64,000 bases of DNA from Paractinoplanes pyxinae (GTDB lineage: Bacteria > Actinomycetota > Actinomycetes > Mycobacteriales > Micromonosporaceae), in NCBI RefSeq assembly GCF_026626335.1, contig NZ_JAPNTZ010000022.1, forward strand, positions 1-64,000, read 5' to 3'. Both the position numbers and the translations under genes were made by a program. Under the pieces are notes generated by a model, which saw only the letters and a program-made list of their open reading frames with translations, was not told the origin of the DNA and did not search any database. Below are positions 1-64,000 of the stretch, piece after piece. The stretch's first letter is position 1. Each line of letters starts with the position of its first letter.

Positions 1-32
1 GCCGGTTCGCCCGCGGGCGCCATGAGAAGGGG

Positions 33-428
33 ATGACACGGATGCGCGCCATGGTGATCGACGATTCCCGGGCGATGCGCATGATCCTCAAGCGCATCGT
101 CACCAAGCTGAACTTCGAGGCGGTGGAGGCGGGCGACGGCAAGGAAGCGCTCGACCTGCTGACCGCGATGCCCGAGGTGCCGGAGCTGGCCCTCATCGAC
201 TGGAACATGCCCAACATGAACGGGCTCGAGTTCGTCACGCACGTCCGGGCCGACCCTCGCCTGCGCGAGATGACGCTGGTCATGGTCACCACCGAGAGCG
301 AACAGAGCCAGATCGTCCGGGCGCTCGCCGCGGGCGCCCACGAATACGTGATCAAGCCCTTCACCGAAGGGGCCATGATCGAGAAGCTGGCCCTGCTGGG
401 CCTCGTCCCGACCGGAGCGAACTCATGA
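33..428 (+). CDS. cheY: CheY-type single-domain response regulator
   Basis: A receiver domain of 131 residues with no output domain, as in CheY, which carries the phosphorylation signal from the CheA kinase to the flagellar motor. The acidic pair D10-D11, phospho-acceptor D56 (LIDWNMP), T86/T87, Y105 and K108 (IKPF) are all present, so it should be phosphorylatable. An AAGGGG ribosome-binding site lies just upstream; a second ATG at 42 is possible. Its stop overlaps the cheX start by four bases (ATGA), so it is translationally coupled to a cheX-cheY cassette. CheA is not in the window and may lie upstream. The family call is secure; whether this or the second CheY is the main motor regulator cannot be told. 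Confidence 0.9.
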   Translation: MTRMRAMVIDDSRAMRMILKRIVTKLNFEAVEAGDGKEALDLLTAMPEVPELALIDWNMPNMNGLEFVTHVRADPRLREMTLVMVTTESEQSQIVRALAAGAHEYVIKPFTEGAMIEKLALLGLVPTGANS

Positions 429-910
429 GCGTCGAAGTCGAGGTCAACGAGAACGACCTCGCCGAGATGGTGGAACAGGTGTGGGAGTCGTACCTGGATC
501 CGGAGGGCGTGAGCCCGCTGATGCAGACCTACGACGAGAACCAGGCCTCCGAGGTGCACTCGTCGGTCTCCATCACCGGTTCCTGGACCGGGCACGTCGT
601 CTACGCGTCCTCGCTGCAGGCGGCCCGGCGGGCAGCCGGCGCCTTCCTGGCCATGGAGCCGGACGAGGTGAGCGAGGAGGACCTTTCCGACGTGCTCGGC
701 GAACTCGCGAACATCATCGGCGGCAACGTCAAGGCGATGCTGCCGCCCGGGGCGCTCCTGTCGCTGCCCCAGGTGGTGCTCGCACCCGAAACGACGGCGC
801 GCTATCCCAACACCCAGCGGATCACCGGGGTCTACGGGATGTGGGACGGCGAGCCGGTGTCAATTTCCATGTGGCAGAGCCGCGGAGACAACAAGGAGGG
901 CGCGGAATGA
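425..910 (+). CDS. cheX: Chemotaxis phosphatase CheX
   Basis: CheX-family proteins dephosphorylate CheY-P. This 161-residue protein has the family's catalytic helix around residues 88-105 (DVLGELANIIGGNVKAML), with the E-x2-N pair as E93 and N96. It sits between two CheY genes, overlapping each by four bases, so its likely substrates are encoded on both sides. It is cytosolic, with no signal peptide or membrane segment. Only one E-x2-N motif is seen, as in CheX rather than the two-motif CheC. The call rests on this motif and on context. Confidence 0.85.
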   Translation: MSVEVEVNENDLAEMVEQVWESYLDPEGVSPLMQTYDENQASEVHSSVSITGSWTGHVVYASSLQAARRAAGAFLAMEPDEVSEEDLSDVLGELANIIGGNVKAMLPPGALLSLPQVVLAPETTARYPNTQRITGVYGMWDGEPVSISMWQSRGDNKEGAE

Positions 911-1269
911 AGATTCTCATCGCTGACGACAGCCGGGTGATGCGGCAGATCGTGATCCGCACCCTGCGGCAGGCCGGGTTCGGCGACCATGAGCTGATCG
1001 AGGCCACCAACGGGCGCGAGGCCGTGGACATGACCAAGTCGGAGAATCCCGACCTGGTGCTCTCGGACTGGAACATGCCCGAGATGACAGGCATCGAGGC
1101 CCTGCGCCAGCTGCGCGCGGCCGGCAACGACGTCAAGTTCGGTTTCGTGACGTCCGAGAGCACCGACGAGATGAAGGAACAGGCCGAATCGGCCGGTGCC
1201 CTGTTTTTCATCGTGAAGCCGTTCTCGGCTGAACGATTCGATGAGGTCTTCGCTCCTATTCTGGGATGA
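907..1269 (+). CDS. cheY: CheY-type response regulator (second copy)
   Basis: A 120-residue receiver-only protein with D7-D8, phospho-acceptor D54 (LSDWNMP), T82/S83 and K104 (VKPF). The switch aromatic position has F101 where the first CheY has Tyr, so the two are not interchangeable copies. The ATG overlaps the cheX stop. An in-frame open region extends much further upstream (from 481), but it lies inside cheX in another frame; the ATG at 907 gives an exact CheY length. It may be the motor-binding CheY or a phosphate sink. Family call secure, role division unknown. Confidence 0.9.
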   Translation: MKILIADDSRVMRQIVIRTLRQAGFGDHELIEATNGREAVDMTKSENPDLVLSDWNMPEMTGIEALRQLRAAGNDVKFGFVTSESTDEMKEQAESAGALFFIVKPFSAERFDEVFAPILG

Positions 1270-1276
1270 TTACGAC

Positions 1277-1765
1277 ATGTCCGACGTCTCGGTTCTTCCA
1301 GGCACCCTGGCCGTGCGCAACCTCTTCGAGGACCTGCTCGGCCGAGAGGTGACCGTCAGCCCCGGTGAGCCCATCAGCGCAGATGAGATCCCCACCTCGA
1401 CGGTCGCGATTTTCACCGACACCGCCCAGAACGTGTACGCCGTTCTCGGCATGGATCTCAAGCTGGCCGCCAACGCCGGCGCCGCGCTCGGCCTGCTGCC
1501 GGCCGGCGCCGCCGAGGACAGCATCGACGAGAAGCAGCTCTTCCCGAATCTCGCCGAGAACGTCGGCGAGCTCTGCAACGTGCTGACCAGCCTGCTCAAC
1601 CGCGAGGGGGGCCCGCACATCAAGCTCTACCAGGTGATCTATCCGGGCGACCCGCTGCCCGGCGACGCCCGGGCCCACCTGATGGCGCTCGGCCGCCGGG
1701 TCGACCTGCTGGTCGAGGTCAACCGCTACGGCAAGGGAAAGTTCAGCCTCTCTCTGGCGCCGTGA
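1277..1765 (+). CDS. CheX-like protein, possible CheY phosphatase
   Basis: This 162-residue protein directly follows the cheY-cheX-cheY cassette, 7 bases after the second cheY. Start 1277 (MSDVSVLPG) is preferred; an in-frame ATG at 1241 lies inside cheY. No standard annotation was recognised with certainty. A helix near residues 92-110 contains ENVGELCNVL, which keeps the E-x2-N spacing of CheC/CheX phosphatases (E98, N101), and overall length and position fit a diverged CheX. It is therefore proposed as a second CheX-type phosphatase or a CheY-binding relative. A strong hairpin terminator 14 bases after its stop ends the operon. Confidence 0.6.
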   Translation: MSDVSVLPGTLAVRNLFEDLLGREVTVSPGEPISADEIPTSTVAIFTDTAQNVYAVLGMDLKLAANAGAALGLLPAGAAEDSIDEKQLFPNLAENVGELCNVLTSLLNREGGPHIKLYQVIYPGDPLPGDARAHLMALGRRVDLLVEVNRYGKGKFSLSLAP

Positions 1766-1779
1766 CACTCCGCTCGTAC

Positions 1780-1817
1780 GGAACGGGTCTGCCCTGGTGG
1801 CAGGCCCGTTCCTTTTT
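1780..1817 (+). terminator. Rho-independent terminator after the che cassette
   Basis: A 14-bp stem (GGAACGGGTCTGCC paired with GGCAGGCCCGTTCC, one G-T wobble) with a 5-base loop, followed by five T residues. It separates the chemotaxis cassette from flgD. Confidence 0.85.
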
Positions 1818-1883
1818 GGTTCTAAGCAAGTTGCCGAACCGGTCGAAGCAGATTATGAGCTCGCTTACGGACGGGAGTACGTC

Positions 1884-2330
1884 ATGACTTCGCCGCTCTC
1901 CGGATTCTCCGGCGCCAGCGCCGCCTCCTCCGTCTCCGGCGCCGACAAGGAGAAGAGCAAGAACCTCGGCGACAAGGACACGTTCATGAAGCTCTTGGTG
2001 GCCCAGCTGAAGTACCAGGACCCGAGCAAGCCGGCCGACTCGACCCAGTTCCTGGCCCAGACGGCGCAGTTCACCCAGGTCGAGAAGCTCGAAGGCATCG
2101 TCGACATGCTCAAGGGTCAGCAGCTCATCACGGCCAGCTCCCTGGTCGGCAAGTCCGTGGAATACATGGACGCGGGCGGCGCCAAGCTGACCGGCACCAT
2201 CTCGGCGGCCAAGCTCAACGGCGACGCCGAACCGCTCCTTCGGATCGGGACCACGGAAGTGCCCCTGTCGAAGGTCATGGAAGTCCAGGAGAACCAACCG
2301 GGCGCGAGCGCCGCGACGCCCAAGCCGTAG
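1884..2330 (+). CDS. flgD: Flagellar hook-capping protein FlgD
   Basis: FlgD forms the cap under which FlgE subunits polymerise into the hook. The 148-residue product has the family core at residues 31-65 (FMKLLVAQLKYQDPSKP, then SxQFLAQTAQFTQVEKLE). An in-frame start at 1797 would lie inside the terminator; ATG 1884 has a GGGAG site 6 bases upstream and gives the usual FlgD beginning. It precedes flgE by 23 bases. A GCCGAACC sequence at 1833 resembles the -10 of the flagellar promoters in this window, but no CTCA lies at the right distance. It is shorter than enterobacterial FlgD, as is common in Gram-positives. Confidence 0.93.
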   Translation: MTSPLSGFSGASAASSVSGADKEKSKNLGDKDTFMKLLVAQLKYQDPSKPADSTQFLAQTAQFTQVEKLEGIVDMLKGQQLITASSLVGKSVEYMDAGGAKLTGTISAAKLNGDAEPLLRIGTTEVPLSKVMEVQENQPGASAATPKP

Positions 2331-2353
2331 TCCTCGACGAGAAGGATCCATCC

Positions 2354-3637
2354 ATGCTGCGTTCCCTCTATTCCGGCATCAGTGGCCTGCACGCGCATCA
2401 GCAGATGATGGACGTGACCGGTAACAACATCGCGAACGTCAACACCGTCGGTTACAAGGCGAGCTCGGTCCAGTTCCAGGACACCCTCAGCCAGATGACC
2501 GCGGCCGCCGGCGCTCCTCAGAACGGCGGCGCCGGCACGAACCCGGGCCAGGTCGGCCTCGGTGTCCGCAACGCCGGCATCACCTCGAACTTCAGCCAGG
2601 GCTCGGCCCAGACCACGGGCAAGGCCGGCGACATGATGATCCAGGGTGACGGCTTCTTCATGACCCGGCGGGGCAACGAAGAGCTCTACAGCCGGGCCGG
2701 ATCCTTCTTCTTCGACGCCAACGGCACGCTCGCGACGGCCACCGGCGAGCCCGTGCAGGGCTGGACGGCCGACGAGAACGGCGTGGTGAACCCGGCGGCC
2801 AAGCCGGGCGACATCAAGATGCCGCTCGGCAAGAGCATCTCGCCCGTGGCGACCAGCACGGTCGAGATGAAGGGCAACCTCACCAACGACATGCCGGAAG
2901 GCGTCACCGACCCGACGACCATCCCGGCCATCGAGATCCCGTTCAAGGCCTTCGACAAGACGGGCAACCCGATCAGCCTGTCGGCGAAGTTCACGCGGAC
3001 CACCACCGATCCCACGGCCTCCGTGCAGGACTGGAAGGTGACCCTCACGAAGTCGGGTGATGCCGGGCCGAGCACGCCGGTCACGGCGACCATCCAGTTC
3101 AAGGACGGTAAGCCGGTCGCCACGCCGCCCGCGACGAAGGCGATGCTGGAGTTCACGGGGGCCACGGCGATCGACCCCAACATCAGTGACACCTTCTCGG
3201 TCGACGCCGGGGACCTGACGATGTTCCACGGCCTCACCGAGGCCCGGGTCTCCGACTCCAACGGCAACGCGGCCGGCACACTGGCCTCGCTGTCGTACAC
3301 GGTCTCGGACACCGGGCAGATCATCGGCGCCTTCAGCAACGGCCAGAAGAAGGTGCTGGGGCAGGTCGCCCTGGCCACCTTCAAGAACGTCAACGGTCTC
3401 GAGAAGACCGGCGACTCGCAGTGGCGGGCCACCGTCAACTCCGGTCTGGCCCAGGTCGGCCAGCCCACCAGCGCCGGGCTCGGTCAGGTGATCAGCGGCG
3501 CGCTGGAGATGTCGAACGTCGACCTGGCCCAGGAGTTCACCAACCTGGTCGTGGCCCAGCGCGGCTTCCAGGCCAACTCCCGGATCATCACCACCTCTGA
3601 CGAGATGCTTCAGGAGCTCGTCAGCATGAAGCGCTGA
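2354..3637 (+). CDS. flgE: Flagellar hook protein FlgE
   Basis: The subunit of the curved hook joining rod and filament. The 427-residue protein has the conserved N-terminal helix (MLRSLYSGISGLHAHQQ... NNIANVNTVGYK) and the C-terminal helix (VDLAQEFTNLVVAQRGFQAN) that pack in the axial core; the middle is the variable outer domain. A GAGAAGG site precedes the ATG. It is secreted by the flagellar export apparatus without a cleaved signal. No flgF or flgG rod gene is found in the window, so this is the only long hook/rod-class protein seen here. Confidence 0.95.
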   Translation: MLRSLYSGISGLHAHQQMMDVTGNNIANVNTVGYKASSVQFQDTLSQMTAAAGAPQNGGAGTNPGQVGLGVRNAGITSNFSQGSAQTTGKAGDMMIQGDGFFMTRRGNEELYSRAGSFFFDANGTLATATGEPVQGWTADENGVVNPAAKPGDIKMPLGKSISPVATSTVEMKGNLTNDMPEGVTDPTTIPAIEIPFKAFDKTGNPISLSAKFTRTTTDPTASVQDWKVTLTKSGDAGPSTPVTATIQFKDGKPVATPPATKAMLEFTGATAIDPNISDTFSVDAGDLTMFHGLTEARVSDSNGNAAGTLASLSYTVSDTGQIIGAFSNGQKKVLGQVALATFKNVNGLEKTGDSQWRATVNSGLAQVGQPTSAGLGQVISGALEMSNVDLAQEFTNLVVAQRGFQANSRIITTSDEMLQELVSMKR

Positions 3638-3669
3638 CAGCTTTGCTCGCACGGTTAAGGGTTCGGCCG

Positions 3670-3707
3670 CCGGCCGGGACAGGCGCAACCGCGCCTGTCC
3701 CGGCCGG
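3670..3707 (+). terminator. Hairpin terminator after flgE
   Basis: A perfect 17-bp GC-rich stem (CCGGCCGGGACAGGCGC and its complement) with an AACC loop, 32 bases after the flgE stop. There is no long T run, only GTTT shortly after. It probably ends the flgD-flgE transcript. Confidence 0.7.
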
Positions 3708-3765
3708 TGCCGTTTACCGCGCGGCCGGCGCGGGGCTTCTGCACCCGTACGGCGACCGGTTCGAT

Positions 3766-3792
3766 CTCATCGGCAACCGGGATCAGGCCGAA
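3766..3792 (+). promoter_or_regulatory. Candidate FliA-type flagellar promoter before flbD-motA-motB
   Basis: CTCA, 17 bases, GCCGAA, followed 65 bases later by the flbD ATG. The same bipartite sequence recurs before six other flagellar units in the window. It resembles FliA/WhiG promoters (GCCGATAA -10); assignment to a particular sigma factor is inferred. Confidence 0.7.
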
Positions 3793-3857
3793 ACACATAA
3801 GGAAGGGCCACGGACGGCCCACCAGCCAGCAAGGAACACTCCACCACCCAAGGACGG

Positions 3858-4151
3858 ATGCAAGTGATCCTCGTAACCCGCATCAACGGTGCCGTGTTCG
3901 CCCTGAACCCGGACCTGGTCGAGCGCGCGGACTGCACGCCCGACACGGTCATCACGCTGGTCGACGGCACCAAGTACATCATCGCCGAGTCCGTGCCCGA
4001 GTTCATCGAGTCAGTGCGGCACTACCGCGCCTCACTGATCGCCCAAGCAAGTCGCCTCGAGGCCGAGCCCACCAACACCCACTCCTCCGCTCCGTCGTCC
4101 GACGACGACGGCGACGCCAAGGTGCTCACGCTGCACCGGAATGGACGCTGA
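3858..4151 (+). CDS. flbD: FlbD family flagellar protein
   Basis: A small protein of 97 residues whose first 60 match the FlbD family typical of Gram-positive flagellar operons: an N-terminal strand pair (MQVILVTRINGAVFALNPDL), then the VDGTKYIIAESVPE segment and a helix. The function of the family is not established. The C-terminal 35 residues are Ser/Asp rich and probably disordered. Its stop overlaps the motA start by one base (TGATG), matching the common flbD-motA-motB order. Confidence 0.85.
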   Translation: MQVILVTRINGAVFALNPDLVERADCTPDTVITLVDGTKYIIAESVPEFIESVRHYRASLIAQASRLEAEPTNTHSSAPSSDDDGDAKVLTLHRNGR

Positions 4152-4942
4152 TGGACATCTCAACCATCGTCGGTGTCGTCGCCGGCCTCATCATCATCTT
4201 CACCGTGCAGATCCTCGAGGGCGGTTCGCCGGCCTCGATCATCCTGATCCCCTCGATGCTGCTGGTGTTCGGCGGCGCGTTCGCGGCCGGTATGGCCGGT
4301 GGCGTGCTCAAGGACGCGACCGGCGCCGGCAAGATGCTCCAGAAGGCCTTCCTGGCCAAGGTGGCGCCGCCGACGCAGCTGGTCGAAGAGATCGTGAAGC
4401 TGGCCGAGCGGGCCCGCCGCGAGGGCCTGCTGGCCCTCGAGGACGCGGTCAAGACCGTCCAGCACCCGTTCCTCAAGCGCGGTCTGCAGCTCGCCATCGA
4501 CGGCACCGACCCGGACGAGCTGCACGACATCCTGCACGCCGAGATCGCGGCCAAGAAGAAGGCCGACAAGGCCAGCTCGAAGCTGTTCGAGAACATGGGC
4601 GGCTACGCCCCCACGATCGGCATCATCGGCACGGTCATGGGTCTCGTGCACGTGCTCGAGAACCTCGACAAGCCGGACACGCTCGGTCACTCCATCGCCG
4701 CCGCGTTCGTCGCGACCCTGTGGGGCGTGCTCAGCGCCAACGTCATCTGGCTGCCCATCGCCGCCCGCCTGGCCCGCCTCAGCGGTGTCGAGGCCGAGGA
4801 GATGGAGCTGGTGGTGGACGGCGTCCTGGCGATCCAGGCCGGCTCCAACCCGCGTCTGGTCGCCCAGAAGCTGCGCAGCCTCCTCCCTCCGGACGAGGCC
4901 AAGAAGGCCGAGGCGGCCGCGAACACCAAGAAGGCGGCGTAA
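4151..4942 (+). CDS. motA: Flagellar motor stator protein MotA
   Basis: MotA and MotB form the ion-driven stator around the rotor. The 263-residue protein starts with a membrane helix (residues 3-21), has a second hydrophobic segment near 30-50, a large charged cytoplasmic loop, and two further helices from about 155 to 205 (YAPTIGIIGTVMGLVHVL and the AAAFVATLWGVLSANVIWLP region), the family's four-helix layout. The long open frame beginning at 3707 overlaps flbD; ATG 4151 is coupled to the flbD stop and gives normal length. The C-terminal tail is Lys/Ala rich. Confidence 0.95.
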   Translation: MDISTIVGVVAGLIIIFTVQILEGGSPASIILIPSMLLVFGGAFAAGMAGGVLKDATGAGKMLQKAFLAKVAPPTQLVEEIVKLAERARREGLLALEDAVKTVQHPFLKRGLQLAIDGTDPDELHDILHAEIAAKKKADKASSKLFENMGGYAPTIGIIGTVMGLVHVLENLDKPDTLGHSIAAAFVATLWGVLSANVIWLPIAARLARLSGVEAEEMELVVDGVLAIQAGSNPRLVAQKLRSLLPPDEAKKAEAAANTKKAA

Positions 4943-4945
4943 AGC

Positions 4946-5896
4946 ATGAGTTCCGGCGGCGGCAAGCGCAAGCAGCGCCATGAGGAGCACGAGGAGCACG
5001 TCAATCACGAGCGCTGGCTCGTGTCGTACGCCGACATGCTGACCCTGCTGTTCGTCCTCTTCGTGGTTCTGTACTCGATGAGTGACGTCAACATGAAGAA
5101 GTTCGCCCAGCTGGCCTCCGGTCTGTCCTCCGGTTTCGGCGCCCAGAGCGTCGCCTTCCAGGGCCAGGCCGGCCCGATGGACGGCTCGGGCAACGCCGCC
5201 GAGATCGTGCAGATCGACCCGGGCGCCAACCCGGGCGACGGCAAGGCGGGCTCGTCCAGCCTCACCGCCGCGCAACAGCAGGCGGTCAAGGCCGCGATGG
5301 CGGCCGAGAGCCGGGCCCAGGCCTCGAAAAACGCTCAAGCGGCGACCAAAGAGGCCGAGAACCTGAAGAAGATCGAGAACAAGATCTCCGACTCCCTGGC
5401 CAAGCAGAAGCTGCTCGGCTCGGTCAAGTTCACCATCGACCGTCGTGGCCTCGTGGTCACGATCCTGACCAACGAGATCGTCTTCGCCGGCAACCGGGCC
5501 GATCTGCAGCCCGGCGGCCGCAAGATCCTCGACGCCATCGCCCCGACGCTGGTCAAGCTGCCCAACCGCATCGAGGTGGACGGCAACACCAACCAGCTCA
5601 AGGCCAAGACCACGTTCTACCCGAGCGGCTGGGAGCTCTCCGCGGCCCGCGCCTCGACCACGGTGCGTTACCTGGTCGGGCACGGCCTGGCCAAGGACCG
5701 CATGAGCGCCGTCGGCTTCTCGGACACCAAGCCGCTGATCGACCCGAAGGACCCGCGGTCGATCACCATGAACCGCCGCGTGGACGTCGTGGTGCTGACC
5801 ACGCTGACCGCCGACCAGGCGGCACTGCTGCCGGCCGCGGCCGGCGCCGACGCCAAGTTGCACACCGGTGAGACATCGGTGCAAGCCGGTAAGTGA
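4946..5896 (+). CDS. motB: Flagellar motor stator protein MotB
   Basis: The 316-residue partner of MotA. A charged N-terminus is followed by one membrane helix (residues 26-45, WLVSYADMLTLLFVLFVVLY) that carries the ion-binding Asp, D30, in the usual SYADML context. A disordered periplasmic linker follows, then an OmpA-type peptidoglycan-binding domain from about 165 to 280 (NRADLQPGGRKIL... GWELSAARASTTVRYL... NRRVDVVV). It starts 3 bases after motA. Whether the stator uses protons or sodium cannot be told with confidence. Confidence 0.95.
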   Translation: MSSGGGKRKQRHEEHEEHVNHERWLVSYADMLTLLFVLFVVLYSMSDVNMKKFAQLASGLSSGFGAQSVAFQGQAGPMDGSGNAAEIVQIDPGANPGDGKAGSSSLTAAQQQAVKAAMAAESRAQASKNAQAATKEAENLKKIENKISDSLAKQKLLGSVKFTIDRRGLVVTILTNEIVFAGNRADLQPGGRKILDAIAPTLVKLPNRIEVDGNTNQLKAKTTFYPSGWELSAARASTTVRYLVGHGLAKDRMSAVGFSDTKPLIDPKDPRSITMNRRVDVVVLTTLTADQAALLPAAAGADAKLHTGETSVQAGK

Positions 5897-5897
5897 C

Positions 5898-5924
5898 CTC
5901 AGACCGGTACCGCCACCACCGATA
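5898..5924 (+). promoter_or_regulatory. Weaker FliA-type promoter candidate before fliL
   Basis: CTCA, 16 bases, ACCGATAA in the 90-base motB-fliL gap. One mismatch from the GCCGA core seen elsewhere, but the GATAA end fits the classical FliA -10 better than the other sites do. Confidence 0.4.
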
Positions 5925-5986
5925 AACCTTGCGAAGCCAACAACAACCGAGCCACTTAGCAACGCACGACTGAGAGGAGCTTTCAG

Positions 5987-6445
5987 ATGAGCAAGGACGA
6001 GACGACCACCGCTGCCGCCGACGCCCCGAAGAAGTCCAAGAAGATGCTGATGATCATCGTGATCGCCGCAGTCGTGCTGCTGGGCGGCGGAGGCGCCGGC
6101 GCGTTCTTCATGATGAAGGGCGACAGCGCCGAGGCCGCGCCGGTCAAGGGCACGGTGGTGGCTCTGGACGACGCGATGACGATCAACCTGGCCGACGGTC
6201 ACTACCTGAAGCTGAACTTCTCGCTGCAGCAGACGGCGGACGCCGGCGCCGAGTCGGTCGACACCAGCGAGGCCCGCGAGCTGGCGATCGACGAGTACAC
6301 CGGCAAGACCCTGGCCGAGCTCTCCACCGAGAAGGGCCGCGAGGAGATCAAGAAGGACCTGACGGCGAAGATCGTCAAGGCCTACACCGAGGAAGACAAG
6401 AAGATGGTGATGGGCGTCTACTACACCGCCTTCGTCACCCAGTAA
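5987..6445 (+). CDS. fliL: Flagellar basal body-associated protein FliL
   Basis: FliL is a single-pass membrane protein that surrounds or supports the stator. This 152-residue protein has a short charged N-terminus, a membrane helix at residues 20-42 (KKMLMIIVIAAVVLLGGGGAGAFFMM) and an external domain with the family pattern LDDAMTINLADGHYLKLNFSL. An AGAGGAG site lies 8 bases before the ATG. It follows motB by 90 bases and is closed by a strong hairpin. Confidence 0.9.
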   Translation: MSKDETTTAAADAPKKSKKMLMIIVIAAVVLLGGGGAGAFFMMKGDSAEAAPVKGTVVALDDAMTINLADGHYLKLNFSLQQTADAGAESVDTSEARELAIDEYTGKTLAELSTEKGREEIKKDLTAKIVKAYTEEDKKMVMGVYYTAFVTQ

Positions 6446-6466
6446 CTGAACAGCTAACACAGCCAC

Positions 6467-6500
6467 GAGGGCGGGTTCACTTCGGTGAACCCGCCCTCTT
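6467..6500 (+). terminator. Hairpin terminator after fliL
   Basis: A perfect 14-bp stem (GAGGGCGGGTTCAC and its complement) with a TTCG tetraloop, 22 bases after the fliL stop. The T run is short (CTCTT). Confidence 0.75.
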
Positions 6501-6531
6501 CGGTCGTAAGCCCGTAAAAACGCCCCTCCCG

Positions 6532-6557
6532 CTCAGCCGTTCCGGAAACGAGCCGAT
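6532..6557 (+). promoter_or_regulatory. Candidate FliA-type promoter before fliM
   Basis: CTCA, 16 bases, GCCGAT. The fliM GTG lies only 9 bases after the GCCGAT box, so transcription may begin at or just before the start codon, giving a leaderless or nearly leaderless fliM message. Confidence 0.7.
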
Positions 6558-6566
6558 GGGGACAAC

Positions 6567-7517
6567 GTGACCAACGCCGCACGTACCTCAGGCCGGATCT
6601 CGCGCCGCGGCCATGGCGGCGGGCCCGCGCCGTACGACTTCCGCAAGCCCATCAAGCTCTCCCGCGAGCACGTCCGCACCTTGCAGATCGCGTTCGAGAC
6701 GTACGCGCGCAGCTGCGGCACCCTGCTCACGACCCGGCTGCGGGCGGTCAGCAACGTCACGCTGGCCTCGATCGAGCAGCTGAACTACGACGAGTACGTC
6801 GCCGCCCTCAACAATCCGACGGTGCTCGCCGTGGTGGTGCTCGACCCGCTGCCCGGCTCGGCCCTGTTCGAGATCGCCACCTCGGCGTCGATGACCGCGA
6901 TCGATCACATGTTGGGCGGCCCCGGCGGCCCCCAGCCGGAGCGGCCGCTGACCGAGGTCGAGATGCCCCTGCTGCGCGGCCTGCTGGAGCGGATGCTCGG
7001 CGAGCTGCGGTACGGCTTCGAGACGCTGGTCGACATGCACCCGAAGCTCAAGGAGATCGAGTACAACGCGCAGTTCCTGCGGGCCCACCAGCCCGGAGAC
7101 GCCTGCGTGATCGCGTCGTTCGACATGAAGATCGGCGCCGAGGAGACCAGCCACACGATCTGCCTGCCGTTCAACACGATCCTGCCGGTGCTCTCCAAGA
7201 CCGAGACGATCGTGCTGAGCCCGGCCGAGCGGGCCGCCAAGGACGCCGCGCTGAGCAACCTCACGGCCGGCCTCTCCTCGGCCCCGCTCGACGTCGCGGT
7301 GCGATTCCAGCCCATCCGGATGCGGACCGATGACATCGTGGACCTGCGGCCCGGCGATGTCGTCCCGCTCGGCCACCCGACGAGTCAGCCCCTCGAGGTG
7401 ACAGTCAACGAGACCGTTTTCGCCCATGCAGTGCCCGGTAATCAGGGGGCCCGGCTCGCCTGTCTGGTCGTGCCCGCCCCCAAGGAGTCCTCGCCCAAGG
7501 AGTCTGGTCGCCCATGA
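6567..7517 (+). CDS. fliM: Flagellar motor switch protein FliM
   Basis: FliM is the middle part of the C-ring that sets rotation direction. The 316-residue protein keeps the conserved opening [19 protein letters not shown] (residues 22-41), the central CheC-like domain with MLGGPGG near 115, and a C-terminal SpoA domain fused to the FliN-interaction surface (ending near LACLVVP). The GTG start is supported by GGGG just upstream and by the close promoter. The N-terminal LSQxEIDALL peptide that docks CheY-P in other FliM proteins is missing: the first 20 residues are basic and Gly rich. It overlaps fliN by four bases. Confidence 0.93.
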
Positions 7518-8275
7518 CCGCGCCCACCATCACCGCGCCGCAGCTGGCGCTCGCCCGTAACGCGGCCGAGGCCGCGCTGGGCGTCCTTCCCACCAGCCGG
7601 CCCCTGGTCGCTGCCGAGCCGATCGCGGCGACCGCGGACGCCCTGACCGAGGGGCAGGCGGTCACCGCCCGGTTCAGCGGCGCGGCCTCCGGCGAGGTGG
7701 TCGTGGTGGTCGGGCAGGACCTGGCGGACGCGCTCAGCCAGAGCCCGCTGGGCGAGCTCGACCTGACCGCCGCGGTCCGGCCGGCGCTCGAGGCCGCGGC
7801 CCGTGTGTTCGGGCCGGTCGTGCTCGACCCCGGCGTCGTGATGGAGCCGCAGGTGGCGCTGAGCGCGCTGGCGGCCAAGGACGACGCCGTGGCGGTTCCG
7901 CTGGTCGAGGGCAACCAGGTCCGCGCCGTGCTGGCGCTGGCCCTGAACCCGTGGCCGTCCGGCGACGGCGCGGGCGGTGGGGTGGCCCGGCGCGAGACGG
8001 CCGGTCCGCCCGCGGTGCAACTGCGCGGCGGGCTGGACATGCTGCAGGACGTCGAGATGGAGGTCTCGGCCGAGCTGGGCCGCACCCGGATGAGCGTGCG
8101 CGAGCTGCTGTCGCTCACGCCGGGGGCGATCGTCGAGCTCGACCGGGCCGCCGGCAGCCCGGCCGACCTGCTGGTCAACGGCCGGCTGATCGCCCGGGGC
8201 GAGGTCGTCGTGGTCGACGAGAACTTCGGCATCCGGGTCACCGAGATCGTCTCGCCCGGCACCGAACGGGAGTAA
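7514..8275 (+). CDS. fliN: Flagellar motor switch protein FliN with N-terminal extra domain
   Basis: At 253 residues this is about twice the size of enterobacterial FliN. The C-terminal 80 residues form the SpoA domain ([20 protein letters not shown] ... [27 protein letters not shown]) that builds the C-ring base. The first 150 residues look like a diverged CheC/FliY-type domain ([24 protein letters not shown]). This is the layout of Bacillus FliY, so the gene could also be called fliY; I see no clear phosphatase E-x2-N motif. It overlaps fliM by four bases and is followed by fliO. Confidence 0.88.
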
Positions 8276-8280
8276 CGGCC

Positions 8281-8724
8281 TTGTTCGAGCTCGTGCTGAG
8301 GGTCGGCTTCTCGCTCTTCGTCATCCTCGGCATGATGTGGGGCCTGGCGAGGCTCGTACGCCGTCCGCTGCTCGGCCGCGGGCACGGTGACCTGGTCGTG
8401 CTCAACCGCCAGCAGCTGTCCCGGGGCGCCGCGCTGGCCGTGGTCAAGGTGGCCGACCGGGCGATGATCCTGGGCGTCACCGACCAGCAGGTGAGCCTGC
8501 TCGGCGAGGCCGAGATCGAGGCCTTCGAGCACCACCCGGCCGAGCACCGCGACCACCTGGCGGTGGACGCCGAGCTGGCCGCAGAGCTTGCCAACGGTCC
8601 CGGCGACTTGCCCGGGCGGCACCCGGCGGCGCCCAAGCACGGCCGGTTGGACGGGTCGCTGCTGTCGCCGCGCACCTGGCGCTCGGCCCTGGAATTCCTG
8701 CGTGATCGGACGAGTCACCGATGA
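8281..8724 (+). CDS. fliO: Flagellar biosynthesis protein FliO
   Basis: FliO is a small membrane protein that helps assemble the FliP export gate. The 147-residue product has one membrane helix at residues 3-20 (ELVLRVGFSLFVILGMMWGL), then a basic patch and a strand-rich FliO domain (LVVLNRQQLSRGAALAVVKVADRAMILGVTDQQVSLL). The TTG start at 8281 is chosen because a GGGAG site lies 10 bases upstream and it begins 5 bases after the fliN stop; the open frame runs back to 7951 inside fliN. It overlaps fliP by four bases. Confidence 0.8.
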   Translation: MFELVLRVGFSLFVILGMMWGLARLVRRPLLGRGHGDLVVLNRQQLSRGAALAVVKVADRAMILGVTDQQVSLLGEAEIEAFEHHPAEHRDHLAVDAELAAELANGPGDLPGRHPAAPKHGRLDGSLLSPRTWRSALEFLRDRTSHR

Positions 8725-9563
8725 TCAAGCGCGCGTTGGTGTTGTTGTTCGCGAGCTTCGGCCTCGCGCTCGTGCTGCTGCCCGGGGCGGCCGCGGCCGA
8801 GCCCCAGCGCGCGCCGGCCCCGGTGACGTACACGGTCACGACCCCGGAGCGGGCGCCGGCGCCGCCCACCCCGCCCGGGCGTCCCAGCCGGCCCAACATC
8901 AACGTCAACATCAACGGCACCAACCCGGACGGCAGCCGCCCGGCCACGTCGCTGATCGTGATGCTCGGCCTGACCGTCCTCTCGGTGGCGCCGGCGGTGC
9001 TGTTGCTCTGCACGTGCTTCACCAAGATCTTCATGGTCCTGGGCATCACCCGCAACGCGCTCGGCCTGACCACCATGCCGCCCAACCAGGTGCTGGCCGG
9101 CCTGGCCCTGTTCATCAGCCTGTTCATCATGGGACCGACCGTCTCGGCCATGAACGAGCAGGGCGTGCAGCCCTATCTGAAGGGCGACAAGACCCAGTCG
9201 CAGGCGTTCAACGACGGTGTCAAGCCGCTGCGGGACTTCATGTGGAAGACCACCCGCGACGACGAGGTGGCGCTCATGCTCCGCCTGGCCGGCGACGACA
9301 AGCCCAAGAACCGCAACGACGTCGAGCTGACCACCCTGGTGCCGGCCTTCGTGCTCTCCGAGCTGCGGCAGGCGATGATCATCGGGTTCGTCATCTTCAT
9401 CCCGTTCCTGCTGATCGACATGGTGGTCTCGGCGTCGCTGATGTCCCTGGGCATGATGATGCTGCCACCGGTGACTGTTGCTTTACCCTTCAAGCTTTTG
9501 TTGTTCGTGCTGGTCAACGGGTGGGGGTTGATCCTTCAGGCGCTGGTGGCGTCGTATAGATGA
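8721..9563 (+). CDS. fliP: Flagellar export gate protein FliP
   Basis: FliP forms the pentameric core of the flagellar type III export gate. The 280-residue protein has an N-terminal signal-like helix (residues 5-25, AAA cleavage region), a Pro-rich linker, then the family's conserved segments: LIVMLGLTVLSVAPAVLL, FTKIFMVLGITRNALGL, PTVSAMNE, and the C-terminal pair ending MLPPVTVALPFKLLLFVLV. It is in the inner membrane with four helices. It is followed immediately by fliR; the usual fliQ between them is missing. Confidence 0.95.
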   Translation: MIKRALVLLFASFGLALVLLPGAAAAEPQRAPAPVTYTVTTPERAPAPPTPPGRPSRPNINVNINGTNPDGSRPATSLIVMLGLTVLSVAPAVLLLCTCFTKIFMVLGITRNALGLTTMPPNQVLAGLALFISLFIMGPTVSAMNEQGVQPYLKGDKTQSQAFNDGVKPLRDFMWKTTRDDEVALMLRLAGDDKPKNRNDVELTTLVPAFVLSELRQAMIIGFVIFIPFLLIDMVVSASLMSLGMMMLPPVTVALPFKLLLFVLVNGWGLILQALVASYR

Positions 9564-10324
9564 ACCTGAACGTCCCGATCGCCGAGATGCTCGCGCTGCT
9601 GCTCGGCGCGGCTCGCACCGGGGCGTGGATGATGCTGTGCCCGCCGTTCAACTCGCGGCTCATCCCCGGACCGGTCAAGGCGCTGCTGTCGATCGGCCTG
9701 ACGCTGCCGGTCGCCCCGCAACTGCGCGGCGCGCTGCCGTCGCTGCAGACCTCGGACATCATCTTCAGCGTCGCCCTGCAGATCTTCGTGGGGGCCGGCC
9801 TGGGCTTCATCACGGCCATCCTGTTCGCGGCCCTGCAGGCGGCCGGTGACCTCATCGACCTCTTCGGCGGTTTCACGCTGGCCATGGGGTACGACCCCCT
9901 GTCGCAGAACCAGAGCTCGATCTTCGGCCGGTTCTACAACCTCGTGGCGGTCACCCTGCTCTTCGCCACCGACGGGCATCAGATGGTGCTGCGAGGCTTC
10001 CTCCAGTCGTTCAAGACGGTGCCGCTGAACTGGACGTTCTCGCCCAGCACGTTCACCGAGCTGCTGATCAAGGGGCTCGGCGAGATGTTCGTGGCCGCCC
10101 TGCAGATCGCCGGCCCGCTGATCGCCGTCCTGTTCCTCACCGACGTGGCCTTCGGCCTGCTCAACCGGGTCGCCCCCGCGCTCAACGCGTTCCAGCTGGG
10201 CTTCCCGGCCAAGATCTTCATGGTCCTGCTCATCTCCGGCATCGCGATCACGGCCCTGCCCGGCATCCTCGACGGCGTCGTGGAGCGCGCGGTCAACGCG
10301 GTGATCCAGCTCAGCGGGGGATGA
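9560..10324 (+). CDS. fliR: Flagellar export gate protein FliR
   Basis: FliR completes the export gate with FliP and FliQ. The 254-residue protein has the family's six hydrophobic segments and the hallmark PPFNSRLIPGPVKALLSIGLT and GFTLAMGYDPLSQNQSSIFGRFYN regions. Its ATG overlaps the fliP stop by four bases, which leaves no room for fliQ. Its length is normal, with no FliQ-like extension at either end. flhB starts 6 bases downstream. Confidence 0.95.
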   Translation: MNLNVPIAEMLALLLGAARTGAWMMLCPPFNSRLIPGPVKALLSIGLTLPVAPQLRGALPSLQTSDIIFSVALQIFVGAGLGFITAILFAALQAAGDLIDLFGGFTLAMGYDPLSQNQSSIFGRFYNLVAVTLLFATDGHQMVLRGFLQSFKTVPLNWTFSPSTFTELLIKGLGEMFVAALQIAGPLIAVLFLTDVAFGLLNRVAPALNAFQLGFPAKIFMVLLISGIAITALPGILDGVVERAVNAVIQLSGG

Positions 10325-10330
10325 GGCCAC

Positions 10331-11416
10331 ATGTCGGACAAGACCGAACAACCGACACCCCAGAAACTCAAGAAGGCCAAGCGCGAAGGGCAGATCGGCC
10401 GCAGTCAGGACATCGGCGCCTGGTTCGGCATGCTGGCCGCGAGTGTCATGCTGCCGCGCACCCTCTCCTCGGCCATGGAGCACGCCGAGAAGCTGCTGGC
10501 CCAGCTGCCCGACGTGATCGCCGACCCGCAGCCGGCCCAGGCCATGGCGCTGCTGAAGCAGGCCATGATGGGCACGATGTGGGCCGTCCTGCCGCTCTCG
10601 CTGACGATGATGGTGGTCGGCATCGCCGCGGCCGGGGCGCAGGGCGGCATCCGGGTCGCCACCAAGCTGTTCATCCCGAAGTTCAACCGGCTCAACCCCT
10701 GGCCCGGCCTCAAGCGGATGCTCGGCCCCCAGGCCCTCTGGGAGGGAACGAAGGCGCTGGTCAAGACGGGCGTGCTGGCGGGCGTGCTCTACTCGACGAC
10801 CAAGGACGTGTTCCCGGCCCTGATGAGCGCCGGGCAGCTGCCCTTGGCCGCGCTGTTCGGCACTGTCGTGGACGCCGCTCTCAACCTGATCCGGGCCGCC
10901 TCGGTGGCCGGCATCGCCATGGCCGCCGCCGACTACTTCGTCGTACGCCGCCGCACCAACAAACAGCTGCGGATGACCAAGGAAGAGGTCAAGCAGGAGT
11001 ACAAGAACTCCGAGGGTGACCCGCTGATCAAGGCCCAGATCCGGGCCCGGCAGATGGCGATGGCCCGCAACCGGCAGATGGCCGACGTGCCGACCGCGGA
11101 TGTCGTGATGGTCAACCCGACCCACGTGGCGGTGGCACTGCGCTACGAGCCGCAGAAGGGCGCGCCGCGGGTGGTGGCCAAGGGGCAGGGTCCGCTGGCC
11201 ACCAAGATCCGTGAGCTGGCGACCGAGCACCGGGTGCCCATGGTCGAGGACAAACCGCTGGCCCGGGCGCTGTACGGCGGCGTCGAGGTGGGCCACGAGA
11301 TCCCGGCCGAGTTCTTCGGCACGGTGGCCAAGGTGCTGGCGTTCGTCATGAGCCTGAAGGCGAAGGGGTCGGCCGCCGGGCTGCACCGCAACCCATCCGC
11401 CTCAGAAGCCGCATAA
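10331..11416 (+). CDS. flhB: Flagellar export protein FlhB, substrate-specificity switch
   Basis: FlhB controls the change from rod/hook to filament export. The 361-residue protein begins with the typical EQPTPQKLKKAKREGQIGRSQD motif, has four membrane segments, and carries the self-cleavage site N262-P263-T264-H265 (VMVNPTHVAVAL) in its cytoplasmic domain. The partner ruler FliK is encoded at 15573. A 167-base gap with a promoter follows before flhA. Confidence 0.96.
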   Translation: MSDKTEQPTPQKLKKAKREGQIGRSQDIGAWFGMLAASVMLPRTLSSAMEHAEKLLAQLPDVIADPQPAQAMALLKQAMMGTMWAVLPLSLTMMVVGIAAAGAQGGIRVATKLFIPKFNRLNPWPGLKRMLGPQALWEGTKALVKTGVLAGVLYSTTKDVFPALMSAGQLPLAALFGTVVDAALNLIRAASVAGIAMAAADYFVVRRRTNKQLRMTKEEVKQEYKNSEGDPLIKAQIRARQMAMARNRQMADVPTADVVMVNPTHVAVALRYEPQKGAPRVVAKGQGPLATKIRELATEHRVPMVEDKPLARALYGGVEVGHEIPAEFFGTVAKVLAFVMSLKAKGSAAGLHRNPSASEAA

Positions 11417-11491
11417 CTGAAAAGTTGGGAGATTTCCTCACATCGGTACCTCGAACGGGGGAAGATCGCCTTGTGGGTCAGCCCGTCCTCG

Positions 11492-11517
11492 CTCAGTGAA
11501 GGCGACGGATCGCCGAA
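11492..11517 (+). promoter_or_regulatory. Candidate FliA-type promoter before flhA
   Basis: CTCA, 16 bases, GCCGAA, 67 bases before the flhA GTG, in the only sizeable gap of the export-gene run. Confidence 0.7.
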
Positions 11518-11583
11518 CAGAGAAACGCCAGGACGGCTACGACCGCGCAGGGATGGCTCCAACGTCCACTCCTGGAAGGTGCC

Positions 11584-13638
11584 GTGAAGAACCGCAACAT
11601 CAGCAAACTTGCCGTACCCGTCGGGGTCATCGGCATCATCCTCATGATGGTCGTGCCGATGCCGACCTTCCTGCTGGACACGCTGATCGCGCTCAACATC
11701 ACCGCGGCCTTGCTGATCCTGCTGACCAGCATGTTCGTCCAGAAACCGCTCGACTTCGCCGTCTTCCCGGCCCTGCTGCTGGTGGCCACCCTGTTCCGGC
11801 TGGCCCTCAACATCAGCGCGACCCGGCTGGTGCTGCGCGACGGCGATGCCGGCAAGGTCATTCACGCGTTCGGCAGCTTCGTCGTCGGTGGCAACCTGGT
11901 CATCGGTCTGGTCATCTTCCTGATCCTGGTCATCGTCCAGATGGTCGTGGTCACCAAGGGCGCCGAGCGGGTGGCCGAGGTCGGCGCCCGGTTCACCCTC
12001 GACGCCATGCCCGGCAAGCAGATGGCCATCGACGCCGACCTCAACGCCGGCCTGATCGACGAGGAACAGGCCAAGAAGCGGCGGGCCGAGGTCGGCGCCG
12101 AGGCCGAGTTCTACGGCGCGATGGACGGTGGCTCGAAGTTCGTCAAGGGCGACGCCATCGCGGCCGTCATCATCACGCTGATCAACCTGGTCGGCGGCTT
12201 CGCCATCGGCGTCGCCCAGCAGGGCATGGCGGCCGGCGACGCGATGAACCACTACAGCCTGCTGAGCATCGGCGACGGCCTGGTCTCGCAGATCCCCGCC
12301 CTGCTGCTGTCGGTGGCCACCGGTCTGATCGTGACCCGCTCGGCCACCTCGGGCGACATGGGATCGACGGTCACCGCCCAGCTCAGCCAGAACAAGCTCG
12401 CGCTGCGCATCGCCGGCGGCGCCGCCCTCGCCCTGTGCGTGATCCCCGGCCTGCCCAAGGTGCCCTTCCTGGTCGTCGGCGTGGCCGTCCTGGTGGCGGC
12501 TCAGCGGATCAAGGACCCGGTGCCCGAGGCCGAAGCCGCCGCCGCGGCCGCCGCGTCCGAAGAGGTCGACATGCCGCCGCCCGACTCGCCCGAGCAGCTG
12601 CTCGGCGAGATGCGGGTCGACCCCCTGGAGCTCGCGCTCTCGCCCGACCTGGTCGACCTGGTCGACGCCAGCAGCGGCGACCTGCTCGACCGGGTACGCG
12701 CGCTGCGCCGCAAGATGGCCATGGAGCTCGGCGTGATCATGCCGCCGGTGCGCACCCGGGACGACCTGGACCTGCCCCTCTCGTCGTACGCGATCCGGAT
12801 CTCCGGGGTCGACGCCGGCACCGGCGAGGCCCCGCCCGGCACGGTGCTGGCCATCGGCGACGGCCTGCAGGGGCTGCCCGGCAAGGCGGGCGTCGAGCCG
12901 GTCTTCGGCCTGCCCGGCAAGTGGGTGCCGGCCGAGCTGCACTATCAGGCCGAACTCTCCGGGGCCACGGTGGTCGACCGGGCCAGCGTGATCATCACGC
13001 ACCTGGCCGAGGTGGTGCGCACCAACGCCAGCCGCCTGCTCGGCCGCGAGGACGTGCGCGCGCTGACCGAGATGGTCAAGCGGACCCACCCCGTCGTCGT
13101 CGAGGAGCTCACCCCCGCGGTGCTCAGCCTCGGCCAGATCCAGAAGGTCCTCCAGGCGCTGCTCGACGAGGGCGTGCCGGTGCGGGACCTGGTGCGCATC
13201 TTCGAAGCGCTCTCTTTGCGAGCCAAGGTCACCATCGACCAGGACAGCCTGGTCGAGGCGGCCCGCGCGGCACTGGGGCCCGCCATCGCGGCCCAGTACA
13301 CGACCGCCGGCCGGCTCACGGTGATCACGCTCGACCCCATGCTCGAGCAGCAACTGCTCGAATCTCTGCGGCCCAGCGAGACGGGTGCCTTCATGGCGAT
13401 CGACGGCATGCGTGCCGAGTCGATCGTCAGCGAGACCGCCCGGCTCACCGAGACCGCGGAACAGCAGGGCCTGGCCCCAGTGCTGGCCTGCTCGCCACAG
13501 CTGCGGCTGCCACTGATGCGACTACTGCGCGCCGGGTCGCGCCGGGTGCAAGTGCTGTCGTACGGCGAAATCTCTGGTTCCACAGCACAGATCGAAACGA
13601 TTGGGGTGGTGAACGGTGCCTACGCGGGTGCTGCTTGA
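11584..13638 (+). CDS. flhA: Flagellar export protein FlhA
   Basis: FlhA is the nonameric export platform. The 684-residue protein has about eight membrane helices in its first 320 residues and the conserved loop with ALNISATRLVL, then FTLDAMPGKQMAIDADLNAG, followed by a large cytoplasmic docking domain. The GTG start follows a GGAAGG-type site (TGGAAGGTGCC). Its end overlaps the flhF-like gene by 23 bases. Length and motifs are normal. Confidence 0.96.
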   Translation: MKNRNISKLAVPVGVIGIILMMVVPMPTFLLDTLIALNITAALLILLTSMFVQKPLDFAVFPALLLVATLFRLALNISATRLVLRDGDAGKVIHAFGSFVVGGNLVIGLVIFLILVIVQMVVVTKGAERVAEVGARFTLDAMPGKQMAIDADLNAGLIDEEQAKKRRAEVGAEAEFYGAMDGGSKFVKGDAIAAVIITLINLVGGFAIGVAQQGMAAGDAMNHYSLLSIGDGLVSQIPALLLSVATGLIVTRSATSGDMGSTVTAQLSQNKLALRIAGGAALALCVIPGLPKVPFLVVGVAVLVAAQRIKDPVPEAEAAAAAAASEEVDMPPPDSPEQLLGEMRVDPLELALSPDLVDLVDASSGDLLDRVRALRRKMAMELGVIMPPVRTRDDLDLPLSSYAIRISGVDAGTGEAPPGTVLAIGDGLQGLPGKAGVEPVFGLPGKWVPAELHYQAELSGATVVDRASVIITHLAEVVRTNASRLLGREDVRALTEMVKRTHPVVVEELTPAVLSLGQIQKVLQALLDEGVPVRDLVRIFEALSLRAKVTIDQDSLVEAARAALGPAIAAQYTTAGRLTVITLDPMLEQQLLESLRPSETGAFMAIDGMRAESIVSETARLTETAEQQGLAPVLACSPQLRLPLMRLLRAGSRRVQVLSYGEISGSTAQIETIGVVNGAYAGAA

Positions 13639-15268
13639 GGGGCCGGCCATCGAGCCGTTGCTGGCTCAGGTACGCGATGAGTACGGCTCCCGTGTCCGGA
13701 TCATCTCTGCCGACAAGGTCCGCAGTGGCGGGGTCGGTGGCTTCTTCGCGAAACAGCATTACGAGCTGTCCGTGGAGGTTCCGGACCCGAACGAGGACAG
13801 GAGTGACATGGCACAGCGCACGAAGACGGCCGACAACGGTCAGCACAGCCTGGAACGGCTCCTGGAGCGGGCCGAGTCGCAGGACCGGATGGAGGAGCCG
13901 AGCCGGGGGACCGCGCGTCCCTTCGGCACGTCCTCGCCGCGGTCGGTGACGCCGGCGACGTTCGGCATCTCACGGCCGGCCGAGACGCCGGCCCGTCCGG
14001 CGGCCGAGAACAACTTCGGGGCCGACGAGGGCCGCAGCGCGGCGCTGGGCGACACCGGGGCCGCCTTCGCCGAGCTGATGGCCGGTCTGGACGCGGGCAA
14101 CACGGCCGACCGCTTCGCGTCGCGGCCCAAGCCGGCGCCGCGGGAGGACACCCCGACCGTACGGCCGTTCCGCCCGGCCGCCGCCAGCGAGTCGCCGGTC
14201 AACGCCACTCCGCGGATGCCGGCCGCGCCACCGCCGTCGGTGGCCCCACAGTCGCCGCCGCCGTTCGTCGCGGCCGCACCGGTCATCACGCCGCCGCCGA
14301 CGATCGTCCCGCCGACTCCCGCGCCGGAGCCGATGGCCGCGCCGGCGATGATCGCGCCGACGTCACCCGCGCCGACCTCGCCCGCGCCCAGCCTGGCCGA
14401 GCGGATCGGCGGGCTGGCGGCCAGCGAGGTCGAGGTGGACCCGGTGCCGCCGGCCCCTGAGCCCGAGCCGGTCGCCGAGACGTACGGGTTCCGGCAGGCC
14501 GCGCCCGTTTCGGCGGTCCCGGCTCCCACGCCGGCTCCGGCCGTGCAGCCCGAGCCGGCCGTGGCCGACAACGAGCCGGTCGTCCGCAATCTCATGTCGG
14601 TCGGCATGCCCGAGTCGATGGCCCGGCAGATCACCGGCAGCGACACGTACGCCGGTGTGCTGAGCGTGCTGGCCGCCCGGCCCGCCGCGGCGGGCATCCC
14701 GGACGGCCCGGGCGAGATCCTGGTGCTGGCGGGCGACATCAACCTGGGTGTCACCATCGGCCGCCAGCTGCTCGACGAGATCGGGGTGCCGGAGAATCAC
14801 CTGCTGCTGGCCGCCCAGTCGACGGCCGGAACCGGGCTGCACTCGTCCCGGCTGATCAGCACCCCGGACGCCGCCGAGCAGCGGGCCGAGAAGCTGCACA
14901 GCGCCGAGGAGCCGTGGGTCGTGGTGCTGGAGGCCCCGGTCGGCGGCACCGACCCGATCTGGATCAACGAGATGTGCGATGCGATCGGCGCCACCGCGGT
15001 CTGGGCCGTCGTCGACGCCACCCGCAAGACCGCCGACACGGCCCGCCACCTGCGGTCGCTCGGTGAGGTCGAGTCGCTGGTGGTGCACGGCGTCGAGCTC
15101 ACCGCCGACCCGGGCTCGGTCCTCGGTCTCGACCTGCCGATCCACTCGCTGGACGGCAAGCCGGCCACCCCGCACGCCTGGGCCGCCATGCTCTGCGCGC
15201 GGATCGCCTCCGACGTCATGCCGGTGGCCGCGGCTCCGCGGCGGGTCACCCGCTCGGTCCGGCCGTGA
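13616..15268 (+). CDS. FlhF-like protein lacking GTPase motifs
   Basis: The gene sits where flhF normally follows flhA. Residues 1-55 match the FlhF N-terminal B domain: a helix plus VRDEYGSRVRIISADKVRSGGVGGFFAKQHYEL. A very long Pro/Ala-rich disordered linker (about 60-320) follows. The C-terminal 190 residues have the size of the FlhF NG domain, but where the P-loop is expected there is ILVLAGDINLGVTIGRQLL, without GxxGxGKT, and no DTAG or TKxD motif is visible. It therefore probably cannot bind or hydrolyse GTP in the usual way. The GTG start overlaps flhA. FlhF homology is inferred from the N-terminus and position. Confidence 0.65.
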   Translation: MPTRVLLEGPAIEPLLAQVRDEYGSRVRIISADKVRSGGVGGFFAKQHYELSVEVPDPNEDRSDMAQRTKTADNGQHSLERLLERAESQDRMEEPSRGTARPFGTSSPRSVTPATFGISRPAETPARPAAENNFGADEGRSAALGDTGAAFAELMAGLDAGNTADRFASRPKPAPREDTPTVRPFRPAAASESPVNATPRMPAAPPPSVAPQSPPPFVAAAPVITPPPTIVPPTPAPEPMAAPAMIAPTSPAPTSPAPSLAERIGGLAASEVEVDPVPPAPEPEPVAETYGFRQAAPVSAVPAPTPAPAVQPEPAVADNEPVVRNLMSVGMPESMARQITGSDTYAGVLSVLAARPAAAGIPDGPGEILVLAGDINLGVTIGRQLLDEIGVPENHLLLAAQSTAGTGLHSSRLISTPDAAEQRAEKLHSAEEPWVVVLEAPVGGTDPIWINEMCDAIGATAVWAVVDATRKTADTARHLRSLGEVESLVVHGVELTADPGSVLGLDLPIHSLDGKPATPHAWAAMLCARIASDVMPVAAAPRRVTRSVRP

Positions 15269-15507
15269 TCCGTCCGTCGGTCCTGCTGTTCGCGCTCCTG
15301 ATGAGCGCGCCGGCGCTGTATCGCTACGTTCTCGACGAGGTCGACATCACCGAGGTGCTGATCCGGTTCGTGATCGCGGTGCCGATCGCCGCTCTGCTGC
15401 TGGCAGGGCTGCGGTTCGTCACGGCGGGTTACGGCCGGCCGGAGGGGAAGCCGGAAGGCACACCAGTGACACCGAGTCCGATGGACGAGCCGGGCAAGCC
15501 GGCCTGA
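15265..15507 (+). CDS. Small two-helix membrane protein, unknown function
   Basis: An 80-residue protein whose GTG overlaps the flhF-like stop by four bases (GTGA), so it is the last gene of this operon. It has two hydrophobic segments (residues 5-20, and 32-52 VLIRFVIAVPIAALLLAGLRF) and a Pro/Gly-rich C-terminal tail. The size is close to FliQ, but FliQ's conserved segments (QAxTQIQE, FVPK) are absent. I do not recognise a family. Confidence 0.65.
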   Translation: MIRPSVLLFALLMSAPALYRYVLDEVDITEVLIRFVIAVPIAALLLAGLRFVTAGYGRPEGKPEGTPVTPSPMDEPGKPA

Positions 15508-15520
15508 CGGACACGTACGA

Positions 15521-15552
15521 AGAGGGGTGATCGCGTGAGCGATCACCCCTCT
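15521..15552. terminator. Bidirectional terminator between flhF-like operon and fliK
   Basis: A perfect 14-bp stem (AGAGGGGTGATCGC and its complement) with a GTGA loop in the gap between convergent transcripts. Confidence 0.8.
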
Positions 15553-15572
15553 CGGCGTTGTGGCGGAGCGTG

Positions 15573-17327
15573 CTAGGCGGTGGTGTCCAGGCGGCCCGAA
15601 CCCGGCGCGGCCGGTCGGATGGTCGGGACGGTGAGCTCGGCCGGCGCGGCCGGTCCGGCGTCGCGGCGTCCGCCGCCGGGGAAACCGGCCGCCGAGAACT
15701 GCTGGCGGGCCTGCTCCTGCTGCGCGTTGCCCTGGCGCAGGTCGAGCGAGGTGTTGCCGAAGCCGGCCTCGTCGAGCTGGCGCCGCAGATCGTCGAGCGC
15801 GTTGCGCAGCGCGTCGTGGCCGGCGTCGGTGCTGCCGGTCAGCTGCACGTTGATGTCGCCGTTGCGGATCTCGGCCACCACCTGCACCGGACCCAGGTCG
15901 ACCGGGTGCAGGTGCACGGTCAGGCGGTGGATGCCGTCAGCGTCCAGCTTCAGCGGCACGATCCGCATCGCCAGCTGGGCGGCGGGCGGCGAGAACGGCT
16001 GCGCAGCCGGCGCCGGAGCCTGGGCGCCCGCCGCGGGTGCGGCCGGAGCGGCCGCCTGCGGTCCGGTCACACCGGCCAGGCCGGCCTGGCCGAGCGCGCT
16101 GGTGGCCGCGCCGTCGGGCGCCACGCCGGGCGCGGCAACCGGGTTGACCGGGTTCGCCGTGACCGGGCCGGCCGTGGCGTCGGGCGCAGCCTGGTCGGGC
16201 GCCGGTGCGGGCTGGGGCGTCGCCGCGTCGGGCGGTGCGGGCGTTCCCGCGTCGGCCGGGGCGGGAGCGGTGGGTGCGGTGGCGGTCGTGGCATCGGTGG
16301 GCGGCGCGAGGCCGGCCGGCCGGGGTCCGGCCACCACGGGATCGCCGGGAGTGGCCGGTGCGATGAGAGCGGAGGCAGCGTCGGCCGCCGCGGCCGGCCC
16401 GGCCGGAGTCGCGGTGCCGGTCGGGTCGGTGCCGACCGCCTCTCGGGGCGCGGCGGCCGCGTTGCTCTGCGCCAGCTGGGCGGCCAGAGCCGGTGGCAGG
16501 GGCGTGCCGCCCGTCGGCGTCGCGCCGGTGGCGTTCGGGGCGCCGTCGGGCGGAGCGTCGGCGGCGGTGGGCGTGCTGGTTCCCGGTACGCCGGGTGCGG
16601 GTGGGCCGCCGGCCAGGGAAACCCCGCCGACGGGCTGATTGCCGGGCTTGGCCGCCGTCGGCGCGGCGGCATCGGCCGGTGCCGGCTGCGGGGTCGTGGC
16701 CGGCTGGACTGCCCCGGCCAGGGCCGCGGTGGTCACCGGGGTGCCGGTGGCCTGGGCTTCCACCGTCTTCGCGCCCTCGTCGGCCGGGCCGGCTTCGCCT
16801 TCGCCCTCGGTCGGCGCCGGGCGGGTGTGGTCGTCGTTTCCCGTGCGCTCGGTGCCGGCGCGATCGGCCCGGTCGGCTCGGTCGGCCCGATCGGCGCGGC
16901 GGTGGCCGGCCCGGTCCGTGCGCGACCGGTCGTTGTCGGCGCGACCGGTGGTCTCGCGGTCGCCGGTACGGTCGTCGGCCCGGTCGGCGTCGGCCCGGCG
17001 CTGGTCGGCCCGGTCGGCGGCGTTGGCGGCCCGGTCGGCGGCGGCCCGGTTCGCCGCGTCCCGCTGAAGAGCGCTGCGTCCGGCCGTGTCGGCCCGGCGG
17101 TCGGCCGCCCGGTCGGCCGTCCGCTGCTCGGCCGCCTGGTCGTTGGCCCGGTCGGCGGAGCGCTGGCCGGCCGCACGGTCCGCCGTACGCCGGTCGTCGT
17201 TGCGGGCCTGCTCGGCCGAGAGCGCGGAGCCGAACTCCTCCGCGCCCTCGCCCTTCTTGGCGGGGCGCCGGCCGACATCGGACACCGACGCGCGATCGGC
17301 CCCGCTCACGGAATTCGGCATTCTCAT
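15573..17327 (-). CDS. fliK: Flagellar hook-length control protein FliK
   Basis: FliK measures hook length and triggers the FlhB switch. The C-terminal 130 residues of this 584-residue protein match the FliK C domain (LKLDADGIHRLTVHLHPVDLGPVQVVAEIRNGD ... LRRQLDEAGF). The rest is low complexity: residues about 35-160 are almost only Ala, Asp and Arg in ADR-type repeats, and 160-420 are Pro/Ala/Thr rich. A long extended N-terminus is expected of a molecular ruler. The ATG has AGGAG 6 bases upstream. It lies 38 bases after the peptidoglycan hydrolase gene, in the same operon. Confidence 0.85.
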   Translation of the reverse strand: MRMPNSVSGADRASVSDVGRRPAKKGEGAEEFGSALSAEQARNDDRRTADRAAGQRSADRANDQAAEQRTADRAADRRADTAGRSALQRDAANRAAADRAANAADRADQRRADADRADDRTGDRETTGRADNDRSRTDRAGHRRADRADRADRADRAGTERTGNDDHTRPAPTEGEGEAGPADEGAKTVEAQATGTPVTTAALAGAVQPATTPQPAPADAAAPTAAKPGNQPVGGVSLAGGPPAPGVPGTSTPTAADAPPDGAPNATGATPTGGTPLPPALAAQLAQSNAAAAPREAVGTDPTGTATPAGPAAAADAASALIAPATPGDPVVAGPRPAGLAPPTDATTATAPTAPAPADAGTPAPPDAATPQPAPAPDQAAPDATAGPVTANPVNPVAAPGVAPDGAATSALGQAGLAGVTGPQAAAPAAPAAGAQAPAPAAQPFSPPAAQLAMRIVPLKLDADGIHRLTVHLHPVDLGPVQVVAEIRNGDINVQLTGSTDAGHDALRNALDDLRRQLDEAGFGNTSLDLRQGNAQQEQARQQFSAAGFPGGGRRDAGPAAPAELTVPTIRPAAPGSGRLDTTA

Positions 17328-17365
17328 GCGGATCTCCTGCTCAGCTCTTCCTCAACGGTGCCCGG

Positions 17366-18373
17366 TCAGCCGCCCAGCGCGGCCAGGGCCTTCTGGACCT
17401 TCGGGACGTACGCCTGGGTCTCCGAGAACGGCGGGATGCCGCCGTACCGGTGCACCGCGCCGCCGCCCGCGTTGTACGCGGCCAGGGCCAGCGGCAGCGA
17501 CTTGAACTCGCGCAGGTTGCGAGCCAGCAGCTTGGCGCCGCCGTTGATGGCCTGCTCGGGGTCGAAGGAGTTCTTCACGCCGAGGCCGCGGGCGGTCGAC
17601 GGCATCAGCTGCATCAGGCCCTGAGCGCCGGCCTTGCTGACGGCCTGTGGGTCGTACCCGGACTCGACCTTGGCCACCGCGGCGAGCAGCTTGGGCGAGA
17701 CGCCGTACCGGTTGCCCGCCTTGACGAACAGGTCGCCGTAGGGCACGCCGGCCAGCGAGGCGCTGCCCTGCAGGCTGGCCGGACGCACGGCCGCGACGCC
17801 GTTCGGGCCGGCCGCGGCGGAGAAGTCGGAGACGACGCGGCGGATGTGCGTCGGCTTCTCGTACACGCTCTGGATCTTGACGTGGTCGCCCGGCTTGGGG
17901 GCCGCGATCATCTTGTTGTCGCCGACGTAGATGGCCACGTGGTCGACGGGGGAGTCGAAGGCCAGGATGTCGCCCGGCTTGGCCTGGGCCAGGTTGGCCA
18001 CCGGCTCGCCTGCCTTGGCCTGCTGGTGCGACAGCCGCGGCAACTTGATGCCCAGATCGGAGTAGGCCCGCTGGACCAGCGACGAGCAGTCGAGGCCGCG
18101 GTCCGGGTCGGTGCTGCCGAAGACGTACGGGGTGCCGAGGTACTTCTTGGCCGCGTCGACCACGTTCTGACCGGTGGCCTGGCTGTTCAGCCGCATCGCG
18201 GGCACGCCCTGACCGGTGGCGCCGGCCAGGGCCGAGGCGAAGGTCGAGCCGCCGGCGCCGGCCGCTCCCGTGGTGGCGGTGCCGGTGGTGCCCGGCGCGG
18301 GGTTGACCGGGGTGAGTCCGAGGTGCCCTTGCAACTCCTGGATGCGGTTGAGCACCCCGGAAACACCCATCAT
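17366..18373 (-). CDS. NlpC/P60 and lytic transglycosylase fusion, probable FlgJ substitute
   Basis: A 335-residue protein with two cell-wall hydrolase domains. Residues 65-180 form an NlpC/P60 endopeptidase (GTPYVFGS, catalytic C96 in LDCSSLV, H145 in DHVAIYVG). Residues 208-335 form a soluble lytic transglycosylase with E237 (AKVESGYDPQAVSKAGAQGLMQLMPSTA). The usual third NlpC polar residue (the H of MIHAP) reads Ala here (MIAAP). There is no obvious signal peptide, so export through the flagellar apparatus is likely. Lying between fliJ and fliK, it probably opens the wall for the growing rod, the job of FlgJ elsewhere. It overlaps fliJ by four bases. Confidence 0.88.
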   Translation of the reverse strand: MMGVSGVLNRIQELQGHLGLTPVNPAPGTTGTATTGAAGAGGSTFASALAGATGQGVPAMRLNSQATGQNVVDAAKKYLGTPYVFGSTDPDRGLDCSSLVQRAYSDLGIKLPRLSHQQAKAGEPVANLAQAKPGDILAFDSPVDHVAIYVGDNKMIAAPKPGDHVKIQSVYEKPTHIRRVVSDFSAAAGPNGVAAVRPASLQGSASLAGVPYGDLFVKAGNRYGVSPKLLAAVAKVESGYDPQAVSKAGAQGLMQLMPSTARGLGVKNSFDPEQAINGGAKLLARNLREFKSLPLALAAYNAGGGAVHRYGGIPPFSETQAYVPKVQKALAALGG

Positions 18374-18810
18374 TCGGTGGCTCCCCGGGCCGCGTTGCGG
18401 GCCTTCATGGTCATCGCCAGCTCGTCCAGGTTGGCCTGGTCCTTGCGCAGGTCGTTGGCCCGCACCATCTCGGCGTGCCGCTCGGCCATCATCTCGACCG
18501 CGCGGCGGCGCTTGGCCGCGTCGGCCAGCACGGCCATCCGCTCGCGCTCGACCTCCTCGGCCTCGGTGACCATCTTCTGCGCGCTCATCAGGGCGCCGGC
18601 CAGCGACTGGCGGGCGACCAGCGAGGCGACCATGGCCCGGGCCGTGCCCTCGGTCGGAGCTTCTGAGCCGACGAGGTCGAGCTGCTTGCGGCGTACGAGG
18701 GCCTGGGCGTCCCGGATCTCCGCGCGCGACTGGATCACGGCGCCCTTGGCCGCGTCCTCCTGGGCCTTACGAGCACGAAGCACTGGCGAAAGTCGAAAGA
18801 ACCGGTTCAC
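18370..18810 (-). CDS. fliJ: Flagellar export chaperone FliJ
   Basis: FliJ is the coiled-coil stalk of the export ATPase complex. The 146-residue protein opens with FFRLSPVLRARKAQEDAAKG, typical of FliJ, and is helical and charged throughout with no Pro in the long central coil. The GTG at 18810 is preferred over the GTG or ATG further upstream because AGGAGG lies 8 bases before it. It overlaps the hydrolase gene by four bases. It is separated from fliI by 211 bases and has its own promoter, unlike the usual fliI-fliJ pairing. Confidence 0.85.
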   Translation of the reverse strand: MNRFFRLSPVLRARKAQEDAAKGAVIQSRAEIRDAQALVRRKQLDLVGSEAPTEGTARAMVASLVARQSLAGALMSAQKMVTEAEEVERERMAVLADAAKRRRAVEMMAERHAEMVRANDLRKDQANLDELAMTMKARNAARGATE

Positions 18811-18854
18811 GGTCAGCCTCCTAGCGCGGCAACGGGCGGCCCTCAGTAATCCGG

Positions 18855-18879
18855 TCGGCCCCGCAACCCGTTCGCTGAG
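18855..18879 (-). promoter_or_regulatory. Candidate FliA-type promoter before fliJ
   Basis: On the minus strand CTCA, 16 bases, GCCGA, ending 45 bases before the fliJ GTG. It would drive fliJ, the wall hydrolase and fliK as an operon separate from fliI. Confidence 0.7.
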
Positions 18880-19021
18880 TGCTTGCAACCGACCCGCAAC
18901 TGAGCGCGGCCGAGGCGTTTTTCCACAGTTCCGGGTTGTCCACAGGCCAGCGACGTGATCAAGCCCAACACGACGAAAATGACCAGCGGGGGCTTCCCCC
19001 TTGGGAGGGTGGGCTTTCGAT

Positions 19022-20329
19022 CTAGGCGGCGGCCACCAGTGCGTGCAGCTGGGCCCAGGCCTCGTCGGCCGTGACGCGCTCGTCGAGGCCCTGGCGCAGG
19101 AAAGCGTTGATGTGCGACCACACCGCCGTGGCGCGGTCGGCGTCCGGGTTGGTGCCGGGCACGTAGGCGCCGATCTCGACGAGCTCGCGAACGTCCCGGT
19201 GGGCGGCCATCAGCCGGCGCAGTTCGGTGGCGTCGGACCGCTGCTGCGGGGTCGTGATCTTGTTGGCCACCCGGGAGATCGAGTCGAGGGACTGGATCGC
19301 CGGGAAGTGCCCGGCGGTGGCCAGTTTGCGGTCCAGCACGATGTGCCCGTCCAGGATCGACCGGGCCGCGTCGGCGATCGGCTCGTTGTGGTCGTCGCCC
19401 TCGACCAGCACGGTGTACAGCCCGGTGATGCTGCCGCGCGCGCCCGGCCCGGCCCGTTCCAGCAGCGAGGCGAGCATGGCGAAGACCGACGGCGGGTATC
19501 CGCGGGTGGCCGGCGGCTCGCCGACCGACAGGCCCACCTCACGCTGGGCCATCGCGGCCCGGGTCACGCTGTCCATCATCAGCAGCACGTCGGCGCCCTC
19601 GTCGCGGTAGTACTCGGCGATGCGGGTGGCCACCGCACCGGCCCGGAGCCGCACCAGTGGCGGAGTGTCCGAGGTGGCGATCACCAGCACCGAACGGGCC
19701 AGACCCTCCGGCCCGAGGTCGTGCTCGATGAACTCGCGTACCTCACGGCCGCGCTCACCGACCAGGGCGACCACGTTCAGTTCGGCGGCGGTGCCCCGGG
19801 TGATCTGGCTCATCAGGGTCGACTTGCCGACGCCGGAGCCGGCGAAGATGCCGATCCGCTGGCCCTTGCCGCACGGGACGAGGGTGTCCAGGACCCGTAC
19901 CCCCAGCGACATCTGGGCGCCGACCAACTGCCGTTCCATCGCCGACGGCGGCGCCGCGTCGATGCTGACCAGGTGTCCCTGCAGCGGCGGCCCGCCGTCC
20001 ATCGGCCGGCCCAGCCCGTCCAGGATGCGCCCCTGCAGGTCGGGGCCGACCGCGACGCGCAGCGGGCCGCCCGTGCTGACCACCGGGGTGCCCGCGCCCA
20101 GACCGGCGATCGGGCCCAGCGGCAGGCAGGACAGCTTGTCGCCGTCGATCGCGGCCACCTCGGCGTAGATCGCCTCGGAACCCTCGCCCATCTGCACCAG
20201 GTCGCCCACCCGGGCGTCGACCCCGCTGACGGTCACCCGCAGACCGACCGCGCCGGTCACCTTGCCCCGGGTGAGCGGGCGCGCCGCTTCGATCGCCGCC
20301 GACATGCGGTGGCGGAACACGTCAGTCAT
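19022..20329 (-). CDS. fliI: Flagellum-specific ATPase FliI
   Basis: FliI is the export ATPase related to the F1 beta subunit. The 435-residue protein has the Walker A motif GSGVGKST at residues 164-171, the catalytic GERGREVREF segment, Walker B VLLMMDSVTR, and the FliI-type SVGEPPATRGYPPSVFAML region. It is the last gene of the flgB-fliI operon, 16 bases after fliH. Length is normal. A small hairpin (GGGGG-AAG-CCCCC on the minus strand near 18990) with a later TTTT may end the operon. Confidence 0.97.
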   Translation of the reverse strand: MTDVFRHRMSAAIEAARPLTRGKVTGAVGLRVTVSGVDARVGDLVQMGEGSEAIYAEVAAIDGDKLSCLPLGPIAGLGAGTPVVSTGGPLRVAVGPDLQGRILDGLGRPMDGGPPLQGHLVSIDAAPPSAMERQLVGAQMSLGVRVLDTLVPCGKGQRIGIFAGSGVGKSTLMSQITRGTAAELNVVALVGERGREVREFIEHDLGPEGLARSVLVIATSDTPPLVRLRAGAVATRIAEYYRDEGADVLLMMDSVTRAAMAQREVGLSVGEPPATRGYPPSVFAMLASLLERAGPGARGSITGLYTVLVEGDDHNEPIADAARSILDGHIVLDRKLATAGHFPAIQSLDSISRVANKITTPQQRSDATELRRLMAAHRDVRELVEIGAYVPGTNPDADRATAVWSHINAFLRQGLDERVTADEAWAQLHALVAAA

Positions 20330-20345
20330 TGTGCGACCCCTCTGT

Positions 20346-21026
20346 TCACAGCAGGCGCAGTGCCTCGCGGGCGCGGGCCGTGGCGGCGGCGATGGTGGCG
20401 TCCACCGTCGCCATGCCGGTCTCGGCCACCGCGTCGCCGGGCCGCAGCGTGCCGTCCGGGCGCAGGCGGACCCGGCGTCCCTCGTACTCGAAATCGGTCT
20501 CGCCGGCCTCGCCGACCAGCGTGTGGTAGTCGTCCGGGTGCAGGCTGACGAGCAGGTCGCCGGCCTCGGGAGTGGCCGCCATGGCCCGGCGCAGCGCGGC
20601 CACCGTACGGCCCTGCGGGTCGTCCAGGCTGCGCCCGACGATCGCCTCGGCCAGCTCGAAGGCGTGCGCGAGCAGCACCTCCTGCAGTTCGGCGAAGGTG
20701 GGCATGAGCTGGTTCTCGTGCTCGGTCACGGCCCGGCCGAGCGCGTTGACGGCTTGGGCCAGCGCGGTCGCCCGGCGCTGGTCGTGGGCCTGTTCGGCGG
20801 CGGCCGCCCGGGCTTGCGCGTTCTGTGCGGCCGCGGCCGCCTCGCGCTGGCCCTGAGCCCAGCCCTCGGCGTAGCCCGCGGTCCGGGCCTGCTGCCGGGC
20901 CCGGTCGAGCGAGTCGCCGTCGGTGGGCAGGCCGGTGCGCAGGTCGACGCCGAACCGGGCGGTGGTGGCCGACTCGGCCACGGTGCCCCGCAGGACGGGG
21001 CTGGTGCTCTCAGGCGATGAGCTCAT
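20346..21026 (-). CDS. fliH: Flagellar assembly protein FliH
   Basis: FliH is the peripheral stator and negative regulator of FliI. The 226-residue protein has a short disordered N-terminus, a long Ala/Gln-rich helix (about residues 45-90, GYAEGWAQGQREAAAAAQNAQ...) and a C-terminal domain with LLAHAFELAEAIVGRSLDDP and LLVSLHPDDYHTL typical of FliH. The start is either ATG 21026 (chosen) or GTG 21038; both overlap the fliG end. It lies between fliG and fliI as usual. Confidence 0.88.
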   Translation of the reverse strand: MSSSPESTSPVLRGTVAESATTARFGVDLRTGLPTDGDSLDRARQQARTAGYAEGWAQGQREAAAAAQNAQARAAAAEQAHDQRRATALAQAVNALGRAVTEHENQLMPTFAELQEVLLAHAFELAEAIVGRSLDDPQGRTVAALRRAMAATPEAGDLLVSLHPDDYHTLVGEAGETDFEYEGRRVRLRPDGTLRPGDAVAETGMATVDATIAAATARAREALRLL

Positions 21027-22035
21027 CGGCCTCGCCACCGCGCTGGACCTCGATCTGACCCGAGTCCTCGAGCGAGCGGATCACCGAGACGATCTTGGCC
21101 TGGGCCTCCTCGACCATCTTGACCTTGACCGGGCCGAGCAGGTCGATCTCCTCGAGCAGGTTCTCGCGGCCGCGCTCGGAGAGGTTCTTGGTGACCTTGT
21201 CGCGGACCGGATCGGGCACGCCCTTGAGCGCGGTGGCCAGGTCGGCCGGCTCCACCTGGCGCAGCACCAGCTGGATGGCGCGGTCCTCGAGGTTGATGAT
21301 GTCCTCGAACATGAACATGCGGCGCCGGATCTCCTCGGCCAGCTCAGGGCTGCGGGCGTCCAGAGCCTCCAGGATGAGCCGTTCGGTCGTCCGGTCGGCG
21401 CGGTTGATGATGTCGACCAGCGGCCCCAGACCACCGACGGTGGAGAGCTCGTCGGGCTGGAGCACTGTCGACAGCTTGCGCTGCAACGCCTGCTCGACCT
21501 GACGGATCACCTCGGGCGAGGTGCGGTCCATCACCGCGATGCGATGGGCGACGTCGGTCTGCACCTCGATCGGCAGCCCGGCCAGGATCGACGAGGCGAG
21601 GGCGGAGGGGATGTGCGCGAGCACCAGCGCGATCGTCTGCGGGTGCTCGTACTGCACGTACGACAGCAGCTGCCGGGGGTCGGCGTGGCTGAGGAAGTTG
21701 AACGGGATGTCGTTCATCGACGCTTCGAGGCGGTCGAGTATCAGCGCGGCGCGATCCTTGCCGAGCGACGCCTCGAGCAGCTCCCGGGCGTAGTCCATGC
21801 CCCCCGAGCCCGCATAGCGGGTGGTGGCCATGGCGTAGAACTCGTCCATCACGTCGTCGACCTGGGTCGGTTCCAGCTTGCCGAGCCGGGCGATCTCGGC
21901 CGAGATCATCTCGACTTCCTTCTCCGACATCTGCGACATGATGTGGGCGGACTGTTCCTTGCCGAACTGGACGAGCATGATGGCGGCCTTGCGCACGCCC
22001 GTCATCGACATGGTGGTGAGCGCCGGTTGTGTCAA
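21010..22035 (-). CDS. fliG: Flagellar motor switch protein FliG
   Basis: FliG is the rotor protein that meets the stator and the FliF ring. The 341-residue product contains the N-terminal FliF-binding domain (GVRKAAIMLVQFGKEQSAHIMSQM), the middle domain with the EHPQTIALVLAHI motif, and the C-terminal charged torque helix (DLATALKGVPDPVRDKVTKNLSERGRENLLEEIDLLGPVK) with its conserved Lys, Asp and Arg residues. It follows fliF by 69 bases and overlaps fliH by 17. Confidence 0.97.
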   Translation of the reverse strand: MTQPALTTMSMTGVRKAAIMLVQFGKEQSAHIMSQMSEKEVEMISAEIARLGKLEPTQVDDVMDEFYAMATTRYAGSGGMDYARELLEASLGKDRAALILDRLEASMNDIPFNFLSHADPRQLLSYVQYEHPQTIALVLAHIPSALASSILAGLPIEVQTDVAHRIAVMDRTSPEVIRQVEQALQRKLSTVLQPDELSTVGGLGPLVDIINRADRTTERLILEALDARSPELAEEIRRRMFMFEDIINLEDRAIQLVLRQVEPADLATALKGVPDPVRDKVTKNLSERGRENLLEEIDLLGPVKVKMVEEAQAKIVSVIRSLEDSGQIEVQRGGEADELIA

Positions 22036-22104
22036 CGCGTACTCCTCGAACCGTCAGCGGGATACAACCAGGGCGGCCGGCCGCAGCCGGCCGCCACGAA
22101 AGGG

Positions 22105-23718
22105 TCAGCGCGTCGTGTCGGCGGCCAGCCAGCCGCGCAGTAGCACCGCCATCTCCTCCGGTTGATCCTTGACCATCTGGTCGATCTCGCGCTGGCGTTC
22201 CTCGCGAGCCTGCACGTTCGTGTCGTCCATGGCCATTCCGGCCTCCAGCATCTGGGCGGGAATCGCCTGGTTGAGCTCGGCCAGCCGCTGGGCCTCGAGG
22301 GCGGCCTGCATGTCCTCGAGGTGCTTGCGCTCCTCGGGGGTCAGGCCCCGGCGCTTCTTGCTCTTCCGGCTGAACCGCCAGGCCAGGAACATCAGCAGAA
22401 GCACGAGCCCGCCGAGGGCGCCGGTCTTGATCAGCGACATCTGCTTGGCCTGCGTGGCGGCGGCCGAGGAGGCGCTCAGGGCCTCCTGCGCGGCCTTGGC
22501 GGCGCTCTGGTCGAACGGCATGGCCGAGACCGCGATCGTGTCGCCGCGGGTGGCGTCGATGCCGGCCGCGGCGGTGACGAGCTGCTGCACCTGGGCCGGG
22601 TCGACGGTGCCGGCCACCGTGCTGTTCAGCAGCACGGCCACGTTGAGCCGCTTGATGCCGCCGGGCGCGTTCTTGCGGGTCTCGTTGATCTCGTTCAGCG
22701 CGTTGTTGCGGACGCTCGAGCTGTTCTCGTACTGGCCGGGCCCGTTGCTGGGGCCGGCCGGACCGGCGATGTTGTCGGGGCCGAGCACGCCGCCGGCGGA
22801 GCTCCCGTCGGCGTTGTAGGCCTCCCGGGTGTTGCTCTCGGAGAGGGCGGGCACCGACGGATCCGCGTTGTAGGTGCGGCTCTGCGTCTGGGTCTGGTCG
22901 AAGTCGAGGACGGCGTTGGTCGTCACCACGGCGTTCCCGGGACCGACCAGGCTCTCGACGATCTTCTGCAGCGAGGAGTTCATCCGGTTCTGGAAGCCGA
23001 CGGTCTGCGCTTCCGTCCCGCTGTCCCCGCCCGTTCCGATGGCCGCACCACCACCGGTCGAGAGGATCCGGCCGTCGGCGCCGGCCACGGTGATCTGGGT
23101 CGGGTCGAGGCCTTCGACGCTCGACGCGACGAGGTGCACGATGGCCTGCACCTGGTCGCCGCTCAAGGGCTGGGTCGAGCTCGAGGCCACCAGCACCGAG
23201 GCGGTCGGCTTGTCCTGCTCGTCGGCGAAGACGTCCTTCTTGGGGATCACGAGGTGCACGGTGGCCGCCTCGACCCCCTCGATCGACTTGATCGTGGTGG
23301 AGAGCTCGCCCTCGAGCGCGCGCTGGTAGTTCGTCTGCTGCATGAAGTCGCTGGTGGTGATGCCCTGCTGGTCTAGCAGCGCGTAACCGGTGCCGGCGTC
23401 GCCGGGCAGCCCTTCGCTGCTCAGCGACAGCCGCAGTTCGTTCACCTGGTCCTGCGGCACCAGCACGGTCTGGCCGTCGTTGGCCAGCTCGTAGCTGGTG
23501 CCGCTCTTCTTGAGCGATTCGACGATGGCGCTGGCGTCCTTCGACGACAGGTTGTTGAACAGGATCGAGTAGGACGGCTTGGACGCCCACGTGGCGAAGA
23601 AGTAAGCGCCGATGACGAGGGCGACTACCGCCGCGATCGTGACGGCCTTCTGTCCCGGTGTGAAGGACCGGAACGTGTCCGTGACGCGGCGAACCGGAGC
23701 GGGAAGGCGGTCGGTCAT
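22105..23718 (-). CDS. fliF: Flagellar MS-ring protein FliF
   Basis: FliF makes the membrane ring on which the flagellum is built. The 537-residue protein has an N-terminal membrane helix (residues 25-45), the SctJ/FliF ring domain (YSILFNNLSSKDASAIVESLKKSGTSYEL, then GYALLDQQGITTSDFMQQTNYQRALEGEL), a large external region, a second membrane helix near 428-447 (GALGGLVLLLMFLAWRF) and a cytoplasmic FliG-binding tail ending in MAVLLRGWLAADTTR. It starts 1 base after the fliE stop, within the flgB operon. Confidence 0.97.
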   Translation of the reverse strand: MTDRLPAPVRRVTDTFRSFTPGQKAVTIAAVVALVIGAYFFATWASKPSYSILFNNLSSKDASAIVESLKKSGTSYELANDGQTVLVPQDQVNELRLSLSSEGLPGDAGTGYALLDQQGITTSDFMQQTNYQRALEGELSTTIKSIEGVEAATVHLVIPKKDVFADEQDKPTASVLVASSSTQPLSGDQVQAIVHLVASSVEGLDPTQITVAGADGRILSTGGGAAIGTGGDSGTEAQTVGFQNRMNSSLQKIVESLVGPGNAVVTTNAVLDFDQTQTQSRTYNADPSVPALSESNTREAYNADGSSAGGVLGPDNIAGPAGPSNGPGQYENSSSVRNNALNEINETRKNAPGGIKRLNVAVLLNSTVAGTVDPAQVQQLVTAAAGIDATRGDTIAVSAMPFDQSAAKAAQEALSASSAAATQAKQMSLIKTGALGGLVLLLMFLAWRFSRKSKKRRGLTPEERKHLEDMQAALEAQRLAELNQAIPAQMLEAGMAMDDTNVQAREERQREIDQMVKDQPEEMAVLLRGWLAADTTR

Positions 23719-23719
23719 C

Positions 23720-24064
23720 TCAGGCCTGCATCCTCATGATTTCCTGGAACGCTTCCACGGCCTTGTTGCGGACGGCGAGCGTCATCTGCAGGCCGAGCTG
23801 GGCTTCGTTGGCTGCCATGGTGTACTGCGCCGGGTCCTGCAGCGTGCCCTGCGCGACCTGGACGGCGAGGTCGTCCGCCTTGGCCTGCGAGGCCTGCACG
23901 CTTTCCAGACCGCGTGAGAGCATGCTGGCGAAGCTCTCGTGCTCGCCCTGGGCCGCAGTGACCTTCTCGCCGCCGGTGAGGGCGCCGGCGCCGCCGATGC
24001 CGCTGACCGCGTCCAGTCCGGGAACCGCGGAGAATCCACTGATGGCACTGATCGGGGAAGTCAT
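23720..24064 (-). CDS. fliE: Flagellar hook-basal body protein FliE
   Basis: FliE links the MS ring to the rod. The 114-residue protein has the conserved C-terminal half (ESFASMLSRGLESVQASQAKADDLAVQVAQG ... YTMAANEAQLGLQMTLAVRNKAVEAFQEIMRMQA). The flgB-flgC-fliE-fliF order is the standard one. It is exported by the flagellar route without a signal peptide. Confidence 0.95.
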   Translation of the reverse strand: MTSPISAISGFSAVPGLDAVSGIGGAGALTGGEKVTAAQGEHESFASMLSRGLESVQASQAKADDLAVQVAQGTLQDPAQYTMAANEAQLGLQMTLAVRNKAVEAFQEIMRMQA

Positions 24065-24072
24065 CGCCTACC

Positions 24073-24465
24073 TCACTTTCCGAGGTTGATCGCGGCCGTG
24101 TAGGAGTCCTTGGCCCGGTCCACCACGGCCAGGTTGGCCTGGTAGGCACGCTGGGCCATCATCATCTGGGCCATCTGCGAGCTGAGGTCGATGTCGGCCT
24201 TGCGCACGTAGCCCTGGCTGTCAGCGAGCGGGTTGTCCGGCTCGTGCACCAGCACACCCTCGGCGCTGCCGAACGCCACGCCGCCGACCTGGGCGCCGTT
24301 GCCGTCCTGGGCCTCCTGGGCGAGCACGTAGCGGGCCTGGAAAGCCTTCTCGGACGTACGCACGGTGTTGTCCATGTTGGCGATGTTGTCCGAGACGGCG
24401 TCCAGCCATTTGCGATACACGGTCACGCCGGTGCCGGCCACGCCGATAGCGTTGAAAGTGCTCAT
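24073..24465 (-). CDS. flgC: Flagellar basal-body rod protein FlgC
   Basis: A proximal rod subunit of 130 residues. It has the N-terminal rod motif in slightly diverged form (VTVYRKWLDAVSDNIANMDNTVRT) and the C-terminal motif VDLSSQMAQMMMAQRAYQANLAVVDRAKDSY. It starts 2 bases after flgB. The gene is slightly shorter than enterobacterial FlgC but complete. Confidence 0.94.
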   Translation of the reverse strand: MSTFNAIGVAGTGVTVYRKWLDAVSDNIANMDNTVRTSEKAFQARYVLAQEAQDGNGAQVGGVAFGSAEGVLVHEPDNPLADSQGYVRKADIDLSSQMAQMMMAQRAYQANLAVVDRAKDSYTAAINLGK

Positions 24466-24467
24466 GC

Positions 24468-24815
24468 TCAGGCTCCCTTGATCGCGTCGCGCAGCATCGA
24501 GTACTTGGTGTCCATCGCCCGCAGGGTGAGCTGATAGCGCATCGTGGTGTCGATGTGGGAGAGCGTCTCTTCGTCGAGGTTGACGTTGTTGCCGTTGAGT
24601 CGCGTGGGCTCCAGCGACGACCGGGTCTGCGGTGCGACCCCCAGCGGCGACATGCCCTTGGCCACGGCGCCGCGCAACGCCTCTTCGAATTCGACCTTAC
24701 GGGCCCGGTAGCCGGGGGTCTCGATGTTCGCGATGTTGTTGGCGATGGCCGTCTGCCGCTGCGCCAGGCCGGTGGCCGCGACGCGCAGGGAAGCTGAGGA
24801 GACGTCGTCGAACAC
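24468..24815 (-). CDS. flgB: Flagellar basal-body rod protein FlgB
   Basis: The first rod subunit, 115 residues, with ASLRVAATGLAQRQTAIANNIANIETPGYRARKVEFE at the N-terminus and YQLTLRAMDTKYSMLRDAIKGA at the C-terminus, the FlgB signature ends. It is the first gene of a seven-gene operon to fliI. An AAGGAGC site lies 7 bases before the ATG and a flagellar promoter 75-100 bases upstream. Confidence 0.94.
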   Translation of the reverse strand: MFDDVSSASLRVAATGLAQRQTAIANNIANIETPGYRARKVEFEEALRGAVAKGMSPLGVAPQTRSSLEPTRLNGNNVNLDEETLSHIDTTMRYQLTLRAMDTKYSMLRDAIKGA

Positions 24816-24890
24816 AGCAGCTCCTTGTGTCGTTCCAAGGTGCCGATCCGTGGCAGTCCGGTGAGCGTTCCGTCGCTCGTACCATGCAGT

Positions 24891-24915
24891 TCGGCGTGTT
24901 CGGTGATCCGCTGAG
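24891..24915 (-). promoter_or_regulatory. Candidate FliA-type promoter before flgB operon
   Basis: On the minus strand CTCA, 16 bases, GCCGA(A), with the -10-like box about 75 bases before the flgB ATG. It would drive flgB-flgC-fliE-fliF-fliG-fliH-fliI. Confidence 0.7.
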
Positions 24916-24944
24916 TGTCAGACGGTTGCCAGCCGGTTGCACGA

Positions 24945-24982
24945 AAAGGTCCCGGAACCCCACAGAGGGGATTCCGGGACCA
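24945..24982 (-). terminator. Terminator after the fliC-fliD-fliS-side operon
   Basis: On the minus strand a stem of GGTCCCGGAA plus CCCC with one bulged base, closed by a short loop, then TTTT. It lies just after the small gene at 24995-25315. Confidence 0.8.
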
Positions 24983-24994
24983 TGTGGCCGTCCG

Positions 24995-25315
24995 TTACAT
25001 GGCCCGGTCGACGTACACGGGCCGTTTGACCGCTTCTCCGGTCTCGATTTTGGTGGTCATGGACATCTGCTGGCGGGTGGCGGTCATCCGGCGGGCAATC
25101 TCCTCGGCCGCCTTCAACTGCCGGGTGAGAATCTCGTCGGCCCGGGGCCGGAGCTCCAGCGGCAGCGCGCCGAGTTCGGTCGGCGGCTTCCACAGGCTGG
25201 CCGGCGGTGTCTCGGCGTGCCGGTGCTCGTCGTCGAGCATCGCCTCGATCGAGGCCACGTCGAGCTCAAGCTCGTCGAGGGCCGCGCTCCAGGCGTTCCG
25301 CCAGTCACCGCTCAT
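24995..25315 (-). CDS. Small protein in fliT position, unknown function
   Basis: A 106-residue protein 34 bases downstream of fliS and followed by a terminator, so it ends the fliD-fliS operon. It is rich in charged residues and mostly helical (WRNAWSAALDELELDVASIEAMLDDEHR, then RADEILTRQLKAAEEIARRMTATRQQMSM) with no membrane segment. That position is held by fliT, the FliD chaperone, in many bacteria, but I see no clear FliT sequence signature. It is best treated as a conserved flagellar-operon protein that could be a chaperone. Confidence 0.7.
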   Translation of the reverse strand: MSGDWRNAWSAALDELELDVASIEAMLDDEHRHAETPPASLWKPPTELGALPLELRPRADEILTRQLKAAEEIARRMTATRQQMSMTTKIETGEAVKRPVYVDRAM

Positions 25316-25349
25316 GTCGCCTTCTCCGTCCGTCCCGCTCCTCCGCTCG

Positions 25350-25736
25350 TCAGTGAGCGACCGCCGAGGCGGCGGCCTCGCGCCAGGCGTCCCGCAGGGG
25401 CTCGACGAAACCGCGGCAGACGGCGACCCGCTCGGCGTCCTTGGCGATGTTGGCCCCGATCAGCTCGGTGATCAGGTAGCCGTACAGGTTGGCCAGCCCG
25501 GGCGCGCCCGACCAGGCCTCGACGTCCAAGCTGACCTGCAGCTCGATGAGGATCTCCTGGGCGTGCGAGATCTTCTCGTGGGCATTCTCGATCTCGCCGG
25601 CCCGGATGGCCTCCTCACCCTGCACGAGGTCGAGGACGAGGCGGTCGTACAACATCGTGAGCAGCTTGGCCGGCGAGGCAGTCTGGATCGAGTCCTGCAG
25701 GTAGCGGTTGCGGAGGTTCGGGGCGGTCACGGTCAT
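25350..25736 (-). CDS. fliS: Flagellin export chaperone FliS
   Basis: FliS binds the flagellin C-terminus and prevents early polymerisation. The 128-residue protein has the FliS pattern: RNRYLQDSIQTASPAKLLTMLYDRLVLDLVQGEEAI at residues 8-43, then HAQEILIELQVSLD and the Tyr-Leu-rich third helix ANLYGYLITELIGANI. It lies 46 bases after fliD. In Bacillus FliS also assists FliW signalling; both partners are encoded here. Confidence 0.94.
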   Translation of the reverse strand: MTVTAPNLRNRYLQDSIQTASPAKLLTMLYDRLVLDLVQGEEAIRAGEIENAHEKISHAQEILIELQVSLDVEAWSGAPGLANLYGYLITELIGANIAKDAERVAVCRGFVEPLRDAWREAAASAVAH

Positions 25737-25782
25737 CGGTCTCCTTGGTCAGGGCCCTGCGATGGCTGGTCGGGGCGGTGGA

Positions 25783-27174
25783 TCAGAGGCCGGAGAGCTG
25801 GCCGGCGAGCCAGTTGGACTGGTTCTTGAGCTTGCCCAGCGAGGTCTCGAGGTCGGAGTAGGTCTTCTGCAGCGCGGTCCGCTTGGCTGCGAGCCGGATG
25901 TCCCAGCCGCTGATCTGCGTGTTGAGGCCGTCGATCTCGTTCTTGCGGCCGGTGATGACCGAGGTGATGTTGACGGTCTGGTCGCCCGCGTACTTTTCCA
26001 TCTGGTCGGCGAACTCGATGCCGGCCGCCTGGATCTGCGACGGGTTCTCGTTGTAGGCGGTGGCGAACTTGGCCGAGTCGAAGGTCAGCTGGCCGGTCCG
26101 GTCCAGCGCCACACCGAACTTCGAGAGCGAGATCGAGATCTTCTCGAGGTTGGTCTTGGTGGCCGCGTCGGTCGGCTGGTTCTTGTCGTACGAGGGGTTC
26201 GTATAGGTCAGACCAAGGCTGATCTTGCTGAGCAGCGACTGCGAGATGTTGCGCACCGCGAAGTCGCCGGTCAGCGGCGAGCTCTTCTTGGTCGCCGCGT
26301 CGTACGCCGTCTGCTTGGCCACCTCGTTCAGCGTGCCGTTGGCCGCGTCCACCAGCGCCTGGATCTTGCTCGCGATGCCGCTGACGTCCTGGTCGGAGGT
26401 GACCGTGACGTCGTTCTCGAGCTTGGAGACGGTGATCGAGACACCCGGCATGAGCTTGCTGAAGGTGTTGGTGTCGCTGGTGACGGAGTAACCGCCGTTC
26501 GCGGCGTTGTCGTCGCCACCGCCGATGTCCAGCTGGGCGTTCGAGGCCGACGCCACGTTGGTCAGCGGCGAGGCGACGCCGTCGAGCCCGCTGTCGATCC
26601 GGAAGGCGTTGGCGGTGCCGGTCTTGGACCCGCTGATCTGCAGGATGTCGTTGGCGCCACCGGTGGTGACCACGGTCGCCTTGAGGCCGATGCCGGCCGC
26701 GTTGATCGCGGCGGCGACGCCCTTGGCCGACTTGTCGTCGCCCAGCGTGATCGTGTTGACCTTGTCGTTGGTGCTGCCGTCGAGCGGGCCGGTGGTGATC
26801 TGGATGGTGCCCGAGCTGATGTCGCCCGTGGTGGGCACCTTGGCCGTGGTGATCTGGTTCTTGGCCAGGCTCTTGACGTTGAACACGGTCGTGCCGGAGG
26901 CGCCGTTGGTGCCGGTCAGGGCGGTCGCCGTCACGGTGCTGGAGCTCGAGGTCGCCTTGACCGCGCGCCAGGTGCTGAGCTGACCCACGCCGTCGGCCGC
27001 GTTCTTGAGCGAGGTCAGCGCGGCGTTGACCGACTGGTAGGAGGCGACCGCGGTCTGGGCGGTGGTCACCTTCGTCTTGAGGCGGGTCTGGGGCGCGGCC
27101 TCGACCTGCATCAACGAGTTGATCATCGAGGACGTCTGAAGGCCGCTGACGAGTCCGTCTACCGAGCTGCTCAC
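25783..27174 (-). CDS. fliD: Flagellar filament cap protein FliD
   Basis: FliD caps the filament and folds incoming flagellin. The 463-residue protein has the N-terminal domain SSVDGLVSGLQTSSMINSLMQVEAAPQTRLKTKVT and the C-terminal ITGRKNEIDGLNTQISGWDIRLAAKRTALQKTYSDLETSLGKLKNQSNWL, both FliD hallmarks, around a Ser/Thr/Gly-rich middle. The gap to fliC (112 bases) contains a hairpin without a T run, so read-through from fliC is possible. Confidence 0.94.
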   Translation of the reverse strand: MSSSVDGLVSGLQTSSMINSLMQVEAAPQTRLKTKVTTAQTAVASYQSVNAALTSLKNAADGVGQLSTWRAVKATSSSSTVTATALTGTNGASGTTVFNVKSLAKNQITTAKVPTTGDISSGTIQITTGPLDGSTNDKVNTITLGDDKSAKGVAAAINAAGIGLKATVVTTGGANDILQISGSKTGTANAFRIDSGLDGVASPLTNVASASNAQLDIGGGDDNAANGGYSVTSDTNTFSKLMPGVSITVSKLENDVTVTSDQDVSGIASKIQALVDAANGTLNEVAKQTAYDAATKKSSPLTGDFAVRNISQSLLSKISLGLTYTNPSYDKNQPTDAATKTNLEKISISLSKFGVALDRTGQLTFDSAKFATAYNENPSQIQAAGIEFADQMEKYAGDQTVNITSVITGRKNEIDGLNTQISGWDIRLAAKRTALQKTYSDLETSLGKLKNQSNWLAGQLSGL

Positions 27175-27205
27175 CGGAGCCTGCCTTTCACTGCTGAACG
27201 AGAGC

Positions 27206-27236
27206 GGGGGCAGCCGCTTTTGACGGCTACCCCCAC
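27206..27236 (-). terminator. Hairpin between fliC and fliD, possible partial terminator
   Basis: An 11-bp stem with one mismatch (GGGGGCAGCCG against CGGCTACCCCC) and a 7-base loop. No T run follows on the minus strand, so it may be an attenuator or a 3' end processing site that lets fliC be expressed above fliD. Confidence 0.5.
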
Positions 27237-27286
27237 CTATTCGGTCGCTTGCACGAGATATTCAGTTGCTGACGGTGGCAGTTCGG

Positions 27287-28510
27287 TTAGCGCAGCAGCG
27301 AGAGAACGTTCTGCGCCGACTGGTTGGCCTGCGACAGCATCGAGGTGCCGGCCTGGGTCAGGATCTGCGACCGGGTGAACGACACCATCTCCTGGGCCAT
27401 GTCGGTGTCACGGATACGCGACTCCGACGCGGACAGGTTCTCGACGGCCACGTTCAGGTTGTTGATGGTGTGCTCGAAGCGGTTCTGCACAGCACCGAGC
27501 GTGGCGCGGCTCTCGGTGACCGACGACAGGGCCTTGTCGATCGCCTTGATGGCGGCGTCGGGGTCCTTGCTGAGGTCGAGCGACGCGGTGCCGAGCGTCT
27601 CGGAGTCGACGGCGCCGATCGAGATGCCGATCTTCTGGTTGGCGTTCGCGCCGACCTGGAATTTGCCGGTGTTGCCGCCGGTGGCCTCCTTGTTGGTGAG
27701 GTCGATCTTCGCCCCGCCCAGCACGGCGCCGGTGCCGTCGGCCACGGTGAAGTCGCCCGAGCCGGCCAGCGAGTAGGTCGTGTTGTTCTGCGCGTCGACC
27801 TTGGCCGACATGGTGAGCTCGTTGCCCTGGTAACCGGCCGCCTTGAGCGCCTTCTCGGTCGCCGAGTTCACGGCCTTGGCCAGGTCCTGAGCCGACGCGT
27901 CGGCCGGGAGGGCGCCCACGTTGACCGTGATGTCGCCACCCTTCGGAGTAGAGCCGCCCACCTTGCTGATGGTGAAGCTGAAGTCGGAGTTGGCACCGGC
28001 CGGAACGGCGGCCGCGGCGCCGCCCACGTTGGGCAGGCTGCTGGTCGCCGCGTCCGTGTACTTCGACTTCACCGTGTTGCCGAACGACCCGTCGAGCAGG
28101 TTCTGCTTGCCGAACGCGGTGCTCTTGCCGATCCGGTCGAGCTCCTGGTTCAGCTGGGCCATTTCCTTGTTGGTGGCCTCGGCGGCCGAGGAGTCGGTCG
28201 CGCCGGAGTTCGCCGCCTGCACCGACAGGTCACGCATGCGCTGCAGGATGGCGGTCGTCTCGTTGAGCGCGCCTTCAGCGGTCTGCGCGACGCTGACCCC
28301 GTCCTGCGTGTTGCGGACGGCGACCTTCAGACCGCCGACCTGCGAGCGCAGGCCCTCGGAGATGGACAGACCGGCCGCGTCGTCGGCGGCCCGGTTGATG
28401 CGGAAACCACTGGACAACTTCTCCAGCGACTTCGACATCTGGCTGTCGGTGACCGACAGGTTCCGGTAGGCGTTCTGCGCGGCGATGTTCTGATTGATGC
28501 GAAGACCCAT
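27287..28510 (-). CDS. fliC: Flagellin FliC
   Basis: The filament subunit. The 407-residue protein has the flagellin N-terminal D0/D1 region (MGLRINQNIAAQNAYRNL ... LSSGFRINRAADDAAGLSISE) and C-terminal region (ATLGAVQNRFEHTINNLNVAVENLSASESRIRDTDMAQEMVSFTRSQIL), with a Gly/Ala/Thr-rich middle exposed on the surface. The open frame runs to 28681, but ATG 28510 has AAGGAGGA 7 bases upstream and is the normal flagellin start. Its leader carries a promoter and a likely CsrA-binding hairpin, described separately. Confidence 0.97.
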   Translation of the reverse strand: MGLRINQNIAAQNAYRNLSVTDSQMSKSLEKLSSGFRINRAADDAAGLSISEGLRSQVGGLKVAVRNTQDGVSVAQTAEGALNETTAILQRMRDLSVQAANSGATDSSAAEATNKEMAQLNQELDRIGKSTAFGKQNLLDGSFGNTVKSKYTDAATSSLPNVGGAAAAVPAGANSDFSFTISKVGGSTPKGGDITVNVGALPADASAQDLAKAVNSATEKALKAAGYQGNELTMSAKVDAQNNTTYSLAGSGDFTVADGTGAVLGGAKIDLTNKEATGGNTGKFQVGANANQKIGISIGAVDSETLGTASLDLSKDPDAAIKAIDKALSSVTESRATLGAVQNRFEHTINNLNVAVENLSASESRIRDTDMAQEMVSFTRSQILTQAGTSMLSQANQSAQNVLSLLR

Positions 28511-28539
28511 GAGTGCTTCCTCCTTGAGGGGTCTTGGAG

Positions 28540-28558
28540 CGGCCCATCCATGGGGCCG
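28540..28558 (-). promoter_or_regulatory. Probable CsrA-binding hairpin in the fliC leader
   Basis: On the minus strand a 6-bp stem CGGCCC/GGGCCG presents the loop CATGGAT, so GGA sits in a hairpin loop as in high-affinity CsrA sites. A second GGA pair lies in the Shine-Dalgarno AAGGAGGA about 25 bases downstream, and CTCC/GGAG pairing could cover it. This is the two-site layout by which CsrA represses flagellin translation in Bacillus. csrA and its antagonist fliW are 3.5 kb away. Confidence 0.6.
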
Positions 28559-28577
28559 TGGCTCTACGCCAGGCCGA

Positions 28578-28603
28578 TCGGCGCGGTGCCGACGGTTCAT
28601 GAG
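28578..28603 (-). promoter_or_regulatory. Candidate FliA-type promoter of fliC
   Basis: On the minus strand CTCA, 17 bases, GCCGATCG, predicting a transcript start near 28570 and a leader of about 60 bases containing the CsrA-type hairpin. Confidence 0.75.
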
Positions 28604-28698
28604 CAGTCTGCGAGATTCCCGCGGCGATTTCCGGCGAATACGAAGAAACCTGAATCCAACTCGCATGAACCCGGAATGCACCGGATCGGGGGAAATCC

Positions 28699-28724
28699 CT
28701 CAGCGGAGTCGCACCCGTGCCGAC
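28699..28724 (+). promoter_or_regulatory. Candidate FliA-type promoter of the flgN operon
   Basis: CTCA, 16 bases, GCCGAC, 57 bases before the flgN GTG; divergent from the fliC promoter about 100 bases away. Confidence 0.7.
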
Positions 28725-28780
28725 GTGTCCGAATGAGCGGGTTCGTTCGGGCCCGACCGAAGGCGAGACGGAGGACCAGG

Positions 28781-29266
28781 GTGAGTCTCACCGACCTGGC
28801 CAGCGTCCTGTGGCGTTCACGTGAGCTGCTCGAGATGCTGCTGTTCAAGCTCGAGGAGGAGCAGTTGCTCCTCGCGGCCAACCGCTCGCGCTGGCTCAGC
28901 CACGCCACCCGCGAGGTCGAGGTGGTGCTCGAACAGATCCGGCAGACCGAGGTCATCCGGGCCGCCTACGCGCAGGACGTCGCGGTCGAGCTCGGACTTC
29001 CCCCGGAGGCCTCGCTGGGCGAGCTCGCCGACGCCGCCCCCGCTCCCTGGTTCGACCTGTTGCACCAGCACCGCAAGGCGTTCCTGCTGCTGACCTCCGA
29101 GATCAGCGCGCTCGCCGACGTCAACCGAGACCTGCTCACAGCCGGCCAGCGCGCAGCTCGCGAAACCATGCTCGCGTTCGCCGAAACTGTGGAAACCTAC
29201 GGACCGCAGGGCCAGACCGTTTCCGGCGGCGTGCGCCGCTCCAGCCTGGTGGATGAGGCGATCTGA
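28781..29266 (+). CDS. flgN: FlgN family flagellar chaperone
   Basis: FlgN-type chaperones bind the hook-filament junction proteins FlgK and FlgL, the next two genes. The 161-residue product is almost all helix, with LWRSRELLEMLLFKLEEEQLLLAANRSRWLSHATREVEVVLEQIR in the FlgN-like N-terminal half. The long frame from 27266 runs antisense to fliC and is not coding; GTG 28781 has GGAGGACC just upstream. Sequence match to FlgN is moderate; context makes the call strong. Confidence 0.85.
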   Translation: MSLTDLASVLWRSRELLEMLLFKLEEEQLLLAANRSRWLSHATREVEVVLEQIRQTEVIRAAYAQDVAVELGLPPEASLGELADAAPAPWFDLLHQHRKAFLLLTSEISALADVNRDLLTAGQRAARETMLAFAETVETYGPQGQTVSGGVRRSSLVDEAI

Positions 29267-29267
29267 G

Positions 29268-30677
29268 ATGGCTAGCAGCTTCAGTGGAATCAACACGGCG
29301 CTCACCTCGCTCTACGCGCAGCGCCGGGGCCTGGACGTCACGGGCCAGAACATCGCCAACGCGAACACCGAGGGCTACACCAAGCAACGGGTACGCATGG
29401 CGTCCCAGACGGGCAGCCTGAACCCCGGTGTGTACGCGACGACCACGCAGGTCGGCAACGGCGTGACGGTGGCCGGCGTGGAGCGCGGCCGCAACGCGTA
29501 CCTGGAGGAACGGGGTCGCACCGAACACGCGAACTCCGCCTACCTGTCGACCCAGAAGGCCACGTACAACCAGATCGAAAGCGTCCTGGCCGAGCCGAGC
29601 GACACCGCGCTGCAGGCCCGTCTGCACGACATGTGGGACGGCTGGAACGACGTCGCCAACAACTGGCAGGACCCGTCGACCCGCTCGTCACTGCTCGAGA
29701 AGAGCCGGACCGTCGCCATTACGCTGAACGACACCCGCGGCTCGCTCGCCAATCAGTTCGGCGCGAACCTGAACGAGATGAGCGCGTACGTCGACCAGGT
29801 CAACACGATGGCCGACAACATCGCGCAGATGAACAACCAGGTCGTGGTGGCCCGGGCGGCCGGTCTCGAGACCAACGAGCTGCAGGACCAGCGCGACGTG
29901 GCCATCATGAAGCTCTCGGAGCTGGTCGGCGCCACCACCGAGGCCAAGCCGAACGGCTCGGTCAACGTCTACGTCGGCACGTCCCCGCTGGTCAGCGACT
30001 TCTCGACGCGCAAGCTGGAGCTCTCGGGGCCGCCCAACCTCGACTCCTGGGACGCCGGCACGCAGGTCGCCCTGAAGTGGAAGGGCACCGACACGACGGC
30101 CGTGCCCGGCGGCACCATGGGCTCGATGCTCGACACGATGAACACCATCATCCCGGGCATCACCAAGCAGCTCGACGACGTGGCCAAGTCGCTCGCGACC
30201 AGCGTCAACGGCCTGACCACGACGGCGTACGACGTGAACGGCGACCCGGGCACCGCGTTCTTCTCGGGCACGACCGCCCGCGACATCAAGGTCGCGATCG
30301 ACGACCCGGACAAGGTCGCCTTCTCGGCCGGCAACCCCAAGGCCGTGCCGCCCGCGGTCGCCGCGATCGACAACGACAAGGCCGACGAGCTGGCCGCGCT
30401 GGGCACCTCGCAGAGCGGGCCGGACGCGATCTATCAGCAGGCGATCGGCCAGCTCGGTGTGGCGTCGCAGGCCTCGGCCCGGCGCAGCGAGATCCAGGAC
30501 GCCGTCCGCGACCAGGTCGACACGTCGCGCGAGGCCGAGTCGGGGGTCAACCTCGACGAGGAGATGACCAACCTGCTGACCTTCCAGCGCGGGTACGAGG
30601 CCGCCTCCCGGGTGCTGACCACGATCGACTCGATGCTCGATCAGCTGATCAACCGCACCGGCCTCGTCGGCCGATGA
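29268..30677 (+). CDS. flgK: Flagellar hook-filament junction protein FlgK
   Basis: FlgK (HAP1) joins hook and filament. The 469-residue protein has the N-terminal motif FSGINTALTSLYAQRRGLDVTGQNIANANTEGYTKQRV and the C-terminal VNLDEEMTNLLTFQRGYEAASRVLTTIDSMLDQLINRTG. ATG 29268, one base after the flgN stop, is preferred to 29253, which lies inside flgN. It is followed 28 bases later by flgL. Confidence 0.96.
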   Translation: MASSFSGINTALTSLYAQRRGLDVTGQNIANANTEGYTKQRVRMASQTGSLNPGVYATTTQVGNGVTVAGVERGRNAYLEERGRTEHANSAYLSTQKATYNQIESVLAEPSDTALQARLHDMWDGWNDVANNWQDPSTRSSLLEKSRTVAITLNDTRGSLANQFGANLNEMSAYVDQVNTMADNIAQMNNQVVVARAAGLETNELQDQRDVAIMKLSELVGATTEAKPNGSVNVYVGTSPLVSDFSTRKLELSGPPNLDSWDAGTQVALKWKGTDTTAVPGGTMGSMLDTMNTIIPGITKQLDDVAKSLATSVNGLTTTAYDVNGDPGTAFFSGTTARDIKVAIDDPDKVAFSAGNPKAVPPAVAAIDNDKADELAALGTSQSGPDAIYQQAIGQLGVASQASARRSEIQDAVRDQVDTSREAESGVNLDEEMTNLLTFQRGYEAASRVLTTIDSMLDQLINRTGLVGR

Positions 30678-30705
30678 CCGCGCGGCCGCGTCGTAGGGGG
30701 ATCGC

Positions 30706-31602
30706 ATGACCATTCCGAGCAGAGTCACCGACACCAGCATGCGGCACCGCATGCTGGGCGACCTCAACCGCAGCATGGCCCGGGGCCAGAAGCTGCAGGA
30801 GCAGATCTCCAGCGGCAAGCAGCTCAGCCGGCCGTCCGACTCTCCAACCGGGACAGTCACGTCGCTGCAGCTGCGCGGCGAGATGCGAGCCACCCAGCAG
30901 TTCGCCCGCAACGCCGACGACGGGCTGGGCTGGCTGGGCACCATTCAGGACAAGCTCGGCGACGCGTCGGGTCAGATCATCCGCGTACGCGATCTGACCG
31001 TGCAGGGTCTGAGTTCGGCCAACAACGCGTCGGCCCGTGAGGCGATCGCCGTCGAGATCGACAACATTCGCCAGTCGATGATCGGCGAGGCCAACACCAA
31101 ATACCTGGGCCGGCCGGTTTTCGGCGGGACCACACCGGGCGCGGTGGCGTTCGACGACACCGGTAAGTACGTCGGGAACGACGGGCAGACCACCCGCACG
31201 GTCGGACCGAACGCCAAGGTCCGGATCGACACGACCGGCGCCGAGGCGTTCGGCGCGGAAGGAAGCGACACTCAGCTCTTCAAGGTGCTGGGTGACCTTT
31301 CCGCAGCGCTTCGCAGCAATGACGACATGGCGCTGAACACGGGCCTGAGCAACCTCGATACGGCCCACGATTTACTAAAGTCCACCCTTTCGGACGTTGG
31401 CGCCCGATATAATCGGATTACGCAGATGAAGCAGTCCGCTGATGATCATTTGCTCTCCGTGACGTCGCAGCTGTCCGACATCGAAGACGTCGACCTGCCC
31501 AAGGCGATCATGGAATTGCAGATCCAGCAGACGTCTTATCAGGCCGCCCTGGCCGCCTCGGCCAAGGTGATCCAGCCCTCGCTCATCGATTTCCTGAGGT
31601 GA
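30706..31602 (+). CDS. flgL: Flagellar hook-filament junction protein FlgL
   Basis: FlgL (HAP3) is the second junction protein and a flagellin relative. The 298-residue protein shows RVTDTSMRHRMLGDLNRSMARGQKLQEQISSGKQLSRPSDSP at the N-terminus and IEDVDLPKAIMELQIQQTSYQAALAASAKVIQPSLIDFL at the C-terminus. It is coupled to fliW. Confidence 0.95.
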   Translation: MTIPSRVTDTSMRHRMLGDLNRSMARGQKLQEQISSGKQLSRPSDSPTGTVTSLQLRGEMRATQQFARNADDGLGWLGTIQDKLGDASGQIIRVRDLTVQGLSSANNASAREAIAVEIDNIRQSMIGEANTKYLGRPVFGGTTPGAVAFDDTGKYVGNDGQTTRTVGPNAKVRIDTTGAEAFGAEGSDTQLFKVLGDLSAALRSNDDMALNTGLSNLDTAHDLLKSTLSDVGARYNRITQMKQSADDHLLSVTSQLSDIEDVDLPKAIMELQIQQTSYQAALAASAKVIQPSLIDFLR

Positions 31603-31604
31603 CC

Positions 31605-32042
31605 ATGACTACTCGCACCGCGTCCCGAACCACTGAGGACACCATGATCGACCCGTCGCTGGGCCTGCCCACCATCACGATGGCGGTGCCCATGCCCGGC
31701 TTCCCGGCTCACCGGGAATTCGTCCTGGTGCGGCTCAACGAAGACGGCCTGCTCTACGCGTTCACGTCCACCGAGGACCCCGACCTGCGCTTCCTCGTCG
31801 CGCCGCCGGAGCCCTTCTTCCCGGACTATGCGCCCGAGCTCGAGGCCGACGTCTTCGCCGCGCTCAACACCAAGGACCCGGACCGGCTCCTGCTGCTGAC
31901 CGTCATCACGGCCGGCGCCAACGAGACCACGGCCAACCTGATGGCGCCGATCGTGGTCGACCGCGACACCATGCGGGCCATGCAGGTCGTGCTGAGCGGC
32001 TCGGGTTTCCCGGTCCGCGCGGTCATGAACCCGGTCTACTGA
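31605..32042 (+). CDS. fliW: Flagellar assembly factor FliW, CsrA antagonist
   Basis: FliW binds either flagellin or CsrA; free FliW sequesters CsrA and allows fliC translation. The 145-residue protein has the FliW fold sequence GFPAHREFVLVRLNEDGLLYAFTSTEDPDLRFLVAPPEPFFPDYAPEL and ends with TANLMAPIVVDRDTMRAMQVVL, the conserved C-terminal block. ATG 31605 (GAGG 5 bases upstream) is preferred to GTG 31599, which overlaps the flgL stop. csrA follows after 99 bases. Confidence 0.93.
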   Translation: MTTRTASRTTEDTMIDPSLGLPTITMAVPMPGFPAHREFVLVRLNEDGLLYAFTSTEDPDLRFLVAPPEPFFPDYAPELEADVFAALNTKDPDRLLLLTVITAGANETTANLMAPIVVDRDTMRAMQVVLSGSGFPVRAVMNPVY

Positions 32043-32141
32043 CGCTGCCTGTTCACGAAGGATCAGCCGGCGCGGTCGCGGGCTCGCGACCGCGCCCGGC
32101 TCGCGATGCTGTCCGTCCACGGATGGAGGAGGGCACCGACG

Positions 32142-32384
32142 ATGCTCGTACTGACCCGGCGCTCCGGGGAGAGCGTGATGATCGGCGACACGGTCGTCAT
32201 CACCGTGCTCGAGGCGCGTGGCGACGTGATCCGGCTGGGCATCCAGGCTCCGCGTGACGTTCAGGTGCATCGCGAAGAGGTGTACCGGGAGCTGCAGACA
32301 TCCAACCGAGAGGCCGCTTCGCCCACACAGGACGAGGTGCGGGCGGTCAGTAAGATGCTGCAACCACCGACCACATCGGACTGA
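32142..32384 (+). CDS. csrA: Carbon storage regulator CsrA
   Basis: CsrA is a dimeric RNA-binding translational repressor that recognises GGA in hairpin loops. The 80-residue protein has MLVLTRRSGESVMIGDTVVITVLEARGDVIRLGIQAPRDVQVHREEVY, including the RNA-binding R6/R7 and the C-terminal R near 44 of the family, plus a 25-residue Ser/Thr-rich tail. ATG 32142 follows a GGAGGAGGG site. The fliW-csrA pair and the GGA hairpin in the fliC leader make fliC the likely main target. Confidence 0.95.
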   Translation: MLVLTRRSGESVMIGDTVVITVLEARGDVIRLGIQAPRDVQVHREEVYRELQTSNREAASPTQDEVRAVSKMLQPPTTSD

Positions 32385-32392
32385 AGCAGTGC

Positions 32393-32430
32393 CGAACGCC
32401 CCGTCGCCGGTCGACGGGGCGTTCGTTTTT
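32393..32430 (+). terminator. Rho-independent terminator after csrA
   Basis: A perfect 14-bp stem (CGAACGCCCCGTCG and its complement) with a 5-base loop, followed by TTTTT. It ends the flgN-flgK-flgL-fliW-csrA unit. Confidence 0.9.
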
Positions 32431-32526
32431 CCCCGGATTTGGCCAAAAGCTGATCCTGAGCGCCGAAAGAACTGAAAACTGTTCATAACCGCGCACGCGG
32501 TCAGCACCGGCGTCCAAGGGGGATCG

Positions 32527-34071
32527 ATGTCGCGATTGGCGCACCTCGGCATTGCCAAACGGCTCGGACTGATTGTGGCGGTCGGCGCCGTCATGCTGGG
32601 CGCGCTGGCTGCCATCTCGCTCTCCGGCCAGAACCGGTTGTCCGCCCAGGGCAACAACGTCTCGCGCCTGCAGGCCTGTCAGGCCGCCATGAACCACCTC
32701 GACACCCGGCAGAGCGAGCTCAAGGTGGACGCCTACCGGTCGGCGCTCGGCCAGGACGTGAGCCAGGACGTCGTCGACGACGTGCAGTCGGCCACCGAGG
32801 CCGCGGACGCCGTGCAGGCGTGCGGACTGCCGGACGACATGGCGCAGACGTTCACCCAGGACCGGCCGGCCTTCGTCGACTTCGGACAGTTCATCTCCGA
32901 CTTCGTCGGCTCCGCGGACAAGCGTAGCCGGATCGGTCAGATCGCCGAGCGCAACAACGCGACCGACGACGCGCTGGGGGCGCTGCTCGACCGGGTCACC
33001 GCCGCCGTGGACACCGAGCGGGGCGACATGGCCAGCACGATCAGCAGCACCCGGACGCTCTCGATCGTCGTCGCCGTGGCCGGGCTCGTGCTGCTGATCG
33101 GCCTGGCCATCCCGCTGGCCCGCTCGATCCTGGTGCCGGTGCGGCAGCTCGGCGCCGTCATCGAGGCGCTGGCCCGCGGCGACCTGACCAACCGCAGCGG
33201 CATCACCAGCCGCGACGAGCTGGGCCGGATGGCGGCCGGCCTGGACGGCGCCCTGGAGTCGATCCGCGACTCGCTCACCACGATCGGCCACGACGCCGAT
33301 GCCCTGGCCGGCGCGGCCAGTGAGCTGTCGGCGGTGGCCGCGCAGATCGCCGAGGCGGCCCAGCGCACCGACCGGCAGTCGGCCTCGGCCTCGACCGAGG
33401 CGGACGAGATCTCCCGCAACGTGCAGACGGTGGCGGCCGGCGCCGAGGAGATGGGCCTGGCGATCCGGGAGATCTCCCGCAACACCAGCGAATCGGCCCA
33501 GATCGCGGCGGTGGCCGTGGCCGAGGCGGCCCGGGCCACCGAGACGGTCCGTCAGCTGGGCGACTCGTCGGCCGAGATCGGCAACGTCATCAAGCTGATC
33601 ACCTCGATCGCCGAGCAGACCAACCTGCTGGCCCTGAACGCCACCATCGAGGCGGCCCGGGCCGGCGAGGCCGGCAAGGGCTTCGCCGTGGTCGCCAGCG
33701 AGGTCAAGGACCTGGCCCAGGAGACGGCCCGGGCGACCGAGGACATCGGCACCCGGGTCGCGGCGATCCAGCAGGACACCGGTGGGGCGGTCGAGGTCAT
33801 CTCGCGGATCAGCGAGGTCATCGCCCAGATCAACGACTTCCAGACGACGATCGCCTCCGCCGTCGAGCAGCAGACGGCCACCACCGGCGAGATGAGCCGC
33901 AGCATCGCCGAGGTGGCGAACGGCTCGGCCCGCATCGCCGGCAACATCTCCGACGTCTCGACGGCCAGCGCCGAGGCCGTACGCGGCGTCGAGCAGACTC
34001 GCACCGCGTCCGACGGCGTGGCGCACACCGCCGACGAACTGCGCAGCCTGGTCAGCGCCTTCCGGCTGTGA
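32527..34071 (+). CDS. Methyl-accepting chemotaxis protein
   Basis: A membrane chemoreceptor of 514 residues. One membrane helix at 12-32, a 140-residue periplasmic four-helix sensor, a second helix at about 177-197, a HAMP domain (PVRQLGAVIEALARGDLTNRSGITSRDELGRMAAGLD) and a signalling domain with the conserved hairpin tip (IAEQTNLLALNATIEAARAGEAGKGFAVVASEVKDLAQETARATEDI). No C-terminal CheR/CheB tether pentapeptide is present. GGGGG lies just before the ATG. The ligand is unknown. A GCCGAAAG box at 32461 lacks a CTCA partner. Confidence 0.95.
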   Translation: MSRLAHLGIAKRLGLIVAVGAVMLGALAAISLSGQNRLSAQGNNVSRLQACQAAMNHLDTRQSELKVDAYRSALGQDVSQDVVDDVQSATEAADAVQACGLPDDMAQTFTQDRPAFVDFGQFISDFVGSADKRSRIGQIAERNNATDDALGALLDRVTAAVDTERGDMASTISSTRTLSIVVAVAGLVLLIGLAIPLARSILVPVRQLGAVIEALARGDLTNRSGITSRDELGRMAAGLDGALESIRDSLTTIGHDADALAGAASELSAVAAQIAEAAQRTDRQSASASTEADEISRNVQTVAAGAEEMGLAIREISRNTSESAQIAAVAVAEAARATETVRQLGDSSAEIGNVIKLITSIAEQTNLLALNATIEAARAGEAGKGFAVVASEVKDLAQETARATEDIGTRVAAIQQDTGGAVEVISRISEVIAQINDFQTTIASAVEQQTATTGEMSRSIAEVANGSARIAGNISDVSTASAEAVRGVEQTRTASDGVAHTADELRSLVSAFRL

Positions 34072-34180
34072 CGCCGCGCACCCGGACTGCACCGGCCCGT
34101 AACCAGGGTTGACAACACCGCGACCGCATTCTTCTTTCTCAGACGGGAAGAGCCCGTCGAGCATCAGGCTGGGAGAGACA

Positions 34181-34918
34181 GTGGGCGCGGAGCGGGAATC
34201 AGTCATCGGTGTCGTCGTCGACGCACTGGATCTGTCCACCGATGCCCACGTGCACACGGGCTTCGCGGCCGGCCGGGACGCGGTCGGGGTCGTCGTCTCG
34301 GCGGCCGACCGGGCCGGGCTCACCGCTGTCACCTTCGCCGACCAGGTCGGTCCCGATTCCACCTGGCTGTCCGCCTACGCCGACTCGGTGCGCCGGGCCC
34401 AGCGGCGTACGGAGATCGACCTGCGCATCGCGGCCGAGATCGAGGTCGTCCGCCCGGACGGCTGGCTCGCCCTGCCGCCGGACCTCGGCCACCTCGAGGC
34501 CGTCTCGGTCGCCGTCTCCGGCCTGCCGCTGCCGGGCGGCCCGGCCGGCCCCCGTGAGCTGCGGGAGATGCTGGCCGCCGGCGAGCTCACGGCCGATCAG
34601 GTTGCCGAGACGCTGGTGACCGCGACCGTGCGCGGGATCGACCGGGCCTCCCGCTACGCCCCGACCCAGCTCGCCCGCCCGCTCAGCCTGCTCGCCCAGG
34701 CCGGCCTGGATGACGCCGTGCTGTCGCCCGACCTGATCGACGCCCTGGCCACCGCGTGCCGCCAGACCGGAACCGTGGTCGAGATCAGCGAGGCCTGGCG
34801 GTCGCCGTCGCCCCGCGTCGTCGCGCTGCTGCGTGCGGCGGGGGTGGTCCTGGTTCCCGCGAGTGACGCCCGGTACGCGACCGAGGTCGGCCAGTGGCAG
34901 TACCTGCGCCGGGTCTGA
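34181..34918 (+). CDS. PHP-like domain protein, unknown function
   Basis: A 245-residue protein beginning with a PHP-type metal motif, DAHVHTGF, near residue 20, then a histidinol-phosphatase-like alternating pattern (ADRAGLTAVTFADQVG, then RIAAEIEV, TGTVVEISEAW, LRAAGVVLVPASDARYA). Only part of the PHP metal-ligand set is visible: the later His residues are replaced, so catalysis is doubtful. GTG 34181 follows GGGAGAG; an upstream in-frame ATG lacks a site. TTGACA at 34110 may be its -35 element. It could act on a phosphoester or be a non-catalytic relative. Confidence 0.65.
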   Translation: MGAERESVIGVVVDALDLSTDAHVHTGFAAGRDAVGVVVSAADRAGLTAVTFADQVGPDSTWLSAYADSVRRAQRRTEIDLRIAAEIEVVRPDGWLALPPDLGHLEAVSVAVSGLPLPGGPAGPRELREMLAAGELTADQVAETLVTATVRGIDRASRYAPTQLARPLSLLAQAGLDDAVLSPDLIDALATACRQTGTVVEISEAWRSPSPRVVALLRAAGVVLVPASDARYATEVGQWQYLRRV

Positions 34919-34999
34919 GCGAAACAGAAGTCGCCGGGTAGTCGTCTCCGTACTCTCAGTCATGCCGAAGTCAGCACGCGAAGGCATGGGAGAGATGCG

Positions 35000-35794
35000 A
35001 TGAGTATGGTTCAGCAGGCCATCGAGGTGAGTGCGCCGTTGCACACGGTGTACGAACAGCTCGCCGCGTTCGAGAACTACCCACAGTTCATGAGCGGCGT
35101 GCGGGAGGTCACCACGGTCGGCGACGACCGCACGCACTGGGTCATGGACGTCGAGGGCAAGCGCCGCGAGTTCGACGCCCAGATCACCGAGCGCTCGATG
35201 GACGAGCGGGTCTCGTGGGCCACCACCGACGGGCCGCTGCTCGCCGAGACGGTCACCCTGCGGCCCATGGGTGAGATGAAGACGCAGGTGGTCGCCCAGC
35301 TCGAGGCCGACGTCGCCTTCCTCATGCCGAACGACCGGCACGGCCAGGCCTCGCTGAACAAGCGCCTGAAAGCCGATCTGACCGCCTTCAAGGGCATGGT
35401 CGAAAGCGGTGCCAGTACGAAGAAACTGAGCCGCCCGGTTCCGACCCCGGCCGCGATCGCCGCCCGCGCCCGCAACCGCGCGCACCCCGGCGCCGGCTGG
35501 GGCACCAGCGCCGGTGAGCACAGCAACGCCAGCCGGGCCGACCTGCCGTTGCACGGGGTGGGCCGCACTCCGATGGCCGCCGGCGTCGACATCACCAGCG
35601 CGCCCGGCATCACCAGCGCCCACGACCTCGACGACGTGCTGGCCCCCGGTCGCCGCATCGCCACGGCCGGCCCGATCAGCGGCGGTCCGGCCGCCGGGGC
35701 CAGCGCCCGGATGGGCGGCCGCACCACCGGGCGGGACGCCTGGGGCGACGGCATGATCAACGAAGAGGACCGGGGCAGCGCCCACGACCTGTAG
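35000..35794 (+). CDS. SRPBCC (START-like) family protein
   Basis: The first 145 residues form a polyketide cyclase/dehydrase-type SRPBCC fold (QQAIEVSAPLHTVYEQLAAFENYPQFMSGVREVTTVGDDRTHWVMDVEGKRREFDAQITE), a hydrophobic-ligand cavity fold. The remaining 120 residues are Ala/Gly/Pro rich and probably disordered. No partner biosynthetic genes are nearby, so the ligand is unknown; the same domain occurs in actinobacterial stress proteins. A GGGAGAG site precedes the ATG. Confidence 0.75.
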   Translation: MSMVQQAIEVSAPLHTVYEQLAAFENYPQFMSGVREVTTVGDDRTHWVMDVEGKRREFDAQITERSMDERVSWATTDGPLLAETVTLRPMGEMKTQVVAQLEADVAFLMPNDRHGQASLNKRLKADLTAFKGMVESGASTKKLSRPVPTPAAIAARARNRAHPGAGWGTSAGEHSNASRADLPLHGVGRTPMAAGVDITSAPGITSAHDLDDVLAPGRRIATAGPISGGPAAGASARMGGRTTGRDAWGDGMINEEDRGSAHDL

Positions 35795-35797
35795 CTC

Positions 35798-36907
35798 TTA
35801 CGTCAGCGGCCGGCTCTCGAAGGAGCCGGCCGCTTCCCATGTCAGAAGCATGCGGGCCCCGTGCGGGGTGGCGTGCTCGTAGCGGATCGACCCGCCGTTC
35901 GCCTCGACCAGGTGGCGAACGATGAACAGACCCAGGCCGGCGCCGCGCACGAAGCGGCCGAAAAGAGTGGGCAGCAACTCGTCGGAAATGCCCGGCCCGC
36001 TGTCTTGCACGGCCAGTTCGACCTGCTCGGCGCGGCGCTCCGCCGTCACCAGGACGGGGGTCTCGCCGTACGCGAGGGCGTTCTTGACCAGGTTTTGCAG
36101 CACGATCTGCACGTGCCCGCGGTCGGCCAGCACCGACGTGTCGTCGTCGATCTCGACCCGGACGTCGCCGGGACCTTCCGCGACGGACTCGGCGACCTCT
36201 TTCAGCGGCACGGGATTCCGCCGCGCCGTGACCGAGCCGGTGTCCAGCCGGAACAGCAGCTGCAGGTCGTTCATCATCTTGATCAGGCGCTGCGTGTTCT
36301 TGTCGATCTTGGTGGCCAGCTCGAGCCGGATGTCGTCGGGCAGGTCGTCCCAGTCCGCGCGCAGCAGCTCGGCCAGGCTCGCGATCGAGCTGATGGGCTG
36401 GGCGACGTCGTGGGTCAGCATCGACGTGAGGTCGTTCTTGAAGGTGAGCGCGGTCTCGAGGTTCTTGTGCGCCTCGCGCAGCCGGGCTGCTTCCCGGGCC
36501 GATTCCGCGCTCTCGGCGCGCAGCTTGGCTGTCTCGGCCCGTTCCTTCTCTTCTTTCTCGCGCAGCTGTGCCGCTTCGGCTCGGTCCTGTTCGCGCAGCT
36601 GTGCTGCTTCGGCCCGGTCCTGTTCGCGCAGCTGTGCTGCTTCGGCCCGTTCCTTTTCGCGTAGCTGCACTGCTGCGGCGAGGGCGGCGCGCAGGTCGCC
36701 GGTGATCCGGCGCTGCTTCATCGCGGCCCAGGCGAGGGCGAACCCGGCCGGAACGAGAACGACCGCCGGTACGGCGAAATAGCCGTCCGGCGGATCGTTT
36801 TCGAGTGACATGAGCACGGCCGCGACGCCGGCGAGGGCGATCGCGGCGCCGGCGAACCCGGCGATCAGCCGGGGTGGCCTGCCCAGATCACGCGCCGCAT
36901 CCTGCAC
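35798..36907 (-). CDS. Sensor histidine kinase with repeat-built coiled coil
   Basis: A 369-residue membrane kinase. Two N-terminal membrane helices (about 15-33 and 40-58) with almost no loop between them are followed by a long coiled coil made partly of 11-residue repeats (AEAAQLREQDR), then HisKA (H-box SMLTHDVAQPISSIASLAELL) and HATPase_c (LVKNALAYGE, DSGPGISDE, GAGLGLFIVRHL). There is no HAMP or PAS domain, so sensing is probably within or next to the membrane. The GTG start has GAGGGG upstream. No response regulator is directly adjacent; the receiver at 37491 is divergent and 1.5 kb away. Confidence 0.88.
   Translation of the reverse strand: MQDAARDLGRPPRLIAGFAGAAIALAGVAAVLMSLENDPPDGYFAVPAVVLVPAGFALAWAAMKQRRITGDLRAALAAAVQLREKERAEAAQLREQDRAEAAQLREQDRAEAAQLREKEEKERAETAKLRAESAESAREAARLREAHKNLETALTFKNDLTSMLTHDVAQPISSIASLAELLRADWDDLPDDIRLELATKIDKNTQRLIKMMNDLQLLFRLDTGSVTARRNPVPLKEVAESVAEGPGDVRVEIDDDTSVLADRGHVQIVLQNLVKNALAYGETPVLVTAERRAEQVELAVQDSGPGISDELLPTLFGRFVRGAGLGLFIVRHLVEANGGSIRYEHATPHGARMLLTWEAAGSFESRPLT
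35805..35834. terminator. Hairpin between convergent SRPBCC gene and kinase
   Basis: A perfect 12-bp stem (AGCGGCCGGCTC and its complement) with a 6-base loop. It lies inside the last codons of the kinase gene, 11 bases after the SRPBCC stop, so one gene's terminator is built from the other's coding sequence. Confidence 0.5.
36561..36670 (-). repeat. 33-bp in-frame tandem repeats in the kinase coiled coil
   Basis: Units begin at 36561, 36594, 36627 and 36660 (core CGCAGCTGTGCTGCTTCGGC), a 33-base period encoding 11 residues. The middle copies are nearly identical at DNA level, suggesting recent expansion. Confidence 0.85.
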
Positions 36908-36964
36908 GTAATCCCCTCAATAACTGAGGAAGTGAGCATAACGCGACGCAAGCGTGTCAAGCGG

Positions 36965-37177
36965 TCACTTTCCGGCCCACTCGAAGCCGTCCTCGAGGAC
37001 GATGCGCTCGCCCACGCGGACGATGTCGTCGCTGTGGCGGTTGGCGTGGTGGCCGCAGAACGCCAGCTCGCCGCCGCTGGTCAGCGTGACCACCAGCTTG
37101 GCGGCGGCACTGCAACGGTCGCAGCGCTCGGTCAGCGAAGCAACGGTGGTGATCTCGGGCGACAGCAGGCTGGACAT
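36965..37177 (-). CDS. Small zinc-ribbon-like protein (DUF7455 type)
   Basis: A 70-residue protein with CDRC near residue 19 and CGHH near 41, four likely zinc ligands, in the context LTERCDRCSAAAKLVVTLTSGGELAFCGHHANRHSDDI. This fits the small actinobacterial DUF7455 family, of unknown function and often near sigma or stress genes. ATG 37177 has AAGGAG 7 bases upstream; the open frame extends further without support. It is a single gene divergent from the response regulator. Confidence 0.8.
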   Translation of the reverse strand: MSSLLSPEITTVASLTERCDRCSAAAKLVVTLTSGGELAFCGHHANRHSDDIVRVGERIVLEDGFEWAGK

Positions 37178-37490
37178 ATCGCACTCCTTGCTCAGTGGCG
37201 GTGTGTAGCGGTACTCCGTGTTGATCGGCTCCGCACTACTCCGCTTTAGCTGTTCTCTTCGATCTTCCAGGCCCCTGACGCGGCCCCGGAGGCGTTGCAA
37301 CCCAGGTGCAACCGGGCCACTCCACAACTTCCCCAACTCATTGCGGGCATGCGTATTCCGGCGCGTGAGGTTGCTGACAGCCCGCGCTCGCGAACGGTGA
37401 TGGGCAAAGGCCGGACCGTGCAACCTGCTGACGCTAGCGTGAGAGCGCGAGCCGGCACGGAAAGTGACATCAGAACCACCGGGAGGATCC
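37178..37490. other. 313-base divergent intergenic region
   Basis: It separates the zinc-ribbon gene from the response regulator and must hold both promoters. Visible elements are the inverted repeat GTTGCA-N7-TGCAAC near 37294, a later GTGCAACC copy near 37418, and the perfect palindrome ACGCTAGCGT near 37432, about 50 bases before the regulator start. No clear -10/-35 pair or small gene is seen. Confidence 0.5.
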
Positions 37491-37883
37491 ATGTCGCAGG
37501 CGCCCGCACCCGAGACGCGGCCCACGGTCCTGGTCGTCGACGACGAGGAGGACCTGCGCGACATCATGCGCCGGATGCTCGAGCGCCGCGGCTTCGCCAC
37601 CCTGATCGCCGGCGACTCCCAGCAGGCCATCACCGCCTGCCGCGAACACCCGGGCGACATCGACATCCTGGTCACCGACCTGGGACTGCCCGGCGTCTCG
37701 GGCGGGGAGCTGTCCCGCTCGGCCACCCAGCTGCGGCCCGAGATGAGCGTCGTCTACATCTCGGGGCTGCCCAAAGAGATCGCCGTGGCCGACGGGCTGA
37801 TCGGCGAGGACGCGTTGCTCGTGAAGAAGCCGTTCAGCAGCGAGGTGCTGGTGCAGACCCTGCGGTCCGTGCTCGGCGAGTAG
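37491..37883 (+). CDS. Single-domain response regulator
   Basis: A 130-residue receiver domain with D17-D18, phospho-acceptor D63 (LVTDLGLPG), S94-type switch residue and the KKPFSSEVL Lys-Pro motif. It resembles the receiver modules attached to hybrid histidine kinases more than CheY. ATG 37491 has GGGAGGATCC upstream, giving a clear start. It lacks an output domain, so it may work in a phosphorelay, perhaps with the kinase at 35798. Confidence 0.88.
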   Translation: MSQAPAPETRPTVLVVDDEEDLRDIMRRMLERRGFATLIAGDSQQAITACREHPGDIDILVTDLGLPGVSGGELSRSATQLRPEMSVVYISGLPKEIAVADGLIGEDALLVKKPFSSEVLVQTLRSVLGE

Positions 37884-37925
37884 GACCGCAACCGAGGCGC
37901 ACCGGACGACCCACCCCCGCGGCAC

Positions 37926-37951
37926 CTGTCACCCAGCAATCTGGGTGACAG
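37926..37951 (+). terminator. Terminator hairpin after the response regulator
   Basis: A perfect 11-bp stem (CTGTCACCCAG and its complement) with a CAAT loop, in the gap between convergent genes. Confidence 0.65.
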
Positions 37952-37971
37952 ACATTAATCGCCCCCCTGGA

Positions 37972-38005
37972 GCCGGGTCGATCCGCTGCGGAGGATCGGC
38001 CCGGC
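37972..38005. terminator. Second hairpin between convergent genes
   Basis: A 13-bp stem (GCCGGGTCGATCC against GGATCGGCCCGGC, one wobble), between the response regulator and the methyltransferase; probably serves the minus-strand gene. Confidence 0.55.
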
Positions 38006-38022
38006 TTCGACTTCTTTCCGGG

Positions 38023-38775
38023 TCACGCCGGCCACGGCACGGTGATCTCGCCCAGCCGCCACCGCGCCGGGCCGTCGAGCACCGGCCAGCCCTCCTCGCG
38101 CATCCGCCGGCAGGTCGCCAGCCAGCGTTGCCGCGGCCCGAACGGGGTCGCCTCGGTCTCCCAGGCACGACCCAGCGCCCGCAGCAACTCGTGCACGGGC
38201 TCGCCCGGCACGTTGTGGTGGATCAGCGCCTTGGGCAGCCGCTCGGCGAACGTCGCCGGATGATCCAGATCGGGCAACCGGGCCGACAGCGTGAGCGTGC
38301 TCGGGGCGCCCGCCTCGACCACGGCCCACGTGGCTATCCGGCCCAGCTCGTCGCAGGTGCCCTCGACCAGCACGGCGCCGGTCGCGGTCATCGCCGCCCA
38401 GGCCGCGGCCACCTCTTCCTCGGCGTACTGCCGCAGCACGTTGAAGGCGCGCACCACGGTGGGCCGCAGGCCGGCGAGCTCAAAACCGCCACGGCGGAAC
38501 TCCAGCAGTGGGGGCGCCGCATGCGGCTGGGCGGCGGTCACGCGTACGGGATCAATTTCGAGACCCACCACGGCGACGTCGGCCCGAACGGCTGCCGCCA
38601 GCCGGGCTCGCAGTTCGACCGCCGTGACCGGAGTGGCGCCGTACCCGAGGTCGATCACCAGGGGCTCGGCGGCCGCCCGCAGAAGATCGCCGCAGCGGTA
38701 GGCCACGTAATTGTCGACACGGCGCAGTCGGTTGGGATTGGTCGTCCCCCGGGTGATGGCGCCGACCGGCCGCAC
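38023..38775 (-). CDS. SAM-dependent methyltransferase-like protein
   Basis: A 250-residue protein with a Rossmann-type methyltransferase opening: VIDLGYGATPVTAVELRARLAA (motif I) around residue 37, then VAVVGLEIDPVRV. The RRVDNYVAYRCGD start is typical of an actinobacterial class I methyltransferase group. The GTG at 38775 is chosen because it begins 2 bases after the SDR stop with GGGAGAAG upstream. The substrate is not known. It forms a two-gene operon with the SDR. Confidence 0.75.
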   Translation of the reverse strand: MRPVGAITRGTTNPNRLRRVDNYVAYRCGDLLRAAAEPLVIDLGYGATPVTAVELRARLAAAVRADVAVVGLEIDPVRVTAAQPHAAPPLLEFRRGGFELAGLRPTVVRAFNVLRQYAEEEVAAAWAAMTATGAVLVEGTCDELGRIATWAVVEAGAPSTLTLSARLPDLDHPATFAERLPKALIHHNVPGEPVHELLRALGRAWETEATPFGPRQRWLATCRRMREEGWPVLDGPARWRLGEITVPWPA

Positions 38776-38777
38776 GA

Positions 38778-39533
38778 CTACTTCTCCCGGTGGACCTTGT
38801 GCTGGGCGGCCTGGGCGATCGGGCGCACCACGATGCGGTCGAGGTTGACGTGGTGAGGCCGGGTGGCGGCGAACGCGATGATGTCGGCGATGTCGTCGGC
38901 CACCAGCGGCTCCTTCACCCCGTCGTAGATCGCGTCGGCCCTGGCCTGATCGCCGCCGAAGCGCTTGAGCGAGAACTCGTCGGTGCGCACCATTCCGGGG
39001 TCGACCTCGACAACGCGTACGGGCTGGCCCGACAGCTCCAGCCGCAGCGTGCCGACCAGGGCGTTCTGCGCGTGCTTGGCCGCCGTGTAACCGCCGCCGC
39101 CCTCGTACACCGTGAAGGCCGCGGTCGAGCCGACCGTCACGATCGTCCCGTTGCCGCTCGTGACCAGGGCCGGCAGCAGCGCCTGGGTGACCCGCAGGGT
39201 GCCGAGCACGTTGACGTCGTACATGGCCTGCCAATCCGCGGCCGAGCCGGACGCGACCGGATCGAGGCCGAACGCCCCGCCCGCGTTGTTGACCAGGAGC
39301 GTCACCGGCCCGCCGAGCGCCTCGACCGCCGCCGCGAGCGACGCGACCGACTCGTCGGACGTGACGTCACACTCCACCGCGGTCGCGGCCGGGCCGATCT
39401 CAGCGATCAGCTCGGCCAGCCGGTCGGCCCGCCGGGCCGCCGCCACGACGTGGAATCCCTCGGTGGCGAGCCGGCGTGCGGTGGCCGCCCCGATTCCGCT
39501 CGACGCGCCAGTGACCACTGCGATGTTCTGCAT
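38778..39533 (-). CDS. Short-chain dehydrogenase/reductase
   Basis: A classical SDR of 251 residues with TGASSGIG (residues 9-16, NAD(P) binding), VNNAGGAFG, the catalytic Ser (GSTAAFT), Tyr-x3-Lys (YTAAK) and Asn in the usual order. The R-rich AARRADRL after strand 2 suggests NADP(H). The open frame runs to 39692, but ATG 39533 gives the standard start. The substrate is unknown. Confidence 0.9.
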   Translation of the reverse strand: MQNIAVVTGASSGIGAATARRLATEGFHVVAAARRADRLAELIAEIGPAATAVECDVTSDESVASLAAAVEALGGPVTLLVNNAGGAFGLDPVASGSAADWQAMYDVNVLGTLRVTQALLPALVTSGNGTIVTVGSTAAFTVYEGGGGYTAAKHAQNALVGTLRLELSGQPVRVVEVDPGMVRTDEFSLKRFGGDQARADAIYDGVKEPLVADDIADIIAFAATRPHHVNLDRIVVRPIAQAAQHKVHREK

Positions 39534-39657
39534 GCCCCCATCCTTCCCGATGACATGAGTCACCCCAGGGTGACGAGATTGTGGTTCGAACCACCTGGCC
39601 GGGGAAGATAAGTGACTGAGCAACAATCCCCGTGTCATAGGCCCAGGAGGAACAATC

Positions 39658-40926
39658 GTGGCAGAATGGCCGACCCCCCGGCGCATCGCCACCCTCTCGG
39701 TTCACACGTCCCCGCTCGAACAGCCGGGCACCGGCGACGCCGGTGGCATGAACGTGTACATCGTCGAGGTCAGCAAGCGGCTCGCCCGCCTCGGCGTCGA
39801 GGTCGAGATCTTCACCCGCGCCACCCGCGGCGACCTGCCCCCGGTCGTCGAGATGGCGCCCGGCGTCACCGTCCGGCACGTCACCTCGGGGCCGTTCGAG
39901 GGCCTGTCCAAGGAAGAGCTGCCGGCCCAGCTGTGCGCGTTCACCAACGGCGTGCTGCGGGCCGAGGCGGCGCACCCGCCGGGCCGCTACGACCTGATCC
40001 ACTCGCACTACTGGCTCTCCGGTCAAGTCGGCTGGCTGGCTCGCGAGCGGTGGGGCGTCCCGCACGTGCACACCGCGCACACCCTGGCCAAGGTCAAGAA
40101 CCGGCTGATCGCGGCGGGCGACCGGCCCGAGCCCAAGGCCCGGGTGATCGGCGAGGAGCAGGTGATCGCCGAGTCCGACCGGCTGGTCACCAACACCCGG
40201 TTCGAGGCGCAGGATCTGGTCGGCTACTACGACGCCGATCCGGCCCGGGTCACCGTGGTCCAGCCCGGTGTCGACCTCGACCGGTTCCGTCCCGGGCGTT
40301 CCGATCGGCGGCGGTTCGGGCTGCCCGAGCACGGCCGGGTCGTCGCCTTCGTGGGCCGCATCCAGCCGCTCAAGGCGCCCGACGTGCTGATCTCGGCGCT
40401 GGCCGCGATGAGCACGTCCGACACCACGCTGGTCATCTGCGGCGGGCCGAGCGGCAGCGGGCTCGAACGGCCGTCCGCGCTCATCGAGCTGGCCGAATCC
40501 CTCGGCGTCAGCGACTCCGTGGTCTTTCTGCCGCCCCAGGACTCCGACGGGCTGGCCGCGCTCTACCGCAGCGCCGACCTGGTGGCCGTGCCGTCCTACA
40601 ACGAGTCGTTCGGTCTGGTGGCGCTTGAGGCACAGGCCTGCGGCACGCCGGTCGTGGCGGCCGCGGTGGGCGGGCTCGTGACCGCCGTACGCGATGGGTT
40701 GAGCGGTGTTCTGGTCGACGGGCACGATCCGCGCGAATGGGCCCGGGTCCTCGACAGCCTGCTCGCTGCGCCTTCGCTGCGGCGGAAGTTGTCGGACGGG
40801 GCGGTGTCGCACGCGGCCGGCTTCTCGTGGGACCGCACAGCCGAAAATCTGGTTCAGGTCTACCGTGAGGCGGTGACCGAGCACCGCGCGTTGATCGCGA
40901 AGCGCCTGGAGGCGTACGCATGGTGA
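39658..40926 (+). CDS. mshA: D-inositol-3-phosphate glycosyltransferase MshA
   Basis: MshA starts mycothiol synthesis by joining UDP-GlcNAc and inositol 3-phosphate. The 422-residue GT-B enzyme has the family start [22 protein letters not shown], the HSHYWLSG and [10 protein letters not shown] segments, and the C-terminal donor site [29 protein letters not shown]. The GTG has AGGAGG 8 bases upstream. It is followed by a YbjN-fold gene as in mycobacteria (Rv0486-Rv0487), supporting the identification. Confidence 0.96.
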
Positions 40927-41411
40927 CCGACCTGATCGAGAAGGCGCTCACCGACCGTGAACTCGAGTGGGAAGTCACCGGCCCCGGCTCGTACGTGGTG
41001 ACCCTGCCCGGCACGCACAAGCTCAAGACGGCGTGCAACCTGATCGTCGGCGAGCACGCGCTGCGCATCGAGGCGTTCGTGATGCGCCGCCCCGACGAGC
41101 GGCACGAAGAGCTGTGGGCCTGGCTGCTGCGGCGCAACGCCCGCATGTACGGGGTGTCGTTCTCGATCGATGCGGCCGGCGACGTCTATCTGACCGGGCG
41201 GGTGTCGCTCACCGGGCTGGACGAGGACGAGCTCGACCGGTTGCTGGGCGCGGTTCTCACGTACGCCGACGAGTCGTTCGACACCATGCTCGAGATCGGC
41301 TTCGGCTCGTCGATCAAGCGCGAGTGGGAGTGGCGCGTCAAGCGCGGCGAGTCGGTGGCCAATCTGCAGGCGTTCAAACATCTCGCGCCGCCGGAGGAAT
41401 CGTCCTCTTAG
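40920..41411 (+). CDS. YbjN domain-containing protein
   Basis: A 163-residue protein overlapping mshA by 7 bases. It has the YbjN/type III chaperone-like fold sequence ([70 protein letters not shown]). It corresponds in position to mycobacterial Rv0487. The exact function is unknown; a role linked to mycothiol or as a chaperone-like factor is only suggested by the conserved pairing. Confidence 0.85.
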
Positions 41412-41485
41412 GCCGTGTCGGCGATCCGGAACCGGGTAGTAAATCGGTGCAGAGGAAATTGCCGATGAATGAGAGGTGAATAGGC

Positions 41486-42466
41486 GTGGCCGCGACGAAG
41501 ACTGCTGCTGCCAAGAAGCGGGCGAGCCGGAACGACACTCCGAACACCCCGGACGTGAGCGAGAGCAAGATCGCCCGGATGAAGGTGGACGAGCTGCGCC
41601 GGAAACTCGAGAATCGCGGCGTCAAGGGCACGGACGGGCTGAAGAAGCCGGAACTGGTCAAGAAAATGATCAAGGCCGAGCTCAAGGAGGCTCGCGGCGG
41701 CGGGAAGAAGAACCCGACCAGCCGCAACGACACCCCGGACACCCCCGAGGTGAGCGAGAGCAAGATCGCCCGGATGAAGGCGGCCGACCTGCGTACCCGG
41801 CTGAACAAGCTCGGGGTCAAGGGCACCGACGACATGAAGAAGGCCGAGCTGGTCGAGCGGTACGTGAAGGCCGAGCTCAAGGCCGCCCGCTCGTCTTCGT
41901 CCTCGTCCTCCAAGCGCGGCGCTGCCTCCGGCTCGAAGGGCGGTTCGGCTTCGAAGGCCGGCTCGACCGCTAAGGGCAGCTCGGCTTCGAAGGCCGGCTC
42001 GACCGCTAAGGGCAGCTCGGCTGCGAAGGGCGGCTCGACCGCAAAGAGCAGCTCGGCTGCGAAGGGCGGCTCGACCGCGAAGAAGAGCGCGGCCTCGTCG
42101 GACGGCGGCAAGCGGACCGGCAAGAAGGCGTCGAAGTCGCTCGACTACTCGCAAGAAATCAAGTCGACCACCGACAAGCCCGAGCGCAACGGCCGCAGCC
42201 TGGTCACCACCGACCACGAGGTGATCCGCCAGTGGGCCAAATCGCGCCGCGCCGTTCCGTCGACGGTGGCCGGCACCCAGCACGACGGGCACCTGGGCGT
42301 GCTGCGCTTCGACTTCCCCGGATACTCCGGCGACCGGCTCGTCGAGGTGAGCTGGGCCGAGTGGTTCGAGGCCTTCGACAAGCGCCGGCTCAACTTCATC
42401 TACCAGGAGCGGCGTTCGGGTGGCGAGCGGAGCAACTTCTTCCAGCTCGAGAACCCCGACGAATGA
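41486..42466 (+). CDS. Repeat-containing Rho_N/SAP-like protein
   Basis: A 326-residue basic protein with three parts. Residues 14-60 and 88-135 are two copies of a SAP/Rho_N-like helical module (SESKIARMKVDELRRKLENRGVKGTDGLKKPELVKKMIKAEL). Residues 150-205 are a Ser/Lys/Ala tail of 12-residue repeats (GSSASKAGSTAK). The C-terminal 110 residues (TTDHEVIRQWAKSRRAVPSTVAGTQHDGHLGVLRFDFPG ... WFEAFDKRRLNFIYQE) form a domain I have seen attached to hypothetical bacterial proteins. DNA or RNA binding by the first two parts is likely; the role is unknown. GTG 41486 is chosen. Confidence 0.75.
   Translation: MAATKTAAAKKRASRNDTPNTPDVSESKIARMKVDELRRKLENRGVKGTDGLKKPELVKKMIKAELKEARGGGKKNPTSRNDTPDTPEVSESKIARMKAADLRTRLNKLGVKGTDDMKKAELVERYVKAELKAARSSSSSSSKRGAASGSKGGSASKAGSTAKGSSASKAGSTAKGSSAAKGGSTAKSSSAAKGGSTAKKSAASSDGGKRTGKKASKSLDYSQEIKSTTDKPERNGRSLVTTDHEVIRQWAKSRRAVPSTVAGTQHDGHLGVLRFDFPGYSGDRLVEVSWAEWFEAFDKRRLNFIYQERRSGGERSNFFQLENPDE
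41939..42082 (+). repeat. Four 36-bp tandem repeats in a coding region
   Basis: Units of exactly 36 bases begin at 41939, 41975, 42011 and 42047 and encode GSSASKAGSTAK-type 12-mers. Units 1-2 and units 3-4 are near-identical pairs, suggesting stepwise duplication. Copy number may vary between strains. Confidence 0.9.
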
Positions 42467-42551
42467 CCACAGTCCGGACTGTCGCTTTTGTCCGGCCCAA
42501 TTGTGGGACAGGTCATCCGCCGATCGGCTAATAGTGGGTAACTGTGATGGT

Positions 42552-42809
42552 GCAGACAGATGGCGGACAGCCAGTTGGCTTGTCTGCCTTGACTGCCCCA
42601 ACTAGCGTAATCAATGGACGTCGGACCGTTAGTTCGGGGAACTGGTTGATCGGCAACGATCGCCGCGGCCGGCGTTTGGGGACGGGTGGCATATGCCGTT
42701 GGGGGACGGCGCGACCCGAGACCGGCGGTTAGTGCGGGCGACGCCTATGGGGATGGGCGTCGTCCGCCGCCGCCGGTGCCAACGGACGGTCTTCGGGCCG
42801 TCCTTTTTT
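42552..42809 (+). ncRNA. Candidate structured small RNA with own terminator
   Basis: The 354-base gap between two genes has no convincing reading frame but dense secondary structure. Elements in order: GCAGACA/TGTCTGC hairpin (42552-42587), GATCG-GCAA-CGATC (42648-42661), GCCGT/ACGGC with a G-rich loop (near 42696), a long stem of 8 plus 12 bp (42721-42777, loop TATGGGGATG), and a terminator of 8 bp with TTCG and TTTTTT (42784-42809). A TTGTCT-N17-TAGCGT promoter-like pair at 42580-42608 would start the RNA near 42615, giving about 195 bases. I do not recognise the family; the 5' end is uncertain. Confidence 0.5.
42784..42809 (+). terminator. Rho-independent terminator
   Basis: Stem GGACGGTC against GGCCGTCC (one wobble), TTCG loop and six T residues on the plus strand. 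The nearest upstream gene ends 318 bases earlier, which suggests that it terminates a separate RNA. Confidence 0.85.
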
Positions 42810-42820
42810 CATGCCCGGAA

Positions 42821-44146
42821 TCAGGCCACGTTTGCGGTGGCGGATGTCTCGGAGCGGATCGCTGCCACCCGTCGTTCCCGTGGTGGGCCGGCCATCAGGT
42901 GCAGGGCGGCCGCGGCGGCGCCGAGAGCGCCGATGACCAGCCAGTGCGCGTTGCCGAGGTATTGCAGGCCGGCGCCGCCCAGCGAGGGGGCCAGGAAAGA
43001 CGCGGCGGGGAAGGTCAGGAAGAACACCGCCTGGTAGCGGCCGCGCAGGGCCAAGGGGGCGAGCTCTGAGTTGATCTCGGCGTTCGGGGGTGCGGCCAGC
43101 ATGCTGCCGAGCGTCCAGATCACGGCCGCGGTCAGATAGAGAGCCAGATGGTCGGCGATGGCCAGCGCGGCGAAGCCGGCGCCATTCAGCAGCAGGGCCA
43201 GCGCCAGCACTCGGGCTTTGCGGCGGCCGTCGATCAGGCGGGGGATGAACAGTTGGCCGACGACGATCAGGGCGCCGCCCAGGGCCACCACTGCGCCGTA
43301 GGCCGACGGGCTCAGGCCGTCCGCGTGCATGGCCAGCGGCACGATCGTGCTCGCCTGGGTGTAGATGAGCGCCTGGATCAGCGTGAGGCCCACGAAGACC
43401 AGGAAGATCCGGTCGGTGAGCACGGTTCCCAGCCCGCCGGGTGAGGTCGCCGGCTTGCGTGTCCCGGCCGGCGTGCCGTCTGATGCCGAGGAAAAGCTGG
43501 CCGGTGGGTCCGTCGATGCCGTGGAGAAGGCGGACGGGGTCGGCGAGAACATGGCGGGGCGGAGCGTTTCCGGGACCTTCCACGCGATCAAGACGCCGGT
43601 GGCCAGGGTGCAGGCGGCGTCGATCAGGAACAGGCCCTGGTAGCTCCACTGAGCCAGCAGTCCGGCCAGCAGCGAGGCGCCCGCCAGGCCGAGATTGAGC
43701 GCCCAGAACTGCAGGTTGAAGGCGCGCGACCGCTTCTCGGCGGGAGTCACGTCGATGATCGCGGCGACGAACGCGGGCGCGGCCATCGACTGGGCGATAC
43801 CCAGCAAAGCGCACAGAGCCGCGATCGCGGGAAGCGGCGTGGTGAAGGCGAGCAGGGCCAGGGCGGCCACCGTGGCGAAGTGGGAGACGAGCAGCGTACG
43901 GCGCCGGCCCCAGCGGTCGGTGAGAACGCCGCCGGCCAGGGTGCCGAGCAGACCCCCGATGCCGTACGTGCCGACGATCAACCCGGCCTGGGCGGTGCCC
44001 GCGCCGCGCTGCGAGGTCAGGTACAGCGAGAGGAAAAGCACCGCGAAGCCGCCGACCTTGTTGATCAGCAGGCCCGTCCAGAGATACCAGTACGTGGCGG
44101 ACAGCCCGCCGGCCGTGTCGCGAAGCCATGCCCGCACGGGCCGCAC
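42821..44146 (-). CDS. MFS transporter (first of two)
   Basis: A 441-residue, 12-helix major facilitator protein. The opening YWYLWTGLLINKVGGFAVLFLSLYL and the loop 2-3 signature GGVLTDRWGRRRTLL are typical of drug/small-molecule exporters. A Ser/Thr-rich central loop (around residues 205-235) divides the two six-helix halves. The GTG at 44146 has GGGA directly before it; GTG 44137 is better spaced. It is paired with a close paralogue upstream. Substrate unknown; efflux is likely. Confidence 0.85.
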   Translation of the reverse strand: MRPVRAWLRDTAGGLSATYWYLWTGLLINKVGGFAVLFLSLYLTSQRGAGTAQAGLIVGTYGIGGLLGTLAGGVLTDRWGRRRTLLVSHFATVAALALLAFTTPLPAIAALCALLGIAQSMAAPAFVAAIIDVTPAEKRSRAFNLQFWALNLGLAGASLLAGLLAQWSYQGLFLIDAACTLATGVLIAWKVPETLRPAMFSPTPSAFSTASTDPPASFSSASDGTPAGTRKPATSPGGLGTVLTDRIFLVFVGLTLIQALIYTQASTIVPLAMHADGLSPSAYGAVVALGGALIVVGQLFIPRLIDGRRKARVLALALLLNGAGFAALAIADHLALYLTAAVIWTLGSMLAAPPNAEINSELAPLALRGRYQAVFFLTFPAASFLAPSLGGAGLQYLGNAHWLVIGALGAAAAALHLMAGPPRERRVAAIRSETSATANVA

Positions 44147-44178
44147 TCCCTGTAGTAAACCGTCTTTACAGATCGACC

Positions 44179-45450
44179 CTAGCGCGGCATCGGTTCGGCG
44201 GTCGCGGGCACGTCAGGCAGGGGCTCGGGTGCGACCGGCGCGGTGACCCCGAGGGAAGCGATCCGCCGGCGACGGCTCGGTCCGGCGAGGATGTGCCCGA
44301 GGGCGACCAGCGCGCACACCAGGAAGCAGCCGATCCACAGGGCCGTGTTACCGAGGTGCTGCTGTGTGAAGCCGCCCGCGATCGGAGCCAGGGCGGTGCC
44401 GGCCGACCACGAGAGCGAGTTCAGCCCCTGGTAGCGCCCGCGCAGGCTGGCGGGGGAGAGCGCCGCCACCGTGGTCGCGTTGCTGGGCGACTGGATCATC
44501 TCGCCCAGCGTCCAGATGATCACGCTGAGCGCGAAGAACCAGGACGCGTGGGCCAGCGCGTTGAGCCCGAAGCCGACCCCGATGATCAGCGAGCCCAGCG
44601 CCAGCACCCGGGCGGGATCGCGTCCCTCGATCAGCTTGGGGACGAACAACTGCCCGACCACGATGAGCACGCCGTTGACCGCGATGACCCAGCCGTACGT
44701 CGCCGCCGACAACCCCTCGGACGTCATGGCGATCGGCAGCGTCGACAGGTGCTGCATCATGACGACGATGCCGCCCACCGAGACCAGCAGGTACGTGATG
44801 AAGACGCGGTCGCGGAGCACGGTGATCATGCCGCCCGCCTCACCACGGGGCACCCGGACCGCCGTACGGGACGGATGGGTCTCTCGGATGAAGATCAGGC
44901 AGATGAGAGCGGTGACCAGGGTGGTGCCCGCGTCGACCACGAACAGCAGCAGGTAGTCGACCTTGGCGGCCAGGCCGGCGCCCACCGCGGCCAGCGCGAA
45001 GCCGAGGTTGATGGCCCAGTAGTTCAGCGAGAACGCCCGCACCCGGTCCCGGTCGGGCACGACGTCGACCATCATGGCCGAGAACGCCGGTCGCACCGCC
45101 TCGCTGAAGAAGCCGAGCAGGAAGGTGACGGCCAGGATCTCGCCGTAGTGGTGGGCGAAGCCGAGCCCGAGCATCAGCGCCGCCGCGCCGAACTGCGCGG
45201 TCAGCATCGTGGGCTTGCGGCCCCAGCGGTCGGCCAGCACGCCGCCGACCGTGGTGCCGAGCGCGCCGCCGACCCCGTACAGGCCGATGACCAGGCCGGC
45301 CTGGCTCTGCGAGAAGTGCCGCTCGCCGGTCAGGTAGATGGCCAGGAAGATCACCACGAACGAGCCCAGCCGGTTGATCAGCGTGCCCGTCCAGAGCAGC
45401 CAGAACTGCCTTGGCAAACCGCCGACGGCCTGGTCGAACCAACTCCGCAC
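44179..45450 (-). CDS. MFS transporter (second of two)
   Basis: A 423-residue MFS protein with FWLLWTGTLINRLGSFVVIFLAIYLTGE and GGVLADRWGRKPTML, the same arrangement as the neighbour 32 bases downstream, so the pair likely arose by duplication and is cotranscribed. Short hydrophilic termini, 12 predicted helices. Substrate unknown. It is divergent from the phosphoglycerate mutase gene. Confidence 0.85.
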   Translation of the reverse strand: MRSWFDQAVGGLPRQFWLLWTGTLINRLGSFVVIFLAIYLTGERHFSQSQAGLVIGLYGVGGALGTTVGGVLADRWGRKPTMLTAQFGAAALMLGLGFAHHYGEILAVTFLLGFFSEAVRPAFSAMMVDVVPDRDRVRAFSLNYWAINLGFALAAVGAGLAAKVDYLLLFVVDAGTTLVTALICLIFIRETHPSRTAVRVPRGEAGGMITVLRDRVFITYLLVSVGGIVVMMQHLSTLPIAMTSEGLSAATYGWVIAVNGVLIVVGQLFVPKLIEGRDPARVLALGSLIIGVGFGLNALAHASWFFALSVIIWTLGEMIQSPSNATTVAALSPASLRGRYQGLNSLSWSAGTALAPIAGGFTQQHLGNTALWIGCFLVCALVALGHILAGPSRRRRIASLGVTAPVAPEPLPDVPATAEPMPR

Positions 45451-45566
45451 GCTGTCCCCCGTAATGACTGATCAAGCTTTGTTCCCTTACAACCTAAGAG
45501 GTCGGGCAACTCGTTTTCAACGGGGTCGGCGCTCGCTGTTCAGGTGGCTGCGGCAGGATGGTGTTC

Positions 45567-46313
45567 ATGACAGGGACTTTGGTGCTGCTGCGACACGGCA
45601 ACAGCGAGTGGAACGCCAAGAACCTCTTCACCGGCTGGGTCGACGTCGACCTCGACGCCAAGGGGGAGGCCGAGGCCCGCCGCGGTGGCGAGCTGCTGAA
45701 GGAAAGCGGCGTACTGCCGGACGTGGTGCACACCAGCGTCCTGCGCCGCGCCATCCGGACGAGCGAGATCGCGCTGCACATCACCGACCGCCACTGGATC
45801 CCGGTGAAGCGGTCGTGGCGGCTCAACGAGCGTCACTACGGCGCCCTGCAGGGCAAGGACAAGAAGCAGACCCTCGAGCAGTACGGCGAGGAGCAGTTCA
45901 TGCTCTGGCGGCGCTCGTACGACGTGCCCCCGCCCCCGATCGAGGCCGGCTCCGAGTTTGCGCAGTTCGACGACCCGCGATACGCGCTGCTGCCGTCCGA
46001 GGCCAAGCCGAAGGCCGAGTGCCTGAAGGACGTGCTGGTGCGGGCCCTGCCCTACTGGTACGACGAGATCGTGCCGGATCTGCGGGCCGGCAAGACCGTG
46101 CTGGTCGCCGCGCACGGCAACTCGCTGCGCGCCTTCGTGAAGCACCTCGACAGCATCTCGGACGAGGCGATCTCGAAGCTGAACATTCCGACCGGCATCC
46201 CGCTGCGCTACGACCTCGACGACGACCTGCGCCCGCTCAAGCCGGGCGGCGAGTACCTCGACCCCGAGGCCGCGAAGGAAGCGGCGGCCGCGGTCGCCAA
46301 CCAGGGCCGCTGA
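45567..46313 (+). CDS. gpmA: 2,3-bisphosphoglycerate-dependent phosphoglycerate mutase
   Basis: A glycolytic enzyme that interconverts 3- and 2-phosphoglycerate. The 248-residue protein has the phosphohistidine motif [10 protein letters not shown] (H11) and all dPGM signatures: [29 protein letters not shown] and [18 protein letters not shown] 45567 is chosen over 45558 for family length. In mycobacteria gpm1 also lies just upstream of senX3-regX3, as here. Confidence 0.96.
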
Positions 46314-46336
46314 GCCTTTCCGGCGCTGAACAGCAA

Positions 46337-46369
46337 GAGGCCGGGACGCCCCCGTGGCGTCCCGGCCTC
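46337..46369. terminator. Bidirectional terminator between gpmA and phoU
   Basis: A perfect 14-bp stem (GAGGCCGGGACGCC and its complement) with a CCCGT loop, 23 bases from each convergent gene end. Confidence 0.8.
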
Positions 46370-46392
46370 CGCGCGACCAGGCGAGCGTCAGC

Positions 46393-47046
46393 TCAGCTCT
46401 GGTCGCCCACCGGCTCTCCGGTGATCAGGTACACGAGCTGCTCGCCCACGTTGACGGCGTGGTCGGCGTACCGCTCGTAGAAGCGGCCCAGCAGCGCGCC
46501 GTCGATCGCGGTCTCCGCGCCGTACGGCCAGTCGTCGTCCAGCATGATTTTAAAGAGCTGACGCTCCAGCTCGTCGATCTCGTCGTCCTCGTGCTCGAGC
46601 TTGGCCGCCAGCTCGGCGTTCGGCTTGGCCAGCAGGTTGGCGATGCTCTCGGCCATCTGGTCGGCCACCTCGGCCATGCCCTTGAAGACCGGGCGCAGCT
46701 CGGCCGGCACGGCCGGCGACGGGTGCCGCCGCTGGGCCGTCTTGGCCACGTGCTCGGCCAGGTCGCCCATGCGCTCGAGGTCGGCCGAGATGTGCAGAGC
46801 CGTGATGACCATGCGCAGGTCGGAGGCGACCGGCGCCTGGCGGGCGATGGTGTCGGCCACCTTGGCCTCGACCTGGCTGTAGATCTCGTCGACCTCGTGG
46901 TCGCGCTCGATGACCGCCTGGGCGGCCTTCAGGTCGGCGGTGAGCAGGGCGATCGTCGACTTGCGCATCGCCTCGCGCACGGCCTCCGCCATTGTCACCA
47001 GCAGGCGGCTGACCTCGTTGAGGTCCGACTGGAACTCCTCGCGCAT
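46393..47046 (-). CDS. phoU: Phosphate signalling complex protein PhoU
   Basis: PhoU links phosphate transport to the sensor kinase and keeps it silent when phosphate is abundant. The 217-residue protein is two three-helix bundles with the metal-binding E/DxxxD motifs (DLERMGDLAEHVAK and GRFYERYADHAVNVGEQ). It is divergent from senX3, so the shared 201-base region controls the phosphate-response set. Confidence 0.95.
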   Translation of the reverse strand: MREEFQSDLNEVSRLLVTMAEAVREAMRKSTIALLTADLKAAQAVIERDHEVDEIYSQVEAKVADTIARQAPVASDLRMVITALHISADLERMGDLAEHVAKTAQRRHPSPAVPAELRPVFKGMAEVADQMAESIANLLAKPNAELAAKLEHEDDEIDELERQLFKIMLDDDWPYGAETAIDGALLGRFYERYADHAVNVGEQLVYLITGEPVGDQS

Positions 47047-47124
47047 GTCCTCGTCCCGGGGTTTCGGTGGGGCCGTCCCGTTGCGCAGGGCACGACCGTG
47101 GTTGGCCTTCAAACTATGCGGGCC

Positions 47125-47160
47125 CGGCGGCGGTCGCGTGAACGGCGATGAACGACGCCG
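47125..47160. promoter_or_regulatory. Possible PHO-box direct repeats between phoU and senX3
   Basis: TGAACG-GCGA-TGAACG near 47138-47153 (GTTCA repeats on the minus strand), with another TGAAC at 47172. Actinobacterial PhoP/RegX3 sites are GTTCAC-type direct repeats about 11 bases apart; the spacing here is 10. Confidence 0.35.
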
Positions 47161-47247
47161 GGCGCAGTGGTGAACATTATTCGACGCGTGCCCGATATGT
47201 CCGGCTGATACTAGTAGCCAGGTAAACAATGACCCTACGATCGCAGC

Positions 47248-48531
47248 GTGGACCTGGCCTACGGCATCCCCTTGATCATTGTCGCGCTTGTCGCCGGCGT
47301 GGTCGCGGGAGGGCTGTTGATGCGGGTTCGCATGTCTCCGGGTAGGGCAACCGGCGACCGGCTGCACAAGGGGGGAAGCGCCATCGACACGGAGGAGCCG
47401 GAGTCCGGCAAGCACGGCATGAAGGGGCTGGGTCGCAAGAGCCTCGATTCGCTGCGTGTCGGCGTGGTGGTCCTCGACGCCGATGACCACCCGGTGCTGG
47501 TCAACCCGGCCGCCCGCGCGATGGGCCTGCTGCGGTCCGGCGGCGCGCCCGGCACGATCGCCGCCCACCCCATACTTCGTACGCTGGCCGGGCAGGTCCG
47601 CCGCACCGGTGTCCGCCGCGAGGTCGAGCTCGACTTGCCCCGCGGCCGGGCCGGCGCCGCCGCCGCGCCGCTCGGCCTGCACCTGCGCGCCGTCGCGCTC
47701 AACTCCTCGCACGTCGCGATCGAGGCGGCCGACGTCACCGAATCGCACCGGCTGGCCCGCGTCCGGCGCGACTTCGTGGCCAACGTCAGCCACGAGCTCA
47801 AGACTCCCATCGGCGCCCTCCAGCTGCTGGCCGAGGCGCTGCTCGACGCGACCGAGCTGCCGGCCGCCGACCCCGACGAGGAACAGTCGGAAGACCTGCT
47901 CGCCGCCCGCCGGTTCGCCGAGCGCATCCACCACGAGTCGGCCCGCATGGGCCGGCTGGTCAGCGAACTGCTCGAACTGACCCGGCTGCAGGGCGCCGAG
48001 CCGCTGCCCACGCCCGAGCCGGTCTCGGTCGACTGGGTGATCGCCGAGGTCATCGACCGCACGCGCACCACCGCCTCGGCCAAGAGCATCGAAGTCGTCT
48101 ACAGCGGCCCCAAGGGCGCCACCGTCTACGGCAGCGACAGTCAGGTCGCTACCGCGGTGACCAACCTGGTCGAGAACGCGATCGCCTACTCGGGCGACGA
48201 CACCAAGGTCGAGCTAACTCTGCGCCACGGCGACGACTGGGTCGAGATCGACGTGGCCGACCAGGGCATCGGCATCGCGCCGCACGACGTTGACCGTATT
48301 TTCGAGCGCTTCTACCGCGCCGACCAGGCCCGTTCCCGGTCCACCGGCGGCACCGGCCTGGGCCTGGCGATCGTCAAGCACATCGCGACCAACCACGGGG
48401 GCCGGGTCGACGTGACCAGCACCCTGGGCGACGGTTCGACGTTCACCCTGCGCCTACCGGCGCGACCCCCCGAAGCCCCCTTGCCGTTACCGACGGCAAT
48501 TGAGATCGAGTCCGGTACGGCCGGAAGATGA
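47248..48531 (+). CDS. senX3: Sensor histidine kinase SenX3 (phosphate sensing)
   Basis: SenX3 phosphorylates RegX3 when phosphate is low. The 427-residue kinase has one N-terminal membrane helix pair (residues 5-26), a degenerate PAS-like domain (70-165), HisKA with H182 (FVANVSHELKTPIGALQLL) and HATPase_c (LVENAIAYSGDD, DQGIGIAP, TGLGLAIVKHI). TACGAT lies 6 bases before the GTG, so the message is probably leaderless. regX3 follows, and gpmA and phoU are adjacent as in related genomes. Confidence 0.93.
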   Translation: MDLAYGIPLIIVALVAGVVAGGLLMRVRMSPGRATGDRLHKGGSAIDTEEPESGKHGMKGLGRKSLDSLRVGVVVLDADDHPVLVNPAARAMGLLRSGGAPGTIAAHPILRTLAGQVRRTGVRREVELDLPRGRAGAAAAPLGLHLRAVALNSSHVAIEAADVTESHRLARVRRDFVANVSHELKTPIGALQLLAEALLDATELPAADPDEEQSEDLLAARRFAERIHHESARMGRLVSELLELTRLQGAEPLPTPEPVSVDWVIAEVIDRTRTTASAKSIEVVYSGPKGATVYGSDSQVATAVTNLVENAIAYSGDDTKVELTLRHGDDWVEIDVADQGIGIAPHDVDRIFERFYRADQARSRSTGGTGLGLAIVKHIATNHGGRVDVTSTLGDGSTFTLRLPARPPEAPLPLPTAIEIESGTAGR

Positions 48532-48563
48532 TGGCCGGCAGCCGGAAGATGGAAGGAACCACA

Positions 48564-49247
48564 TTGGCCCGCGTGCTCGTGGTCGAAGATGAGGAGTCGT
48601 TCTCCGACGCCCTGTCGTACATGCTGCGCAAGGAGGGCTTCGAGGTGTCGGTCGCCCCGACCGGGACCTCGGCGCTGACGCAGTTCGACCGGACCGGTGC
48701 CGACATCGTGCTGCTCGACCTCATGCTTCCCGAGATGTCCGGCACCGAGGTCTGCCGCCAGCTGCGGCAGCGCTCCGCCGTTCCGATCATCATGGTCACC
48801 GCGCGTGACAGCGAGATCGACAAGGTTGTCGGGCTCGAGATCGGCGCCGACGACTACGTGACCAAGCCGTACTCCCCGCGGGAACTGGTCGCCCGCATCC
48901 GCGCCGTGCTGCGCCGCCAGGGCACCGAGGCGGCCGAGGTCACGACCCCGACGCTGGCCGCCGGCCCGGTCCGCATGGACGTCGAGCGGCACGTCGTCAC
49001 GGTCGACGGCGCCGGCGTGCAGCTTCCGCTCAAAGAGTTCGAGCTGCTCGAACTGCTGCTGCGCAACGCGGGGCGGGTGCTCACCCGCGGCCAGCTGATC
49101 GACCGGGTCTGGGGCGCCGACTACGTGGGCGACACCAAGACCCTGGACGTGCACGTCAAGCGGCTGCGGTCCAAGGTGGAGCCCGAGCCGTCGGCGCCGC
49201 GCTACATCGTCACGGTCCGCGGCCTGGGCTACAAGTTCGAGCCCTAA
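48564..49247 (+). CDS. regX3: Response regulator RegX3
   Basis: The OmpR/PhoB-type partner of SenX3, controlling phosphate-starvation genes. The start used is TTG 48564 (AAGGA 7 bases upstream), giving 227 residues with E8-D9, phospho-acceptor D52, T79-type switch and KPYSPREL, then a winged-helix DNA-binding domain (residues 130-227) ending in RYIVTVRGLGYKFEP. ATG starts at 48528 and 48549 would add a tail not seen in the family. Confidence 0.93.
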   Translation: MARVLVVEDEESFSDALSYMLRKEGFEVSVAPTGTSALTQFDRTGADIVLLDLMLPEMSGTEVCRQLRQRSAVPIIMVTARDSEIDKVVGLEIGADDYVTKPYSPRELVARIRAVLRRQGTEAAEVTTPTLAAGPVRMDVERHVVTVDGAGVQLPLKEFELLELLLRNAGRVLTRGQLIDRVWGADYVGDTKTLDVHVKRLRSKVEPEPSAPRYIVTVRGLGYKFEP

Positions 49248-49256
49248 GCTCAGCCT

Positions 49257-50129
49257 TCAGGAATTCGGGGGTGCGGCGGGCTCACGTCCGCCGCGCTTCT
49301 TCGGCGCCGCGGTCTTGGCGGCGGCCACCGTGGCCGGGTGCACGGCAACCAGGCCCGACTTGATCCGGGCGTCGCACAGTTCGGCCAGTCGCTCGTAGGC
49401 GCCCTTGCCGATCAGGGCGGTCAGTTCCGGCGCGTACGAGATGTACATCGGATCGCTGCCGACGTGGGCGTCCGGCGATGACGTGCACCACCAGTCCAGG
49501 TCGTGCCCGCCGGGACCCCAGCCGCGCCGGTCGAACTCGGTCAGCGTCGACTGCAGCAGCTTCGTGCCGTCCGGCCGCTTGATCCAGTCCTGCTCGCGGC
49601 GGACCGGCAACTGCCAGCACACGTCCGGCTTGTATTCAAGCGGGTGGACGCCGTCGCGCAACGCCTGGGCGTGCAGGGCGCAGCCACCGCCGCCGGCGAA
49701 GTTCGCGTCGTTGAGGAAGACGCACGGACCGTCCTCGGACTGGATGGCCGTACGCCGGGCCGGCTTCGCGCCGTCGATGGTGTCCATCTCGGTGTAGTTC
49801 TTGAAGCCCTTGCGGTAGTGCTGCCACGTCTCGGGCGTCAGCTTGGCCGCGGCCGCCTTGACCCGGTTCTCGTCGTCGGCGTCGGTGAAGAACGCCCCGT
49901 GCGAGCAGCAGCCGTCCTGCGCGCGGCCGGCCACGATGCCGTGGCAGGCCGAGCCGAAGACGCAGGTCCACCGGGACAGCAGCCAGGTCAGGTCGGCTCG
50001 CACGAGGTGCTTCTCGTCGTCGGGGTCGAGGAATTCGATCCACTCACGAGGAAAGTCGAGGTCGACCTCGGCCGCGCGGGCGGCTGCCGCGGGGTCCAGG
50101 GTGATGCGGATCGGTTCACGGCGGCTCAC
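49257..50129 (-). CDS. Conserved Cys-rich protein, unknown function
   Basis: A 290-residue protein with scattered Cys pairs: [26 protein letters not shown] and DVCWQLP, resembling the metal-binding YkgJ/DUF3109-type proteins. It matches the position of mycobacterial Rv0495c, a conserved protein of unknown function. GTG 50129 is the likely start; the open frame continues to 50324. The C-terminal 25 residues are Lys/Ala rich. Confidence 0.75.
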
Positions 50130-50241
50130 CTGCGACAGCGTACGCGCGCGGACCGGTTGTCCCCGAGCCGACGCCCGGTATGGCCGCATATACCCGGTCG
50201 AGGAGAAGGCGTACGCGACAAACGGGTCTACCCTTGACCTC

Positions 50242-51063
50242 GTGAGTTCCCGCGTCCCCGTGCTTCTGTCCAGCTCGTCGGTCTTCCCCGAGCCGACGGC
50301 CGCCGCGTTCGAACTGGCCGCCACGACCGGTTACGACGGCCTCGAGGTCATGGTGTGGACCGACCGCGTCAGCCAGGATGCCGGTGCGCTGCAGGGTCTG
50401 TCCGACCATTACAACCTGCCGGTGCTGTCGGTGCACGCCCCCTGCCTGCTGGTCACGCAGCGGGTGTGGAGCCCCGACCCGTGGGAGAGGCTGACCCGGG
50501 CCGCCCAGCTGGCCGAGACGCTTGGCGCCCCCACCGTCGTGGTGCACCCGCCGTTCAGCTGGCAGCGCGACTACGCCAAGAACTTCGCGTCCGGCCTGGC
50601 CAAGATCCAGGCACGCTTCCCCGACCTCGACTTCGCGATCGAGAACATGTTCCCGGTCAAGATGGCCGGCCGCTGGTTCGTGCCCTACACCCCGGGCTGG
50701 GACCCGACCGAGACCGGCTTCGACGCCTACACGCTCGACCTGTCGCACTGCGCGGCGTCGCGCATCAACGCGCTCGGCATGGCCGACAAGATGGGCGCCG
50801 GCCTCAAGCACGTGCACCTGGGCGACGGCACCGGCGAGGGCCGCGACGAGCACCTGGTGCCCGGCCGTGGCAATCAGCCCTGCGCCGAGCTGTTGCGGTC
50901 GCTCTCGGCCCGCGGCTTCAAGGGCTCGGTGGCGCTCGAGGTCTCGACCCGCAAGGCGGCCAGCCGCGCGGTCCGCGAGGCCGACCTGCGCGAGTCGCTG
51001 GAGTTCGCCCGCAAGCACCTCGCGCCGGCCGAGTCGGCTACTCCCGCTATTACGCGGGCGTAA
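50242..51063 (+). CDS. Sugar phosphate isomerase/epimerase (TIM barrel)
   Basis: A 273-residue xylose isomerase-like TIM barrel: [57 protein letters not shown] and [21 protein letters not shown], with acidic and His residues placed for metal binding. It corresponds to Rv0498. The substrate is unknown. TACCCT 7 bases before the GTG suggests a leaderless transcript. The long frame back to 49843 is not used. Confidence 0.85.
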
Positions 51064-51586
51064 GGCTCTGGGCCCTCTTGCGGGCTCGATGCGCGGCCAC
51101 GTGTGAGCGGGTGGCGCAGCGCTCCGAGCAGAAGCGGCGGCAGTTGTTGGACGACGTGTCGAGATAGACGTTGCCGCAGCGCTCGTCGGCGCAGATGCCG
51201 AAGCGGGCGCTGCCGTACTCGCACAGCCACACCGACAGGCCCCAGGCCGCGCCGGCCAGGTATTCCGCGCTGACCGACGAGCCGCGGCTGGTGACGTGCA
51301 TGTGCCAGTCGGCGGCGTCGTGGCCGGAGATGCGCGGCTGCACCGGGAACACCTCGAGCAAGGCGTTCAGCTCTTTGACGGCCTCGGCGTCGCGACCGGA
51401 CGTGCCGTACTCGAAGACGTCGCGCAGGCGGCGCTGAGCGCGGCGGAACACGGCCACGTCTTTGTCGACGACCTCGTCGCGCATCCAGCCCTGCTCGTCG
51501 GCGAACAGGGCCCGCAGCCCGGCCAGATCGCCCAAGTCCGCGTTGACGAGGTCGACCGCGGTACGGGCGTACGCATCGAAGTTCAC
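51050..51586 (-). CDS. CGNR zinc finger protein
   Basis: A 178-residue protein with an N-terminal ABATE-like helical domain (residues 5-115) and a C-terminal zinc finger CADERCGNVYLDTSSNNCRRFCSERC, whose CGNR-type motif reads CGNV here. These proteins are thought to be DNA-binding stress regulators. The GTG has TACCTT 6 bases upstream, fitting a leaderless start. Its end overlaps the isomerase 3' end by 14 bases (convergent). Confidence 0.88.
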   Translation of the reverse strand: MNFDAYARTAVDLVNADLGDLAGLRALFADEQGWMRDEVVDKDVAVFRRAQRRLRDVFEYGTSGRDAEAVKELNALLEVFPVQPRISGHDAADWHMHVTSRGSSVSAEYLAGAAWGLSVWLCEYGSARFGICADERCGNVYLDTSSNNCRRFCSERCATRSHVAAHRARKRAQSLTPA

Positions 51587-51691
51587 CCGACAAAGGTAGC
51601 CGCAGGACAGCGCGGGGAACATAAGCGTTGCGGCTGACTACGCCGGTGACACTCCCGCGATACCGGGTGTTCCGGACGATACGCTCGGGTC

Positions 51692-52609
51692 ATGCTCCGT
51701 CACCTGCTCCTGGCCGCCGCCGGTTCGGACCGTCTCGGGCGGCTCGCCGCCGCCGCGCCCTTCGGCAAGAACGCCGCCCGCCGGTTCGTCGCCGGCGCCG
51801 ACATCGACGCGGCGCTGCAAGCCGGCCGGGTTCTGGCCGACGACGGTCTGGCCGTCACCTTCGAGCACTTGTCGGCCGAGACCCGCAGCGCGGAGCAGGC
51901 GGTGGCGGTCCGCGACGAGTACCGCTCCCTGCTGGGCCGGCTCAAGGGCGCCGGGCTGGTGCCCGCGGCTGAGGTGAGTGTCAAGCTGTCGGCTCTGGGC
52001 CAGCGACTCGACGAGAAACTGGCCTACGAGCACGCGCAGGCGGTCTGTGCGGCCGCGTCCGAGGCCGGCACCACGGTGACCCTGGACGCGGAGGACCACA
52101 CCCTCACCGACTCCACGCTCGAGATCCTGACCGAGCTGCGGAAGGACCACCCGGGCACGGGCGCCGTACTGCAGGCCCACCTGCGCCGCACCGAGGGCGA
52201 CTGCCGCGAGCTCGCCACGGCCGGCTCACGGGTGCGGCTCTGCAAGGGCGCGTACGCGGAACCGGAGTCGGTGGCCTTCCAGTCGGCGCTCGACATCGAC
52301 AAGTCGTTCGTGCGCTGCCTCAACATCCTCATGTCGGGCGACGGCTACCCGATGGTGGCCACCCACGACCCCCGGCTGATCGCCATCGCGGAGGACCGGG
52401 CGCGCTGGTTCGACCGTACGGCCGACGAGTACGAGTTCCAGATGCTGCACGGCGTGCGGACCGAGGAGCAGGCCCGGCTGGCGGCCGGCGGCAACGTCGT
52501 GCGCGTTTATCTGCCGTACGGCGAGCAGTGGTACGGCTATCTGGTGCGCCGCCTGGCCGAGCGGCCGGGCAATGTGACCGCCGTCGGACGTGGTCTGGTC
52601 GGGCGGTAG
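51692..52609 (+). CDS. putA: Proline dehydrogenase
   Basis: The FAD enzyme oxidising proline to pyrroline-5-carboxylate. The 305-residue monofunctional form shows the barrel motifs VSVKLSALGQ, VTLDAEDHT, LQAHLRRTEGD, RLCKGAY, MVATHDPRL, EFQMLHGVR and the final VYLPYGEQWYGYLVRRLAER that binds substrate and FAD. TACGCT 6 bases before the ATG suggests leaderless expression. In mycobacteria the equivalent place holds proC, a different proline enzyme. Confidence 0.93.
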   Translation: MLRHLLLAAAGSDRLGRLAAAAPFGKNAARRFVAGADIDAALQAGRVLADDGLAVTFEHLSAETRSAEQAVAVRDEYRSLLGRLKGAGLVPAAEVSVKLSALGQRLDEKLAYEHAQAVCAAASEAGTTVTLDAEDHTLTDSTLEILTELRKDHPGTGAVLQAHLRRTEGDCRELATAGSRVRLCKGAYAEPESVAFQSALDIDKSFVRCLNILMSGDGYPMVATHDPRLIAIAEDRARWFDRTADEYEFQMLHGVRTEEQARLAAGGNVVRVYLPYGEQWYGYLVRRLAERPGNVTAVGRGLVGR

Positions 52610-52810
52610 CCGCCTCACGGGCAACAATTCGGTCTATAACCCACCAGATCCGGCGTGTCGGCCTTGACTTTTCCGGCCATTTTCACGGAACGCATCGCCT
52701 TGGTCACAGAGGTATCGATACCGTTCTGATGACACGTACGTTCTCCGCCGCGTCGCTGACCATTCCCGGTCACCGCGGCCTGTGCCCGGAGAAAGGATCG
52801 GTGCGACGAC

Positions 52811-53023
52811 ATGACAGGTCCAGCCCAGACCGAGGAGCGGCTCTCGGAGGTGCGGTTCCTGACCGTGGCCGAGGTGGCCGCCCTGATGCGGGTTTCCAAG
52901 ATGACGGTCTATCGGCTGGTCCACGGGGGCGACCTCACAGCCGTACGGGTCGGGCGGTCCTTCCGGGTGCCTGAGCACGCCGTCCACGAGTACCTGCGCG
53001 GCGCCTTCTCCCAGACGGCCTAG
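52811..53023 (+). CDS. Excisionase-family helix-turn-helix protein
   Basis: A 70-residue MerR-like winged-helix DNA-binding protein: FLTVAEVAALMRVSKMTVYRLVHGGDLTAVRVGRSFRVPEHAVHEYL. It is close to mycobacterial Rv0500A and like it lies just upstream of the bS22 gene. It is distinct from BldC, though of the same fold class. A GAGAAAGG site lies upstream. The target is unknown. Confidence 0.92.
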   Translation: MTGPAQTEERLSEVRFLTVAEVAALMRVSKMTVYRLVHGGDLTAVRVGRSFRVPEHAVHEYLRGAFSQTA

Positions 53024-53032
53024 GGCCCGCAC

Positions 53033-53056
53033 CGGGGTCGTTTTGGCTCGACCCCG
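53033..53056 (+). terminator. Hairpin after the HTH gene
   Basis: An 8-bp stem CGGGGTCG/CGACCCCG with an 8-base TTTTGGCT loop, 10 bases after the stop; no T run, so termination is uncertain. Confidence 0.4.
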
Positions 53057-53186
53057 CAGGGGCCGGTACGCTGGTGCGGTTGGCTCCCGGCTGTGGTAGC
53101 GCCGGGGGCTGTCGATTCAGATCGGAATCGGGCCGCCGCACCCGGCGTGCCCGCTCCGAGCCACCAGGTTTCGAGAGGCTTTTCGT

Positions 53187-53288
53187 ATGGGCTCCGTGGT
53201 CAAGAAGCGCCGCAAGCGTATGGCGAAGAAGAAGCACCGCAAGCTGCTGCGCAAGACCCGCGTCCAGCGTCGCAAACTCGGCAAGTAA
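53187..53288 (+). CDS. Small ribosomal protein bS22
   Basis: A 33-residue, extremely basic protein ([18 protein letters not shown] ... VQRRKLGK; more than half Lys or Arg) that matches the actinobacterial 30S protein bS22, also annotated as an AURKAIP1/COX24-domain protein (Rv0500B equivalent). It is easily missed because of its length. A GAGAGG site lies upstream of the ATG. It stands between the HTH gene and the epimerase exactly as in mycobacteria. Confidence 0.95.
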
Positions 53289-53363
53289 CCTGCGGTTGGG
53301 TCTCCACCCAACCGGGCAGGTTCTTGCCGTGAGCACCCGCACGCATCGGAAGGTGCGCCCGAC

Positions 53364-54425
53364 GTGACCTCTCCGCCCCGCGTCGTCGTGGTCACCGGAG
53401 TCAGCCGATATCTCGGCGCCCGCGTGGCCGCTCGTCTCGCCGCTGATTCCCGGGTCGACCGTGTCGTCGGCCTGGATCCGCACGAACCGCCCACAGCTCT
53501 GCGTGAGCTGCTGGCCGATGTCGAGCTGATCCGGGCCGACGCCCGCGCGGCGTCGGGCGCCCTGGCCGACCTGGGCGCCGAGGCCGTCGTGCATCTCGCG
53601 GTGACCAGCGCGCCCGACCAGCACGGCCGGGCGGCGATGAAAGAGCAGAACGTCATCGGCACGATGCAGCTGCTCGCGGCCGCCCAGGCCGCACCCCGGT
53701 TGCGCAAGCTCGTGGTGCGTTCCTCGACGGCCGCCTACGGTGCTTCCTTCCGCGACCCCGGCGTCTTCACCGAGGACACCGAGCCGCGGGCCGTGCCGCG
53801 TGGCTCGTTCGCCCGCGACATCCTCGACATCGAGGGCTACGTGCGTGGCTTCCGCCGCCGCCGGCCCGAGGTGTCGGCCACCGTGCTGCGGTTCGCGCCG
53901 TTCATCAGCTCCACCGCCGACACGACCCTGACGCGCTACTTCGCGCAGCCGGTCGTGCCGACCGTGCTCGGGCGCGACGCCCGGCTGCAGTTCGTCCACG
54001 TCGACGACGCCCTCGAGATCCTGCACCGCTCGGTCATCGAGGAGCATCCGGGCACTTTCAACGTGGCCGGCGCCGGCATTCTCGCGCTGTCCCAGGCCAT
54101 CCGCCGGGCCGGTCGCATCTCGGTGCCGCTGCCCGAGGGCACGCTGTCGACCCTGGCCGGCGTGGCCCGCAACGTGGGCATCGGCCAGATCGGCTTCGAC
54201 CAGATCGACCTGTTCGTGCACGGCCGCGTGGTCGACACGAGCCGGCTGGTGGCCGAGTTCGGCTTCACGCCGCGCACCACGGCCGAGTCCTTCGACGACT
54301 TCATCCGGGGCCACGCCAACGGCTCCTCGATCACCGCCGACCGGCTGGCCGCGGCCGAGCAGGCGATCCTCGACGGCGTCCGCCGGGTACGGGCCGGCGC
54401 GGCAGCCGGAGGTGACCGGCGTTGA
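53364..54425 (+). CDS. NAD-dependent epimerase/dehydratase
   Basis: A 353-residue extended SDR with the NAD motif TGVSRYLG (residues 10-17), an AVVHLAVT segment, the S-x24-YGASF-like catalytic region (VVRSSTAAYG) and a sugar-nucleotide binding C-terminus. It matches Rv0501 (galE2). The YxxxK catalytic pair is not obvious: the Tyr region lacks the Lys at +4, so activity is uncertain. It is coupled to the acyltransferase by a four-base overlap. Confidence 0.85.
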   Translation: MTSPPRVVVVTGVSRYLGARVAARLAADSRVDRVVGLDPHEPPTALRELLADVELIRADARAASGALADLGAEAVVHLAVTSAPDQHGRAAMKEQNVIGTMQLLAAAQAAPRLRKLVVRSSTAAYGASFRDPGVFTEDTEPRAVPRGSFARDILDIEGYVRGFRRRRPEVSATVLRFAPFISSTADTTLTRYFAQPVVPTVLGRDARLQFVHVDDALEILHRSVIEEHPGTFNVAGAGILALSQAIRRAGRISVPLPEGTLSTLAGVARNVGIGQIGFDQIDLFVHGRVVDTSRLVAEFGFTPRTTAESFDDFIRGHANGSSITADRLAAAEQAILDGVRRVRAGAAAGGDRR

Positions 54426-55423
54426 GCCAGGACGAATTCCGGGGCATGCTGCCTGGGCAGGCCGAATTCACCCTGCCCCGGCCGGCCGAGCCGGCCCGGG
54501 TCAACGGCCGACGCCCGATCCCGGAGGTGCCGTCGATGAACGGGGGACCCCACTCCGCCCCGGAGGAGCGACCGGACCCCATCGACGTGTGGGATCAGCG
54601 TGTCGCCCGCGGCCTCGCCTTCCTGCGCCGCCGTTTCACCGGCAACTACGAGGTCGACGAGTTCGGCTTCGACCCGGAACTCAACGACGCCGTGTTCCAG
54701 CCGCTGCTGCGGGTGCTCTACCACGACTGGTTCCGCACTGAGGTGTACGGCATCGAGAACGTGCCCGCCAAGGGCGGCGCGCTCGTGGTGGCCAACCACT
54801 CGGGCACGCTGGCGCTCGACGCGCTCATGCTGGGCGTGGCCATCCGCGACCAGCACCCGGAAGAGCGGCACCTGCGCCTGCTCGGCGCCGACCTGGTCTT
54901 CCGCATGCCGGTGGTGAGCGAGCTGGCCCGCAAGTCGGGCGCGACGGTGGCCTGCAACCCGGACGCCGAGCGGCTGATGAGCACGGGCGAGCTGGTCGGC
55001 GTCTTCCCCGAGGGGTTCAAGGGCATCGGCAAGCGCTTCGCCGACCGCTACAAGCTGCAGCGCTTCGGACGCGGCGGCTTCGTCTCGGCCGCGCTGCGCA
55101 CCGGCACCCCGATCGTCCCGGTGGCGATCGTCGGGGCCGAAGAGATCTATCCGATCCTCACCGACGTCAAGCCGCTGGCCCGCCTGCTCGGTGTGCCGTA
55201 CTTCCCGGTCACCCCGACGTTCCCGTGGCTGGGCCCGCTGGGCCTGGTGCCGCTGCCCAGCAAGTGGCTGATCCAGTTCTGCCCGCCGATCCCCACCGAG
55301 CACCTGACCGAGCTGGCCGACGATCCGATGGTCGTCTACAACCTGGCCGACCAGGTCCGCGAGACCATCCAGGCCACGTTGCTCGAGTTGCTGGAGAAAA
55401 GGCCCGACCCCTTCGGGCTGTGA
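54422..55423 (+). CDS. PlsC-type acyltransferase
   Basis: A 333-residue 1-acyl-glycerol-3-phosphate acyltransferase-like protein. The catalytic motif NHSGTLALD (NHx4D) and the substrate motif VFPEGFKG are present, with an N-terminal 60-residue Pro-rich tail. TTG 54422 overlaps the epimerase stop; a later ATG (54537) is possible. It corresponds to Rv0502. It probably works on membrane lipid synthesis. A strong hairpin follows. Confidence 0.88.
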   Translation: MSQDEFRGMLPGQAEFTLPRPAEPARVNGRRPIPEVPSMNGGPHSAPEERPDPIDVWDQRVARGLAFLRRRFTGNYEVDEFGFDPELNDAVFQPLLRVLYHDWFRTEVYGIENVPAKGGALVVANHSGTLALDALMLGVAIRDQHPEERHLRLLGADLVFRMPVVSELARKSGATVACNPDAERLMSTGELVGVFPEGFKGIGKRFADRYKLQRFGRGGFVSAALRTGTPIVPVAIVGAEEIYPILTDVKPLARLLGVPYFPVTPTFPWLGPLGLVPLPSKWLIQFCPPIPTEHLTELADDPMVVYNLADQVRETIQATLLELLEKRPDPFGL

Positions 55424-55470
55424 GTCGATAACGCTTCAGCGTGACGGCTCGTGAGCCTACAGTGAAAAGT

Positions 55471-55508
55471 GAGGGGCGGCCCCGGGTAAAATCCCGGCAC
55501 CGCCCCTC
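55471..55508. terminator. Bidirectional terminator between acyltransferase and rsbN
   Basis: A 9-bp outer stem (GAGGGGCGG/CCGCCCCTC) continued by an inner CCCGG/CCGGG-type pairing with an A/T-rich loop, between convergent genes. Confidence 0.7.
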
Positions 55509-55534
55509 GCCATGTCTGGCCTTCTTCTCAGGTG

Positions 55535-56743
55535 TCAGTCGCTTCCGAAGATGCCGCCGAGCAGGCCGCTCAGCCCGCCGTCCTCTTCCACACCCGGCAC
55601 CTGTTGCTGCTGCTGCGGGGCTTCGTCGACCGGCGGGTCCGACTGCACCGGGGTGCCGCCGAGCGGCAGGTCCGGCATCAGCGACGGCGTCCGCTTCGGC
55701 ACCGGCTGCTTCGCGTCGGCCGAGAGGGCCGGCGCCACCGCCGGGTCACTCACCCGCGGCGCCTTCGGGCTCTTCTTGACGTCCGGTGCGGTGGTCCGCG
55801 GAGCCTGCTTGCCGCTGTGCCCGGACGAGCGCGGCGGCGCGGCCTGCTTGTCCGCGTCGTCGTGGTCGGCCGCGCAGCCCTTGAGCTTGGGACCGAGCTT
55901 GTCGACGCCCGCCGAGACGGCGTTCTCGCAGCTCAAGCTCTTTCGCAGACTCTCCGCGCGGTCGCTCACCGACTCGAGCAGCCCGATCGACGCCTGCGCC
56001 CGCTCCTGGTTGGGAGCGGACAGCTTGTTCATGGCCGGGAACAGCGTCCGGCGCTGCTGATCGACGAACGAGTCGATCGTGGCCAGCGGCTTGTTGTCCT
56101 TGCGGGCCACCGCCGCGGTGGTCAGCAGCTTGACGCCCTTGCGGGTGTCCGCGTCCATGTCGTCGAGCACGCCACCGAAGCCGGTGTCGCTGCCCGGCAT
56201 GGCGGCCGCCTCGGTCAGCCGGGTGCGGGCGAAGTCCAGCGACAGCTGCCCCCGGGTGACGTCCGAGCCGGCCATCGCCAGCTGGGCCCGTTCGGTCGAG
56301 CGCTTGACCCCGTACAGGGCGTCGCCCGGTGATGCGTTCTCGCTAGCCGCGGAGATACCGGAGACCGCCAGCGCGCCGGCGGCCACTCCCATGACGATGG
56401 CGCCCCGGGCCCGGATGCGGCCGCCGTGGCCGAGAAGACCGTGGCGGAGCCCACCGCTGCGGACCGCCGCAGCCGGTTCGGGCTCGGCGTCGGCGGCCGT
56501 CGCGGTGTGGCCGATGCCGTCCCGCTCGGCCGTGGCGACCAGCATGGCCCGCAGGCCGGTGCGGAACTCGGGTTCGACCCGAGCGGCCGGCCGCGCCGCG
56601 GACAGGCTGCTGCCGATGGCGACCAGCTCGGCGAGCTGCTCATCGGCCGGGCCGCGGCTGTGGTGCCGGCGGCCGCCGGTGTTCTCGTCGAGAAGCTCCG
56701 CGAAGCGCTCGGCGCTCCGCTTGTCGAAGAAATCGAAGTTCAC
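55535..56743 (-). CDS. rsbN: Anti-sigma factor RsbN-like protein (DUF5667)
   Basis: In Streptomyces RsbN is the membrane anti-sigma factor of BldN, encoded next to bldN. The 402-residue protein has a cytoplasmic N-terminal domain with the RFAELLDE motif (residues 12-25), one membrane helix near 118-138 (AIVMGVAAGALAVSGISAA), a DUF5667 external domain (ASPGDALYGVKRSTERAQLA) and a Pro-rich tail. GTG 56743 is favoured because GGGAGG lies 8 bases upstream. A BldN-type promoter precedes it, fitting feedback control. Confidence 0.85.
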   Translation of the reverse strand: MNFDFFDKRSAERFAELLDENTGGRRHHSRGPADEQLAELVAIGSSLSAARPAARVEPEFRTGLRAMLVATAERDGIGHTATAADAEPEPAAAVRSGGLRHGLLGHGGRIRARGAIVMGVAAGALAVSGISAASENASPGDALYGVKRSTERAQLAMAGSDVTRGQLSLDFARTRLTEAAAMPGSDTGFGGVLDDMDADTRKGVKLLTTAAVARKDNKPLATIDSFVDQQRRTLFPAMNKLSAPNQERAQASIGLLESVSDRAESLRKSLSCENAVSAGVDKLGPKLKGCAADHDDADKQAAPPRSSGHSGKQAPRTTAPDVKKSPKAPRVSDPAVAPALSADAKQPVPKRTPSLMPDLPLGGTPVQSDPPVDEAPQQQQQVPGVEEDGGLSGLLGGIFGSD

Positions 56744-56843
56744 CGCGGGCACCTCCCCTCGCTCGTGAATGTCTCACCGGCAGCATCGCCGGCGGTCGCG
56801 ACGAAACCGGTGCCCGGCCGGGCCGCCCGGGGTCGCACTCGGA

Positions 56844-56872
56844 CAAACGCGCGACACGCGTCCCCGGTTACG
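56844..56872 (-). promoter_or_regulatory. Candidate BldN-dependent promoter of rsbN
   Basis: On the minus strand CGTAAC, 17 bases, CGTTTG. The BldN consensus as I recall it from Streptomyces is CGTAAC at -35 and CGTTGA at -10 with about 16 bases between. It lies about 100 bases before the rsbN start. The sigma factor would then drive its own inhibitor. Confidence 0.6.
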
Positions 56873-57002
56873 GGAACCGACGGCTCACATCGGGTAAAAG
56901 GCGGATGTCCCGTCACGCCGAGTTTGCGGTTGGCGTGCCCTTCTGGCCCTCGCCTGCGAGGCCGTTCGAAGGCGGCGGCTGAGTGCCGCTCGGTGCAGGC
57001 GG

Positions 57003-57950
57003 TCACGCCTGAAACCCGTCCGGCAGCAGCCGCGCCAGCGCTCGAACCGCGCGGTACTGCAGTGCCTTGATCGCGCCCTCGTTCTTGCCCATGGTCTGTG
57101 CGGTCTCGGCCACCGAGAAGCCCTGCAGGAACCGCAACACGATGCACTCCTGCTGTTCTGGGTTGAGCTGCTTGACCGCGGTGAGCAGGGCGACGTTGGT
57201 GATGTGGTCGACCACCGACGATTCGGGGCTGCCCTCGGGCCCGCGGGCCTCGCGGTCGGCGTCGAGCACGTCGCCGGTGGTGACCTCAAGGCGGTACCGG
57301 CCCGACTTGAAGTGGTCGGCGACCAGGTTGCGGGCGATCGTGACCAGCCAGGCCCCCAGGTCGCGACCCTGCCAGGTGAAGCTGCCGATGCGCTTGAGCG
57401 CGCGCAGGAACGTGTCCGAGGTCAGGTCCTCGGCGAGCTGGCGGTTGCCGACCCGGAAGTAGACGAACCGGAAGACAGTGTCGACGTACCGGTCGTAGAT
57501 CAGGCCGAACGCCTCGGCCTCGCCGGCCTGGGCCCGCTCGACCAGCGCCCACACCTCGGCCGCGGCGTCGCCCGGGTCGGGCCGGGCCGGATACTTGGGC
57601 GGCTCGGCGTCGCGCTGCGGGCCGGTGGTGCTCTGCGACGGCACCACCACCGTCTGCTCGCCGACGGCCGGCGCCTCGGGCAGGTTGCTGCGCTGACCGG
57701 CCGTGGGCTGGGCGGGCATGGGTGGACGGCCGGGCACGGCCACTCGGCCGCCTCCACTCATGGGCTTGGCGTTACCGGTGGGCGGCAGCCGGTGGCCCGG
57801 CGACTCGTTGATGTGCGGGCGGTTGCGGGTCCGCTTGGGGCCGTCGCCGCGAATGGTGTTGGCGATCATGCCGTCGACCGAGTGGCGGAGGCCCGTCAGT
57901 CCGTCGGCGAGGGAGCGGCTGTACGGATCCCCGGCGTAAACATGACTCAC
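57003..57950 (-). CDS. bldN: ECF sigma factor BldN
   Basis: BldN controls aerial and spore development genes in Streptomyces. The 315-residue protein has a disordered 130-residue N-terminal extension, as in BldN, which is made as a pro-protein, then sigma region 2 (AFGLIYDRYVDTVFRFVYFRV...AEDLTSDTFLRALKRIGSFTWQGRDLGAWLVTIARNLVADHFKS) and region 4 (QQECIVLRFLQGFSVAETAQTMGKNEGAIKALQYRAVRALARLL). GTG 57950 has AGGAGG 5-6 bases upstream. The neighbouring rsbN, rex and hemA match the Streptomyces bldN locus. In a sporangium former, it is a likely developmental regulator. Confidence 0.93.
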   Translation of the reverse strand: MSHVYAGDPYSRSLADGLTGLRHSVDGMIANTIRGDGPKRTRNRPHINESPGHRLPPTGNAKPMSGGGRVAVPGRPPMPAQPTAGQRSNLPEAPAVGEQTVVVPSQSTTGPQRDAEPPKYPARPDPGDAAAEVWALVERAQAGEAEAFGLIYDRYVDTVFRFVYFRVGNRQLAEDLTSDTFLRALKRIGSFTWQGRDLGAWLVTIARNLVADHFKSGRYRLEVTTGDVLDADREARGPEGSPESSVVDHITNVALLTAVKQLNPEQQECIVLRFLQGFSVAETAQTMGKNEGAIKALQYRAVRALARLLPDGFQA

Positions 57951-58301
57951 TGCGCCTCCTCGACCCGGCGGCTCTGCTCCGACTGCTGATCCGTCCCGCC
58001 AGACAGGGATATGCAGTTTCTTCGTGCTTGTGGCACAGCGGCCTCCTCGGGATGAGGGGTGATCACTCATAGCAAAAGGGGTGAAGTGGCCCGCGATACT
58101 GCCGACCGACCTCACCCAGGGTTTTGGAGTCCGTTACTTAGACGCGAAGTATCACGGACTCCGAATACGCGGAGTCGCACACCGTGTGCGCTGCGCGAAA
58201 AGTGTACGAAGTGGCGCAGACGCGACACAAGGAACGTCTGACACGATGACCGACAGGGGTACCCGCGCGACGGACAAGCTGTCCGGCGTCCCCTTCCGTG
58301 G
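57951..58301. promoter_or_regulatory. 351-base bldN upstream region with palindromes
   Basis: It separates bldN from the divergent ligase. Visible are a nested palindrome GGAGTCCGT-TACTT-N7-AAGTA-N2-ACGGACTCC (about 58124-58162), a further GGAGTC copy near 58171, the palindrome GCACACCGTGTGC (58177-58189), and GGTGATCACTC near 58056. The core ACNC-N-GNGT of the third matches the middle of the BldD box; the outer bases differ. These are operator candidates; the bldN promoter itself was not identified. Confidence 0.45.
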
Positions 58302-59789
58302 ATGTTTGTGCCAAACTCGTGCCTCGTGGACGAAGCAGCCCGCGATCCGGTCGCCGAGGCGGCCGCGCGCCGGCCCGGCCACCCCGCCCTCATCACCGGC
58401 GAGTCCGTTCTGACCTGGTCCGAGGTTGATCGGCGAGTGACCGCGGCGGCCCGCCACATAGCCCAGATCGTGCCGCCGGGCGGCCGGGTGGCGATCGTGC
58501 TGGGCACGTCGGTGGACTTCGTCGTCACCTATTTCGGGGTGCTGCGGGCCGGGCGGGTGGCCGTGCCGCTCAACCCGGCCTACTCGGCGGCCGAACTCGA
58601 CTTTGCGGTCGCCGACGCCGACGCCGGGCTGGTGGTGACCGAGGGGCTCGACCTGAACCGGGAAGGGTCGGGCGGCCCGTTGCCCGGGGTGGCCACGCAC
58701 GACCTGGCCGTGCTGCTCTACACCTCGGGCACGAGCGGCCGGCCCAAGGGCGCGATGCTCACCCACGCCGCTCTGGCCGCCAACCACGATCAGCTCGACG
58801 CGATCGACCCGGCGGTGGTCGGCCCGGACGACGTCGTGCTGCTCACGGTGCCTCTGTTCCACGCCTACGGGCTCAACACCGGCCTCGGCTCGGTCGCCCG
58901 GCACGCGGCGACCGGGGTGCTGGTCGACCGGTTCGACCCGGGCGCCTCGCTGGCGGTGATCGCCGACCGCGGCGTGTCCGTCGTCGTCGGCGTACCGGGA
59001 ATGTATTCGGCTTGGTCGCGACAGCCCGGAGTGGAAACCGCACTACGCAGCGTGCGCACCGCCGTGTGTGGCGCCGCTCCGCTGTCACCGGACGAGATGG
59101 CCCGCTTCGGCGCCGCGACCGGCAAGAGTGTCCTGATCGGTTACGGGCTGACCGAGACCGCCCCGGTGCTCACCACCACGGCGGTCAGCGACCGTGGCAA
59201 GCCCGGCTCGATCGGGCGGCCGCTGCCCGGTGTCTCGCTGCGGCTGCGGTCCGCGGCCGGTCAGGTGCTCTGGGAGGACGGCACGATCTCGCCCGAGGAA
59301 GACCTGGCCGAGCTCGACCTCTCCGTGGAAGATGTGGCCGGCACCGACCCGGGAGAGATCGTGGTGCGCGGGGCCAACCTCTTCTCTGGCTACTGGCCCG
59401 ACGGGCGGGGCGGGCCGGACGCGGACGGCTGGTGGGCCACCGGCGACGTGGCCTACGCCGACGGCGACGGCGATCTGCACCTGGTCGACCGGGTCGACGA
59501 CCTGATCCTGGTGCACGGCTTCAACGTCTATCCGGCCGAGATCGAGCGGGTGCTGGCCGGGCACCCCGGGGTGGCCGAGTCGGCCGTGGTCGGGGTGCCC
59601 GACGATGAGGCCGGGCAGCGGCCGCACGCGTTCGTCGTGGCCGCCATCGACCCGCCGCCCACACCGGCCGAGCTGCAGGTCTACTGCGCCGCCCACCTGG
59701 CCCGGTTCAAGCTGCCGAGCGTCGAGCTGGTCCGTGAGCTTCCCCACTCGGCCACCGGCAAGGTGCGCAAGAGAGAATTGAAGCCGTGA
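58302..59789 (+). CDS. Acyl-CoA ligase (AMP-binding family)
   Basis: A 495-residue adenylate-forming enzyme. The P-loop-like motif LLYTSGTSGRPKGAMLTH (about 137-154), the YGLTETAP core, GWWATGDVAYADGDGDLHLVDRVDDLI and the C-terminal Lys (ATGKVRKREL) are all present, so it should activate a carboxylic acid as an acyl-CoA or acyl-AMP. The chain or substrate is not known. The start may instead be GTG 58326. It overlaps the next gene by four bases. Confidence 0.88.
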   Translation: MFVPNSCLVDEAARDPVAEAAARRPGHPALITGESVLTWSEVDRRVTAAARHIAQIVPPGGRVAIVLGTSVDFVVTYFGVLRAGRVAVPLNPAYSAAELDFAVADADAGLVVTEGLDLNREGSGGPLPGVATHDLAVLLYTSGTSGRPKGAMLTHAALAANHDQLDAIDPAVVGPDDVVLLTVPLFHAYGLNTGLGSVARHAATGVLVDRFDPGASLAVIADRGVSVVVGVPGMYSAWSRQPGVETALRSVRTAVCGAAPLSPDEMARFGAATGKSVLIGYGLTETAPVLTTTAVSDRGKPGSIGRPLPGVSLRLRSAAGQVLWEDGTISPEEDLAELDLSVEDVAGTDPGEIVVRGANLFSGYWPDGRGGPDADGWWATGDVAYADGDGDLHLVDRVDDLILVHGFNVYPAEIERVLAGHPGVAESAVVGVPDDEAGQRPHAFVVAAIDPPPTPAELQVYCAAHLARFKLPSVELVRELPHSATGKVRKRELKP

Positions 59790-60034
59790 GCCGAGTGACC
59801 TTGATCAGCCGCGACGGCTGCCACCTGTGCGAGGAAGCCGAAGCAGTCCTCGACCGGATCGTTCCGGGCCAGTGGGTGCGGGTGGACATCGCGTCGTCGA
59901 TCGAGCTGGAACGCGACTACGGCGACCGGGTGCCGGTGGTGCTGCTGGACGGGGCCGAGCACGGCTACTGGCGGGTCGAGGAGTCCCGGCTGCTGCGCGA
60001 TCTGGCTCGACAGCCGGGGGAGCCCCGGCTGTAG
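59786..60034 (+). CDS. Glutaredoxin-like protein
   Basis: An 82-residue thioredoxin-fold protein of the DUF836 group with a CHLC redox motif (residues 12-15) and the cis-Pro loop RVPVVLLDG. It is a cytosolic thiol oxidoreductase or mycoredoxin-like protein; in mycobacteria Rv0508 has this position. The GTG overlaps the ligase stop. Confidence 0.88.
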   Translation: MSRVTLISRDGCHLCEEAEAVLDRIVPGQWVRVDIASSIELERDYGDRVPVVLLDGAEHGYWRVEESRLLRDLARQPGEPRL

Positions 60035-60044
60035 GTTCTTGGCC

Positions 60045-60686
60045 GTGACGCGTACTCACCTGGTCTGGGACTGGAACGGAACCCTGCTCGACGACCTCAG
60101 CCTGGTCGTCTCGTCGACCAACGAGGCCTTCGCGGCGGTCGGCGGGCGCGCGGTCGACGCCGACGAGCATCGCAGCCGGTTCCGCCGCCCGGTGGCCGAG
60201 TTCTACGCCGAGATCCTCGAGCGGGCGGTCGACGAGGAGGAGTTCGGCCGGCTCGACCGGATCTTCCACGACGCGTACCGGCTGGGCCTGACCGACATGG
60301 CGCTGGCGGCGGACGCGACGGCGGCGCTCAAGCAGTGGCCGGGCACGCAGTCGCTGCTGTCCATGTGGTTCCACAGCGAGCTGGTGCCCGCCGTCGAGAC
60401 GTACGGGCTGGCCGGGGTCTTCACCCGGGTCGACGGGCTGCGAGCCGAGCTGGGCGGCCACCTCAAGGCGGGTCATCTGGCCGAGCACCTGGCCGGGCTG
60501 GGTCTGACGGGGGAGCAGGTCGTGCTGATCGGTGACTCGCTGGACGACGCGGCCGCGGCCGACGCGGTCGGTGGGCAGATCGTCCTCTACACCGGCGGGT
60601 TCACCGACCCGTCCCGGTTACGCGCGTCGGGTCGTCCGGTCGCGGACAGTCTGGTCGAAGCGGTCACGATCGCCCGTACGCTGTAG
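60045..60686 (+). CDS. HAD family phosphatase
   Basis: A 213-residue haloacid dehalogenase-like hydrolase, with the catalytic motif WDWNGTLLDD (nucleophile Asp, then Asn in place of the usual DxD second Asp: DWNGT), SMWFHSELVPAVETYGLAGVF, and the metal motif LIGDSLDDAAAADA. The DWNG motif occurs in a subgroup of this family. GTG 60045 is preferred because TAGGTT lies 7 bases upstream (leaderless-type); TTG 60039 is possible. Confidence 0.87.
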   Translation: MTRTHLVWDWNGTLLDDLSLVVSSTNEAFAAVGGRAVDADEHRSRFRRPVAEFYAEILERAVDEEEFGRLDRIFHDAYRLGLTDMALAADATAALKQWPGTQSLLSMWFHSELVPAVETYGLAGVFTRVDGLRAELGGHLKAGHLAEHLAGLGLTGEQVVLIGDSLDDAAAADAVGGQIVLYTGGFTDPSRLRASGRPVADSLVEAVTIARTL

Positions 60687-60786
60687 CAGGGTGGTCGGGG
60701 CTGGTCAGAACGGGGCATACTTCAACCGGCCGGGATCAATAGCACGCCAGATGATCTTTGTCCACCCGCTCCACCAAGATCGCGAT

Positions 60787-60815
60787 TTGTGCACACCTTC
60801 ACAAGCGCCTACTCT
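60787..60815 (+). promoter_or_regulatory. Rex operator overlapping the rex promoter
   Basis: TTGTGCACACCTTCACAA (60787-60804) matches the Rex operator TTGTGAAnnnnTTCACAA with few mismatches. TTGTGC at 60787 also serves as a -35, with TACTCT at 60810 as -10 after a 17-base spacer, so Rex bound here would block RNA polymerase. The rex ATG is 85 bases further on. Confidence 0.85.
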
Positions 60816-60900
60816 TTGATTCCGGAGAGCCCCGGTAGCACAGCCGGTTCAGCCAGGCGCCCGAGGGCTCAGGTTCGCCACCTCGTCGGCACGGAGTCAG

Positions 60901-61659
60901 ATGAGCCAGCAGCGTCACGGAAGCACGCCCGGTAATGCCCCAGGCGATCGCGCCGGTGCCGTCACAGCCTTTCCGGATCTGCCGGAGGCGACGATCGCCC
61001 GGCTGCCGGAATACCTGCGCGCCCTGCACAACCTGGGCGAGGGCGGTGCCGACACCGTCTCCAGCGAGGGTCTGGCCGCGGCGGCCGGGGTCAACTCGGC
61101 CAAGCTCCGCAAAGACCTGTCCCACCTGGGGTCGTACGGCACGCGCGGCGTCGGCTACGACGTGGCCCTGCTGATCGAGCAGATCGAGTACGTGCTCGGC
61201 CTCGACCAGCGCCGGGCGGTCTGCCTGGTCGGTCTGGGTAATCTCGGTCACGCGCTGGCCGGCTACGACGGGTTCGCCAGCCGCGGCTTCAAGATCGTCG
61301 CGCTCTTCGACGCCGACGTGTCCAAGGTCGGCGAAGAGATCCAGGGGCTGACCGTGCGCCACATCGAAGACCTGGGCCGTGTCGCCGTCGAAGAGAACAT
61401 CGCCATCGGTGTGATCGCCACCCCGGCCGGCGCCGCCCAGACGGTGGCCGACGTGCTGGTCGACGCGGGCGTCACCAGCATTCTCAACTTCGCCCCGTGC
61501 GTGCTCTCGGTACCGGCCAACGTCGACGTGCGCAAGGTCGACCTCGCCATCGAGCTGCAGATTCTCTCTTTCCACGAACACCGCAAGGCATCGCTGACGG
61601 CGCTGCCGGGCGGCCGGTCCGCTACGGCAGCGGGCAATCAGGAGGCGGTCGGGTCGTGA
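60901..61659 (+). CDS. rex: Redox-sensing repressor Rex
   Basis: Rex represses respiratory genes until NADH rises. The 252-residue protein has an N-terminal winged helix (LPEYLRALHNLGEGGADTVSSEGLAAAAGVNSAKLRKDLSHLGSYGTRGVGYDV) and a Rossmann domain (CLVGLGNLGHALAGYDGFASRGFKIVALFDAD) with the NFAPC motif. A Rex operator lies on its own promoter, giving autoregulation of a rex-hemA-hemC operon, as in Streptomyces. Confidence 0.96.
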   Translation: MSQQRHGSTPGNAPGDRAGAVTAFPDLPEATIARLPEYLRALHNLGEGGADTVSSEGLAAAAGVNSAKLRKDLSHLGSYGTRGVGYDVALLIEQIEYVLGLDQRRAVCLVGLGNLGHALAGYDGFASRGFKIVALFDADVSKVGEEIQGLTVRHIEDLGRVAVEENIAIGVIATPAGAAQTVADVLVDAGVTSILNFAPCVLSVPANVDVRKVDLAIELQILSFHEHRKASLTALPGGRSATAAGNQEAVGS

Positions 61660-62945
61660 ATCTCCTCAGCGTCGGTGCGTCCTACCGCACCGCCGACGTC
61701 GCCACGCTCGAACGCCTCACCATCGCCGACCACGCGGTGCCCGGGCTGCTCGAGAAGCTGGTCGCCCAGCCGTTCGTCGGCGAGGCGGTCGTCCTCTCCA
61801 CCTGCAACCGGGTGGAGATCTACGCGGCGGTGAACACGTTCCACGGCGGGCTCGGCGACATCTGCAACGTCCTGTCCGAGGTCTCCGGCATCCCGGCCAC
61901 CGAACTGGCCGGCCACCTCTATGTCCACTACGACGAGGCGGCGGTGCTGCACTCGTTCAAGGTGTCCAGCGGGCTCGACTCGATGGTCGTGGGCGAGTCG
62001 CAGATCCTCGGTCAGCTGCGCGACGCCTATCACGCGGCCAGCGAGGCCGACACCGCCGGCCGCCTGCTTCACGAGCTGATGCAGCAGGCGCTGCGGGTCG
62101 GCAAGCGGGCGCACGCCGAGACCGGCATCGACCGGGCCGGCCAGAGCGTGGTGACCGCGGCGCTCGACGTGGCCGAGGCCGAGCTGGGCGATCTGACCGG
62201 CAAGCGGGCGCTGGTCGTCGGCGCGGGCGCGATGGGCGCCCTGTCGGTGGCCACCCTGACTCGGGCCGGGGTCGGCCCGCTGCGGATCACCAACCGCAGC
62301 GCCGCCCGGGCCGATCGGCTGGCCGAGGCGTACGGCGCCGTCGCCGTCCCGTACGACGAGCTGGACGCCGCCCTGCGCGAGGCCGACCTGGTCGTCTCGG
62401 CCACCGCGTCGACCGAGCCGGTGCTCACCCGGGCCCGGCTCGAGGCGGCGGCGCCGCTGGTCGTGCTCGACCTGGCCGTCCCGCGCGACGTGGCCCCCGA
62501 CGCGACCGGCATCCCGGGCGTGACGGTGATCGACATCGACAGCCTGGCCGCCACCCGCCGCGCGATGCCGGCCGCCGCCGAGACGGCCGCGGTCGAGCAG
62601 ATCGTCAGCAGCGAGGTCGATCACTTCCTGGGCTGGCTGCGCGGCGCCGACATCGCGCCCACCGTGGCCGCGCTGCGCGGTCGCGCCGAGGACGTGGTCT
62701 CGGCCGAGCTGCGCAAGCTCTACTCCCGCCGGTCGGAATTCACCGAGGAGCAACGGGCCGACGTTTCCCGTACGCTGCATCGCGTCGTCCAGCAGCTGCT
62801 GCACTCCCCGACCGTACGGGTGCGCCAGCTGGCCGCCGAGCCCGGCGGCGACCAGTACGCCGCCCTGCTGCGCGAGCTGTTCGACCTCGACGTGCCCCAT
62901 GCCACATCCGCGAATGCGGTTCCCGAGATCGGAGGACAGGCGTGA
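61656..62945 (+). CDS. hemA: Glutamyl-tRNA reductase HemA
   Basis: HemA reduces glutamyl-tRNA to glutamate semialdehyde, the first step of tetrapyrrole synthesis. The 429-residue protein has catalytic C50 (VLSTCNRVEIYA), the GESQILGQ motif, the NADPH site ALVVGAGAMGAL and a C-terminal dimerisation helix. The GTG overlaps the rex stop by four bases with GGAGG upstream, so rex and hemA are co-translated. The open frame to 61497 lies within rex. Confidence 0.96.
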   Translation: MNLLSVGASYRTADVATLERLTIADHAVPGLLEKLVAQPFVGEAVVLSTCNRVEIYAAVNTFHGGLGDICNVLSEVSGIPATELAGHLYVHYDEAAVLHSFKVSSGLDSMVVGESQILGQLRDAYHAASEADTAGRLLHELMQQALRVGKRAHAETGIDRAGQSVVTAALDVAEAELGDLTGKRALVVGAGAMGALSVATLTRAGVGPLRITNRSAARADRLAEAYGAVAVPYDELDAALREADLVVSATASTEPVLTRARLEAAAPLVVLDLAVPRDVAPDATGIPGVTVIDIDSLAATRRAMPAAAETAAVEQIVSSEVDHFLGWLRGADIAPTVAALRGRAEDVVSAELRKLYSRRSEFTEEQRADVSRTLHRVVQQLLHSPTVRVRQLAAEPGGDQYAALLRELFDLDVPHATSANAVPEIGGQA

Positions 62946-63868
62946 GTACCCTGCGCCTCGGCACCCGCGGCAGCACGCTGGCCCTGGCCCAGTCGCAGCT
63001 GACCGCCGACGCGCTGACCGCGGCCACCGGCCGGCCGGTCGAGCTGGTGCGCATCGTCACCCAGGGCGATCGCTCCTCGGCTCCGGTCGCCCAGCTGGGC
63101 GTGGGTGTCTTCGTCTCGGCGCTGCGGGACGCGCTGCTCGCCGGTGAGATCGACTTCGCCGTGCACTCGTACAAAGACCTGCCCACGGGCGCGCACGCGG
63201 GCCTGCACATCGCGGCCATCCCGACGCGCGAGGACCCGCGCGACGTGCTGATCGCCAAGGGCGGCAAGACGCTGGCAGAGCTTCCGCCGGGCTCCGTGAT
63301 CGGGACCGGGGCGGTGCGCCGAATCGCGCAATTGCGCGCCTTGGGCCTAGAGTTGCAGGTCACGCCGATCCGCGGGAACATCGACAGCCGGATCGCCCGG
63401 GTTCACGGACCTGAGGCCGATCTGGACGCCGTCGTTCTCGCCCGGGCCGGCGTGGCGCGAATCGGCAGGGTTGCCGAGATCGCGGAGACGCTCGACCCGA
63501 TGCTCATGCTGCCCGCCCCGGCTCAGGGCGCGCTGGCCGTGGAGTGCCGGGCCGACGACGCAGACCTGGTCGAACTGCTGGCCGCGCTCGACCACGCACC
63601 GTCCCGGGCCGCCGTCACGGCGGAACGGGCGATGCTCGCCACGCTCGAGGCCGGGTGCTCCGCCCCGGTTGCGGCACACGCCGAACTCGCCGAGGGCGAG
63701 GACGGCGACGAGATTTACCTGCGCGGTGCGGTGATCAGCCCGGATGGGGTTCGAGCCATCCGGCTGTCGCGCACCGGAACGCCCGCCGACGCGGCGGAGA
63801 TCGGCAAGGCGCTCGCCGCCGATCTCCTCGACGCCGGCGCCGACACCCTGATCGGGAGCACAGAATGA
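62942..63868 (+). CDS. hemC: Porphobilinogen deaminase HemC
   Basis: HemC joins four porphobilinogen units into hydroxymethylbilane. The 308-residue protein has LGTRGSTLALAQSQ, the DFAVHSYKDLPT loop, GTGAVRRIAQL, NIDSRIARV and the dipyrromethane-carrying Cys in LEAGCSAPVAAHAE. The GTG overlaps hemA by four bases. Confidence 0.97.
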   Translation: MSTLRLGTRGSTLALAQSQLTADALTAATGRPVELVRIVTQGDRSSAPVAQLGVGVFVSALRDALLAGEIDFAVHSYKDLPTGAHAGLHIAAIPTREDPRDVLIAKGGKTLAELPPGSVIGTGAVRRIAQLRALGLELQVTPIRGNIDSRIARVHGPEADLDAVVLARAGVARIGRVAEIAETLDPMLMLPAPAQGALAVECRADDADLVELLAALDHAPSRAAVTAERAMLATLEAGCSAPVAAHAELAEGEDGDEIYLRGAVISPDGVRAIRLSRTGTPADAAEIGKALAADLLDAGADTLIGSTE

Positions 63869-64000
63869 CCACCCGCACCGCCCGCAAGCCAGCAGGACGC
63901 ATCGCGTTCGTCGGCGCCGGACCCGGCGATCCCGAGCTGCTGACCCGTCGCGCGCACGCCGCGCTCACCGATGCCGACCAGGTGGTCTACGACCGAGGCG
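63865..64000 (+). CDS. Uroporphyrinogen-III methyltransferase/synthase, N-terminal part
   Basis: Incomplete at the window end. The first 45 residues (KPAGRIAFVGAGPGDPELLTRRAHAALTDADQVVYDRG) match the SAM-binding start of uroporphyrinogen-III C-methyltransferase (CobA/SUMT: VGAGPGDPELLT). In actinobacteria this gene, next to hemC, usually encodes a CobA-HemD fusion. The ATG overlaps the hemC stop by four bases. Confidence 0.85.
   Translation, partial: MTTRTARKPAGRIAFVGAGPGDPELLTRRAHAALTDADQVVYDRG

Follow-up and report, generated by a model that had tools for sequence, protein, structure and literature searches.

Which signal could bring together the flagellar transcription units that lie side by side in the 64,000-nt stretch analysed here (the window)? 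The original prediction was that seven of these units are preceded by the same sequence, CTCA-N16/17-GCCGA. Scanning both strands of the window, we found 13 exact matches, while 100 dinucleotide shuffles yielded 2.52 on average and seven at most. All seven predicted copies are among the 13, at the proposed places, on the proposed strands and before first genes.

On the forward strand, the element at 3766..3791 (exact, N17) precedes flbD, motA and motB (3858..5896; Pfam FlbD, MotA_ExbB, MotB_plug, OmpA), with the start codon 66 bases after GCCGA; all distances are counted from the end of GCCGA to the start codon. The copy at 6532..6556 (exact, N16) precedes fliM, fliN, fliO, fliP, fliR and flhB (6567..11416; Pfam), with a GTG only 10 bases downstream and a predicted leaderless mRNA. 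Further elements are found at 11492..11516 (exact, N16), 67 bases before flhA (11584..13638; Pfam FHIPEP), and at 28699..28723 (exact, N16), 57 bases before flgN, flgK, flgL, fliW and csrA (28781..32384), where flgN, without a match in the NCBIfam search, was named by position. On the reverse strand, the element at 18855..18879 (exact, N16) lies 44 bases before fliJ, a lytA-like gene (SLT and NlpC/P60) and fliK (15573..18810; Pfam, the FliJ match being under its curated cut-off), with the fliJ start taken as GTG 18810 and not 18783, the choice of the gene caller. Another at 24891..24915 (exact, N16) is 75 bases from flgB, flgC, fliE, fliF, fliG, fliH and fliI (19022..24815; Pfam and NCBIfam), and one at 28578..28603 (exact, N17) is 67 bases from fliC, fliD, fliS and orfX (24995..28510; Pfam, except for orfX, which had no match in Pfam or NCBIfam). 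A weaker copy had been proposed for fliL (5987..6445, forward strand; Pfam FliL), and CTCA-N16-ACCGATAA, with ACCGA in the place of GCCGA, is indeed present at 5898..5922, 64 bases before this gene.

Such an array might arise by chance, as CTC and GCC codons are used in GC-rich genes and gene-adjacent matches may be noticed selectively. In particular, the other six exact matches in the window are inside ORFs: 5334+ in motB, 11641+ in flhA, 25104- in orfX, 29758- antisense in flgK, 33274+ in mcp and 58569+ in a 495-aa ORF. Three of the six have the N17 spacer, by which CTC and GCC come to share a reading frame, and all six, which the original prediction did not mention, are best read as chance. 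In the whole genome, there are 615 exact matches against 264 to the reversed pattern. The bare pattern was accordingly rejected as a site predictor, and because it is so common, lone matches away from gene fronts mean little. The situation in the gaps between the flagellar units is different: by a hand count at the shuffle rate, the six gaps (seven gap-strands, ∼1.4 kb) should hold ∼0.03 matches versus the seven observed, the pattern itself having come from these same seven sites.

More specific forms are rarer in the genome, with 107 matches to CTCA-N15-17-GCCGAA (68 reversed) and 92 to CTCA-N16-GCCGANNNG (49 reversed). Beyond the window, where gene starts were assigned by our own codon-usage gene caller, 49 of 86 CTCA-N16-GCCGANNNG sites are outside called ORFs versus three of the 30 reversed sites examined (of 49). 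A genome list of 166 N17 sites was kept out of the counts, as the matches listed resemble coding sequence in frame. Among the listed matches to CTCA-N15-17-GCCGAA, recurrent ones of the form CTCAGCGACGA..CCGGTGCCGAA look promoter-like, yet were read as coding sequence of the other strand; the proteins behind this reading carry GTGHSSL or GTGQSSL.

The orthologous gaps of relatives argue strongly against chance, even though many of the compared loci come from close relatives and hence are not independent. The element is exact in 42/42 loci in the flgN gap, in 40/45 in the flgB gap (the remaining five have one-mismatch copies), in 29/30 in the fliM gap (own genome counted) and in 7/8 relatives in the flbD gap. 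Before fliJ, it is exact in 35 of 44 loci; among the nine others, seven have one-mismatch copies at 41–43 bases, L087 has one at 52 bases and L103 has none. In the fliC gap, the element occurs in 33/42 loci, with N16, N17 or N18. Exact copies are less frequent before flhA (only 9/21 relatives) and fliL (2/28 loci, with a variant, CTCA or CTAA, N16 and ACCGA or GCCGA, at 44–70 bases in ten further loci, own genome counted). Across loci, both half-sites are kept while the spacer drifts, the orientation being fixed and the spacing nearly so. By contrast, none of the 19 genes inside operons for which relatives gave data has the element (fliR, flhB and mcp could not be scored for want of upstream sequence), matches at the operon-internal lytA occur in 3/43 relatives, and the reversed pattern yields eight gene-locus cases in total. 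As far as sequence goes, this refutes a chance origin for the seven sites, to which we give next to no probability, while chance stands for the six in-gene matches. The comparison also supports the predicted coordinated regulon as a set of promoters, with seven sites before first genes, kept in relatives and absent from internal genes.

Very probably, the shared element serves a flagellar-type sigma factor as promoter, and promoters of this kind are known from a sister species. A preference for G at the fourth base past GCCGA, within GCCGANNNG, is in line with this reading. CTCA(G) would be the −35 and GCCGA the −10 half-site, typically 16 bases apart, recognized by RNA polymerase with a FliA/WhiG-type sigma factor. 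Transcription would start at the element, and all eight units would be activated together at the formation of motile spores, as reported for Actinoplanes missouriensis. We regard this proposal as a whole, with FliA/WhiG-type promoters co-activating flagellar units and signalling genes and with a putative sigma assignment, as highly likely. In the FliA/WhiG class, the half-sites are spaced by about 16 bases. The sigma-28 consensus, as quoted in PMC8325347, has a −10, GCCGATAA, that begins with GCCGA as here, whereas its −35 is TAAA and not CTCA(G). The earlier assignment of GCCGA to the FliA/WhiG −10 agrees with all seven exact sites (by the definition of the pattern), with ACCGA at fliL, and with the retention of this half-site in relatives.

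As foreseen, no sigma gene of this class lies in the window: a TIGR02479 profile search found four FliA/WhiG-class genes, all elsewhere in the genome. They score 190.6, 190.4, 181.9 and 181.4 bits (next best 116.6), so that two are above the curated cut-off of 189.6 and two just short of it. One or more of these four FliA-like paralogues would direct the promoters. Alternatively, the promoters could be real and depend on a sigma factor outside the four, for instance of the SigB/SigF type; the −35 is not TAAA, and since TIGR02479 gives 29 matches, the genome has many further sigma-like genes. Still, GCCGA is the FliA/WhiG −10, and in Nocardioides mangrovi, flagellar genes preceded by these promoters share a contig stretch with the gene for a FliA homologue; we thus consider this alternative very unlikely. 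For Actinoplanes, PMC8325347 states that flagellar and pilus genes are directed by WhiG-like flagellar sigmas and that RsiG, the anti-sigma factor that binds WhiG together with c-di-GMP, is lacking. Sigma autoregulation was rejected, as no relaxed site (CTMA-N15-17-RCCGA) was found outside ORFs in the stretches of 7–10 kb that hold fliQ or one of the four sigma genes.

The genome-wide targets were expected to be motility and chemotaxis genes, and this expectation proved incomplete: among the classes tested, cyclic-di-GMP enzymes are the largest. In this genome, roughly one in four cyclic-di-GMP enzyme genes has a site in front of it. An exact match precedes the gene or its operon for 26 of 95 GGDEF genes, compared to 7/232 for their neighbours, and neither the reversed nor the opposite-strand pattern occurs at any of the 95, which again speaks against chance. 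Conversely, 17 of the 86 CTCA-N16-GCCGANNNG sites have a same-strand GGDEF domain ≤2.5 kb downstream versus 0/49 reversed sites (within 4 kb, 18/86 versus 3/49). At one GGDEF-EAL gene, the site is kept in 30/30 loci fetched, down to 57% identity and with a drifting spacer, which chance would hardly produce. A second GGDEF gene has an exact site in only 2/11 closest homologues (own genome counted), indicating a high turnover of sites; for all loci the count is 9/30, the other seven being more distant homologues. MCP genes were rejected as the main target, because beyond the window only 4/18 have an exact and 5/18 a relaxed site, with one relaxed match on the opposite strand. In the exact scan of the window, its own mcp lacks the element, the match in this gene being internal.

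Through the same promoters, the flagellar sigma factor would also control much of the cyclic-di-GMP enzyme set, a CheB, and some of the chemoreceptors and sensor kinases; cells would then make the signalling proteins of the motile stage along with the stage itself. With such a promoter before roughly one GGDEF gene in four, these enzymes would share the developmental programme of flagella, a link that can be tested.

The position of gene starts is also informative. In 19 of 70 intergenic sites, GCCGA is followed at a distance of exactly 10 bases by an initiation codon (the mean is 2.5 per offset at 15–100), which suggests leaderless mRNAs, with fliM among them. The promoter model for Actinoplanes genomes would then have a built-in transcript-start position, about 10 bases past GCCGA as in FliA/WhiG-class promoters. 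The element might instead be an operator for a DNA-binding regulator, such as a TcrA-like response regulator, with no −35/−10 pair: in A. missouriensis, TcrA controls developmental promoters via direct-repeat boxes (PMC12691653), and boxes of this type could overlap sigma sites. However, an operator would not impose initiation codons at a distance of exactly 10 bases; the element is a non-repeated, asymmetric pair whose fixed orientation and near-constant spacing fit poorly, and GCCGA opens the flagellar −10 quoted in PMC8325347. We consider an operator very improbable and retain the sigma-dependent promoter.

Beyond the Actinoplanes group, CTCA-N16-RCCGA stands before called genes at 29 sites in 9/12 actinobacterial loci, while TAAA-N15/16-RCCGA stands before none in the same 12. 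Thus, the original prediction was right that the −35 differs from TAAA, as it does in all eight sites, but CTCA is no oddity of this cluster, since it is present in 9/12 outside loci and TAAA in none. Neither form was found before called genes in two Thermoleophilia loci (one of 3.9 kb), in the ‘Actinomycetes’ MAG L129, or in seven loci of other phyla (raw counts of 0–2 for either form in six). Our gene caller had been trained on GC-rich window genes, and its calls are unreliable where a genome is low in GC. Among the 29 CTCA sites, the one before fliS in L110 overlaps the apparent end of the preceding gene. In searches of one open-access library, we found no description of the GGDEF sites, the offset-10 initiation codons or the element beyond the Actinoplanes group. 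In particular, these searches gave no report of flagellar-sigma promoters on Actinoplanes GGDEF genes, the target lists of Jang 2016 and Hashiguchi 2020 being outside the search.

We favour, with caution, a wider reading. CTCAG-N15-GCCGANNNG may be a sigma-28 dialect of several flagellate Actinomycetia (the Actinoplanes group, Nocardioides and a Frankiales MAG), set by an Arg in the recognition helix of region 4.2, where WhiG and one FliA whose structure is known have His. The sigma factor of zoospore formers would have taken over approximately one quarter to one third of the cyclic-di-GMP enzymes. Many of these would be encoded by leaderless mRNAs in which the start codon is the transcription start, and swimming would share one programme with a signal that could end it.

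The core of the finding is already known, as 5′-RACE in A. missouriensis by Jang and colleagues in 2016 reportedly gave a matching flagellar consensus, CTCA(N15-17)GCCGAA. The half-sites, the spacing range and the kind of gene cluster are the same as here. The species is different, and the final A of GCCGAA is present in only three of the seven exact window sites (flbD, flhA and flgB); a G four bases after GCCGA, which is the G in GCCGANNNG, is steadier (6/7, the exception being flbD). Simultaneous transcription of the 33 flagellar genes is described for A. missouriensis in PMC8306008. In Rubrobacter radiotolerans, according to PMC8325347, the WhiG regulon comprises 12 promoters with mapped starts, five before DGC/PDE genes and three in a type IV pilus cluster, the −35 searched being TAAA. 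Similar to R. radiotolerans, the genome studied here has putative promoters of a flagellar-class sigma before many cyclic-di-GMP enzyme genes; unlike R. radiotolerans, it has flagella included in the set, CTCA as the −35, and more GGDEF genes with a site.

Exact copies of CTCA-N16/17-GCCGA, with CTCA as the -35 and GCCGA as the -10 part of a predicted promoter, number 13 in the window, where 2.5 would be expected. They include all seven that the original prediction had placed before flbD, fliM, flhA, fliJ, flgB, fliC and flgN; each lies in the gap 5' of the first gene, on that gene's strand, with 10 to 75 bases separating it from the start codon. The weaker copy reported for fliL is also present, as CTCA-N16-ACCGATAA, 64 bases upstream of the gene. 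The six further exact matches lie inside ORFs and are probably due to chance.

The window is the start of contig C15 in a genome of 10.18 Mb; its own G+C content is 69.8%, and its FliG is 99% identical to those of Paractinoplanes maris and P. aksuensis, which places it in the zoospore-forming Actinoplanes group. Pfam and NCBIfam agree with the flagellar gene names given earlier, except for flgN, named from position only, and FliJ, whose profile match is below the family cut-off. A well-scoring 546-aa gene immediately 3' of flhA on the same strand (13628-15268, plus) has no Pfam match. The 106-aa orfX (24995-25315, minus), which ends the fliC-fliD-fliS unit, has no match in Pfam or NCBIfam and is present in 45 relatives' loci. 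Positions 1-3637 carry genes for a response regulator, a weakly CheX-like protein, flgD and flgE, and the contig end hides any promoter; Pfam gives no match for the gene at 1277-1765. fliQ is located apart from the flagellar cluster, at 153488-153703 of another contig, C7, and the stretch examined around it contains no CTCA/GCCGA element, relaxed form (CTMA, RCCGA) included.

The tblastn searches for orthologues of 31 window genes covered 46 named loci of the Actinoplanes group together with 30 fliM-region loci (one from the window's own genome), and the 250 bases upstream were scanned for exact CTCA-N15-18-GCCGA; usable stretches were obtained for 28 genes. The element was exact before flgN in 42/42 loci, fliM in 29/30, flgB in 40/45, flbD in 7/8, fliJ in 35/44, fliC in 33/42, flhA in 9/21 and fliL in 2/28, while it was absent throughout from the 19 operon-internal genes (e.g., fliI 0/46, flgK 0/42, fliN 0/30), some of them with few loci (csrA 0/4). 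It preceded lytA in 3/43 loci, and the reversed pattern, used as a control, appeared in eight gene-locus cases of the same scan. Among the misses, one-mismatch copies near the usual distance were found at fliJ (8/9), flgB (5/5) and fliC (6/9), often with ACCGA replacing GCCGA; most of the 12 flhA misses lacked a near copy. At fliL, CTCA or CTAA followed by N16 and ACCGA or GCCGA was seen at 44-70 bases in 10 of 28 loci, own genome counted. An alignment of the exact sites with promoter weighting shows G directly after CTCA at a frequency of 0.83 (N16) or 0.58 (N17), and G four bases past GCCGA at 0.92 and 0.99, respectively.

Start codons bear on the -10 assignment as well. The stretches analysed, many of them chosen for their GGDEF genes, contained 70 CTCA-N16-GCCGA sites that fall outside called ORFs. 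Of these, 19 had ATG or GTG exactly 10 bases past GCCGA, whereas offsets of 15-100 averaged 2.5 each. This clustering independently marks GCCGA as the -10, and fits leaderless mRNAs, with transcription beginning approximately at the start codon. The window's fliM is one of these genes; a Frankiales MAG (FliM 42% identical) has the 10-base spacing too, and in Nocardioides mangrovi the spacing is 5 from the start called here.

Genome-wide, CTCA-N16-GCCGANNNG occurs 92 times versus 49 for the reversed pattern. Outside the window there are 86 sites, 37 within called ORFs and 49 outside, and for 32 of the latter a same-strand gene starts at most 200 bases downstream; of 30 reversed sites examined out of 49, 27 were in ORFs and one had a gene downstream. 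The Pfam scan, which covered eight of the 32 downstream proteins, yielded one GGDEF-EAL, one GAF-EAL and one FIST-domain protein, two histidine kinases with PAS domains, a CheB methylesterase, a TPR protein, and a protein kinase that also has an AAA domain. A same-strand GGDEF domain followed within 2.5 kb at 17/86 sites versus 0/49 reversed ones (other strand, 1), and within 4 kb at 18/86 versus 3/49; for chemoreceptor (MCP) domains within 2.5 kb, the counts were 3/86 and 0/49.

We found 98 GGDEF matches in the genome; 95 had a callable gene start, and three were dropped. Between 160 bases before and 40 bases after the gene or operon start, 26/95 carried the exact and 33/95 the relaxed element, with no reversed or opposite-strand pattern in the same range. 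Non-GGDEF genes of the same stretches had it in 7/232 cases, three of which (loci L372, L375 and L456) are first in operons containing a GGDEF gene; MCP genes outside the window had the exact element in 4/18. Upstream of one GGDEF-EAL gene, CTCA-N16-GCCGA is kept with a varying spacer in 30/30 loci (the best 30 from 58 matching genomes, identity 57-100%, own genome counted); a second GGDEF gene has the element in only 2/11 closest homologues.

As had been proposed, the window contains no sigma gene of this class: the four FliA/WhiG-class sigma genes of the genome are on contigs C18 (two), C3 and C7. The two on C18 are convergent and ~3.4 kb apart (about 30.6-35.5 kb). All four share the recognition helix ESR(V/I)SQLR(A/T)EAL with the FliA homologue of N. 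mangrovi. The gene of the latter (53-57% identical; 3017-3784 of locus L110) lies on the stretch carrying the flagellar genes of that species. The helix is ESRVSQIHTKSV in chains 6pfv and 6pfj, annotated as RNA polymerase sigma factor, which we take to be WhiG, and ESRVSQLHSQAI in the FliA of 6pmi; another FliA, 1rp3, has Lys at the His/Arg position. Judging from these few sequences, the His-to-Arg change is a candidate cause of the TAAA-to-CTCA change.

The CTCA dialect extends beyond the Actinoplanes group. In nine of 12 other actinobacterial loci scanned (six Nocardioides, a Frankiales MAG and two unclassified actinobacterial MAGs), 29 CTCA-N16-RCCGA sites precede called genes, versus none for TAAA sites or the reversed pattern; the remaining three (two Thermoleophilia and one 'Actinomycetes' MAG) have neither CTCA nor TAAA sites. 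In the eight of the nine loci with CTCA sites that were examined further, the sites precede relatives of flbD, flgB, fliC, fliM, fliS and lytA and, judged from first residues, a FlgN-like gene and several chemotaxis genes.

In A. missouriensis, Jang et al. in 2016 reportedly mapped eleven starts by 5'-RACE, with a conserved CTCA(N15-17)GCCGAA. Going by that report, the promoter of this window was already known in this sister species; the original observation is correct, and so is the core of its interpretation. The larger yield, as read from sequence alone, lies in what the regulon contains, in the probable class of leaderless mRNAs and in how widely the dialect has spread. The literature search, whose reach did not include Hashiguchi 2020, found no published description of Actinoplanes GGDEF promoters. 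According to published work, A. missouriensis transcribes its flagellar genes simultaneously (PMC8306008), its development involves three FliA-family sigmas (PMC13293333), and the phylum's highest number of GGDEF proteins is in zoospore formers (PMC10746217). A further paper states that WhiG-like sigmas drive both flagellar and pilus genes, and that in Rubrobacter WhiG promoters precede DGC/PDE genes (PMC8325347); therefore, the connection of cyclic-di-GMP with sigmas of this class is of a known kind.
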